Made by a program: the position numbers and the translations under genes. Positions 1 through 64,000 of a DNA stretch of 64,000 nucleotides are shown one piece after another. The stretch is from Nautilus pompilius. Taxonomy: Eukaryota > Mollusca > Cephalopoda > Nautilida > Nautilidae. Under the pieces are notes generated by a model. The model searched no databases. It saw only the letters and a list, made by a program, of their open reading frames with translations, and was not told the origin of the DNA. Location: assembly GCA_018389105.1 (NCBI GenBank), contig JACATO010000309.1, positions 62,001 to 126,000 on the forward strand, written 5' to 3'. Position 1 is the first letter of the stretch. Each line of letters starts with the position of its first letter.

Positions 1-3000
1 GTTTTCATGGGCAGCCATGTGCTTCACTGTCCATACCATTCGATCGAACATGGATTGGCAATGACTGGAAATAAAAAGTCACCACTAAAATCCATTGCGC
101 AATTTGCAGATTCATATTTTTTTTTACTATGAATCTCAGCATTCAGAAGAGTATTGGGTGTTTGACTTTACCAAGGATGCTCTGTAAACACGAGACTACC
201 TTCTGCTAGAAAGGTATACAGAGTTTCTGTTTCAGATGTCAGAATTTTGTTTGATTTTTTTATTTGTATTATTTCCAATACTGAATTTAATGACTGACCT
301 ACCTTGTAGTAAACTACACTATATATCGTATTATGTAGAGAAACTGAGAATTTCAAAACTTGAAAATGTTTTTTTTTTTCAAATATGCAGCTGAGCTGAG
401 CTTTAAAGCTAAAAATTGCTGTTATTTCTAGTTCCTAAAACAATGTACAAATTAGAAAATGTCTTATTTTCTTTTTTGTTTGTGCTTTGGTAATAGTGAA
501 TATCCCTCGGCTGGAAGACAGCTTTTAATCACATTCCATTTCTTCAAGAGGTGGTAGTTTAATCGTCTTTAAGATATCAATAGTTTGGGGCTATAGCCTG
601 AGCTGAATTAGGTGTACTCCGATTAGTTCAATCTGTTTGAGAAAGAGTAACTGCAGCTTGGAGTAAAATCAATCCGAAGCATGCAAATGTATGCAACAAC
701 AAAAGTGCCAGCAAAGGTACGATCAAGATAGGTAACTGAGCAGCATATTTGAGAGAAAAAGCAACTTCAAATTACACAAATGTTAATAACCATAATGAAT
801 TTTGTGACAATTGACTGAAATGTATTCAGATTCAAACATCACTCTCTTTTTTAATACAAGGTATCTGAATACAAATTCAAAGTCACGAGTCAATGTTATC
901 CTGCACAGACCCCTAGGCCCTACTTATGCTGAAATTTAGGGCCATTAACCTTAGTTTTGTTTGATTTAATTAAGTGGACCACCAGGTCAAAATGAGATTT
1001 TGCAATTTTTTTAGAATATCGTATTTTTAATGAAAAATATACACGAGTCAATCATCTGTCGCTACACGGAAATTATATTTAACGAAGAAATTATAAATAT
1101 AAAATGGATTTAAAACATTGAACTGAAGATTATATCTCAGTTTTGTAACAACATTGAAATAATTGAATAATCACGTCTTTCCAAATAGCCATCACAATTT
1201 TAAAAAATAGTTTAAAGTGGGGCTGATTTTGATTGTTTCTTTGACTCTACAATAGTTGTGAATATAAGACCTCAGCTCAATCTGAGGATCACATTCATAG
1301 ATGTGTGGTCGCATGTTGTTAACATTTCTTCCTACTGATTGTATATAGACACAATACAGAAACAAGATGAAAGAGAAACATCAGAGAAAAACACTTTCAA
1401 ACAGACCTTGTAAGGCTCAGGGATCAAATAAAAACCAAGATAAAATAGTTATTGGAGCTGGCCTTGTTGTGCATGTATGAGCATGCAAATGTACACAATA
1501 AGAACCATAAAGAATCAAGTAAAATCCTCCAAGAATTCAACCAACAGATTTTCTGACAATAAAGACGAAGGATGTCAAATACAAATTATGAATATCTAAG
1601 ATCACAAAGAGAAGACAATCAGTAAGTAATAATGGCATAAGGTAATTTATAGACCACTGGATCTATCATCATCAAGGCTCAATTGCAAACTTTGTAAAAT
1701 GAACTTTTACTCTCAATTTGTTGGAAGTTGAAATCAAAGCAGCGAAAGAAAAACATTTGAAAACAGTTGGAGAGGCATCTATGAAACAAATAAGGCCAGA
1801 AAGATACAGAACACTAATATAAAGTTGCTTTTTAAGGAAAAAAAATTACTTAAAAGCCAATATTGAGATAATTAGCTGTAGTGCCTTAAAATTCACCATT
1901 TTACAAATGTTGGGAGTCCTCAAAGACTCATTTTAAAACTGTCAATTGTTGTTTATTACAACTACAATGGAAATCTAGTGCAAACGTAATTTCAGGATTT
2001 TTCAATTTTGTGGAAGCATATAGCACATTAATTCTTTATCTAAATCTTTTCAGACATGAGAATTTTTCTATTATCAGGCAATTTGAAAAGACCTATTTTG
2101 TTTAAGATCTAATTAAAACTGAAGACTGCATCCATACAGGAATGCAACCAAAAGAAAATTAGCTGAAACTGATGAGAATTTAAACAGAAATCACCAACAC
2201 AAATCTGCACTTATTTTACAAAAAATTGCTATTTGTATGGTAACGAAATGAATAAAAACTGTAAGGTCTACATCTCATGGTGTATATCAAATAGTTTGCC
2301 TAAACCCAGGACAATTAGTATTTATTTCTCTCCACTCTCTACACTCACATCAACTTTGGGATACTGTACAGTGTACATTCTTTTGGATATCACATAAATT
2401 AAAAAGTTTGTTGATAAAGTCCAAAATATTTGTTTTTTGTGAAAATATGTCCCATTAATGTCAAATTTTATAATAATCATTCTCAAACAGCTCATTGTAT
2501 TTCTAAGACACTAAAAGAAAAAAAAAACATGCAACATAATTTTCTGGTATATAATCTACTATCTTAAGGATGATCTCTTTCATACCTGTTTATGCTGAAA
2601 TATGATCTACAGCTATCTGAAATGTCTTAGTACTTTCTGATCATTTTAGCTTTTTAGTTCAAGACACAACCCTAACTTTCATACAGTAACACAATGTCAT
2701 GAATATATTGTATAGCCAACCAATGCAGTTGCTTCAAAATTATAAATTCATCAAATGGCCTATCAAATTTTTCTCTGTCAGCAAAGTGCTTCACAATACC
2801 ATCACAAGTATTTTCATCATCACTCAGGGCAAAAATGTGGGCATTCTACAAAACCAAAATCCTTCTCAAGATGGCAAAGGTTCGTGAAATTGCTTGACGT
2901 GCGCTGCTGTTCATTAACTAAGATGGCCACCACATTTGTTAGAAGCAGTCATTTCTTTAGGACTGTTCCAAAATTTTTGTGATTTTGCAATGAAACAATA

Positions 3001-3473
3001 GCTGATTAGTACACAAAATAAAAAAAAAGTTATCAAGTTATCAATCAAATCAGTATATCATTTACAGAATCCAATTATTCAAATTGCAATAGATACTGAA
3101 TTGAAGCAAGATGGGTACCCTGTACAACACGGACACATTAAAGACATCACCATCTGAGTTGAAGATGATCAGTGTAATCTCTCTTGATTTCACTCAGAAC
3201 TAAAGAAATCAGCACAAACTACAACTAAATGCATTCCTCCAAATATTCCTACACATTTCACAAACTTTGAACCTCTTAATATCAGAATCTAGATTAGATG
3301 TTTTTCTTGAAATGAATACATTTTCTAAGGATCAAATGATTAAAAACCAACTGAGAATATTATTTATATAGTACAATTTACTTATGCTCCATAACCTCAT
3401 CTTTCAGAGCTTCCAAGACAGCAACATAACAAAGATTGTTTTGTTTTAGCCTTTGTAACTGAGAAGAAACTGT

Positions 3474-3884
3474 TTGCATACAGAATCTCACCTGAAATCT
3501 AACCTTCAAAATGCATCAGGTGTCAATGTCTTACTACAAACAGCGTGTAATTGGCCAGAGAGATTTCAAGATGCCAACAGTACCGAACATGACCGCCATC
3601 GAGGTGGCTCGTTGATTGTAAGAGAAATTAGCTGTTATGGCAAGGCTGGTTTTCATGTGTTTCAGGTCAGCCCCATGGCTGGTTTATCGTACATGGTGAA
3701 GATCCTTAGACGTTCACTGAAACAAAACGGTGCAGCTTATGGAAATAACTTCATTCCCATGGATGATAAAGTCAACCGCAGCCTCATTCTCCAGACCTTA
3801 ACAAATCAACCGCATCTGGAACATTCTTTAGGCTACCTTTGCAAGATGCCCTGTGCTCCCACAAACTTCACAGGAGCTTGGTGA
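3474..3884 (+). other. Unidentified open frame kept in three duplicate copies (copy 1)
   Basis: A 136-codon frame with an ATG start; I do not recognise the product. The same frame is open at 19,319-19,591 (- strand) and 52,004-52,288 (+ strand), although those copies lack the ATG. The central stretch (about residues 50-125) differs at only a few positions between copies. The copy at 52 kb has a one-base indel near its end. About 140 bases downstream, at 4,020/4,021, is an excellent splice donor (AATCAG followed by GTAAGT), and a pyrimidine-rich AG lies near 3,450. No single frame is open from that acceptor to that donor, so a coding exon with those borders is excluded. It may be an untranslated exon, a transposon fragment or chance. 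Confidence 0.25.
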
Positions 3885-5565
3885 TGCCCTTGTAAAGGGA
3901 GGAATAGGATTATCTGGCCCAGACCACTATTTAGAATCATTAGAAACACAAACATCAACCTTCAATTTGCGATAAAGCTCTCACACGAGACACTGAAGGA
4001 TTTTGTCACTTTGGAGAATCAGGTAAGTTCTTGCTCTCTCTCTGTAACCAAAGACTGGCATTTTTGAGAGGAGCCCAAACCCACCCAGCATAACATCGTT
4101 ATTTAACATCTTTGATGTTTTCCATCATTTTTGTCTTCTTAGATTATCATCGTTTACACGAATTTCAACTTTGATTCTTGGTCAACTTGAACAGTAGCTG
4201 CTGGTCCATCGTGTTCTCAGGTGGACACCATTCTTTATGATGGTGGAATAAAGTGGTTATCAATGGAATTTCCCTCAATGTATGACAACTGGCTACCAGC
4301 GACTGTTCGGAGATTTCTCTTCATCAATATACAAAAGTTTGCCTTTGTTCCCATTTTTAACCCTATTTACCATCCTTAGCCTTTGACTTTTCCTGTCGCT
4401 TCCTTCTTATTCCCTCCATTTGTCGCAACTTCCGTTGCCGTCTTTACTCTCTGCATCAACAGTTTCCTTTTGTTTGGGCACTGAAGAGTTTGCTCTTAAT
4501 CGCCATCACGGACAGTTCCAGTTAATTACACCAGAGTTTACTTACCTGGCAACAAATGGCGTTCCCTGACCACGCCATTGTTCCCCTCTCCCAGTTCGCT
4601 GGCCGTCCTCCTCTCTTCCAAGAGAACAAACAGAACATAACAGAAACAGCAGTGGATGAAGTTAATTCTTTATGGAATAAAGCTCAGTCATATTGTTTAC
4701 AATCGTTTGAGAGAAAACAGTAACAAGCTTAATTCACAATCAGATTACACCCGGCCAATGGCTGATTTTACCATCCATCTTCTCCGTCACGCGTAGTAAT
4801 ATAACGGTTTTACATGGCAGTAAACAGGCCTAACAACTACTCGCCATTAATACATATCGTACCGCGACTACAATTTTAGAATCTCAAGACCAGAAAATAA
4901 ACACGGAACAAACGATATCTTCATCAGTAAAATCTTCAATATCTATATACAGACTTCACTAATTTATATCAAAAAAAACATTCAGTTTTTCTTGTTTTTT
5001 GGTTTCTTTACCAGAATCCGTTTTCTTACCCCCGACGAAAAGAACCAGCCTCCGGAAATCACAGGGATACTGAGTATTTAGGGGGCACAAACCCCGCAAA
5101 CATCGCTCATCTACCCGTATTTCAGAGAATTATACCGAATTCCTTAATTGTTTGTTTTTGTGTCAACGTTGTTTCTTTCCATCGTAAACTAATTCGCACT
5201 ACACAAATTAAACTACCAAGGGAAATAACTCTACGTATTTTAAACTGAGACCTGAGAATATTTTATCAGCATCATATAAATGAATGACAAATAATAACAG
5301 AACATCACAGATTATTTTTGTACATTTTTCGCCAATAAACTTCGTGAATTCTAGTGGAAACAAAGAATTCTGCCTGTTGGGTTCTGAGAATCAGTGACAA
5401 ATAGCAGTTTTATAAAAGTGGTTTCGTTTCTTCCAGAAATCATTCCAGGAAAATGTCCCGAATTTAGAAGGACGAAAATTATTGGAAAGGCCGCCGTCAT
5501 TCGTAGGCACAGGATTCAGTTTTCTATTTGATCCAATAATTTTGGGATCTTTTTAAATTATGCTG

Positions 5566-5583
5566 AATTATTATTATTATTAT
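5566..5583. repeat. (TTA)n microsatellite, short allele of a duplicated locus
   Basis: A run of about five TTA units. The same locus is longer in the inverted copy at 17,620-17,661 and intermediate in the copy at 53,963-53,987. Confidence 0.85.
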
Positions 5584-6494
5584 AAAATATTTTATTTAAA
5601 AATGAGAAACGTGAAAAAAAGAGAAGAACTGAAACTTAAAACTCAACACAGAACTGATTCCTGTTTTATATTCGTAGAGGTTAAATAGTTAATTTTACAG
5701 AATCTGGAGCCATAAATCTTAGGGTTCCTGAGACCTGCAATACCATTCATCGGTATTCTTCTGCAACTGAAAGTCAGATATGAGTTTGGAAGTGAAGAAG
5801 AGCATTGAGGAAAACAACAAAAAGATGCCCATTTTAAAATGAATTACCACTGACGGCTTGAAAACCTGTTAAGGTCTATTTTGATTCCAATGTGATGGAT
5901 GGCACTGACACGGAGATCACTTCTGACTGAAGATGCCTCTAATGACGTGAAATTTGATGGAAAGTCAGCAATGAGAACCGAGAAGAAAAGATCACAGATC
6001 AGTGATTGCCTCTGGATGGGTATCAACAGCAGATTCAATTTTAATGGATCAGTGGCTTTCTACCCCAATCGTTTTATATCTTGCTCTAAACTAAACGCTA
6101 AAGAATTATTTTCAGCCAGAGTGACCTAAAACTACAAATGTACAGCACCATAAACATTCATCTTTTTGGCAACATTTCTTTAGGCAGTATTTTTATGAAA
6201 CAGTTTAATTTATTTTATAGAATACTATATTTGTCACACAAGTAGAGAGATTCAGATGTGCTATTTCTACTGGATTTAAGATGAAAACAACAGTACTGTA
6301 AAATCATTCACAAATTAATATTGTTTGGCTATTGGATGGCTATGATTAACCTTGACACACTTTTGTGGTTGACAGATTTATCTCAAACAGTGTTAAAGTT
6401 TTATCTATTTATTTATTTATTTAGTTTTAAAAATATAGGTTTAGGATGAAGATCTGCAGTATCTTCTGTTACATATACAAATTGTAGCTTTTAG

Positions 6495-6986
6495 TTGGAT
6501 CTGGTTCTGCATTAGTGTGTAATGTCACAATTGTTGTTCAGTGTCATCCACAGATTTCCATCTGGTACAAGATCAGGGAGGAAAGAGCAGCCATGGGAGC
6601 ATGGGGACAGCTTTTTGCTGGAGATAGTGTTGACATTCTTTAGCAGCCTGATGATGCATTTTGCATTGCTTAAAGTGTAAAGTTATAGATGATGTTCCAA
6701 ATAAAGACACAACAATGACTGCTGAGATGTCATTCAGATAGATTTTCCTAATTGCAGCCTCTAAAGACATGGGACAGTGTTCTGAAGTGAGAACTAATGC
6801 AACTTTAAATCATGATGCTTTCTATCCCTCATCTTTTAATCTGCAGAGCACAGACATTGGTAAACCGTTCACTTTGGCTTTCTCAGTCAATCTGTCAGTG
6901 TTACTTGGACGAGATTTTGATCTGTGTGGGAAAAAAACACCTTGGCATTGTTGTCTGATCCAATGTCTGTACTTGTTGCCCCATTG
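6495..6986 (+). pseudogene. Probable decayed Ig-like ectodomain exon(s)
   Basis: Starting after a possible acceptor (CTTTTAG, ends 6,494), one frame reads like an immunoglobulin-type domain. It has a first cysteine within ALVCNVT, then ISIWYK about ten residues later with the usual tryptophan, then a VDIL segment ending in TAG near 6,640. A second frame continues with a cysteine-centred LKCKV segment and meets another stop near 6,740. A third open piece (6,769-6,986) has no recognised domain. This lies immediately upstream of, and on the same strand as, the transmembrane exons at 7,341 onward, so it may be the remains of that gene's extracellular part. The Ig assignment rests on motif reading only and the frame is clearly broken. 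Confidence 0.4.
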
Positions 6987-7340
6987 AAATTATGGAGCTT
7001 ATTTAGTGCTGCAGGATCTGATCATTCATTAATGCTTTGAGTAGAGGCACCAATTGTCCATACCAATGAATTTTACAGTATTAAGTTTATTTGCTTCCTT
7101 AGCCATTTAAAGATTCACTTTTTCCCATGTAAACAGATGTGTATAATCCCAAAATACTTCACTTTTGCATGAGTTTACTTTTAATTTGCTTCAGTATATT
7201 TAAAATCTGTAATGGATTAAGGAAGATAAGCTACAAAGGTTATAAAGCCAACCTTGCAGTAAAGCAAAGAATATTATATTTTGTCTTAATGTTTATGGTT
7301 TAATGGAATACATAAATGTATCTCTCTTCTTTTTTTTAAG

Positions 7341-9204
7341 TCTTCGTTTACCACTGTGTTTCTGGCCATGTTTATCATTGGAGTGTCAGGACTGGCCTTT
7401 ATCCTGGGTGGAATAAGAGGTATGTAATAGGTAGATCCGGAATTTTTTCTGCTTTTATTACTGGTGTATATTAAATTGCCACATACACAGGGGCGTAGCT
7501 AGCGTTTGTGCCGCCCAGGGCGGTCATAGAATTTTCCGCCGCCCTAAATAACGTAGAATTTCAAAACCTCCAAAAAATTCATTTTTTATTTATTTTTTTG
7601 AAAAAAAGTACTATTAGAAAATAAAATTATCAAATATATAATGAGAAAATATTGATATTCAATTCAAAATTAATTAGAAGTGACTCACTTCAAGTGAGCA
7701 AATTTCTTTTACAGCAAATTTTAGAAAAACTTTCTTCCTTTCAAAAAACTACCATTAAAAATTGAACGAAAAATTCAGGAAAAAAATAATATCTGGAAAA
7801 ATAGAAACGAAAATACATTATATATGTAACATACTGTCCTGAACTAAATTTGACAACCAAAAAATGCCGCCCTCCAAAACGTGCCGCCGGGCCGGACCGC
7901 CCCTGCCGCCCCCCATTAGCTACGCCCCTGCAGCCGAGGTAGACATATGCTGGTATGTATGTGTACTGCCCTGTGCAGTATAGTTAATATTTACCCACTG
8001 TTACATTATTCCTATGCTGAATGAGCTCTTCTAATCCTATCCAGAACGTCATGAAAAAATAAATAATAAGTTCTCAGTGTTCACACTTTTTTATGCAGTT
8101 TTTTTTCTTTTTCTTTTTCTGCAGATTAAACAATAAAATGTCCAAAAAGCGCACCTACACTGACGCCTTTCTTTGCCATGGCTTTGTGAATTTACATTCT
8201 GGTGGAGAGGATCGGCCACAATGTGTGGTATGTCACAAAGTGTTGACAAATGAAAGCCTCAAGCCATCAAAACTCTCAGCTCACCTCCAGAAGTGCCATC
8301 CAAGTCTTCAAAATGAGAATCAGGCTTATTTTCAGCGCCGGGCTGTAGCACTGAAGAATATCCAGTTCGGTTCATCTGGAATTCAAGCCCAAAAGCTTCA
8401 AGCTGCGGTCGAAGCATCCTACTTTGTTGCATATAAAGTTGCCGAACAACAGAAATGCCACACCCTTGCAGAGAATCTGATTATGCCTTGTGCATACGAG
8501 ATGGTAAGCAAGGTATGTGGGGAGGATCAAGCGAAGAAACTGAGTGCCATATCTCTATCAAACAACACAATCCGCCGACGAGTCGATGACATGGCATCAG
8601 ATATCCTGTCCCAAGTTACAACAGAGATCAAGGAAAGCTCATATAGCAAATTCTCCTTGCAATTTGATGAATCGTGTGACGTAGCCAGTTGTGCTGTTCT
8701 CCTTGGGTTTGTCCATTACGTCCACCAGGACAAGATCAAAGAAGAGTTCCTATTATGCGAGGATCTGCTGACAACCACTAAGGGAGAAGATGTCTTCAAT
8801 CTCATCAACAGTTTCTATACCAAGAACGGATTGGATTGGAACAGCGTTCAACAGGTAGGGAGAGAAAGTCTAAATTAGTATAAATACAATGAATTACATG
8901 GCATATAGTCATACAGTTTTATTTATTGTACAAATAGCTGTAGTGTAGCTAATATTTTGTACAGTTTAATCCATTCATTCTTTTTCTTTCTTCCATCCCT
9001 TTTTTGTTGTTGTTTACTCATTCTTTTTTTCTGTTTATTCTTTTCTCAATTTTTTTTTGTTTTCCTTTTTCACGTTTTCTTTCATAGTTTTTCTTTCTTT
9101 TTTTTCTACATTTTTTGCTTTTCTTTTCCCATTTTCTTATTTTTCCTTTTTATTTTCTCAATTTTTTGTTTCTCTTTTTCCGTTTTTCTTCTTTCTTTCT
9201 TTCT

Positions 9205-9291
<87 letters not shown>

Positions 9292-12200
9292 TTTCTTCTT
9301 CTTCTGCCCAACTGACACAATCTATAATCCAGGTATCTGTCGATGGAGCACCATCGTGATCGTGGATTACGGGGCCTCATACAAGTTGTGATCCAGAAAT
9401 TTCTGTAGATCATTGCATCATTCATCGGTACTCTCTTGGATCGAAAAGCCTGCCTGGTAATCTGAAGTTAGCGTTTGAAGATGTGTTGAAAATAGTCCAC
9501 TTCATCAAGTCCAGGGATGTGAATTCGCGCATTTTCAAGGAGCTGTGCAAAGAAATGGGAGAGCAGTATCAAGTTCTGCTCTACCACACCGATGTTCGCT
9601 GGTTGTCACGAGGCAAGGTTGTACGTCGAGTCATTGAGCTCCGAAAGGCTATTCAAGAATTCCTGGAACAAAAAGGATCTCCTTTTGCTACCAAGTTCAC
9701 TGATAAGGAGTGGCTTGCTCGACTTTGTTACTTGGCCGACATATTTGTGGAGCTGAACAGTGGTAATCTGCAACTCCAGGGCCGAACCACGACTGTCATT
9801 GATGCCCATCAATCTGTGACTGCATTTCTGGGGAAACTGAGACTCTGGATTCGGCACTTGGAGAAAGGAGTGATAGCCCAGTTCCCCACCCTAGACCAGT
9901 TTGTTGAGGAAAATAATCAGGATACTGGATCATTTCTACAGACCATCAACAAAGAGATGAGCGACCATTTGAAGGGGCTTGAAACAAGCATGCATCACTA
10001 CTTTCCTGAGGGTGACCAAGAAACAGCCAGTCTTCAATGAATCATTCATCCCTTCTCTGTACCTGATGAGGCCATTCATGATAATGATTTCCCTGCAAAG
10101 GAGGAGTGGATCACAATGCGAGCCAATGAAGCCTTGAAAATCGAATTCCAAAACCAAAATGCAGATCCTTTTGGATTTCACAACTAGCTGACTCGCCAAC
10201 TCTGTCCAAAAGAGCCTTGAAGTTGTTGGTATCATTCTCAACAACGTATCTCTGCGAGAAGGGGTTCTCAACTGTGCTGGGGATGAAAACAAAAAAGAGG
10301 ACTCACTTGGATGTTGCGAACGATGCCAGGCTGGCACTTTCAACCACGAAACCAAGGATTCCTCAACTAGCTTCAAGCAGGCAACTCCATCCATCCCACT
10401 GATGTTCTTGACATCTTTGGCAATAGTCATTAGAGATGCACAATGTTCAAATACAATAAATAAAAGAATCTCTAGTGTTTTTATTTAGTCATATATATCA
10501 ATGTTGACAACATTTTGTGAAAGGGGTAACATGCTTAATGTGGCATGCTAAATTGGGTAACAAGCTGAAAAAGTTTGGGAACCATTAGTTTAAAGGGATG
10601 ATGATGACTGTCTGTCTCCAGTCCAGTCAGTGATGCACCACAGACTTGGTCTACCCTGTGGCTGTAGGAGGCAGAGAGGCTGGATGCTCACTATTTGACA
10701 TACAGTTTTGATGATATTTATGTTTACTTTGGAAATAAGAATTCCTCAGTGAATCTTTTATTAGTTAGATTGCATTACAATATTAACATTGTATTTAATA
10801 TAATTATATCAAAGAATGGATGGTGGTTCTGTTTTTATATTCTAAGAGAATATTTATACATCATCAACATTTATTTTTAATGTTTCTTTTCATTTGTTTC
10901 CAGATGGTGCCATTGTTCTGGTTGGTGCTCTACTGTTGGGCGGAGTTGACTTGTATTTTGTCATAACCAGTTGTAAAAAAAGAAGTAAGTGAAGTTACAT
11001 TTTCCGTCTCTTTTCACAACATTTAGTTTGTTTGATTTTTATCTGTCAGTGTATATACACACATTGAAATCTGATGAATGATTTTACCTCTGTTTTACTT
11101 ATTTACATTAAATGTATTTTTTAAATAACTTTTTGATATAATTCCAATAGAAGTCTGTGACCATCAGTCAAGTCTACATTTCAAAATGGAATGGAAAGAT
11201 AGTAATAATTTGTTTAAAAAACTAATTAAAGAAAGTGTAAAAAAGTTAAGATTGAATAGAGTTTACTAGTGAGACATTCAACCCAACACCAGACCAATGT
11301 CTTGATTTCACTCCAAAAACATCTATTTTAATTACTTAAAATTCCATTATATCGTCTTCCAGTTGACAAAATTAACACAAAACAACAAGAAATCCTTCAT
11401 TTAGGGTCAACAAATATTTTGTTTCACTTTTTAGATTCCTCTCAGCTTTTGACTAGCAAATACTATTTACAAATTTGTCACGAAGCATAATGATATAATA
11501 AACGGAACTCCTTAATCCGGATTAACCACTAAACCTAATAGAACATTTTATAACAATTAATTTCCAGTTACCTCCAAAGAATATTTAAAATATTCTAGTT
11601 TTTTATAGCTTCGTATTTTACAAATTGTTTTCTTATGGTTTGATTTGGTTATTTAAGTGTAAAAATTTAGTCAGTCTATATGGCGCTCTTTCTTAACATA
11701 GAAACTGTTTACCTTTTTCATCTGATTTTTAAATTAATTGCCTGAGACGAGGAATTTGTCACATGTTGATACACTTCTCACCATATTTGAGTGGTTGGTT
11801 CTTTGTTAAGGGGATGAAATGAGAAAGAACTGGCAGCTTCCTCTTGAATAATATTGAAACAGTTCTTTTTCTTTTCCAAGTATAAGGTGTGTGGTGGCCT
11901 AGCACATTTATCTGGCCTTTATGCAGCAGCACCAATCTAGAGACAAATACTAAATAATTTTTATTATTTGCAGAGGTTTTTTCAAAAATCTGCCCAGATT
12001 CTAAGAAAAATAGGTATGTAACAGTATTTGATAGATGGCTGGCTTCTATGTGTGTTCAAGTTGTTTCTTGCCTTCTTATCTAGCAGTGCATAGTAACATG
12101 ATGCTGAATTCTGGGTTTCTTACACCCACTTTAAAGAATTTTCCTAAAATAAAGGTCTCTCACTGAGCACAGGACTTTATCTATAGCTGCAGTCAGCTTC

Positions 12201-12672
12201 ATTGATTTTACCCTCGAGTAAGGTTTGAAATACGCATTAAATTAGAAAGTAAAGTTTTTAAGACTTCATGTGATATACAAATAAAAATTTTACACAAATT
12301 TCTATAAATAAAGAGTATTATATGATGACTTTATAATAAATAATCTCTCTGACTATCAAGAAAAAATGTTATTATCGACAGTGTAATTATAATAGTACTA
12401 TAGTTGAAGTAGCGTGTGACTAAAGTTGGCTTGTGATATTGTACAGGTTGTAGTCATAATAAGTTGAACATCACAGAAAGCTGAATTTATCTTTCATTTA
12501 TAGATTTTACCATCATCATCACTTTGAAATGGGCTACCGAGTAGGCATTCATTTATTTCCAGAGGAATGTGGCAGCCAAAGTATTTCCACATTTACTCAG
12601 GGTCAGATAAATGTCTGTCAAAATATGGTTTATATGCAGTATTACTGCCATCTTTCACTGTTCATCAAATAA
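7341..12672 (+). CDS. Membrane protein gene, 3' exons (two hydrophobic segments)
   Basis: Four exons with consistent phases were read: 7,341-7,419, 10,904-10,984, 11,974-12,013 and 12,504-12,672 (stop TAA at 12,670). Each internal border has AG before and GTATGT or GTAAGT after. Exon 1 encodes a hydrophobic segment (TVFLAMFIIGVSGLAFILGG). Exon 2 encodes a second one (AIVLVGALLLGGVDLYFVIT) followed by CKKR. Exon 3 is short and lysine-rich. Exon 4 begins with a tyrosine and four histidines and gives about 55 residues. The product would be a membrane protein with a basic cytoplasmic tail, or a hairpin with two spans. The family is not recognised. Upstream exons are not secure; broken Ig-like sequence sits at 6,495-6,986. 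The first intron is swollen by hAT elements. Exons 1-3 are well supported, and exon 4 is tentative because the same place in the right-arm copy reads on in another frame. Confidence 0.6.
7488..7930. mobile_element. Non-autonomous hAT-like element (MITE)
   Basis: The ends are perfect inverted repeats: CAGGGGCGTAGCT at the left and AGCTACGCCCCTG at the right. GC-rich subterminal blocks (repeated GCCGCC) flank an AT-rich core without coding frames. CAGGGG-type termini are typical of hAT elements. I do not see a clean 8-bp target duplication: the flanks read CACATACA and CAGCCGAG. It sits in intron 1 of the membrane-protein gene and is absent from the corresponding right-arm intron. Confidence 0.8.
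8138..10402 (+). pseudogene. Broken hAT transposase, ZBED5/SCAND3-like
   Basis: The first part (8,138-8,854) is an intact 239-codon frame from ATG, preceded by a pyrimidine tract and CAG acceptor. It has a BED-type zinc finger (CVVC ... HLQKCH, about residues 28-55) and the conserved LQFDESCDV segment. It ends at a GTAGGG donor; reading resumes after CAG at 9,332 with VSVDGAPS, the usual hAT D-G-A-P site. The intron holds a long TC repeat. Downstream, a TGA near 9,357 and two frame changes precede a second long frame (9,483-10,040) with VRWLSRG and IDAHQS-type motifs. After further breaks comes the C-terminal dimerisation region with YLCEKGFS (about 10,240-10,402). The native enzyme moves the element by cut-and-paste; this copy cannot encode it. 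It lies in intron 1 of the membrane-protein gene, on the same strand. Confidence 0.9.
9209..9289. repeat. (TC)n microsatellite, about 40 units
   Basis: An uninterrupted TC run inside a longer pyrimidine-rich stretch (about 8,975-9,305). It lies within the apparent intron of the hAT transposase and produces spurious low-complexity reading frames on both strands. Confidence 0.98.
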
Positions 12673-12872
12673 TTTTTCTATTTAGGGGTAACATTGTACA
12701 CCAACATCCTGAATGTGTAGCCACTGTCAGTGACATGCAACATTCTCTGCTGCTGTATCAGCTGAGAATGTCACTTTCCCTGACACCTGAGTATTTGCTC
12801 TTGTATAAACTTTGTAATACTTGCGTGAGTTTATTGATGAAAGCCATTGGCAACAAATTTGAATATAGTTAA
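12567..12872 (+). other. Alternative frame overlapping exon 4, conserved in both arms
   Basis: A 101-codon frame overlaps the tentative last exon. The right-arm copy (59,798-60,112, - strand) continues the exon-4 frame directly into this frame, because it has one extra base just after its ECGS codons and an 18-base in-frame insertion upstream. Either the left copy suffered a frameshift or the region is 3' UTR and both frames are incidental. The product, containing LLPSFTVHQIIFLF, is not recognised. Confidence 0.3.
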
Positions 12873-15800
12873 TCACCTTAGTTGTCACAAATTTGTAGAT
12901 CCCTTGAAAAATGGAAGTCTCTAGTCTTCAAAGATGAGAAACATTTACCTTTTCTATTGTCCTGGTGCACATTGGTAGAGCCAGTTTTCATCTTCAGTCT
13001 GCTATTAAGCACAGCAGATTTGGACCATTTGATGGATGTCTGCCAGTTACATGTTCATCTTGATTAATTAAGGAATTCTCAACTGCATTTGTCATATAAT
13101 ACAGGAAAATGGAGTAGCATGCCATGCATACAGAACACATTTAACTTGGAAAGGCTTGTGGTGGACTGCGTTTGCATCCCTGAACCTGGCAGAGCCCAGA
13201 TAGGAATCCTATTGTGAGTATCCTGATGGCCAATTGAAGGCTAAACAACTGAGACCAACGAAGAGCAGCGATCAAAAGAATACATTCATAAGGAAATCTG
13301 GACATCGTCACTGCTGATGATGTAATGGATTTTAACACTATACAATACACAAAATGCTCCAACTTTTTCTTTTATTAAATGTGATATTAAGAAAAGACGC
13401 AGGATTCAGCATGAAAAGATCACTGATTCTCACCCCCACATAAGAGCAGATAACCTTATCCATAACTAAGGATTACTTTGCATTATCAATTATTTGTAGA
13501 ATGAAAAGGTTTAAGTCACCTTTTGGCAGCATTTTAAATAAAATTTCATGGTTTCATTTTCTCTTTGATTTTATATGATGCACTCAGATGTTGAAAACTG
13601 AAATATTTTGGTGCGCTCTTATTCAGTAATTATTAATTCACCTTTGAGGATATCTCAGCAGCTTCCTAGATAAACTGATCAACAATGCAGAAGTATTGTG
13701 ACATGGATTTACTAATGTATTAAAGATGAAACATTTGCATGCAAATCAAAATTGATCATAAACTTTGACTTTACATTGTTTATTTTGTGTGATGTCTGGA
13801 ATGGTTTAATGCATTTAGTGATGTCATGATATCAGTGAATACTCACTTCTCATTTTTCCTAGTCTCATGACCTTTACACAAATATAATCAGTTTGCTTTT
13901 ATAGTCATGTAAAGTAGAGCGCCATACTAGAAGGATGCCACCTTTAGAATGCTTTCTCTATCATATCACAGTCTGCATTCCATTGGTTTGGATTCAACAA
14001 ACATAAACAGCCATCAGCAAAATGAAGGCTGAATTTACTTCCTTCAGAGAAGGGAAACTGGTTCCATTTAACCAGAGTACAGTTTCCATGAGCGCTATCA
14101 GGCACCAATCTCCCTCTGTGCTATCATGGTTCTAACGGGTGTAGAATACCGGACACAACCAATTCCGCACAGTCGAGCAGGAGGAATGTTACTTTGACCT
14201 GTCACAATGCCTTCAAGACCAACAAGCCCAGGGAGAACTGTTGTATCAAGCCTACTATGTAATGAAATGTGTATCATTGAAGTCAATCCTGCTGTCGCAG
14301 TCCAAGTCAGGTATTTTATGAACTAAAGCAGTCTCTGTCAGAATAACCTGATAATACTGTTAAGCCAGGTAGAGCAGCTAAATTGGTGGCTACATCTGGT
14401 CTGTTACCTAGCTATCATTACTTATTGCTGCTCCTTGATAAGTTGTTGTTGAACTCAGTCCCAGCAGCCCTTCAATCATTATAAAAGCTGCATACCTCCA
14501 GCCTTGTGTTGACAGAGTTGAAGGACCATAGAAGACACTTAATACAAAATAACCTTATCTGGCTGGGACTGTATGCACAGGGCTGTAGCTGAATACTGTA
14601 CCAAACTATCCACATTATTAATGACTACATGTATGAATGGTGCAATTCACGTGTTTCTTGTGGTTTTTCTATCACATTGTAATGAACCTTCAGTTGGAAT
14701 TGTTATGGTAGTGATTGCAGGTTCTTGTACATGGCAAACACATCCATTACTTAGGTTTTTAGTTGCTTCCTTTTGTCAAGTAGATCAGTTTGTGCTGAAC
14801 TAAGTCTAAGTAGCCTTTAAAATGCTCACTCCAAAAATTATGTGAAACTGGATTTACAACATTCTGCATATTTAGATTTCAGGTAAATATTATATGCTTA
14901 ATGATATTTCTTGAACGAAAGCTTCACAGGAGAATCAAGTACCTTCAGACCAGCATTGTTTCTACAGGCTGGGAGTGGCAATACTTCCATTGTCTTCATG
15001 TTGTAGGTTGTCTTCACTCATTTTTTTATTATTTGTATTTCAATAAGCTCGATAGAAATGTACATTGTGCTGTTTTAACTTAAATTCTATACTTTTCTTC
15101 CTATACATTTGGTTTATTAAATAAATGGGATTACTGTTACCAGCCTTATCTATTTTTGTCTTGGGTACTAGAAGGGAACTTTCTCAATCAGTGCACTATT
15201 TGGAGTCTGGTTTAAATATGATTAATTAATTTACAAAAAAACCTTTGTCCAAATCATGACTGTTCAGGAAAACATCAGCTGCTGGCTAGTAGTACATGTA
15301 CACATCCATCCTTCCAGCAGCAGGATTGTTGTATAGGAGCATAAATCAGCTGGATTTCCTTTCAGTAATTGGCGGTCAATTTGGGGCCAGAAGCTTAGCC
15401 TGATGTTCAGATCAGCTACTGTACAAAGGAGCAGCAGGCAAAAGATGGGTATGTAGATGAATGAGGAAAAGCCACATTGTGGAGGTCATCAAACCCTGTT
15501 GGTCAGTTGTGGTAGTGTGAACACTCATGGTTCTTCACAGGAACGCAGCAATTTGTTAATGATGCTGATGAGAGATTTGTTCCTTTCCTTTTTCATGAAA
15601 CTGAAAAAACGAAGTTGGATCTGTTAGGAGAGCGACTGTTGCCCATGAGGCCTGATGCTGCAGGAACTGACAGCCATGGCCTGAGAGACTGAAGAGGAAG
15701 AAAAACCAAATGTAAAAGATAGTTTTGCTCTATCTAAGATACTTAAACATCAGAAAGATGTATAAATCAGTCTCAACATCGTTTTTTATTTTATTTTCTA

Positions 15801-16893
15801 CTAATTATCCATGACCATCACATGAAGAAATCAGCCAAACACGTTGGCCACTTTAGACCATTTCTAGCTGGATCTTGTGCTATTATCCATCATTCGTCCA
15901 TTCACATCTGTTAATTAACAGGTGTTTATCTCATTTTTGCTTTCAGCTGTTTTTATTTGTTGAAGCTCACTGATGTAACTTTCCCTCAAAAGACAAAATA
16001 TAATCTAAAGTTTCTGTCGTTGCATTGATCAGCTCTGTTTCTGTAACCAAAATTATTCACCAGTACGTGGTCAGAATATTCCAGTATTCACAAGTGGTCC
16101 AGTTTGAAGATATGAGAAGAAATGCAATTCAAAAAATAAATAGCAACAAAAGAATTGTTTTCACTAACATTGAGAAAATGAGAAAATTCCAGCTCTCTCC
16201 ATCTTTGATAATACAGTGTCTTTCTTTGCATCAAACTCCTCTGCCACATGTTGATGATGAGGGGATAGAAACTGTTCACTGTGGAATTGTAAACTCCTAC
16301 TACCAGCTGCATCCATAATTGGTATAGCTTTTGTAAGCCAGGCATATTGGAATTGTGAAAACCTATAGCTGATGAAGAATATGTTTAACATACCTTTATT
16401 GAAGTAACAACAAGTTTATTGTTGTTGTATAATAATTGAACTCAAAACTGGAATTTACCAGTATCACATCAAAAGTGTGATGTTCAATATATAATAGCTA
16501 TGATTCAACATGGCAACTTGGCTATCAAGTGTGTAACTCAATAATACCAGCTGTGTTTTATGTGAAGGGAGCATTAACTGTTAGGGAAATGAGGCTTATT
16601 ATTATGCATTGTCTTTTATCCTGTCCTGTTGTACTGTGATTTATGTTGAAGTGTAGATGAGCAGGAGTATCATTCTGACACTAAAAATGACAAAAAGACA
16701 TAACTGCAAAGAGCCAAACAGTTCAGGTGCAAAGCAAATGATTTTATTTTGAATATGGATACCAACTGAAGGTCAAGGGTTAGTTTCCTGTCAAATTAGA
16801 AATAATTAAGCTAATAATGAACCGATGTTTCAGCAATGATTCACAATCCTCATCCTCAGGTTTCTGTACTGTTGTGAAGTCAAACAATATTAA
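12873..16893. other. Left-arm B interval with no recognised gene
   Basis: Matches the reverse complement of about 54,729-59,797. Short open frames here (14,098-14,286, 16,025-16,318 and others) have no recognised similarity, and in the other arm they are interrupted or shifted. A 1-kb block found in the right arm is missing here near 15,125. Confidence 0.6.
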
Positions 16894-17619
16894 TTTGTGA
16901 ATGATTCTACAGCCCTGTTGTTTTCATCTTAAATCCAGTAGAAATAGCACATCTGAATCTCTCTACTTGTGTGACAAATATAGTATTCTATAAAATAAAT
17001 TAAACTGTTTCATAAAAATACTGCCTAAAGAAATGTTGCCAAAAAGATGAATGTTTATGGTGCTGTACATTTGTAGTTTTAGGTCACTCTGGCTGAAAAT
17101 AATTCTTTAGCAGTTTAGAGCAAGATAATAAAACGATTGGGGTAGAAAGCCACTGATCCATTAAAATTGAATCTGCTGTTGATACCCATCCAGAGGCAAT
17201 CCCTGATCTGTGATCTTTTCTTCTCGGTTCTCATTGCTGACTTTCCATCAAATTTCACGTCATTAGAGGCATCTTCAGTCAGAAGTGATCTCCGTGTCAG
17301 TGCCATCCATCACATTGGAATCAAAATAGACCTTAACAGGTTTTCAAGCCGTCAGTGGTAATTCATTTTAAAATGGGCATCTTTTTGTTGTTTTCCTCAA
17401 TGCTCTTCTTCACTTCCAAACTCATATCTGACTTTCAGTTGCAGAAGAATACCGATGAATGGTATTGCAGGTCTCAGGAACCCTAAGATTTGATGGCTCC
17501 AGATTCTGTAAAATTAACTATTTAACCTCTACGAATATAAAACAGGAATCAGTTCTGTGTTGAGTTTTAAGTTTCAGTTCTTCTCTTTTTTTCACGTTTC
17601 TCATTTTTAAATAAAATAT

Positions 17620-17661
<42 letters not shown>
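17620..17661. repeat. (AAT)n microsatellite, long allele
   Basis: About 14 AAT units. It occupies the same position in segment A as the shorter runs at 5,566 and 53,963 on the opposite strand. Confidence 0.95.
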
Positions 17662-19318
17662 TGAGCATAATTTAAAAAGATCCCAAAAATATTGGATCAA
17701 ATAGAAAACTGAATCCTGTGCCTACGAATGACGGCCTCTCCAATAATTTTCGTCCTTCTAAATTCGGGACATTTTCCTGAAATGATTCCTGGAAGAAACG
17801 AAACCACTTTTATAAAACTGCTATTTGTCACTGATTCTCAGAACCCAACAGGCAGAATTCTTTGTTTCCAATAGAATTCAGGAAGTGATTTGGCGAAAAA
17901 TGTACAAAAATAATCTGTGATGTTCTGTTATTATTTGTCATTTATTTATATTGATGCTGATAAAATATTCTCAGGTCTCAGTTTAAAATACGTAGAGTTA
18001 TTTCCCTTGGTAGTTTAATTTGTGTAGTTGCGAATTAGTTTACAATGGAAAGAAACAACGTTGACACAAAAACAAACAATTAAGGAATTCGGTATAATTC
18101 TCTGAAATACGGGTAGATGAGCGATGTTTGCGGGGTTTGTGCCCCCTAAATACTCAGTATCCCTGTGATTTCCGGAGGCTGGTTCTTTTCGTCGGTAGAA
18201 AACGAATTCTGGTAAAGAAACCAAAAAAAACAAAAAAAACTGAATGTTTTTTTGATATAAATTAGTGAAGTCTGTATATAGATATTGAAGATTTTACTGA
18301 TGAAGATATCGTTTGTTCCGTGTTTATTTTCTGGTCTTGAGATTCTAAAATTGTAGTCGCGGTACGATATGTATTAATGTCGAGTAGTTGTTAGGCCTGT
18401 TTACTGCCTGTAAAACCGTTATATTACTACGCCTGACGGAGATGGATGGTAAAATCAGCCATTGACCGGGTGTAATCTGATTGTGAATTAAGCTTGTTAC
18501 TGTTTTCTCTCAAACGATTGTAAACAATATGACTGAGCTTTATTCCATAAAGAATTAACTTCATCCACTGTTTCTGTTATGTGTTGTTTGTTCTTAAGGA
18601 GAAGCGAGAGACGGGAACAAGGACTGGGGAGGTGCCATGTGATCTAGAACGCCATTTGTATGAGTGAGGTAAAAACTCTGGTGTAATTAACTGGAACTGT
18701 CCGTGATGGCGATTAAGAGCAAACTCTTCAGTGCCAAACAAGGAAAATGAATGAATAGAGAAGAGGAAGAGACGAAAGTGGAAGAAGGGAAGAAGAAGGA
18801 GGGAAAAAGGAAGCGACAGGAAAAGTCAAGGCTAGGATGGTAATAGGGTTAAAAATGGGAACAAAGGAAACTTTTGTATATTGATGGAGAAATCTCCGAA
18901 CAGTCGCTGGTAGCCAGTTGTCATACATTGAGGGAAATTCCATTGATAACCACTTTATTCCACCATGATAAAGAATGGTGTCCACCTGGAGAACACGATG
19001 GACCAGCAGCTACTGTTCAAGTTGACCAAGAATCAAAGTTGAAATTCGTGTAAACGATGATAATCTAAGAAGACAAAAATGATGGAAAACATCAAAGATG
19101 TTAATAACGATGTTATGCTGGGGGGTTTGGGCTCCTCTCAAAAATGCCAGTCTTTGGTTACAGAGAGAGCAAGAACTTACCTGATTCTCCAAAGTGACAA
19201 AATCCTTCAGTGTCTCGTGTGAGAGCTTTATCGCAAATTGAAGGTTGATGTTTGTGTTTCTAATGATTCTAAATAGTGGTCTGGGCCAGATAATCCTATT
19301 CCTCCCTTTACAAGGGCA

Positions 19319-19591
19319 TCACCAAGCTCCTGTGAGGTTTGTGGGAGCACAGGGCATCTTGCAACGGTAGCCTAAAGAATGTTCCAGATGCGGTTGATTT
19401 GTTAAGGTCTGGAGAATGAGGCTGCGGTTGACTTTATCATCCATGGGAATGAAGTTATTTCCATAAGCTGCACCGTTTTGTTTCAGTGAACGTCTAAGGA
19501 TCTTCACCATGTACGATAAACCAGCCATGGGGCTGATCTGAAACACATGAAAACCAGCCTTGCCATAACAGCTAATTTCTCTTACAATCAA
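19319..19591 (-). other. Unidentified open frame, copy 2
   Basis: The inverted counterpart of the frame at 3,474-3,884. It is nearly identical over about 90 residues and ends at the same stop. The frame remains open further upstream but without an ATG. The same strong donor follows downstream in the segment, near 19,180 on the minus strand. Confidence 0.25.
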
Positions 19592-22500
19592 CGAGCCACC
19601 TCGATGGCGGTCATGTTCGGTACTGTTGGCATCTCGAAATCTCTCTGGCCAATTACACGCTGTTTGTAGTAAGACATTGACACCTGATGCATTTTGAAGG
19701 TTAGATTTCAGGTGAGATTCTGTATGGGAACAGTTTCTTCTCAGTTACAAAGGCTAAAACAAAACAATCTTTGTTATGTTGCTGTCTTGGAAGCTCTGAT
19801 AGATGAGGTTATGGAGTATAAGTAAATTGTACTATATAAATAATATTCTCAGTTGGTTTTTAATCATTTGATCCTTAGAAAATGTATTAATTTAAAAAAA
19901 ACATCTAATCTAGATTCTGATATTAAGAGGTTCAAAGTTTGTGAAATGTGTAGGAATATTTGGAGGAATGGATTTAGATTGTTAGTTTGTGTTGTGCTGA
20001 TTTCTTTAGTTCTGAGTGAAATCAAGAGAGATTACACTGATCATCTTCAACTCAGATAGTGATGTCTTTCATTTGTCCATGTTGTACAGGGTGCCCATCT
20101 TGCTTCAATCAGTATCTGTAGCCATTTGAATAATTGGATTTTGAAAATGATATACTGATTAGATTGATAACTTGATAACTTTTTTCTTATTCTGTGTACT
20201 AATCAGCTATTGTTTCATTGCAAAATCACACAAATTTTGGAACAGTCCTAAAGAAATGACTGCTTCTAACAAGTGTGGTGACCATCTTAGTTAATGAACA
20301 GCAGCGCACGTCAAGCAATTTCACGAACCTTTGCCATCTTGAGAAGAATTTTGGTTTTGTAGAATGCCTACATTTTTGCCATGAGTGATGATGAAAATAC
20401 TTGTGATGGTATTGTGAAGCACCTTGCTGACTGAGAAAATTTGATAGGCCATTTGATGAATTTATAATTTTGGAGCAACTGCATTGGTGGGCTATACAAT
20501 ATATTCATGACATTGTGTTACTGTATCAAAGTTAGGGTTGTGACTTGGACTAAAAAGCTAAAATGATCAGAAAATACTAAGACATTTCAGATAGCTGTAG
20601 ATCATATTTCAGCATAAACAGGTATGAAAGAGATCATCCTTAAGAAAGTAGATTATATACCAGAAAATATGTTGCATGTTTTTTTTTTCTTTTACTGACT
20701 TAGAAATATAAGCAGCTGTTATGAAGAATTGATTATTATAAAATTCATAACAAGCAACATGTGTTGGTCTTCAGAAACAAACTCTCTAATTCATGTGTTA
20801 CCCGAAAGAATATACACTGTACAGTATCCCAAAGATGATGTGTGGAGAGTAGAGAAAAATAAATTCTAATTGACCCGGATTTAGGTAAACATTATTTGAT
20901 ATACAACATCAAATGTAGACTTTCCAGTTTTTATTCATTTCTTTACCATACAAATAACAATTTTTTGTAAAATAAGTGCAGATTTGTAGTGGTGATTTCT
21001 CTTTAGCTTCTCATCTGTTTCCGCTAATTTTCTTTTGGTTGCATTTCCTGTCTGGATGCAGTCTTCAGTTTCAATTAGATCTTAAACAAAATAGGTCTTT
21101 TCAAATTGCATGATAAAAAGAAAATTCTCAAGTCTGAAAAGATTTAGATAAAGAATTAATGTGCTATATGCTTCCATGTTTTGCAGTAGATTTCCATTGT
21201 AATTGTAATAAACAACGATTGACAGTTTTCAAATGAGGCTTGGAGGAGTCCCAACATTTGAAAAATGGTGAATTTTAATGCACTACACCATATTATCTCA
21301 ATATTGGCTTTTAAGTAATTTTTTTTCTTTACCAAGCGACTTTATACTAGTTTTCTGTATCTCTTTGTATAGCAGCCCTGGTTTTGAGTTCTGTTGTCTT
21401 GCATTATCAAGGGTGTTCTTACAAGCATCATGATTCAAAATGAAATTTATTCAGGTCACGTCACAATGACTCTGGCTTGGAATATTTTCCAATCATGGCC
21501 ATGCTGACAAAAACACTGATTTAGTTCAAATGCTCTCTCAGTCCCTGAGCATATGTACAATATACATTTGAAAGGCAAGTTAACTTTCCAGGCCTTTTCT
21601 GCTACAGGAATTCTTAATTAACATGTAGCATTTAGCATACCAATGTCAACAAACATAAATCCGCTACCATTTGCTGTCTTGGCACCTGTTGTTTGTTCCT
21701 TGATGTGAAGATGACTATTAAATGAAAAATCCAGAGGTCAAAGTGTACAAATTGCGGACACCTTTTTCTAATTATTGCAGAATAGTCCAATTCTAGATGC
21801 ACATCTTTTCCTGATGGCTCTACAGATGAAGTCTTTTTGGCATACAGGATTTAATTGCACCTTATTTTCATTGCTGTCTCTTGTTTCTTTTTGATGGATT
21901 ATCATTTTTACTGATTCATTTTCTTTTTTAATTTGCAACCAATTTCTGGCCTTATTTTGTTTCATTGCAGAATTTGTTTCATAGATGCCTCTCCAAGTGT
22001 TTTTAAATGGTTTTCTTTTGCTGCATTGTCTTCTCCTTCCATCAAATTGAGAGTAAAAGTTCATTTGACTAAGTTTGCAATTGAGCCTCGATGATGATAG
22101 AATCCAGTGGTCTATAAATTACCTCATGCCATTATTCCTTACTGATTCTCTTGTTCTATTTGTGATCATAGATGTTTAAAATTTGTATTTGACATCCATC
22201 GCCTTTATTGTCAGAAAATCTGTTGGTTGAATTCTTGGAGGAATTTACTTGATTCTTTATGGTTCTTATTGTGTACATTTGCAGGCTCACACACACATGC
22301 ACACACAAAATGGCCAGCTCCAATAAATATTTTTATCTTTGTTTTTATTTGATCCCTGAACCTTACAAGGTCTGTTTGAAAGTGGTTTTCTCTTATGTTT
22401 CTCTTTCATCTTGTTTCCGCATTATGTCTGTAGCCAATCAATAGGAAAAAATGTTAACAACATGCGACCATACTGAAATACCAAGCTACACTTATGAATG

Positions 22501-23960
22501 TGATCCTCAGATTGCTCACTGGTCTTATATTCACATAACTATTGTGGAATCAAAGAAACAATCAAAATCAGCCCCACATTAAACTTTTTTTTTTAAATTG
22601 TGATGGCTATTTGGAAAGACGTGATTATACAATTATTTCAATGTTGCTACCAAACTGAGATATAATCTTCAGTTCAAAGTTTTAAATCCATTTTATATTT
22701 ATAATTTCTTTGTTAAATATAATTTCCGTGTAGTGATAGATGATTGACTCGTGTATAGTTTTCATTAAAAATACAATAATCTAAAAAAATTTGAAAATCT
22801 CATTTTGACCTGGTGGTTCACTTAATTAAATCAAATAAAACTAAGGTTAATGGCCCAAAATTTCAGCATATGTAGGGCCTAGGAGTCTGTGTAAGATAAC
22901 ATTGACTGTGACTTTGAATTTATATTCAGATAACTTGTATTAATAAAAGACTGATGTTTGAACCTGAATACATTTCAGTGAATTGTGTCACAAGGTTCAT
23001 TATGGTTATTAACACTTGTGTAATTTGAAGTTGCTTTTCCTCTCAAATATGCTGCTCAGTTACCTATCTTGATCGTACCTTTGCTGGCACTTTTGCTGCT
23101 GCATTCATTTGCATGGTTCGGATTGATTTTCCTCCAAGCTGCCGTTACTCTTTCTCAAACAGGTGGAACTAATCAGAGTACACCTAATTCAGCTCAGACT
23201 AAAGCCACAAACTATTGATATCTTAAAGACGATTAAACTACCGCCTCTTGAAGAAATGGAATGTGATTAAAAGCTGTCTTCCATCAGAGGGATATTCACT
23301 ATTAACAAAGCGCAAACAAAAAAGAAAATGTGGCATTTTCTAATTGGTACATTGTTTTAGGAACTAGAAATAACAGCAATTTTTAGCTTTAAAGCTCAGA
23401 TCAGCTGCATATTAAAAACAAAACAACATTTTCAAGTTTTGAAATTCTCAGTTTCTCTACATAATACGATATATAGTGTAGTTTACTAAAAGGAACGTTA
23501 GTCATTAAATTCAGTATTGGAAATAATACAAATAAAAAAAATCCTGACATCTGAAACAGAAACTCTGTATACCTTTCCAGCAGAAGGTAGTCTCATGTTT
23601 ACAGAGCATCCTTAGTAAAGTCAAACACCAAATACTCTTCTGAACGCTGGGAATCGTAGTTGAAAAAAATATGAATCTGCAAATTGTGGCATGGATTTTA
23701 GTGGTGACTTTTCAATTCCAGTCATTACCAATCCACGTGCGATCTAATGGTAGGGACAGTAAAACGCATGGCAGCCCATGAAATCTTTCAGCAGTCTGTA
23801 GAGAGCAAAATTCTAATAGCCAGTGACCTTTTCTGCTATGGTAACGAGCATGCTCAAGGATGACCCTCATTTGTTTAAATAAAGGTATGAAAGAAGCAGT
23901 TTCAGCATTCAATAGCTGGAATGCAGAAATATCATTATTTTGCATCAATAAATGAAATTT

Positions 23961-26005
23961 GTCAAATGACTATTTCATGTTTTAAAATAAGTTTCCACAA
24001 ATAAGAGATTTTGCATGTAATATGCAATTGAATTTGTTCTTACCTAAAATGCCCAAAGCGGTGTAGCTAATTTAGTTTTATTGATGAATTTTTGTTCTAA
24101 CCTGAAGTCATTTCCTCTTCCAGTTGGTAGATGACTGAGGATGGCATTGAAATATTCCAGAATTCATTAATTTTAATTTTATGATTTTTGAGTTTCTAAG
24201 AAAAAATGTAGAATTCAATCAATAAAATTCTGCATAATAAGATAAAAACAAGAATTATTTATGTATCTAAGAAAGGAGGTTTGGTATCCCAGTGTCTCTA
24301 AATGAGAAAGTTAATTCAAACCTGAATAAATCAGGTGGCATATTGGAATTGTATTTTTAAAGGTCAGCCAGCATGAAGTGGGCAGGTGAATTCCTCGTTA
24401 TTGCTGCTCAGCTTCTTATATTTAAACAAAACTTCATGACTGTGATACTTTTAAGCTGAGGTAATCTATTGAAAATTATAATTATAGTTTGTACTGCATT
24501 ATTGAGAAGCAGAAGAGAAAAGCGTGTCATCTCATCACAAGTACATTGGTTAATGAGTAGCGTTTTTTTACCATCTTGTTATCAAACTCTGGACTTTTAC
24601 AGCCTTTTTTCTGTTTACACCATCTGAAATATAAAAATTTGGGATGATTGGCTTCAGAGCAGGAGGCTGTAAAAGCTTGGTGATGAACAGTTATAGTTTG
24701 TAGGCTCAATACCAACTTAGACCATTGTGCAAATAAAAGAGTAACCCTTTGTAGTATATTTGCATAATCAGAGAGCTATCCTATGGACTAATTCTGATAA
24801 CGGTATTTGCTAATCCAAGCAGCTTGTTGGTAAATGAAGCCTTTCATTAATTCCAGACTTACATAAGATGTGGAATACAGCAGTACATTATTGTAGCCTT
24901 CCTATGTTTATGGGCCCCAATTTGAAGAACTCTGCCAATGGCCTGATATATGATTGGAAAGGTTTCTGCAAAGAATGAAATGTGGTGTAGCTTTATAAAA
25001 TTGGCTCTAGAATATTGGGCATTTCCTTTACATGAAACTGGCTGATGGAGTTCACTTTGCCTTACTGTTATGTGGATGTTACTGTAGTCTGCATTCATTT
25101 AGTTCTTATGTCAACTTAATGTTAGATAAATGAATAAATTTAAATTATTTTAGCTTTTCCTTAGCCTATGGGATATTTTTAATTCACTGGTTATAATATT
25201 ATTTCGTGCTCTATATATATATTGACAGATTCTTTACCAAATATTTCTGTTCTGTTCTGGAGGATGACGTAGTTTGTGAACTGGAAAGGATGAGATCTGA
25301 TGATGGATGGATAATTGATATGGAAGCAAAGTAATGTAGAAAGAAACAAAGATGATATTTTAAAATTAAAAAATGTAATTTATATTTAGGAGATGATAGA
25401 AACTATGAAATGATCAAAACAATTTTCTTTACCGTCTCCCCCTAACCTTGGTACCAGACAACGTTTGTACCCAGTAGTTGGTCGTTCAGCTGAAGTTTTT
25501 TGGCTTTGATATTATATTTTCTCATTCACTTTCCTTGTGTATTTTAGTGAATAAAGGGAACAGTTAACCCTCCTCTTAAGTGTTGGATCTATTGACCTAA
25601 CCTTGGCTCCCAACAAGCTTAAGAGTTTTCTCTTATGATATTTTGTGACTTTCACTGAGTTTCTACAGTAAAACGAGACAAGCACTGAAAGAGATGAATC
25701 TTCCGAATCAGAAAGCAGAGAGGATAGTGTTGGGGAAGTCATGTTTCAATAAAGTTGAACAAATAAAAGGCAGCAGACTGAAAAATGCACAAAATCTGTG
25801 TTGTTGCAGATGCTTTTGATATGACTGAATGGCTCTGGTTTACCTTTTCTCTACGTTATTCATGTCTGGCATCAATGCAGGTAAAAGAATATTCAAAATA
25901 TACCAGACTTTACAAATAAAAATGCTTAAACACATATTTGGTACATCTTTTTGAAGTTACCATTAATTATAAACAAACAGTCAGCATCCCTTTGAATTTG
26001 AAATA
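23961..26005. other. Unique spacer sequence, no gene recognised
   Basis: AT-rich sequence without recognised coding, RNA or repeat structure. Short frames on the minus strand at 24,859-25,098 and 25,512-25,742 resemble no family I know and lack convincing splice borders. Confidence 0.5.
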
Positions 26006-28228
26006 CAGTCAAAGCTCGTTACTATGCCACCTCGCTACTATGCCACTCTCGCTATTATGCCACTTTTGCTCGGTCCCGACAAAATTCAATACAAAATAAA
26101 TTTACTATGCCACCCCCTAATCTCGCTACTATGCCACTAGTGCCCCAGGCGCAGTTTTCAAGGGGGCGCAAAATTGGTACTTATAGTTAAAGTTTGAACA
26201 CCAAAATCATTAGTTGACTGTAAAATTTTCATAAATTTGTCCTACGTTTGAGCTGACACGCCAAAACGCGCACATCTTTACAGCATGCCCCGGGGCTTGC
26301 CCACTGGCCGCGTGTGTGTTGTAGACGTGCCTGGATGACCTCGCATGTGTGCGCGTACTCACGCGCGTCATAAGGGCTCAATTGTTATGCAAGTGAATGC
26401 ACTTGCAAATTTACTTATCCTCGTACGGTGAATGCGCTTGCAAAATTTATTCACTGTAAGTTGGCCGGGTGAAACAGAGGTCTTTTATGAAATTTACCAG
26501 AGCTCGTTCTGAGCAAGTTATTGATAGATTTGATATTTTCGAAATCATTTATTTTTCAAATTTAGTTAACAATGTCAGCTCAGAAACGCAAGAGAACTGA
26601 CTTTACGCTGCAGGAGGAGGAGGAGATCATCGATGCCGCGAAGAAGGAGTCGAATCAGTCCAAGCTGGCCAGGGAGATAAGCAAGAAAAGAAATGGGCGT
26701 CGAAGTTAAGAGAACCACCGTGAAGGGCATTCTCAGCAAGAAGGATGCAATCGAGGGTGCAATTAAAGCTGGAGTTCCATCAAAGCGCATGAAGCTGACG
26801 CAGGCTCAAGACCCGAAGCTCGATGAGGGGGTGCTCATGTGGCTGAAGCAAGCAAGAGGACAGAATCTGCCTGTCAGCGGCGATCTGATCAAGGAGAAGG
26901 CGACGAAACTGGCTGAGCTGATGCACATCTCAGACTTCATGGCGAGCGACGGTTGGCTGGCCAACTTCAGGAAGCGCCACGGCATCACGTTTAAGACAGT
27001 GCAAGGCGAAGCTGGAGCGGTGGATTCGCAATCCCTTCTTGATTGGCACCAACAGGTTCTCCGGCCCTTGCTCGGACAGTTCTCTGCAGACGATGTCTTC
27101 AATCTGGACAAGACTGGACTCTTCTGGCAGCTGCTTCCGAACAAGACCATGGCTTTCAGGGGAGATCGGTGCACTGGAGGAAAGAAAAGCAAGCAAAGGA
27201 TCACTCTTCTAGTCGGGGCAAACATGAGCGGCAGCGAGAAGTTCCCTCTTCTGGTGATCGGCAATTCCAAGAGACCCCGTGCCTTCAAGAACAAGGAAAT
27301 CCCAGTCACATACAAGGCAAACTCGAAGGCATGGATGACGGCGGAGCTTTTCGAGGAGATGTTGCATGCGTGGGACGGATGACTCGGCCAGCAGGGACGC
27401 AGAGTGCTGCTCTGTCTCGATAACTTCTCTGGCCACCCTCCTGAGCTCCAGCTGGACAACATCCAACTAGTCTTCTTCCCACCCAACACAACAGCCAATT
27501 CGCAACCAATGGATCAGGGAATCATAGAGAATCTCAAGCGCCACTAAAAGAAGCTCCTACTGAGCCGCCGGCTTGAGGCCATGGACGAGGGAAAGGAGTT
27601 CAAGTTCACGTTGCTCGATGCTCTACACGTCGCCCGGTGTGCTTGGGAGCAGGTCAGCGAGTCAACGATCAGGAACTGTTTCGCGAAGGCAAAGTTCGTC
27701 GAAGAAGAGGTCCAGACTGAGCCAGAGGATGCGGAACTACTCGAGATCTGGGAAGCTCTGCCTGCCGAGGAAAAGATGCACGAGAGCGAGGAGATCGAGC
27801 TGTCTGACTTTCTCGAAGCCGACGAGCGCCTCGCGACTGGTGGGTCTTTTACGCTGGAGGAGATTGCGAAGGAGATACTGTGCCGCGAGGAGCCAGTGGA
27901 AAACGAAGATGACGAGGTCACTGTCGAGGAGGAAATCGTTCCTTTCGAGGAAGCCCAGCGCGCATGGAGCATCGTCCGGAAGTTCATGCAGCAGAGAAAC
28001 GGGCAGCCCGGTGTGATGCTAGCCTGTGATCAGTTAGACAATGAGCTGCTCCAGATCTGCCGGAAGAAGATGCGCCAGCCGACGATATTTGAGAGCTTTG
28101 GACTGAGATGATGGATAGCGTGTGAAAATAAAGCCTTTTTACTTACAATAAAGCCGTTTTTAAAAACCTTCGTTACTATGCCACTTTTGCTCGGTCCCGA
28201 CGGGTGGCATAGTAGCGAGCTTTGACTG
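26006..28228 (+). mobile_element. pogo/Tigger-type DNA transposon, full length, decayed
   Basis: The element starts with CAGTCAAAGCTCG and ends with its inverse, CGAGCTTTGACTG, and is flanked on both sides by TA, the target duplication expected for the Tc1/mariner/pogo superfamily. Next to the ends, the unit CTATGCCAC occurs five times at the left (26,022-26,140) and at the right once in each orientation, along with the shared TTTTGCTCGGTCCCGAC. It is about 2.2 kb long and clearly richer in GC than its surroundings. One transposase frame and an AATAAA at 28,127 lie within. Confidence 0.95.
26572..28111 (+). pseudogene. Broken Tigger/pogo transposase
   Basis: Reading begins at ATG 26,572 with a pogo-type helix-turn-helix (KLAREISKK). 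The frame shifts near 26,690 and then stays in a single phase to the TGA at 28,109. A CENP-B-type helix-turn-helix follows (GVLMWLKQAR ... DGWLANFRKRHGI, about 26,825-26,990). The DDE/D domain shows its acidic sites at FNLDKTGLFW, LLCLDNFSGHP and QPMDQGI. The last two lie beyond an in-frame TGA at 27,380. A further TAA interrupts at 27,545. The C-terminal part is rich in glutamate. The intact enzyme would bind the element ends and cut and paste it. One frameshift and two nonsense changes rule out activity here, though most of the sequence is still well preserved, which points to a fairly recent insertion. Confidence 0.93.
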
Positions 28229-28645
28229 TATATAGATTTTGTTTAAACTGTAGTTTATAATCAAATTCCATACATTTTGGTCTGCAGAAATAAAGTTATA
28301 GTAAGATACTCAGCAGGTTTCCCTCAGCACGTGGACAGCTGCCTCAATTGTTCTACCATTATCTTGTTAGCAAATATTAATCTATCAAATGTCATTAAAA
28401 AAGCAAAGTCTAACCACGGACGTCTAAAGGAAAATAATCATGTTTGCTTTAGGTTTGTTTATTGAATTGATTTTTCTATACCTGACATGGGTTGTACCTA
28501 TTCTTGAATGAATTCTTTTACTTGTGGGTACATGACGGTTTTTATATCGTAGCTGTTGCTGCTGCTATGTGAGTACCACGATACCGTGCAGTGCTTAAAA
28601 GCGAAACATTCCGCTTTTTTCTTTTCAGAAAATATAACAAACATC
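28229..28645. other. Unique sequence between two transposons
   Basis: No gene or recognised element. The short frame at 28,277-28,465 has no recognisable product. Confidence 0.5.
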
Positions 28646-29024
28646 TAAAGGGTCAGCAACCTACGGCCTGCCAGTACCTTGATCAAATATACAAGTTAAT
28701 GGCCCAGTGCTCGCAAACCACGCAATTGACATTAACCCTGCATTAATGCATAAAGCACTCATTTGTTTCTAATAAACTAGACTAAGAATTATAACCTGGT
28801 GTCTGCTCAATTCTAATTACTGAACTAAACTGCTGTGAATTGTGCAAATAACGTGCCATCCTCAGTTGTGTTGTTTATTGTGAAAATAACTTGCTTAGAG
28901 ATGGGGGTACTAAAGTCCTTTGTGTGAGCCATCAGCAGAGAGGAGAGACCATCCAGTAACTTGTGGAAATCTTTTATAGATCGAATCCATAAAAGACTGT
29001 GTTTATCTTTTTATATTTTGTTCA

Positions 29025-30714
29025 GTGCTGAATCACAAAACGGTAGAAAAACGTACAAAAGTAGATGCTGAGTGTCGAATCTTCCAAGAAAAATGGACGA
29101 TCTTCCATGATACAATAGCTGTCAGCAAAGAATATAACTTAAATCGTCACTACAAAACCAAACACAAGAACTACGGTGAACTAACTGCGCAGATGAGAAA
29201 TGACAAAATCAATCAGCTGAAGACAAGTTTTAAAGCACAACATTCACTGTTTGCTAAACAAAGTGCCGAATGCCAGGGAAATACATGTGACAGTTATGCA
29301 GTAAGTTCATTAATAGTTAAGAACATGAAACCTTTCACGGATGGAGAATTTGTCAAGGAGTGCTTGATGGCTGTGGCTGATATTTTATGTCCTGATAAGA
29401 ATTTATTTTCTAATATCAGCCGCTCTGCAAGAACAGTATTTTGACAAGCTGAAGAAATGTCCCTTAATGAGAAGCAATCATTATGTGACTGCTGTCAAAG
29501 ATTCCAATATTTATCTGTGGCATTGGATGAAAGTACTGATGTAAAAGACACCGCACAGCTTGTGCGAGGTGTCAACTCACAATTTGAAATAGTGGAAGAA
29601 TTTCCTCAACTTGTATTGCTACAATGGAATACTACTGCAGCAAACATTCTTGAATCTCTTGAATTTGAATCTCTCAAAGTTAATTTCAGTGACTATGGAT
29701 GGTGCCCCTGCTATGGTAGGTGAAAATACAGGTTTTGTAGCATACATGCAAGACACTGGCATTAAAAACAAAATGATCAAATTGCAGTGTATTATCCATC
29801 AGGAGGCATTGTGTGCTAAGGCTTCAGGAAATCAAGTAATGCAAGTGGTTGTGAAAACAGTACATTTCATATTATCTCGAGATCTGAATCATTGACAATT
29901 CCACAATGCACAATACCATGAATCACTGTACTTCTATGAAGTTCGCTGGCTAAACCGAGGTGCTATGTTAGAACGGGTTTATGAACTTTGTTAGGAGATT
30001 GCTATATTTTTGGGGAGTAAAAACATGAATGCATCACAGTTCCGTGATCCTGTGTGGCTCTCAAATCTTTCATTTTTAGTGGATATTACTTCACATTCAA
30101 ATAAGCTAAATTTGCAGCTACAAGGATGCAGTCAGCTAGTGAATGTACTTTATGAGCACATTATGGCATTTGAGATGAAACTTCGTCTCTGGGAATTACA
30201 GCTTGAAAATTATAATTTTGCTCACTTTCCACTGCTGCAGAAAAATCAACCCACTGACACTTCGATGTCTGTGTCTGCTATACGTGAACTAAAAACTGTT
30301 TTTTGCAGACACTCGGTCATACAAAGGGGATTTAAAGCTGTTTGCTACACCTTTTGATATAGAAGTGGACAGTGTTCCTGAAAAAGTTCAGATGGAACTC
30401 ATTGAGCTTCAAACAAGTGAACTTATGAAATCAAAATTCCATGCAGAAGGGTTTTCCTTATTGGACTTTTAGCAAAAAAGTATGTGATGGAAGCAGGAAT
30501 TTATCCAAATTTAGTAGATCATGCAAAAAAGTTGGCGTGCATATTTGAATGTACCTACATGTGTGACCAACTGTTTTCAAAAACTAAGTTCACCCAGAAC
30601 AAGATGCACACACACAACTCACGTCTGGATGGCATACTCAGCCTTGCGTTATCCAACTTGAAACCCGATCTAGAAAAACTTTCAAAAGCAAACCAACATC
30701 AAGTATCACACTGA
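29025..30714 (+). pseudogene. Broken hAT transposase, GTF2IRD2-like
   Basis: Pieces of one hAT transposase lie in order in changing frames. First is an N-terminal zinc-finger-like part (NLNRHYKTKH), then LSVALDESTDVKDTAQL (the first conserved aspartate region), then the DGAPAM segment after a frame change near 29,690, then CIIHQEALCAK, VRWLNRG, and the C-terminal dimerisation region with CDQLFSKTK (30,484-30,714). Stops occur near 29,442, 29,895, 29,990 and 30,470, with at least two frame changes. The gene is similar to the hAT-derived C-terminal half of vertebrate GTF2IRD2, the usual annotation label for such transposases. It is not functional. Confidence 0.9.
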
Positions 30715-30769
30715 TGATGTATTTTGGTAATTTCAAATATTTGATAATTTTAGGACTTGTACATTTTTG

Positions 30770-33020
30770 TTAAATTATCATCATTATTTCATTATTATGT
30801 AAATCACGCTTCCCACAAGGTCCTTGCATGGATCCTTATTTTCCTTTTATTGACTAGTGATGTAATGATAGCCCATTTGTTGTTCCTGTTCTCGTGAATT
30901 TATTTGAAGGTCTTGTTTGTGTCAAGATGTCTGAGGTGTTGTAGTTCTTGATAGACATAAACAATATGTTTGATTGTATCATCTGCGGATTTGCAGAGTG
31001 GACAGGTTGCATCTGGGGCCAAGTTGAATCTGTACAGGTAGCTCGGGCAAAGAAAGTGTTCTAAATCTCAGTCAGGATAGAATTACTTGTTCCTGTCTGC
31101 TGATGTTCCTGTAACTCACTGAGTTTGGCTTTTCTTGTAGGGAGCAGTAGGCTCTACCTCTTGTCTCATCTTGCCAATGATTTTTACAACTATTGTGAGT
31201 TGACTGACTGACTGCACATTTGAGAGAAGCTATAGATTCCATAGGCTTGTTGACCGTCCACTTCTTGTTGCTAACCTTGCCAAGGTGTACGTTCTTTCAT
31301 TTCCACTGGTTCCCACATGGTTTGGTATCCAATGAAATGTAACAGAGGCTTGAATATTGTCAATACTGTCTTGTCTTTGGAGACTTTGAGTTTGAATTTG
31401 CTCACCCAGGTGTCAATGACAGCTATGTACTGATTAAGCTTGATGACAATAACGTCTAGATTGCTGTGAGTGATGGTGATGGTACCATCATCAGCATAAG
31501 TGATTTGAGAGCAGGGCTTTGGAATGATGGAGGGGAGCGGGACATACATCATGGTATTGAAAATTGTTGGACTCAGAACTGCACCTTGTGGTGTTGCCAG
31601 TATTATGCTAAATTACTTCGAGGTTTGATCAGATACTTGAACTTTAATGTATTTTTCATTTAGGAAGCTTCTTATTGAATTTAACATGTTCCCTGCTATT
31701 CTAATTTCTACTGCCTTAGTGATGAGACCCTCCCACCACCCCTTATCAAAGGCACCTTTGAGATCAATTAAAACTAAAACAGTATATTCCTTGTTGAACA
31801 GACCTTTGTGACACTGCTCGGTGATTTTCATTAGAGCATGAAGAGTTCCAGCCTTGATCTTTGTGTAGTCTCCAGTTCAAGCAGGTTCTAACGAGTCTTT
31901 CAAATAGCCTGTCTAGAGCGGAGGTGAGAGCTATTGGTCTGTAAGACTTAATTCTTTGTTTATTCTGATTAGGATTTAGTAAAGGAATAATTTTGCTAAT
32001 CTTCCATGATAAGGGGTAAGTTCCCTGTTTCCAGATGTCATTGAAGAGTGAAAACACCATGTCTTTCCCATTGATGGGTAAATCTTTAGGCATCTGGCTG
32101 TGGATCTTATCATCCCCAGTAGCTGAGTTAGAAACTCATCTAGTCTAAGATTGAGCTCTTCCACTGTGAAGGGATGATCACATATGTCTTCTATCACAGA
32201 GCAGGTCTATAGATTAGTTGATAAGACTATTTGTATCCAAAAATAATTTAGGATTGATTTAAGAATCGAAAATACTGCATTTTTCAGAATAATGCTCTCC
32301 AAATAAGTGGGCCTGGTCTTGAAGATCTGCGACAAATTCACCCTCATGCTCCAAAGCTGTTTGGATAGGTCGACTTGAACCATTGATAGCCTTGATTCTT
32401 TTCCAGATGATGCATGAAGGGATATCTCGATTGATTGTGCCCACAAAATATTTCCATGAGCTGTTTTTTGTTAGTTTGATGATTCTTCTGCCTATAGCTT
32501 GTTATCTTTTGTAAGCAACCGTGTCTTTCGGCATGCTTTCCTTTTTATTTGGTGCTCCCTGGCAAGTTCTTCATCGCACCACGGTGTTGGATGGTATATA
32601 TCGGGTCTTGTTAAGGGATAGCTTTCCTCTGCAGCATTGATTATGCAAGATGTGACAACTTCAACTTTGTCATCAATGTTCAGCTGCTGTTTACTTGAGA
32701 TACTAACATCAGCTGCTGTTTGCTGAATAACTGAACTAAATAGCTATCTGCTTGCTTTTCTGCTGTTCCATTTGGGCTATGCTTGAATGTTTCTTTTCAA
32801 TCCTGGATATTCTATGCAGGTTACTATAGGAAAATGGTCAGAGCCAAGTGAATCATGAAGAATTCTACACTTATTGACTCTGGCTGCCATGTCTGGGCTA
32901 GTGATTGTGATATCTATTGAGTCTGTTTGTCCAGAGGAATAGTTCTGATAGGTGTGTTCTTTGTTGTTGAGGACAATGAGATCATGACAGTAACATTGGC
33001 TGACATGTATCCTACAATAT
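30770..33020 (-). mobile_element. 5'-truncated Jockey-type LINE, decayed
   Basis: Read on the minus strand, the end of an apurinic-type endonuclease domain comes first (SGQTDSIDITITSPDMAAR, then SDHFPI at about 32,822-32,839). A linker with INRDIPSCIIWKRIKA follows, then reverse transcriptase blocks: SYRPIALTSALDRLFERLV (about 31,920), LVLIDLKGAFDKGWWEGL (about 31,760) and the catalytic YADD (about 31,483-31,500). A C-terminal CPLCK ... H cysteine/histidine cluster (about 30,965-31,015) ends the coding part. The blocks lie in different frames, so it is inactive. The 5' end is missing inside the endonuclease. The 3' tail, near 30,770, is AT-rich with ATAATGATG-like units. Such enzymes copy their RNA at a nicked target site. 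Confidence 0.9.
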
Positions 33021-33529
33021 TAAAATATCTGGTGGATAAATTTGAAATACCTAGACTATCTTGCAAACCAACACATTTTTTTCCTTTTTTGTTAAATTAA
33101 GTCATTTAAAAAATATAAAGATTAATTACTTGAATTCTTCTTTAATAAAAATATTTTACAAATACAAATATTTATTTAACATGTCTTACAACAATATATT
33201 CAGCTTATAAAGTAGCTAATATTAATAATAGTGATAACATTTTAGGAGATTTAAAACTTATGGTCCACCGGTCAAAAGACAAGATTTTTATGGGTCTCTG
33301 ATCAATAAAGGTTGTGGTCCCCTGCTCTACACCAAGAGAAATAACTGCCTTACTTTTTAATGGCTTGCACATGGGTTCATTAAAAATTCCTATATTGGAA
33401 AGCACCAAACTCACATATGACTACTCTCTGAGAATTGAGGAAACCTGATTCAAATGAAAAAAATCCAGGTGCAAGAAACCGATTAATTATCCTAGCACAA
33501 AAACGCTGGCATACATAATTTTATGCATG

Positions 33530-33836
33530 AGGATTGTCATTGTTGTCAAACACTTCACCATTACAGGGATTGTGAATCCCTATCTTGGTTATGAGATTAA
33601 GGATGACATTTACTCATTTACACGAGTGGGTTCCGTAAACATGTCTCAGTGGACCGCAGCAAAAGTCCCTATCAGAACTCTTCTGCAATCAAAAACCAAA
33701 TTGAGTGGAAACTCATGTGTCCAAATGGTGAAAAGGAGAGAATAAACCACGAAGGTACATTAAACCCAGCAGGCCCTGATCAAGATTTGAACTCAGGCCA
33801 TCAGCCTGACCACCAGCTCACTTGGACACCCACTTG
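33530..33836 (-). mobile_element. tRNA-derived SINE
   Basis: On the minus strand the 5' end carries a tRNA-like RNA polymerase III promoter. It has an A-box-like TGTCCAAGTGAGCTGG at about 33,824-33,808 and a B-box-like GAGTTCAAATCT about 36 bases further on. A tRNA-unrelated body follows, ending in short repeats (GACAACAATGACAAT). The right-hand border near 33,836 is fairly firm; the other end is approximate. It lies just downstream of the last Ig-gene exon seen. Confidence 0.7.
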
Positions 33837-34191
33837 AGAATTAATTTTATTACTGAAGTAATATAAACCTACATTTCTAGTGAATTACACAATGACATTT
33901 TGTTATGGTATAGGTATATATTCAGGGACAAACAATTTTATTCTTAGGCAGTTAATATACATATTTCAACTCAACGGCATAAACCAAGCTGTTAGATTAA
34001 AAGATGACCAGATATTACAATTAATCCATGGAAAATAATCTATCGCTGCTGGTTGTTTTACTAAGCAGATATGCCAATGTAGAAGAAAATAAAAAGTAAT
34101 TGTTGCTGACATTAAATATAATTATGGTGCATATCAAATACTCCACAAAGTTTGAGGCAGTTCAAAACTAGCACAAGAGTATATGTCTGAC

Positions 34192-37100
34192 CTCTGAGGT
34201 TAAAGGCATCCTGAAGACTGAAGGCCGCCTGGCTTCCTCCATCTGAGTGAGAAAGAGTGAAAAAGAGAAACAATTAATGTTTTCATTATGTCCATAAATT
34301 ATTTCCTTATTTTTCTTTGCATGTTTCTCTCTCACATTTTTTTTTCTTCTGAGAAAATATTTAGAAAACAATTTCATTTGGCAATTTTTCTGCAGGGAAT
34401 GAATGAACCATCAACAAGGCTACACTCTCTGCCTTCCACCTAATCAGTAACTAGAGCAATAAATGGATAGTTCTCATCACTAATTAAAAAATATTTTTTT
34501 ATATATAAGTTTTCGAAACTAAACATAAAGCAAACATGCACAATTCCAAGTATTTATGGTGTATACTTAAAAGGAAATCTTCCAATTAACCATCTATCAG
34601 AGCTCTGGATTTTACCAAACTCTCATATGTCAATGTCTTTCTTAAACCAAATTCATGTCAAACACTCAGTGTAAGTAATTTAATTCAAACTACGCGCTGT
34701 AAGTATATTTGGTTTTTAATAAAAATGATTGAGAACAAACCAAAAATAATTCATGCACAAATCAAACACCTATATCTATGAATGTGTCATTACCAAGTGT
34801 TTGTAGCAAATAGTAACTCACAAGAAATTTGTTGAACCTCTGATAATAATTAGGAAACAAAACAACATGGCAATAGTTTGCATTACAAAATGGATAGTCT
34901 TCATGCATTAGCTTCAAGCAAGTTAAAAAATTGTATTTACAAGTGTCATTTAACAGAAAATAGATTTTAAGTAAAAATGAATGACTGACTTACCAGCTAT
35001 CCAAAATGTTATTTCATTGCTTGTCAGTGTTTGATCAGCCTCAGACCCACCAAAGGTTGCTTTACAGTAAGCAGAATAATTTCTTGATGAGAGTAGCTGT
35101 TGAGCTGTGACATTTATAGTTACCAGTGTCTTTTTGAAAACAGGAGATGAACATTTTGACACAGGCTTAGATATTACATGAGCAAATTCTTTAGTGGTAG
35201 ATTTATTCTGGAAAAAACAAAAAAGATGATTACACAGGGGAACAAATTTTAAATAATTTTCAGTTGCATGGAATATTTTAACAAATTTTGATAGAACTTC
35301 AGGCGCTGATTTCAAATCTGAAATTAGTTTTTCTCTACAAGCTTTAGTTTGCATGCAATTTGAGGTTAGTGAAATTTTACAATGTGAACTTACGTAAACC
35401 ATATATAAGCATTTTCATGTCCATATAAATTTATAACTTTTTGTATTTTTATAATTAAATTATAATTTATCATTTGTTTCAGTTTAAACATGGCTTCTAT
35501 TAAGAGAAATCATTGCAGAAACAAGCCTAATGCCTTCTGCTACATATGTGGATGCTACACACTAAATCGTCAAAAACGTAATGTATCCTCCTTTGTCAAG
35601 CGTGCTTACAAGGCATATTTTGAAGTTCATCTTGGTGACCAAGACAAGCAATGGGCGCCTCATGTTGTGTGTCACAATTGTGAAGAAATGCTTCGAGACT
35701 GGACCAAAGGAAAACGTAAAAGTCTACCTTTTGGAGTTCCGATGGTTTGGCGTGAACCAACCAATCATTTAACTGACTGTTATTTCTGCATGGTAAACAC
35801 ATCAGGAGTTGGAAAAAAAAACGACATAAAATTACGTATCCAAACATTCCCTCAGCTATTCGGCCTACTCCCCACTCTAGAGAAGTTCCTGTTCCAATAT
35901 TTAAAGGCTTACCTTCATTAGACGATAAAGACATTGAAGATGATACAAACAAACAAAATAGTAGTGACAGTGAAGTGGCAGAAAAATGTTCGTCGTCGGA
36001 GAATTGTTCTTCAGACTCTGAACCTTTTCCCACCCCTAAGCCTCTTCTGCAAGTTGAATTAAATGATTTAGTGCGAGATTTGGGCCTTTCAAAAAAAGCA
36101 GCAGAGGTTTTGGCATCAAGATTACAAAGTAGAAATCTTGTTGATCACTCTGTTAAAGTTTCATATTTTAGAAATCGTGACCAACTTTTTGTAGCTTTCT
36201 TTTCAGAAGACAAACATTTTGTTTACTGCCATGACATTCCAGGGCTTCTTAAAGAACTGGGTGTATCTTACTATAATCCTGCCGAATGGAGACTCTTTTT
36301 GGACAGTTCAAAACGTAGTCTAAAGTGTGTTCTTTTACATAATTGCAATGTTTATGGAGCGGTACGGTACCTATCGGTCATTCTGTGCATTTGCGAGAAG
36401 ACTATGATGATGTGAGAATAGTCATGGACTTATTAAAATATCATGAGCACAATTGGATCATTTGTGTGGACTTAAAAATAGTCAATTTTCTTCTTGGACA
36501 ACAGAAAGGTTTTACCAAGTTTCCATGTTTCCTTTGTATGTGGGACAGCCGAGCACGAGACAAACATTGGGTCCAAAAGAACTGGCCTATTCGTGAAACT
36601 CTTAACACTGGCATGCCAAATATCATAAAAGAGCCAATTGTAAACAGAGATAAGATCATCTTTCCTCCTCTTCACATAAAATTAGGTTTGATAAAGCAAT
36701 TTGTTAAAGCCCTAAAAACCGAAGGTGAATGTTTTCAACACATCATCACAGCTTTACCAGGGTTATCATTTGAAAAAATCAAAGCAGGTGTGTTTGATGG
36801 CCCACAAATTAGAACACTATTTTGTGATAATTAGTTTGTTGCTAAGATGAATGCTTTGGAAAAAGCAGCATGGTTATCTTTTGTGGCAGTTGTTCAGAAC
36901 TTTCTCGGAAACTATAAAGCGGAAAACTACTGTGATCTTGTGAACACAATGCTCCTCGCTTTTCGTGATCTCGGGTGCAACATGAGCATCAAGCTTCATT
37001 TTTTGTACAGCCACCTTGATAAATTCCCTGACAATCTGGGAGCTGTAAGTGACGAACAAGGAGAACGATTCCACCAAGACCTAAAGATCATGGAAGAACG

Positions 37101-40100
37101 TTACCAAGGGCGCTGGAACAAAAGCATGATGGCTGACTACTGCTGGAGCATTAAACGAGATTGCCAAGATAAAGTGTGCAAACGCAAAAGTTACAAACGC
37201 AAATTCCTTCCTGGATAAAATACACATTCAGATAAAAACTAATGAAAATATGGCACGATCAACACTAGATAATAATTTAATTTACTCATAAAATTTTTTA
37301 ATTCTCTATCTTTTGCTTCAATAAATATTTTTAAATGACTTTTTTGCCGTTTTAAGATTAAAGTGAACAGAAGAATTTTGATTAATGTTGGAATTTGTTA
37401 AAATAACGAAAAATAAAAAATGTCAAATTGCATGAAATCTGTAGCTTGCAGACAAAAACCGACTTTAAAATTAAAATCTACATATTCAAATTGACTAGAA
37501 AAAAGTATTTATTTTAATGCAACAAAATGAGTGTTCCCCAGTGTTATTTTTACATTATAAATGTAACAAAATCTACATTTGAAGAAAACAAAACAATTTG
37601 GTCTTTTACACAGTTTACTGCCTAATTCTAAAAGCTGAAGCTCTTGTATTTTTACATAATTTCTTTTTATTTCTACAACTTTTAAATTTTCTATGTATTC
37701 TTTTGCCGTAAATTGGGGTAGTGTATGTGCTGGGATGGTCACATTTATTTACTCAGTAATTTAAACATGAAGTTTCTTCTCCATTTTTGGCAAACAGCAC
37801 TTTGAACCTTTTGTAGTAGGGCAGTAAGCATGCTCACACTGAGAGGATGTTTTAATTCCTTTAAGAACAGAAAATTGCTATCATTCCATGGCCGGCACTA
37901 CTTTTGGATATGACATCCACAGCATTCCTGTGATGTGTTATGATGCCAAGTTTATTGTCAAGACCCTGTCCATATTTCTAAGACCATTCAGAAGATTTAC
38001 AGACTCTGTAAGACAGCACTGTGGCCTTTGTGGATAACGACAGAGGACATGCTCAGTATTGACACTTGTTGGCATGGTTGTCTGATGTGGCAATTTGTTT
38101 TAATTATTATTATATATTTACTTATATTGTTTTTATTATATTTTACGTTATATTTTAATGTTTATAGGCATTTTTATGGACCACGTCCAATATTCGCAGG
38201 TGCTCTAGGAACTTAACCCACGCAAATACTGGGGGACAACTGTATGCTGTGAAAAATTTTAAGAACGCTGACAATATCGTGAAACAAGTATAAAATCTCT
38301 CTTATGCACACTTATCATCGTATGGTTCAGCAGAGTTCAAAACATTTTTTTAAAACAATGGAAATAACAAACTGTGCTTTGTTCTGTCTGACTCATTAAT
38401 TTCTGTAGGATGGCTCGATCGTACCTCAACCATCTGAGATATACACAAGTTAAATATCCGGTGATTTAAAAGATATCCTAAATAAGAAAGCCAAAGCAAT
38501 CCCTGAATTATGACTGCTGCAGATTAACTGTTACACATGGATGAGTTAAAAACATTTAAAATTAATGAATTTTAAATGGCTCGTATATTTAAATATTTCA
38601 GATTACATTTCTGTATCCTCTGTGTTTTTTTTTTAAGTTGAAGAAGTAAATACTCTATAAGACTTGCAAATAACTGAAGAGAAAACAACAAAGAAAAACT
38701 TATAAATCTCTACTAAAATCAACACGATTTTATGATTATTTTTAAATAATAAAATTAACTAAACCCTTTAACTATCAAAGTGATGAATACAAAGAAGAAA
38801 ATACTTCTGTAGTAAATAAACCTAACAAAGTATGGAATTATTTTCTAAATTACAAAAGATCAAATGGAAAAACAAATGGCTGATATATTTGTGAGAATTT
38901 AGCTTTAACCATAACTCAAATTTACCTCACACCTGGTACTGGCAAGTTCAGTCTGGAAGTTGATTTTTGTATTTAAGTCTCTGTAATTGAGAAAGTTCTT
39001 TTGCTTTTCAGTAATAGTTTTTACCTCATTATCTTCACATTTTAAATTGCCCTGAAGTCTAGAAGTTTTGTCTTGTAATATTAAATAAAGGAAGTTTTAT
39101 TCCACTGAGAAAAAAAATTGCCACATCAGACAACCATGCCAACAAGTGCCAATACTGAGCCCGTTCTCTGTTGTTTTCCACAAAGGCCACAGTGCAGTCT
39201 TACAGAGTCTGTAAATCTTCTGAATGGTCTTAGAAATATGGACAGGGTCTTGACAATAAACTTGGCATCATAACACATCACAGGAATGCTGTTGATCTCA
39301 TATCCAAAAAGAGTGCCGCCATGGAATGACAGCAATTTTCTCTTTCTTAAAGGAATTAAAACATCCTCTCAGTGTGAGCATGCTTACTGCCCTACTACAA
39401 AAGGTTCAAAGTGCTGTTTGCCAAAAATGGAGGAGAAACTTCATGTTTAAATTACTGAGTAGTTAAGTGTGACCAGCCCAGCACATACACAACCCCAAAT
39501 TTTTTTCAATGTTGACCCTTCACATTAGTCAAGAAAATTGCCTTTGCTGCTGTATGCCTTGGTAAAAATGGGTCCACTATGTAAAGTCTTGCAGACAATT
39601 ATATCTCAATTAACTGGTTACCCAATCCAGCTACCTTGAACTACTGCTCTGCCATAACTGTTGCTATCAGGAGCCTGATGATTATCAGGCTTGTGTAACA
39701 GTTTTAACCATTGTTGTGTCTGGTGTGCAGAGTTGCAAGTTTAACCTGCTTTAATATGCATAACCACCCTGCAGATGAACATTGGTGGCATGGTGATATT
39801 TTCGCAGTCCTGCAACTTGCCTTGTTGACTGACTGACTGCTTGAGGCATTTCTACAGCAATTCTTCTCTCAGATTGCTCAGTAAAGAGATAGTTATTGCA
39901 AACTGCTTGGTGAACACACTTACCTTGATTTGGAAAAAAGATAATCACCTTCTCAAGTAAAGTTTTGTAAAAATCCAAGATGCCTTCTCTAAATAGTCAA
40001 TTGGCTGTACAAACTGCGAAAGATCACAAATTCATTGCTGCATATTTCCCTGATGCTTTTCTTCATGAAGACCACAGACCATCACATCCAGGTCAAACGT

Positions 40101-43100
40101 TAGTTGTTACACAGTTGCCAACATTTTTCAATTTATTTGATCATAATTTGGTTCAGTATATTTGAAATATTATTTACAAAAAAAGTAGATATAAATCACT
40201 TAATAACTATAATTTCATAATATAAAATTATTATAGAGCAAGCAAATGTATTAAATCCATATGTAAAATACAGACCAGCTTCCGCTCTAAAAAAATCCAC
40301 AGATATTTAACCAGTAAAGAGGGTAACAAACAGAATCTATCGAGGCTAAAAGAAAATCACTTCAATCAAATAAGTACATAATTTTTGTTATTTATTTCAC
40401 TGAAGAATGAAGAAATGTCATGGGTTTAGGATTTAAAATATGATAGATATAAATCTTTAATCAACTCCAATTCAAACTAAAGCACTGAAGTTTCTTTTCT
40501 ATTAACCAGCTTTTCAATGTATAAATTAAATAATATTCCCTGTTCATTAAAGTCAGCGCAGCACCAATTTATTAACGATGAAACATTTTGGACTGATCTA
40601 CCTTGGCATAAATAATCTAAGAATGATTGTTGCTGTTCTAGCTCCTCTGACAGGCATCTTTTGTGTCTCAGCCAGATGGGGGTAGGATGGTCTTTTCTTT
40701 TACAATGCATGTTTGCAGATTACTTTGACTAAGACATTTATTCACTGATGATGATTTTGATACCACATTTGCATGAGTATTTTTAAATAGCAAATGTTTA
40801 AAAAAATTCACCTTATTATTAATTGTATATATCAGTAGACAAGTAAACAATCATCCTTTAAAATGGTACTAGATGAAAGCCTCAACTTCTCCTGCTTACG
40901 ATGCTACTTTTAGATATGAGTTTGGTCAACAACTTGTCACAAAAAAGTAAAGCGAAGTGTGATGTGTGACCTGATGCTGGCTAGCATTCCACAGCCTGAA
41001 GAATGGGCATTTATAGGATATTTTAATCATCAGATATTTACTAATGAAGCAAGGACAAAAGCAATTAAGACATTTCCATCTTTACACTGGTATATTTTAA
41101 ATTAAATATTTAATGATTTAAAAATTTAACTAATTTTAACCTTCTCCCCTGTAACCTCCCAGTAAACTTGCACATTAAGGATTTCATTCAAACTGATTAC
41201 CTGCTGCTGGTACCTACAAACACATCCAAAGTCCAAATGTACACCTTAGAATGAACACTGCCATATTAAGGGTTTCACTCAAAACGTTTAGGAAATATTC
41301 TGGTGAGGCTGTACACCAGACTGTGAAAAGCTCAACTAATCTAGAATTAACGTTCTCAACTACGTCTCCATCTCTCTACAGCAAACATGCTGTTTTCTAT
41401 AAATTTGTTATACTTACATAACCATACAACAACATGAAAAATGGATCCTTTTTCATAATAATAATACCATAAAACAGAATTTAAAAAGGCACTTACTTTA
41501 TAATAACATGCTACATTTTTGTAATAAGGGTTTGAACAATCGATCCAAGCAGTCAGTGAATCAGGATCAAGTGTTTTTCCACTTAACGTGATATTATGGC
41601 CAAGTTCTGCAAAAGATTAATTAAAATAATTCATTTCCCACTAAATTAGTTTTTGAATTTGATGAGGAAAAAGAATATGAAAATGTAAATAAAAGGAAAA
41701 GAGAAACAATTAAGTTACATCAGTTTATTTTAAAATAAATATTTCAAAAAGGTATGAAATTATAGAAAGCTTGGAATTTACAGGTTTTATTATCTTATTG
41801 CTGAAATTGGTTTTGAACCCATATTTATTCCCCAAACCTTTCACATATACCAACCAGAGAAAAAGTCCTTTAAAGGATCAATTTGCTAGGTAAAACGCTA
41901 TTTCATTTGTTGCAGACCTCTGCTTACCAATAGATCTCGTGTGTAATCAGTTTGATTCTAGTAATATGTTATTTAGCAAGTTCTTTGGTGGGAAAAACTG
42001 GTCAGATTTACAGCTGTTTAGATCAAATGCAGTTTTCAGAGATTTTCTGTACTCAGAGGTCACTTCAGACAAATGGAAATCTTGAAGACCCACTGTCAAC
42101 TGCATTGATCTCTCTTACCACTGGTCACAAAACATCTTCAGAAAATTCTGCTTCCATTAGCAGAAAAAACAAAACAAACAAACAAACTTATTCTGCCTGA
42201 TTTTGACAAAAATTTTAATTGTTCAATTGGGTACAAATAAAAAAAAATAATCAACACTGAATTTTAACTCGAGTACTTTTTCCAGGTTCAGCAATTTTAA
42301 CAACAACAACAATATTAATAATAATGAAAAGAGTAAATAAGCACATGTGATCAAGTCCTTCATGATAATTAACAGTCTGATAAACTAAATTTCAGTTTGG
42401 AATTTTAATTTATCAGAATATAAAAAATTCTAACCAAATTTACAAAAATAATCTGTGATCTATCCAGTTTGTGCAATTTTTTTTTTGTTTTTAAAATCAA
42501 TCTTAAAGTAACCTCAAAATTATTTACATTTACAATAATAAAAATTGTTTTTACTTGTTAAAAAGATAATAGAAATGATACTTACTCTCTACATTCAAAC
42601 ACAATTCTGGTGATGTATCACGGTCAAGCTTACATTTCCAGCAGTTGTTAGCAGTGGTGACTGAATCTATATGCAGCACTGATGTTGTCTGAGTTATTGT
42701 TGATTTGTAGCCAGACAGAGACCTACATGAACCAGTTACAATGCATGCTATAAAAGATCTGCTATTTCTAAACCATTCCAAAGTAAAGGTAGAGGTATAT
42801 TTGCAAGTCAATGTCACGGGTTTGTTCTCTAACACATTTTTTGGCCCAGTCAAGGTAGCTGCTCCTTAAAAAATAAAGAATTAAAACAGCATAAATATTT
42901 GCAGGAAGATGTCTAATGGTGGCTAAAAATAAATAGAAATGGCTTGTGTGTGGTGTGTGTGTGTGTGTGTGTGTTCTTCATACCTTAAAAGTGTAACATC
43001 AATAACTGTGTGCAATGTTCATTTATGATCAGTCACCTATTTAGAACCAAACAAGAAACACCAACAAATACAGGTTTTTAAGATTATTTTTAAAAGATTT

Positions 43101-45717
43101 AAGATTAAAAGTAAAAAATCCATGTTTTCACCAGAAATAAATGTATTAAAAAAAAGTAAAAAAAGCACATTTATCTTCTTTCTGAGCAATATGTTTTATT
43201 CTGGTACACTTGTATAAAGTATGGATTTATTGGCAGAAGCCACCACCTCAAAGCCTGTTATCTGACTGGACTAGTATAATTCCTGATATCAAATCCCAAT
43301 TGTTGTGCCCAGTTTCTGGTTACTTTTACTGCTATTTTTCATTTCATTCTATGCCACCACTTCTCTAACAGATTTAAATGTAAACTGTTTCCTGTTCGTT
43401 AAATACAAAACCATGAAGTGGTGCTAATATATTTAAAAGAAAGAAAAAATTTCAGAACTCAGATTACTTAATAGAAGTAATAAAACAATTTCAAAAATAT
43501 TTACATGCAATTTATTTACATTCTGTATGCAACACAAAATATTAACACGTGCAGCTTACATCGCTGAAATGACTCTCATTATATCTACAAGCTGTACGTG
43601 CTGCTGCTCTTTTCAATTTGTCATTTCAATATGAATTGGCCAAACCTCCCTGTATTAATCACCCTTTTTTCCTTCAAAAGCAAGTTTTTTTGTTCATTTA
43701 ACCACTAACTATAGCTACCAACTTTAAGCCAGTTTTCATTCAGCACTTTTCCACTTAGGAGCAAAAGCTAAATTATTTGTGGGGGGTGGAGGGGTCACAT
43801 TGTTATGAACCAGTCAGAACAATGCCAAGTCCTTCGTAATACCATCACAACACATTGCTGCCTATAGTATTTCTATGCTCACAAATAATAACAAGCTGTC
43901 TGTGCATATCATTTCACTACTTTGTGGAACAATCTTCCAGATAAATGGGGTGTTGGAATAAGTTTTAAACTTGTTTATAATCATGGAGAGATATTTGAAA
44001 AATACACTGCAAGGTTCAGGTATCAAAACCCAGTGTCTATTTTTATTCACTGCATCACATTATCAATCATCAGGCCAACTCTGTCATTTGTATTATTGAA
44101 TCTCATACTTTAGAAAGCCAAACGTGTCAGTTTTATCTATCTTCGACATTCTGATTTTGAGATAATACAGCACACTCAAATGAAGAAATTCAACTCCAAC
44201 TTTCTTTTATTAAGTTATCTGACATATTGGATTTGCACCTAGGCCAACACAAAAATCAACACACTCTGCTGATCTCTGAGTGGATGAAATGATACACACA
44301 TCCAAGAAATTGCCATGATGAATACCACACATCAGTAAAAGTAATATAGGGAGAGATGTAAAGACACTAACTTACTTGGCCTTTAGAGTGTGTAATGTAT
44401 CCCCCTTTCTATGCCAATCCCTTACACCGTACTCCCCATGTTTGGCCATATTACCACAACAAACTTTACAACTTCTAGCTTAAAAAGATATCGTGTGACA
44501 TTTGCGTGACTTTACAGGAGGCATTTTAAGATGAGTAGAGGAGTTGTTGGGAATATGTATACATATAGATAGAATGTAACTGGTGAGTATGGGCTAGTTG
44601 TTGGTTAAATAATTTCACATGCTTCAGTGAGTGCATTAACAGTGAAATGCTCACCTAATTAATAAACATTCCTAGAAATAATCGATGTAGTCTGATTCAA
44701 ATGAATAATTTTACAGTTTATTTCAGAAAATTTCTTTTTTTTAATTATCAAAGCAATTTCAATGACTGTCAATAATTTAGTCAATTTGGAGTTTGAGTCA
44801 AAACCTTGACTTCCTGAGGAAAAAAGTACTGATTTAAATGCCCAAAAATAAGTAGTTTCTCTTGTTCAGTTATTTCATTAGTATGATTTTCCTTTATCAT
44901 TACATATTAAACATTTTCCATCATAATCTACGATATCTCCTCTACAAACCTTTGCAGTTATGTTTACTTTAATATGTTGACTGTAAATTATATGTAACGT
45001 AAATGTATCACATTTTGCTCAACTCTAGTAATTTCTTTACTATTTCCATCTTCCAATAACAAAACCATAAAAATTATATTTTTAATGTTAAACTATTTAT
45101 TTTTTGTTTCACAAATATATATATATGATGCTGATATCAGAGCTGATAATGGAATTTTAAAAAAAATCCAAATCCTTTGTTTAATATCCAAAAGAAAAGA
45201 TGATTTAATTCTCATTTACATAAATTTCATTTAATTGTAATAAGATTTTATATATTTATAGATTGAGGCACAAAACAGTGTTACTACAAGTTCATTAATT
45301 TTAATAAAGTATGTTAAACTACACAATTTTCTAAATTACTATTTACTCCAAGCATTTTACAATGAAATAGAATCTTAAATAAAATCCTAACAATTACAAT
45401 TAACAGCAGTTTGTGAGTTTATCCAAAAGGCGGTATTCAGAAGAGAATGTCACAAGACTAAACTCTTTTAAGAAGGAATGGAAATGAATTTGAAATATTA
45501 TTCTCAGAAAGTATATCAAGTAAATGAATTCCACTTCCTTTTACAAGCAAAATTTGGCTTTATATTGTCCTTCAGTAGTTACTGGATACTTCCTACCTAA
45601 TCAAAAGATGTTTGCATGTTTCATACAATAACTGACTTTCAAAGTTTATTGCATTAAAAATCAAACATTCTATTACTTACCAGAAAATGAAAATATGCTC
45701 AAAAACAGGAGCCACAT
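34192..45717 (-). CDS. Secreted or membrane Ig-like protein gene, five exons, 3' end not found
   Basis: The exons are 45,717-45,681, 42,864-42,586, 41,606-41,497, 35,207-34,994 and 34,242-34,192. Phases agree at every junction, and donors are GTAAGT except the last (GTCAGA). Exon 1 starts with ATG and a signal peptide (MWLLFLSIFSFS). Exon 2 is one Ig domain (residues 13-105): C33, W43 in LEWFRN and C90 in the F strand, with extra cysteines C53 and C59. Exons 3 and 4 form a second Ig-like region split by a 6.3-kb intron, with NYSAYCKATF as its F strand and several N-glycosylation sites. Exon 5 is a short linker (DGGSQAAFSLQDAFNLR). No transmembrane or stop-bearing exon was identified below 34,192, so the protein may be secreted or anchored by exons I missed. 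The overall plan suggests a cell-surface or immune receptor, but no specific family is recognised. Confidence 0.8.
35490..37218 (+). pseudogene. Broken copy of an uncharacterised, mobile-type multicopy gene
   Basis: It starts at ATG 35,490 after a CAG. The N-terminal part has a cysteine-rich pattern (CYICGCY, then VCHNCEEMLRDW, then DCYFCMV) with the highly characteristic GVPMVWREP. The reading then needs a frame change within an A9 run near 35,815, giving TYPNIPSAIRPTPHSREVP, and a second change near 36,360 (VPIGHSVHLREDYDDV). A TAG at 36,832 precedes the last part with FLGNYKAENYCDLV and SDEQGERFHQDLKIMEERYQ. An AATAAA follows at 37,320. From general knowledge, this family occurs in many divergent copies in arthropods, cnidarians and molluscs and behaves like transposon cargo, but its biochemical role is unknown to me. 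It lies in the third intron of the Ig-like gene, on the opposite strand. Confidence 0.85.
37708..38098 (+). repeat. Fold-back repeat, left arm
   Basis: About 390 bases, matching the reverse complement of 39,114-39,504 at roughly 90% by eye, with a spacer of about 1 kb. The inner boundary is sharp, after GTCTGATGTGGCAATTT. No recognised protein family. Confidence 0.9.
38099..39113. other. Spacer of fold-back repeat
   Basis: AT-rich; no gene or internal repeat recognised. It lies within the large intron of the Ig-like gene. Confidence 0.5.
39114..39504 (-). repeat. Fold-back repeat, right arm
   Basis: Inverse of the left arm at 37,708-38,098. This arm keeps a 69-codon minus-strand frame (39,126-39,335) that is interrupted by a stop in the left arm, so it may be the less decayed copy. 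The product is not recognised. Confidence 0.9.
39505..41496. other. Intron sequence of the Ig-like gene, nothing recognised
   Basis: AT-rich sequence with only short frames (for example 39,980-40,165 on + and 40,477-40,710 on -) that have no recognised similarity and no convincing splice borders. Confidence 0.5.
42944..42974. repeat. (GT)n microsatellite
   Basis: About 15 GT units with one interruption, in the first intron of the Ig-like gene. Confidence 0.95.
42975..45680. other. First intron of the Ig-like gene, nothing else recognised
   Basis: AT-rich with no recognised coding or mobile sequence. The overlapping short frames around 43,862-44,113 appear incidental. Confidence 0.5.
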
Positions 45718-46129
45718 AGAATATGGTGCTGTCCAACACTGCAACCAAGGTAAAAAGGTAAACATTTGATATAAAGATATCTTCAAACAAAAAGTAATTT
45801 ATATAAAAGCTGTGAACAAAACGTTCATAGATGGAATTTTGTGCAGAAATATCAATAACTGAAATGTGATATATGAAGTCTCAATGTAGCCATAGTTATG
45901 ATAATACAACACCTGAAGCAAAATTGCATAATTCTGAACTAGTCAAGTGTAGCAGTGTAGCAGCATACAGGCATACCAGAAGTGACTGGCATATCTCAAG
46001 ATGGGAGGTGAGCATCAACCAAATTTTGATGAATGTTAGGGAATAATAAGTCAATATCCAAAGGTCAAATATCACAGACTTAGATAATACTTTATCTATC
46101 TGCCAAGTCTCTTCTGTGCTTTCTCAATA

Positions 46130-46600
46130 AGCATGTTAAAAGAACATTGCATCCTTACACCAGGATTTTAAAGACAGACAGGAAATTGTATGGAATTCTT
46201 CAGAACATCATAACAAGCATTGGTACTTGGGCTTCTGGCTGTGATCAGGAAACAATGAATCAATTCTTTCAATGCAAAAACACTATCAGCACCATAACCA
46301 AATAAAGCAAGGCAGGAGAGACTAAAGGTGAAGACAATGAAGACAATGCATCATTCAGTAATTCACTTTTGGCCAGACATTGCATATCCAACCTGTTCAC
46401 TAGACTTGGATCTAAGTGGTGTATTCTTTTCCCCAAAATTAAGTATACCTTGAAGGGGAGATTTAACTATGTTTCTATTATTATTGTAAATATGGAAGAT
46501 ACTCTAGATCAGATATTTGAAAAAATACATAGAACCACTGGATTAAGTGCATACATGTGGAAAGTGACTACTTTGAAGGGTACCCTGTAAATGTTCAGTC
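46130..46600 (+). mobile_element. mariner transposase remnant
   Basis: Broken frames in order recall the C-terminal half of a mariner transposase. One piece near 46,240 (CDQETMNQFFQCK) corresponds to the family's Y-D-P-E-T-K-Q-Q-S region. KARQERLKVKTMKT near 46,310 corresponds to its K-A-R region. A piece at about 46,430-46,480 (FPKIKYTLKGRF) is the usual F-P-K-L-K...G-R-R-F block, and SDYFEGYP near 46,570 is the closing D-Y-F-E-G motif. The third catalytic aspartate site, expected in the sequence before FPKIK, is not preserved in a readable frame. No terminal repeats were identified. It lies just upstream of the Ig-like gene, on the opposite strand. Confidence 0.75.
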
Positions 46601-47604
46601 AAGGTATTAGCACAATAAATTCAATCTGGAAACTTTTTATTATACCTCATGGTCTCTCTCTCTCTTTCAAACACACTCATTTCTCTATACAGCAAAATAG
46701 TGGTAATGATTTCTAATAAATTGTTCATTCTGCATCATACTTACTTATGTTGCAAATTAGGCATTCGATTAAGTCATTTAGTGCATAAAGATATATTTGG
46801 AGCTTATTAATTGCCAAACTAAGCACTTCTAAAGTATGTAATTCTAATCTCATTCCATACTAATATAACAGAAGATGAGTTTAGACTAAGAGCAGTCTGC
46901 CATTACCTTCAAAAAATGAAGATGCTTTCTCTGAATTTCAAACAAAAGATACCCTGACTTCAGATGCCAAAATGGTCATGTGGCCTCTGAGTGATAAATT
47001 GGTAAACCACATATATCAAATATCCATCAACTAACATGTAAGAATCACCAAAAATACAGATTGGACCTCCTGCTTGAGAGTGATGGAAACAATGCAAAAC
47101 TATTTGCATTTATGCACATATTTTTTTTAAACAAATGGTTACACTTCAGTTCACCATTACTTGTCGACTGTTAGCATGAAGGCAAGCATTATATGCATCA
47201 TGAATAGTAGTACAGCAGTTTCATAAACACAAACTGCAATAACAAAAAAAATCTCTATTCCATTAGGTAAAACCATCATTGCTACTTTGACCATTAGGTA
47301 ATTTTTAGTCTTCACAATGAGGACGCATATGGGACATGAATAGTGACAAGATGCACTACTGTGGCAGCCAACACTCATTCTTCTGGATGCCAGTAAATAT
47401 TTGAGCTGGGTGATGGGGATGTATGAACTGAATATACACGTTATTCTTATATTGAAAGTTCAATTGCATTTTTCTGTCCACCAATAAGCACCACAGATAC
47501 AAGCAACATATTTCCATCTTTACTGTTATTAATATATTTTAACCAAATCAGTGAAACTGGCAACACATTGCTTGAAATATATATTCCTTTCAAAACCTGG
47601 CTGA
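46601..47604. other. Spacer before the right duplication arm, no gene recognised
   Basis: A minus-strand frame at 47,157-47,378 has two hydrophobic stretches but no splice context, start context or recognised family. I regard it as incidental. Confidence 0.45.
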
Positions 47605-50600
47605 CTTGGGTTCGGTTTTATTTTATTGATGCAAAATAATATTCCTTCTTCATTCTAACTACTGAAAGCTGAAACTGCATCTTTCATACTTTTACTTAAA
47701 CAAATGAGGGTCATCTTTGAGTATTCTCATTACCACAGCAGAAAAGATCACTGGCTATTAGAATTTTGCTCTCTACAGACTGCTGAAAGCTTTAAGGGCT
47801 GCTATTGTGCTTTAATGTCCCTACCATTCGATCGCACATGGATTGGCAATCACTGGTAACAAAACGTCGCCACAGAAATCCATGCCACAATTTGCAGATT
47901 CATATTTTTTTCAACTATGAATCTCAGCGTTCAGAAGAGTACTGGGTGTTTGACATTACCAAGGATTCCTCTAAAACACGAGACTACCTTCTTCTGCTAG
48001 AAAGGTATACAGAGTTTTCTGTTTTCAGATGTCAGGATTTTTTTGTTTTTTTTTAATTTTGTATTATCCAATATTGAATTTAATGACGGGCCTACCTTTT
48101 AGTAAATACACTATATATCGTATTATGTAGAGAAACTGAGAATTTCAAAACTTGAAAATGTTTTTTTTTTGTTTTTAATATGCAGCTGAGCTGAGCTTTA
48201 AAGCTAAAAATTGTTGATATTTGTAGTTCCTAAAAACAATGTACCAATTAGAAAATTTTCACACATTTTCTTTTATTGTTTATGCTTCGGTAATAGTGAA
48301 TATCCCTCTGATGGAAGACAGCTTTTAATCACATTCCATTTCTTCAAGAGGCGGTAGTTGTAATTGGTCTTTAAGATATCAATAGTTTGTGGCTTTAGCC
48401 TGAGCTGAATTAGGGGTACTCCGATTAGTTCACCCTGTTTGAGAAAGAGTAAACTGCAGCTTGGATTTAAATCAATTAAACATGCAAATGAATGCAACAA
48501 CAAAAGTGCCAGCAAAGGTATGATCAAGATAGGTAACTGAGCAGCATATTTGAGAGGAAAAACAACTTCAAATTAACACAGTGTTAATAACCATAATGAA
48601 TCATGTGACAATTGACTGAAATGTATTCAGATTCAAACAATCAGTCTTTTATTAACACAAGGTATTTGAATATAGATTGAAAAGTCACGAGTCAATGTTA
48701 TCCTGCACTGACTCCTAGGCCCTACATATGCTGAATTTTGGGCCATTAACCTTAGATTTGTTTGATTTAATTAAGAGAACCACCAGGTCAAATGAGATTT
48801 TGCAATTTTTTTTAGAATATTGTATTTTTAAAAGAAAAATATACACGAGTCAATCATCTATCGCTACATGGAAATGATTTAAGGCAGAAAGTATAAATAT
48901 AAAATGAATTTACACACATTGGGCTGAAGATATCTCAGTTTGGTAACAAAATTGAAATAATTGAAAATCACGTCTTTCCAAATAGCCATCACAATTTTAC
49001 AAAAATAGTTTAATGTGGGGCTGATTTTGATTGTTTCTTTGACTCTACAATATTTATGTGAATATAAGACCTCTGAGCAATCTGAGGATCACATTCATAG
49101 GTGTAGCTTGGTATTTCAGTATGGTCGCATGTTAACATTTCTGCCTAATGATGGTATATAGACACAATGCAGAAACAAAATGAAAGAGAAACATCAGAGA
49201 AAACCACTTTCAAACAGACCTTGTAAAGCTCAGGGATCAAATAAAAACCAAGATAAAATAGTTATTGGGGCTGGCTTTGCTGTGTGTGTATGAGCCTGTA
49301 AATGTACACAATAAGAACCATAAAGAATTAAGTAAATTCCTCCAAGAATTCAACCAACAGATTTTCTCTGACAATAAAGGCAATGGAACTCAAATACAAT
49401 TTTGAACATCTAGAAGGCAAAGAGAAGACAATCAGTCAGTAATAATGGCATGAGGTAATTTATAGAGCACTGGATTCTATCATCATCGAGAGGCTCAATT
49501 GCAAATTTAGTCAAATGAACTTTTACTCTCTATTTGTTGGAAGGTGAAGACAACGCAGTGAAAGAAAACCATTTAAAAACACTTGGAGAGGCATCTATGA
49601 AACAAATTCTGCAATGAAACAAGATAAGGCCAGAAATTGGTTGCAAATAAAAAAAAGAAAATGAATCAGTAAAAATGGATATCCATCAAAAAAGTAAAAC
49701 AAGAGTCAGAAATGAAAATAAACGGCAATTAAATCCTGTATGCCCAAAAGACTTCATCTTCAGAGCCGGCAGAAAAAATATGTGCATCTAGAATTGGACT
49801 ATTCTGCCATAATGAGAAAAAGGTGTCCCAAAGTTGCACACTTTGACCTCTGAATATTTTTTTTAATGGTCATCTTCTCAGCAAGGAACAAACAAGTGCC
49901 AAGACAGCAAATGGCAGTAGATTTATGTTTGTTGACATTGGTATGCTAAATGCTACATGTTAATTAAGAATTCCTGTAGCAGAAAAGGCCTGGAAAGTTA
50001 ACTTGCCTTTCAAATGTATATTGTACATATGCTCAGGGACTGAGAGAGCATTTGAACTAAATCAGTGTTTTTGTCCATGGCCATGATTGGAAAATATTCC
50101 AAGCCAGAGTCATTGACGTGACCTGAATAAATTTCATTTTGAATCATGATGCTTGTAAGAACACCCTTGATAATGCAAGACAACAGAACTCAAAACCAGG
50201 GCTGCTATACAAAGATACAGAAAAACTAGTATAAAGTCGCTTGGTAAAGAAAAAAAATTACTTAAAAGCCAATATTGAGATAATATGGTGTAGAGCCTTA
50301 AAATTCACCATTTTACAAATGTTGGGACTCCTCCAAACCTCATTTGAAAACTGTCAATCGTTGTTTATTACAATTATAATGGAAATCTACTGCAAAACAT
50401 GGGAAGCATATAGCACATTAATTCTTTATCTAAATCTTTTCAGACTTGAGAATTTTCTTTTTATCATGCAATTTGAAAAGACCTATTTTTTTAGATCTAA
50501 TTGAAACTGAAGACTGCATCCAGAAAGGAATGCAACCAAAAGAAATTAGCGGAAACAGATGAGAAGCTAAAGAGAAATCACCACTACAAATCTGCACTTA

Positions 50601-52003
50601 TTTACAAAAAATTGCTATTTGTATGGTAAAGAAATGAATAAAAACTGGAAGGTCTACATTTGATGTTGTATATCAAATAATGTTTGCCTAAACCCAGGTC
50701 AATTAGTATTTATTTCTCTCCCCTCTCTACACTCACATCAACTTTGGGATACTGTACAGTGTACATTCTTTTGGATATCACATAAAAAAAGTTTGTTGAT
50801 AAAGTCCAAAATATATTGTTTTTGTGAAAATATGTCCCATTAATGTCACAAATTTATAATAATCATTTGTCAAACAGCTCATTGTATTTCTAAGACACTA
50901 AAAGAAAAAAAAACATGCAACATAATTTTCTGGTATATAATCTATTATCTTAAGGATGATCTCTTTCATACCCGTTTCTGCTGAAATGTGATCTACAGCT
51001 ATCTGAAATGTCTTAGTATTTTCTGATCATTTTAGCTTTTTAGTCCAAGTCACAACCCTAACTTTGATACAGTAACACAATGTCATGAATATATTGTATA
51101 GCCCACCAATGCAGTTGCTTCAAAATTATAAATTCATCAAGTGGCATATCAAATTTTTCTCTGTCAGCAAAGTGCTTCACAATACCATCACAAGTATTTT
51201 CATCATCACTCATAGCAAAAATGTGGGCATTCTACAAAACCAAAATCCTTCTCAAGATGGCAAAGGTTCGTGAAATTGCTTGACGTGCACTGCTGTTCAT
51301 TAACTAAGATGGCCACCACACTTGTTAGAAGCAGTCATTTCTTTAGGACTGTTCCAAAATTTTTGTGATTTTGCAATGAAACAATAGCTGATTAGTACAC
51401 AGAATAAGAAAAAACGTTATCAAGTTATCAATCAAATCAGTATATCATTTTCAAATTCCAATTATTCAAATGGCTACAGATACTGATTTGAAGCAAGATG
51501 GGCACCATGTACAACATGGACAAATGAAAGACATCATCATCTGAGTTTAAGAAGATCAGTGAAATCTCTCTTGATTTCACTCAGAACTAAAGAAATCAGC
51601 ACAAACTACAACTAAATGCAATGCATTCCTCCAAATATTCCTACACATTTCACAAACTTTGAACCTCTTAATATCAGAATCTAGATTAGATGTTTTTCTT
51701 GAAATGAATACATTTTCTAAGGATCAAATGATTAAAAACCAACTGAGAATATTATTTATATAGTACAATTTACTTATGCTCCATAACCTCATCTTTCAGA
51801 GCTTCCAAGACAGCAACATATCAAAGATTGTTTTGTTTTAGCATTTGTAACTGAGAAGAAACTGTTCGCATACAGAATCTCACCTGAAATCTAACCTTCA
51901 AAATGCATCAGGTGTCAATGTCTTATTACAAACAGCGTGTAATTGGCCAGAGAGATTTCGAGATGCCAACAGTACCGAAAATGACCGCCATCGAGGTGGC
52001 TCG

Positions 52004-52288
52004 TTGATTGTAAGAGAAATTAGCTGTTATGGCAAGGCTGGTTTTCATGTGTTTCAGATCAGCCCCATGGCTGGTTTATCGTACATGGTGAAGATCCTTA
52101 GACGTTCACTGAAACAAAACGGTGCAGCTTTTGGAAATAACTTCATTCCCATGGATGATAAAGTCAACCGCAGCCTCATTCTCCAGACCTTAACAAATCA
52201 ACCGCATCTGGAACATTCTTTAGGCTACCGTTGCAAGATGCCCTGTGTGCCCCACAAACCTCACAGGAGCTTGGTGATGCCCTTGTAA
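52004..52288 (+). other. Unidentified open frame, copy 3
   Basis: Counterpart of 3,474-3,884 with very few residue changes up to the GYRCKMPC segment. A one-base difference then shifts the end and moves the stop downstream. Upstream the frame stays open for about 45 codons more but has no ATG. Confidence 0.25.
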
Positions 52289-53962
52289 AGGGAGGAGTAG
52301 GATTATCTGGCCCAGACCACTATTTAGAATCATTAGAAACACAAACATCAACCTTCAATTTGCGATAAAGCTCTCACACGAGACACTGAAGGATTTTGTC
52401 ACTTTGGAGAATCAGGTAAGTTCTTGCTCTCTCTGTAACCAAAGACTGGCATTTTTGAGAGCTGCCCAAACCCACCCAGCATAACATCGTTATTTAACAT
52501 CTTTGGTGTTTTCCATCATTTTTGTCTTCTTAGATTATCATCGTTTACACGAATTTCAACTTTGATTCTTGGTCAACTTGAACAGTAGCTGCTGGTCCAT
52601 CGTGTTCTCCAGGTAGACACCATTCTTAATGATGGTGGAATAAAGTGGTTATCAATGGAATTCCCCTCAATGTATGACAACTGGCTGCCAGCGACTGTTC
52701 GGAGATTTCTCCATCAATATACAAGAGTTTCCTTTGTTCCCATTTTTAACCCTATTTACCATCCTTAGCCTTTGACTTTTCCTGTCGCTTCCTTCTTATT
52801 CCCTCCATTTGTCGCAACTTCCGTTGTCGTCTTTACTCTCTCTGCATCAACAGTTTCCTTGTTTTGGCACTGAAGAGTTTGCTCTTAATCGCCATCACGG
52901 ACAGTTCCAGTTAATTACACCAGAGTTTACTTACCTGGCAACAAATGGCGTTCGCTGACCACGCCATTGTTCCCCTCTCCCAGTTCGCTGGCCGTCCTCC
53001 TCTCTTCCAAGAGAACAAACAGAACATAACAGAAACAGCAGTGGATGAAGTTAATTCTTTATGGAATAAAGCTCAGTCATATTGTTTACAATCGTTTGAG
53101 AGAAAACAGTAACAAGCTTAATTCACAATCAGATTACACCCACCCGGCCAATGGCTGATTTTACCATCCATCTTCTCCGTCACGCGTAGTAATATAACGG
53201 TTTTACAGGCAGTAAACAGGCCTAACAACTACTCGCCATTAATACATATCGTACCGCGACTACAATTTTAGAATCTCAAGACCAGAAAATAAACACGGAA
53301 CAAACGATATCTTCATCAGTAAAATCTTCAATATCTATATACAACAGACTTCACTAATTTATATCAAAAAAACATTCAGTTTTTTCTTGTTTTTTGGTTT
53401 CTTTACCAGAATCCGTTTTCTACCGACGAAAAGAACCAGCCTCCGGAAATCACAGGGATACTGAGTATTTAGGGGGCACAAACCCCGCAAACATCGCTTC
53501 ATCTACCCGTATTTCAGAGAATTATACCGAATTCCTTAATTGTTTGTTTTTGTGTCAACGTTGTTTCTTTTCCATTGTAAACTAATTCGCAACTACACAA
53601 ATTAAACTACCAAGGGAAATAACTCTACGTATTTTAAACTGAGACCTGAGAATATTTTATCAGCATCAATATAAATAAATGACAAATAATAACAGAACAT
53701 CACAGATTATTTTTGTACATTTTTCGCCAATACACTTCGTGAATTCTAGTGGAAACAAAGAATTCTGCCTGTTGGGTTCTGAGAATCAGTGACAAATAGC
53801 AGTTTTATAAAAGTGGTTTCGTTTCTTCCAGGAATCATTTCAGGAAAATGTCCCGAATTTAGAAGGACGAAAATTATTGGAGAGGCCGCCGTCATTCGTA
53901 GGCACAGGATTCAGTTTTCTATTTGATCCAATATTTTTGGGATCTTTTTAAATTATGCTGAA

Positions 53963-53987
53963 TTATTATTATTATTATTATTATTAA
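53963..53987. repeat. (ATT)n microsatellite, intermediate allele
   Basis: About eight units, at the position matching 5,566 and 17,620 in the other segment A copies. Confidence 0.9.
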
Positions 53988-56472
53988 ATATTTTATATAA
54001 AAATGAGAAACGTGAAAAAAAGAGAAGAACTGAACTACTTAAAATCAACACAGAACTGATTCCTGTTTTATATTCGTAGAGGTTAAATAGTTAATTTTAC
54101 AGAATCTGGAGCCATCAATCTTAGGGTTCCTGAGACCTGCAATACCATTCATCGGTATTCTTCTGCAACTGAAAGTCAGATATGAGTTTGGAAGTGAAGA
54201 AGAGCATTGAGGAAACAACAAAAAGATGCCCATTTTAAAATGAATTTACCACTGACGGCTTGAAAACCTGTTGAGGTCTATTTTGATTCCAATGTGATGG
54301 ATGGCACTGACACGGAGATCACTTCTGACTGAAGATGCCTCTAATGACGTGAAATTTGATGGAAAGTCAGCAATGAGAACCGAGAAGAAAAGATCACAGA
54401 TCAGTGATTGCCTCTGGATGGGTATCAACAGCAGATTCAATTTTAATGGATCAGTGGCTTTCTACCCCAATCGTTTTATTATCTTGCTCTAAACTGCTAA
54501 AGAATTATTTTCAGCCAGAGTGACCTAAAACTACAAATGTACAGCACCATAAACAATCATCTTTTTGGCAACATTTCTTTAGGCAGTATTTTTATGAAAC
54601 AGTTTAATTTAATTCATAGAATACTATATTTGTCACACAAGTAGAGAGATTCAGATGTGCTATTTCTACTGGATTTAAGATGAAAACAACAGGGCTGTAG
54701 AATCATTCACAAATTAATATTGTTTGACTTCACAACAGTACAAAAACCTGAGGATGAGGATTGTGAATCATTGTTGAAACATTAGTTCATTATTAGTTTA
54801 ATTATTTCTAATATGACAGGAAACTAACCCTTGACCTTCAGGTGGTATCCATATTCAAAATCAAAACATTTGATTTAAACCTGAACTGTTTGGTTCTTTG
54901 CAGTCATGTCCTTTTGTCATTTTTAGTGTCAGAATAATACTCCGGCTCATCTGCACTTCAACATAAATCACAGTACAACAGGACAGGATAAAAGACAATG
55001 CATAATAATAAGCCTCATTTCCCTAACAGTTAATGCTCCCTTCACATAAAACACAGCTGGTATTATTGAGTTACACACTTGATAGCCAAGCTGCCATGTT
55101 GAATCATAGCTATTATATATATTGAACATCACACTTTTTGTTGTGATACTGGTAAATTCCAGTTTTGAGTTCAATGATTATACAACAACAATAAACTTGT
55201 TGTTACTTCAATAAAGTTATCTTACACCTATTCTTCATACATCTATAGGTCTTCACAATTCCAATATGTCTGGCTTACGAAAGCTATACCAGTTATGGAT
55301 TCAGCTGGTAGTAGTAGTTTAAAACTCCACAGTGAACAGTTTCTATCCCCTCATCATCAACATGTGGCAGAGGAGTTTGATGCAAAGAAAGCCACTGTAT
55401 TATCAAAGATCGGAGAGAGAGCTGGAATTTTCTCATTTTCTCATTGTTACTGAAAACAATTCTTCTGTTGCTATTTATTTTTTGAATCACATTTCTTTTC
55501 ATATCTTCAAACTGGACCACTTGTGAATACTGGAATATTCTGACCACATGTACTGGTGAATAATTTTGGTTACAGAACAGAGCTGATCAATGCAAAGACA
55601 GAAACTTTAGATTATATTTTGTCTTTTGATGGATAGTTACAGCAGTGAACTTCAACAAATAAAAACAGCTGTCAGCAAAAATGAGATAAACACCTGCTAA
55701 TTAAAAGATGGGAATGGACCAATGATGGATAATAGCACAAGATCCAGCTAGAAATGGTCTGAAGTGGCCAATGTGTTTGGCTGATTTATTCATGTGATGG
55801 TCATGGATAATTAGTAGAAAATAAAAAAAAACAATGTTGAGACTGATTTATACATATTTCTGATGTTTAAGTATCTTAGATGGAGCAAAACTATCTTTTA
55901 CATTTGGTTTTTCTTCTTCTTCAGTCTCTCAGGCCATGGCTGTCAGTTTCTGCAGCATCAGGCCTCATGGGCAACGGTCGCTCTCCTAACTGATCCAACT
56001 TCCTTTTTCAGTTTCATGAAAAAGAAAAGGAACAAATCTTTCATCAGCATCATTAACAAATTGCTGCATTCCTGTGAAGAACCATGAGTGTTCACACTAC
56101 CACAACTGACCAACAGGGTTTGATGACCCTCCACAATGTGGCTTTTCCTCATTCATCTACATACCCATCTTTTGCCTGCTGCTCCTTGGTACAGTAGCTG
56201 ATCTGAATACCAGGCTAAGCTTCTGGCCCCAAAATTACTGAAAGGAAATCCAGCTGATTTATGCTCCTATACAACAATCCTGCGACTGGAAGGATGGATG
56301 TGTACATGTACTACTAGCCAGCGGCTGATGTTTTCCTGAACAGTCATGATTTGGACAAAGGTTTTTTTGTAAATTAATTAATCATATTTAAACCAGACTC
56401 CAAATGGTGCATTGATTGAGCAAGTTCCCTACTAGTACCCAAGACAAAAATAGATAAGGCTGGTAACAGTAA

Positions 56473-57470
56473 TCCCACCCACAATGCTTGACTCAACAGA
56501 CGTTTTGAACAAAGTTGCCACCATTGGCACAACATTTTGATTGGTACATTTGAATAATTTCCTATGCAAATCAGCTGTCACCACTTTTCGAAATTAAGTG
56601 AAAAACAGCAATTTGCATTCACAAGTGCTTTTGTAATTTTTTTTTACATTCATCATCATGAATAAATATAAAGGCAAGAATCTTTCAATGTCCTCTTGCT
56701 GATCGACTAACTTACATTACTGTTTGTAATTAACTTGAACAATGAGTACTACAAACACTGCTTCAGTGGTACAGTTTTAGGCAGAATGTAAGGAAAGTTG
56801 TAGCATAGCATCTGAATTTAGTGTAATTTGACTTTGAAAAACATAATACAGTTCTGAAAATAATTTGTCTATAGATTGGTCAGATAGATTTCACTGTACA
56901 CTTTTCAATGGATTACACAAAAAAGGTTCAAAACATCGCAAGAGGTATTTGAATAAACCTTAAATCCATCAATTATGAAGCAAATCTCTGTGAAATTGAA
57001 GAATATTGTGATAGCTCTTTGTAAAAATCCCTTCATTTTGTATCAAGTCATCGGACAAAATTAAGATCCAAACCCTATACTTTCACATTTATACCACCAT
57101 TTTCTGTTGTAAAGGCCATAAATTTGCTACTTTATATGGTCTGGAGAATATTACGAGGAGGAACCAAGCCGCAGGATGTAATCTGACTACTATTGTGCTG
57201 CATATGAGATGTTACATTTACAGATTTTCTTGAGGAGTGTAAAATCAGATACAAGTGATACAGTTTGATGGGAACTTATTACTAATGTGTTAGTATGTGC
57301 AGTAATACAGTATGATGTGTACTAAACAGGTCTAGTGTGTTAGTAGATGCATAGCTGGAATGTGTGTTACTTGAAAAAAGACTAAAGCAGTTAGTACCAA
57401 GGAAAGCATGACCAGGTGACATGTTACCATAGAAACAGCTTTTTGCATTACAACTTAACTACAGTAAATT
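56473..57470. mobile_element. About 1-kb insertion specific to the right arm
   Basis: The flanks on both sides match left-arm sequence near 15,125 without a break, but the intervening 1 kb has no left-arm counterpart. No coding frame, terminal repeat or target duplication could be made out, so an insertion here and a deletion in the left arm are both possible. Confidence 0.4.
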
Positions 57471-60400
57471 TATTTAATGAATCAAATGTATAGGAAGAAA
57501 AGGATAGAATTTAACTTAAAACAGCACAATGTACATTTCTAGCGAACTTATTGAAATACAAGTGAATTAAGAAAATGAGTGAAGACAACATACAACATGA
57601 AAACAATGGAAGTATTGCCACTCCCAGCCTGTACAGACAATGCTGGTCCGAAGGTACTTGATTCTCCTGTGAAGTTTTCGCTCAAGAAATATCATTAAGC
57701 ATTTCATATTTACCCGAGATGTAAATATGCAGAATGTTGTAAGACCAGTTTGACATAATTTGTTGACCGACCATTTTAAAGGCTACTTAGACTCAGTTTA
57801 GCACAAACTGATCTACTTGACAAAAGGAAGCAGCTAAAAACCTAAGTAATGGATGTGTTTGCCATGGACAAGAACCTGCAATCACTACCATAAAAATTCA
57901 AAATGAAGGTTCATTACAGTGTGATAGAAAAAACACAAGAAACACCTGAATTGCACCATTCATACATGTAGTCATTAATAATGTGGATAGTTTGGTACAG
58001 TATTCAGCTACAGCCCTGTACATACAGTCCCAGCCAGATAAGGTTATTTTGTATTAACCTCTTCTATGGTCCTTCAACTCTGTCAACACAAGGCTGGAGG
58101 TATGCAGCTTTTCTACTGATTGAAGGGCTGCTGGTACTCAGTTTAACAACAACTTATCAAGGAGCAGCAATAAGTAACCATACCTAGGCACAGACCAGAT
58201 GTAGCCACCAATTTAGCTGCTCTTCCTGGCTTAGCAGTATTATCAGGTTATTCTAACAGAGACTGTTTAGTTCATGAAAGACCTGACTTGGACGGCAATG
58301 ATACACATTTCATTACATAGTAGGCATGATACAACAGTTCTCTCTGGGCTTGTTGGTCTTGAAGGCATTGTGACAGGTTAAAGTAACAATCCTCCTGCTA
58401 GACTGTGCGGAATTGTTTGTGTCCGGTATTCTACACCCGTTAACACCATGATAGCACAGAGGGAGATTGGTGCCTGATAGCGCTCATGTAAACTGTACTC
58501 TGGTTAAATGGAACCAGTTTCCCTTCTCTGAAGGAAGTAAATTCAGCCTTCATTTTGCTGATGGCTGTTTATGTTTGTTGAATCCAAACCAATGGAATGC
58601 AGACTGTGATATGATAGAGAAAGCATTTTAAAGGTGGCATCCTTCTAGTATGGCGCTCTACTTTACATGACTATAAAAGCAATCTGATTCTTTTTGTATA
58701 AAGGTCATGAGACTAGGAAAAATGAGAAGTGAGTATTCACTGATATCATGACATCACTAAATGCATTAAACCATTCCAGACATCACACAAAATAAACAAT
58801 GTAAAGTCAAAGTTTATGATCAATTTTGATTTGCATGCAAATGTTTCATCTTTAATACGTTAGTAAATCCATGTCACAATACTTCTGCATTGTTGATCAG
58901 TTTATCTAGGAAGCTGCTGAGATATCCTCAAAGGTGAATTAATAATTACTGAATAAGAGAGCACCAAAATATTTCAGTTTTCAACATCTGAGTGCATCAT
59001 ATAAAATCAAAGAGAAAATGAAACCATGAAATTTTATTTAAAATGCTGCCAATATGTGACTTAAACCTTTTCATTCTACAAATAATTGATAATGCAAAGT
59101 AATCCTTATTTATGGATAAGGTTATCTGCTCTTATGTGGGGGGTGAGAATCAGTGATCTTTTCATGCTGAATCCTGCGTCTTTTCTTAATATAACATTTA
59201 ATAAAAGAAAAAGTTGGAGCATTTTGTGTATTGTATAGTGTTAAAATCCATTACATCATCAGCTGTGACGATGTCTAGATTTCCTCATGAAATATCAATG
59301 TATTCTTTTGATCGCTGCTCTTCGTTGGTCCCAGTTGTTTTGCCTTCAATCGGCCATCAGGATACTCGCAATAGGATTCCTATCTGGGCTCTGCTAGGTT
59401 CAGGGATGCAAATGCATTCCACCACAAGCCTTACCAAGTTAAAGGTGTTCCGTATGTACAGCATGCTACTCCATTTTCCTGCATGATATGACAAATGCAG
59501 TTGAGAATTCCTTAATTAATCATGATGGACATGCAACTGGCAGACATCCATCAATTGCTCCAAATCTGCTGTGTTTAACAGCAGGTTGAAGATGAAAACT
59601 GGCTCTACCAATGTGCATCAGGTCAATAGAAATGGTAAATGTTTCTCATCTTTGAAGACTACAGATGCCATTTTGCAAGTAATCAACAAATGTATGCCAA
59701 CTAAAGTGATGAACTATATTCAAATTTGTTGCCAAATGGCTTCTATCAATAAACTCACCCAAGTATAACAAAGTTTATGCAAGCCAATGCTCAGGTGTCA
59801 GTATAGTGACATTCTCAGCTGATATAGCAGCAGAGATTGTTGCATGTCACTGACAGTGGCTACACATTCAGGATGTTGGTGTACAATGTTACCCCGAAAT
59901 AGAAAAATTATTTGATGAACAGTGAAAGATGGCAGTAATACTGCATATAAACCGAATTTTGACAGGCATTTATCTGACTTTGAGTAAATGTGGAAATACT
60001 TTTTGCTGCCACATTCCTCTGGAAACACATTATTTTCTGAAAATAAATGAATGCCTACTCGGTAGCCCATTTCAAAGTGATGATGATGATAAAATCTATA
60101 ATTCAAAGACAAATTCAGTTTTCTGTGTGTTGCTCAAATTATTATGACTACAACCTGTACAATATCTCAAGCCAACTTTAGTAACACGCTACTTCAACTA
60201 TAGTAGTAATATAATTACACAGACAATAATAACGTTTTTTCTTGATAGTCAGAGATTATTTACTATAAAGTCATCATATAATCCTATTTATTCATAGAAA
60301 TTTGTTTAAAAATTTTATTTGTATATCACATGAAATCTTAATAACTTTGTAATTTATAAATTTAATGCGTATTTCAAACCTTACTCGAGCGTAAATTCAG

Positions 60401-62011
60401 TGAAGCTGACTGCACCTATAGATAAAGTCCTGTGCTCAGTGAGAGACCTTTATTTTAGGAAAATTCTTTAAAATGGGTGTAAGAAACCCAGAATTCAGCA
60501 TCATGTTACTATGCACTGCTAGATAAGAAGGCAAGAAACAGTGAACACACATATAGAGCCAGCCATCTATCAAATACTGTTACATACCCATTTTTCTAAG
60601 AATCAGGGTAGATTTTTGATAAAACCTCTGCAAATAATAAAAATTATTTAGTATTTGTCTCTAGATTGGTGCTGCTGCATAAAGGCCAGATAAATGTGCT
60701 AGGCCACAACACACCTTATACTTGGAAAAGAAAAAGAACTGTTTCAATATTATTCAAGAGGAAGCTGCCAGTTCTTTCTCATTTCATCCCCTTAACAAAG
60801 AACCAACCACTCAAATATGGTGAGAAGTGTATCAGCGTGTGACAAATTTCTCCTCTCTGGTAATTAATTTAAAAATCAGATGAAAAAGGTAAACAGTTTC
60901 TATGTTAAGAAAGAGCGCCATATAGACTGACTAAATTTTTACACTTAAATAACCAAATCAAACCATAAGAAAACAATTTGTAAAATACGAAGCTATAAAA
61001 AACTAGAATATTTTAAATATTCTTTGGAGGTAACTGGAAATTAATTGTTATAAAATGTTCTATTAGGTTTAGTGGTTAATCCGGATTAAGGAGTTCCGTT
61101 TATTATATCATTATGCTTCGTGACAAATTTGTAAATAGTATTTGCTAGTCAAAAGCTGAGAGGAATCTAAAAAGTGAAACAAAATATTTGTTGACCCTAA
61201 ATGAAGGATTTCTTGTTGTTTGTGTTAATTTTGTCAACTGGAAGACGATATAATGGAATTTTAAGTAATTAAAATAGATGTTTTTTGGAGTGAAATCAAG
61301 ACATTGGTCTGGTGTTGGGTTGAATGTCTCACTAGTAAACTCTATTCAATCTTAACTTTTTTACACTTTCTTTAATTAGTTTTTAAACAAATTATTACTA
61401 TCTTTCCATTCCATTTTGAAATGTAGACTTGACTGATGGTCACAGACTTCTATTGGAATTATATCAAAAAGTTATTTAAAAATACATTTAATGTAAATAA
61501 GTAAAACAGAGGTAAAATCATTCATCAGATTTCAATGTGTGTATATACACTGACAGATAAAAATCAAACAAACTAAATGTTGTGAAAAGAAGGAAAATGT
61601 AACTTCACTTACTTCTTTTTTTACAACTGGTTATGACAAAATACAAGTCAACTCCGCCCAACAGTAGAGCACCAACCAGAACAATGGCACCAGCTGGAAA
61701 CAAATGAAAAGAAACATTAAAAATAAATGTCGATGATGTATAAATATTCTCTTAGAATATAAAAACAGAACCACCATCCATTCTTTGATATAATTATATT
61801 AAATACAATTGTTAATATTGTAATGCAATCTAACTAATAAAAGATTCACTGAGGAATTCTTATTTCCAAAGTAAACATAAATATCATCAAAACTGTATGT
61901 CAAATAGTGAGCATCCAGCCTCTCTGCCTCCTACAGCCACAGGGTAGACCAAGTCTGTGGTGCATCACTGACTGGACTGGAGACAGACAGTCATCATCAT
62001 CCCTTTAAACT

Positions 62012-62131
62012 GTCAGTGGCAGAGGCAGGATAACTTTCTTGCAATTTTCTGAGAAAAATAATGAAATATTAGTACTGAAAATAATAAATAGTAGTATCAT
62101 TTGATTTCCAAACATTAATCATAACAGCACT

Positions 62132-62163
<32 letters not shown>

Positions 62164-63665
62164 TCCCTACATCACAGCATGTATGTAGAGTCAGTACCAG
62201 AAACAATTATGGAAATAGAAAAAAAAAATACAAACTATAGACGTAAAATGTAAATGACATGTGACAGAATCTTATCTCATCTACAAACATGAAATCCTCC
62301 AAAGTACAGCCATGTCTTGATACTGTGCAGTGTGACTCCACACCTGCAAAATGATTATTAAAGTATAAGCAGGGACATCAATGCAGTGTGATGAATGTGA
62401 GGTGATAGCATGGCTTCTGGGAAGGAATCAACATGAGGCAAGCATGTAATGGCATGCACTTCCTTAGTTCTTCCTTAAAAGGAATCAAAATACACCTTTT
62501 GTCTTCGCATCATGACTGATGCATTATCTGAGCCAAAAAAAAACAATTTTCCCAATGGTATATTATTTTTAATCTATTTATCATCAATGATATTGAAAAT
62601 ATTTTCTTCGGTTGAGCTATCATCTCCACGCCAGAAAGCATACACCACTGGATATCAATGGAAACCTCCATCACTGTTGCTCCCATCAGTACTTAAATAG
62701 AATGGACGTACCTTTTGTTTATCTTCTAAACACCATGCACCGATGCCACTTTAGAGTCTGGAAACATTTTCTTGAAAAAAGGTTTGACATGCTCGGATGG
62801 TGAAAGAGGCTGGTTGTTTCATCAAAAAACGAATGAATAAAACCTCTGAATTTGTAACTAAATCCTGATTGTCAGTTTTTTTTGCTGCAAGAAATGATGA
62901 AATATTTTAACTTGTAGATGTTTCTTTTGCATGTCCACATGGTTTTTTGTATACAAATGTTTCCAACAGTCATCTTTGCCGCTTTGAGCAAAATGCACTT
63001 TGCACAGCATACAAAACGCATGGTTAACTCCAAGATGTGATTACTTCATGAACCACCACTCATTGCTGTACTATTTTATACCTCTGCAGAATACAAGGTT
63101 TTTTGTTGATAATTTGGACTACATTACATGTTTCACCATTTTGAAGGTGAAATGCATCATGGGATATGTTATTCATTTACATTATTTTTTATGTAAAATC
63201 ATTACACCTAATACCAGAGGTATTCTAGGAACAAGGAGTAATGGTTATGTGAGCTCCACTCAGTGGTTCTTTGTTAATTTACTAGCTTTTGACAATATAA
63301 AGTCTTAAAGCATTTAAGGATTTTAAATAGTAATGAGGGAAACAGTTGTTGGCAGTGTTAGGGCAAAATTGTACCTTGTGATATGTCATATGACACTAAA
63401 AATGATGAATGATGTAATGTTTTAAAAAATAATATTATTTAATAAGGCCATCTTAATAGTGGAATATGGTCTTATAAATTGTAAATATAGCTGAGTTTTG
63501 ATTGAACATTCCTACTGTTATGGAGGTATGATATAAACGATCTCCAGTCAACCATGACATAAGGGATCATAATCAAAATGAAAAATAGGAGGTCTTGTTA
63601 CATCATATTGATGAAGCACTGCATTTTAAAAGGAGAAATTCCTAAATGCACACATTTTCCCCTCT
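62012..63665. other. Right-arm-specific intron 1 sequence
   Basis: It replaces the hAT block of the left arm between the same flanks. Three short frames (62,512-62,700, 62,612-62,803 and 63,000-63,308, + strand) are not recognised. No terminal repeats were identified. It may be original intron lost from the left arm or a separate insertion. Confidence 0.45.
62131..62162. repeat. (AAT)n microsatellite
   Basis: About ten uninterrupted units inside the right-arm-specific intron block. Confidence 0.95.
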
Positions 63666-64000
63666 AAGTAGTCTATGCAGTAATATAATATATACCCATA
63701 ATAAAAGCAGAAAAATTCCAGTTCTACTTGTTGCATACCTGTTAATGCAACAGGATAAATGTCAGTCCTGACACTCCAATGATAAACATGGCCAGAAACA
63801 TACAGTGGAAAACAAAGACTTAAAAAAGAGAAAAGAGATACATTTATGTATTCCATTAAAGAATAAACAATAATGCAATAAGACAAAATATAATATTCTT
63901 TGCTTGAATGCAAGGTTGGCCTTTTAACCATTGTAGTTTATCTTCCTTAATCCATTACAGATTTTAAATATACTGAAGCACATTAAACTAAGCCCATGCA

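Follow-up and report, generated by a model that had tools for sequence, protein, structure and literature searches.

Inverted arms on a Nautilus pompilius contig are probably parts of a multicopy cluster of immunoglobulin-like genes with one variable exon

We analyzed a window of 64,000 nucleotides of the Nautilus pompilius genome, by which we mean the whole stretch C300:62001-126000 of a 1.6-Mb contig (C300) in an assembly of 727.6 Mb and 2558 contigs; a window coordinate is the C300 coordinate minus 62000, and C300:1-256000 was read. Self-alignment of the window reveals a left arm, copy B (7166..23952, arm orientation minus, with homology extending to about 25652), and a right arm, copy C (47622..64000, plus), which match each other in inverted orientation in three blocks: 15126-23952 with 47622-56477 (92.9% over 8961 columns), 10587-15126 with 57468-62011 (94.5% over 4578 columns), and 7166-7477 with 63682-64000 (86.3% over 322 columns). 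The length of these matches excludes chance. The self-alignment gives no right-arm counterpart for 7.5-10.59 kb of the left arm. Inside B and absent from C, at 8063-10402, is an element whose frame weakly resembles a BED finger, scoring under the Pfam cut-off; by eye we take the element to be hAT-like, and it includes a (TC)n run at 9190-9289. The self-alignment also yields a third copy, A (3..6330, plus), at 95.5% over 4566 columns and 88.9% over a further 1831; since A has the orientation of the right arm, A and B form a second inverted pair.

A sequence-only reading of the window had proposed an inverted duplication whose right arm runs to the window's end, with a different Ig-like gene in the spacer, and had suggested self-alignment as a check. 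That alignment does reveal real, diverged inverted arms, and the repeat does reach 64000, but the structure is not an isolated pair: copy A is an extra copy in the window, the unit repeats along C300, the spacer recurs in other units, and the right arm continues past the window, with C300 2-24074 matching 112698-136796 in inverted orientation at 97.7%. Similarly, an Ig-like gene does lie between the arms, but the spacer from 28.2 kb onward is the rest of C's own unit.

Alignment of C300:1-256000 resolves units in alternating orientation over about 180 kb: U0 at the start of C300 (minus), U1 at about 12.8-46.8 kb (plus), U2 at 68.3-55.9 kb (minus), U3 at 72.6-87.65 kb (plus), U4 at about 124-90.2 kb (minus), U5 at about 126-164.5 kb (plus), and part of a U6 reaching 181.8 kb (minus). 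A long unit spans about 34 kb or more and carries five exons, E1-E5. Copy A is the head part of U2, copy B is U3, and copy C is the head part of U4, whose tail (28229..47622, minus) makes up most of the spacer; most of this tail (C300 90229-109622) recurs in U5 (143.4-159.7 kb) and in U1. Several other features lie in the spacer. A Pogo/Tigger-like transposase with two open frames (HTH_Tnp_Tc5 and DDE_1) and a G+C content above that of its surroundings occupies 26681-28111, and reverse-transcriptase fragments of a LINE-like element lie on the minus strand at 31271-33019, in a stretch common to U5. Long open frames with no family assigned are found at 35466-37218, immediately upstream of E5, within a stretch of U4 (C300 97.2-99.5 kb) that has no match in U5 and is likely a recent insertion, and a small local inverted repeat pairs 37710-38101 with 39110-39501 (94% over 393 columns). 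Searches of the window against Rfam and for tRNAs returned no match.

In 500-base segments, pairs of units are between 82 and 100% identical, and the closest pair differs from one segment to the next, a pattern that fits repeated exchange among the unit copies; the copies appear to exchange sequence, a possibility that the sequence-only reading had raised for the arms. A 1.3-kb repeat is found at 22671..23958, where the intron-1 DNA of U3 passes into head-upstream DNA, and again in U4 at 47622..48912. Because this repeat flanks U5's E1 on both sides in inverted orientation and in U3 bridges intron-1 DNA and E1-upstream DNA, we attribute the arrangement of U3 to recombination between inverted repeats. 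The DNA that spans the right boundary of B (23700-24700) recurs in unbroken form at nine further sites, and likewise upstream of U5's E1.

The exon map comes from a retrocopy elsewhere in the genome. Searching the genome with the E3 peptide of the window gives 45 matches on 21 contigs, fragments included, one of which (C592:1539059) sits in an intronless frame of 268 aa, broken near its start, that encodes two extracellular domains followed by a transmembrane segment and a short tail. We term it a retrocopy because its likeness to the 3' end of another family member, on C1010, extends to L041:4017; with its 3' untranslated stretch it covers L041:1785-4017 (C592). Aligned to C300, it resolves into five exons with canonical splice sites, and the exons are assigned as follows: E1 to the 5'UTR and start codon, E2 to the signal peptide, E3 to the distal Ig-like domain (Ig1), E4 and E5 to the first and second halves of the second extracellular domain, and E6 to the transmembrane tail. 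In U4, all on the minus strand, E1 lies at 52935..53122, E2 at 45681..45738, E3 at 42586..42864, E4 at 41497..41606 and E5 at 34994..35207. The same alignment places E1 of U2 at 4546..4733 (minus) and a broken E1 of U3 at 18487..18594 (plus), in which the match is confined to the first 108-111 bases and the start codon present in the other copies is gone. The arms therefore carry the 5' exon of the Ig gene, which copies A and C have in intact form and copy B in broken form. The 3' exons of a membrane-protein gene that the sequence-only reading had placed in each arm were not found in the right arm; Pfam searches returned no families in six frames of the right arm over 48001-63002, with chosen ORFs covered in the left arm and the remaining spacer, and nothing in the two minus frames searched over 37001-52001. 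A coding-potential screen of ORFs conserved between units gave no clear genes, and small exons escaped that screen.

Joined, E1-E5 give a stop-free reading frame of 231 aa in both U4 and U5, the U4 copy lying within the window. U1 is damaged, with one base inserted in E4 and one deleted from E5, and in the retrocopy mapping E3 and E4 were not found in U2, and in U3 only the broken E1 was found. The genome search finds E6 at two places, the retrocopy and C1010:17993-18163, and no E6-like sequence was found on C300:1-256000. In the stretches scanned after E5 there is no hydrophobic exon common to U1, U4 and U5, with U5 alone having two hydrophobic frames. In U1, U2, U4 and U5, 14 further residues can be read past E5 to a stop in the retained intron, and AATAAA or ATTAAA follows this stop 273-299 bases on. 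C1010, read for every exon but E2, carries E1, E3, E4, E5 and E6 in one orientation, E6 lying 19.6 kb beyond E5. Near its start the E3 of C1010 lacks one base relative to the other copies, and the gene is at best a candidate for an intact one. With E6 missing from C300:1-256000 and the E3 of C1010 shifted, no undoubtedly intact E1-E6 gene was found.

The Ig-fold assignment is weak, being based on a match of E3 to Pfam Ig_3 (E 3.9e-4, 21.3 bits) that falls below the cut-off of 30. Ig domains have as their motif paired cysteines with a core tryptophan, and E3 in the printed copies reads ..LTCKY...LEWFR...CWKC.., in which the cysteines may pair. The retrocopy ORF matched no Ig family in Pfam up to E 1, a PDB search gave T-cell-receptor chains at a non-significant E of 0.2-0.9 together with short repeat-protein matches, and an AlphaFold2 model made without an alignment was uninformative (pLDDT 45.8).

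A genome search with E1 returns 24 matches, that is, 22 full-length copies on 13 contigs plus the retrocopy and the broken copy of U3. Ten of the full-length copies are identical at 100%, 11 at 99% and one at 95%. Neighboring E1 copies on the same contig form 10 pairs, six of them opposed (four on C300, including the broken U3, one on C1722 and one on C1195) and four like-oriented (C1536, C160, C603 and C1722), where the members of the C1536 pair are separated by 33 kb and those of the C160 pair by 35 kb. Two contigs, C773 and C2491, are tandem arrays of a 3.27-kb unit containing E3. This unit joins the equivalent of C300 145761-148087 (the end of intron 2, E3 and the start of intron 3) to an inverted piece, 152535-151542, derived from between E4 and E5. 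In the parts of the arrays that were read there are nine copies of E3, and E1, E2, E4 and E5 were not found; 3.2 kb of C773 lie outside these parts, where the genome search places another E3. The array copies are 94.8-98.7% alike, and of the six E3 sites on C773, four have an open frame across the full query and two are disrupted. As a donor of U5's E3 the arrays were rejected, because the copies read do not have its distinctive central block, which C1010 has.

Between U4 and U5, 27 of 30 amino-acid differences fall in E3, and this exon differs at 37/285 bases (13%) against 33/959 (3.4%) in introns and flanks (p 2.5e-8); for U1 and U5 the counts are 28/285 in E3 and 42/958 in flanks (p 0.001), and for U1 and U4 they are 12/285 and, in introns, 11/977. 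The remaining exons together differ less than the flanks tested, with 3/574 differences in E1+E2+E4+E5 of U4 and U5 against 60/2897 in the flanks of E1, E2 and E4 (p 0.009), and 6/573 in the non-E3 exons of U1 and U5 against 78/2693 in flanks without those of E5 (p 0.008). The E5 flanks in pairs with U1 or U4 and the E2 flanks in pairs with U2 were left out as inflated by structural breaks. E2 of U1 and U5 differs at 4/62 bases, above its own flanks. The excess of E3 divergence over flanks is absent for U4 against C1722 and among the array copies, and is not clear for C1010 against U5.

At eight loci E5 is 93-100% identical to the window's copy where the E3 of the same contig is 71-97% identical (E5/E3 of 99/97 on C984, 100/76 on C1536, 99/73 in U5 of C300, 97/72 on C1921, 97/71 on C603, 93/72 on C234, 94/90 on C1722 and 94/80 on C1010). 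This list omits U1 (92/90, damaged), the damaged copies on C160, C1981 and C603 (8526), and the E5 copies without a paired E3 (U2, C1985, C1195 and C1536:5755). U5's E3 is separated from twelve other E3s by 25-33 replacement and 3-6.5 silent changes, and the pooled pN/pS for E3 is 1.84 (78 pairs); by parsimony on 13 unique E3s, changes at the three codon positions number 31, 32 and 25, which is not significant (p 0.19). Furthermore, E3 copies are mosaic: U5 has one block in common with C1010 and another with U1, and a PHI-type permutation gives p 0.011 over 39 sites. Across some 3 kb, seven substitutions distinguish U4 from C984, and four of them lie within ten bases of E3. Import of tracts into E3 by conversion could account for much of its pattern.

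We consider it probable that the arms are the heads of neighboring units, U3 and U4, in an undescribed, recombining multicopy cluster of Ig recognition genes with one variable exon, E3. The units would have multiplied through segmental duplication, and recombination between inverted copies, among others at the 1.3-kb repeat, would have given rise to their mixed order. Conversion together with purifying selection may keep the constant exons E1, E2, E4 and E5 alike, and E3 may have been diversified by selection and short conversion tracts. A recognition role is suggested because one outer Ig exon varies while the rest of the gene is near-constant, and the predicted products may possibly be secreted where E6 is absent. 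The E3 arrays (3.27 kb) might, in addition, act as a donor library from which short conversion tracts rewrite E3 of the E1-E5 genes in the germ line or even the soma, with inverted units as further partners, which would provide a mollusc with a repertoire of Ig domains made by copy-and-paste; we regard this extension as very doubtful.

The same units might instead be a graveyard of fragments, in which the E1-E5 units that lack E6 are dead or decaying and the differences in E3 come from relaxed constraint or from chance import, by conversion, out of a diverged copy, with no selection for novelty. The missing E6 on C300:1-256000 and the lack of a shared hydrophobic exon after E5 in U1, U4 and U5 would agree with this, as would the damage to U1, U2 and U3, the stops in some E3 copies and the nearly even codon-position counts of E3. 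Relaxation alone, however, cannot push an exon past its own introns in divergence, and in U4 and U5 E1+E2+E4+E5 differ less than the flanks tested. Chance import by conversion may still be at work. We hold the graveyard to be rather unlikely, though it is the rival we take most seriously. A reading of the locus as a stand-alone pair of inverted arms with a unique spacer between them, acting mainly through hairpin formation or spacer inversion, draws on the long inverted arms at 92.9-94.5% identity and is extremely improbable, given the third copy in the window, the repetition of the spacer in other units, and the fact that arms and spacer belong to the same gene unit.

A cluster of this kind could also be mimicked by the assembly, if alleles or collapsed repeats had been falsely joined in inverted orientation in a PacBio/Illumina hybrid. 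C300 begins inside the cluster, many family members are on short contigs (e.g., C773 of 19.6 kb and C2491 of 14.2 kb), the 24-kb inverted pair is 97.7% alike, and the assembly described in PMC8257504, if it is the same as this one, came from a hybrid, merged procedure. Against such an artefact, the units of C300 lie several per cent apart, each with its own insertions and losses, which bears out the sequence-only reading that the copies have diverged enough to be real. In addition, the DNA across the A/B head-to-head junction (6250..8000) is whole at 98% on C603 and C1722, which argues against a one-off mis-join, and opposed E1 pairs recur on C1722 and C1195. We judge an assembly origin to be quite unlikely.

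As a kind, the favored cluster of recombining Ig-like genes resembles known diversified recognition families. Alr genes of Hydractinia are clustered and have several Ig-type domains, a variable distal part and a membrane anchor; by description they are like the Nautilus genes in their clustering, in their putative Ig-type domains with a variable distal part, and in the transmembrane segment and tail of the retrocopy, and possibly of C1010, and differ in that the copies on C300:1-256000 are without E6. In Dscam-type arrays, alternative Ig exons stand in tandem between constant exons of one gene. The tandem single-Ig-exon copies with splice sites on C773 and C2491 are similar, but the parts of these contigs that were read have no constant exon, and their unit is a rearranged piece. 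The Sp185/333 proteins of sea urchin have, to our knowledge, no Ig domains. Their genes are described in PMC5103432 as clustered and similar, with segmental duplications, proposed gene conversion and an assembly problem. By description the Nautilus copies share this clustering, segmental duplication, proposed conversion and difficulty of assembly, whereas here units next to each other frequently face opposite ways and there is damage in several copies. The FREPs of the snail Biomphalaria glabrata form a multigene family whose proteins have one or two Ig domains each and a fibrinogen domain (PMC7588048). The Nautilus genes are likewise a mollusc multigene family with Ig-type domains, but the retrocopy has no fibrinogen domain and ends in a transmembrane segment and tail, and the 20 Fibrinogen_C matches in the genome all fall outside C300 and the other contigs on which E1, E3 or E5 was found; membership in the FREPs therefore fails. 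Among the titles of the literature found, none names this family, and a term search of the article on the Nautilus genome (PMC8257504, main text) does not return the word "immunoglobulin".

If expressed, the genes would constitute a fast-changing Ig recognition family in the Nautilus lineage. The cluster joins three traits, namely a gene body that is nearly constant apart from a single variable Ig exon, a mixed inverted duplication that would keep the copies recombining, and separate arrays of E3 only, and it opens a direct test of whether a mollusc diversifies Ig domains by conversion. More distant relatives are present as well: the plus strand of C300 has a remoter paralogue of the Ig gene at 186086-186388, 187922 and 191042, comprising Ig1 and the two parts of the second domain, and C591:781325-826917 is a single stretch with distant relatives of both E3 (38-52%) and E5 (44-52%), forming a second, older cluster. 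The genome also carries two genes of seven mollusc hemocyanin domains, a number of units that fits cephalopods. Finally, the genome has 117 matches to mitochondrial COX1 on many contigs, many with internal TGA, which are apparently numerous nuclear copies of mitochondrial DNA.
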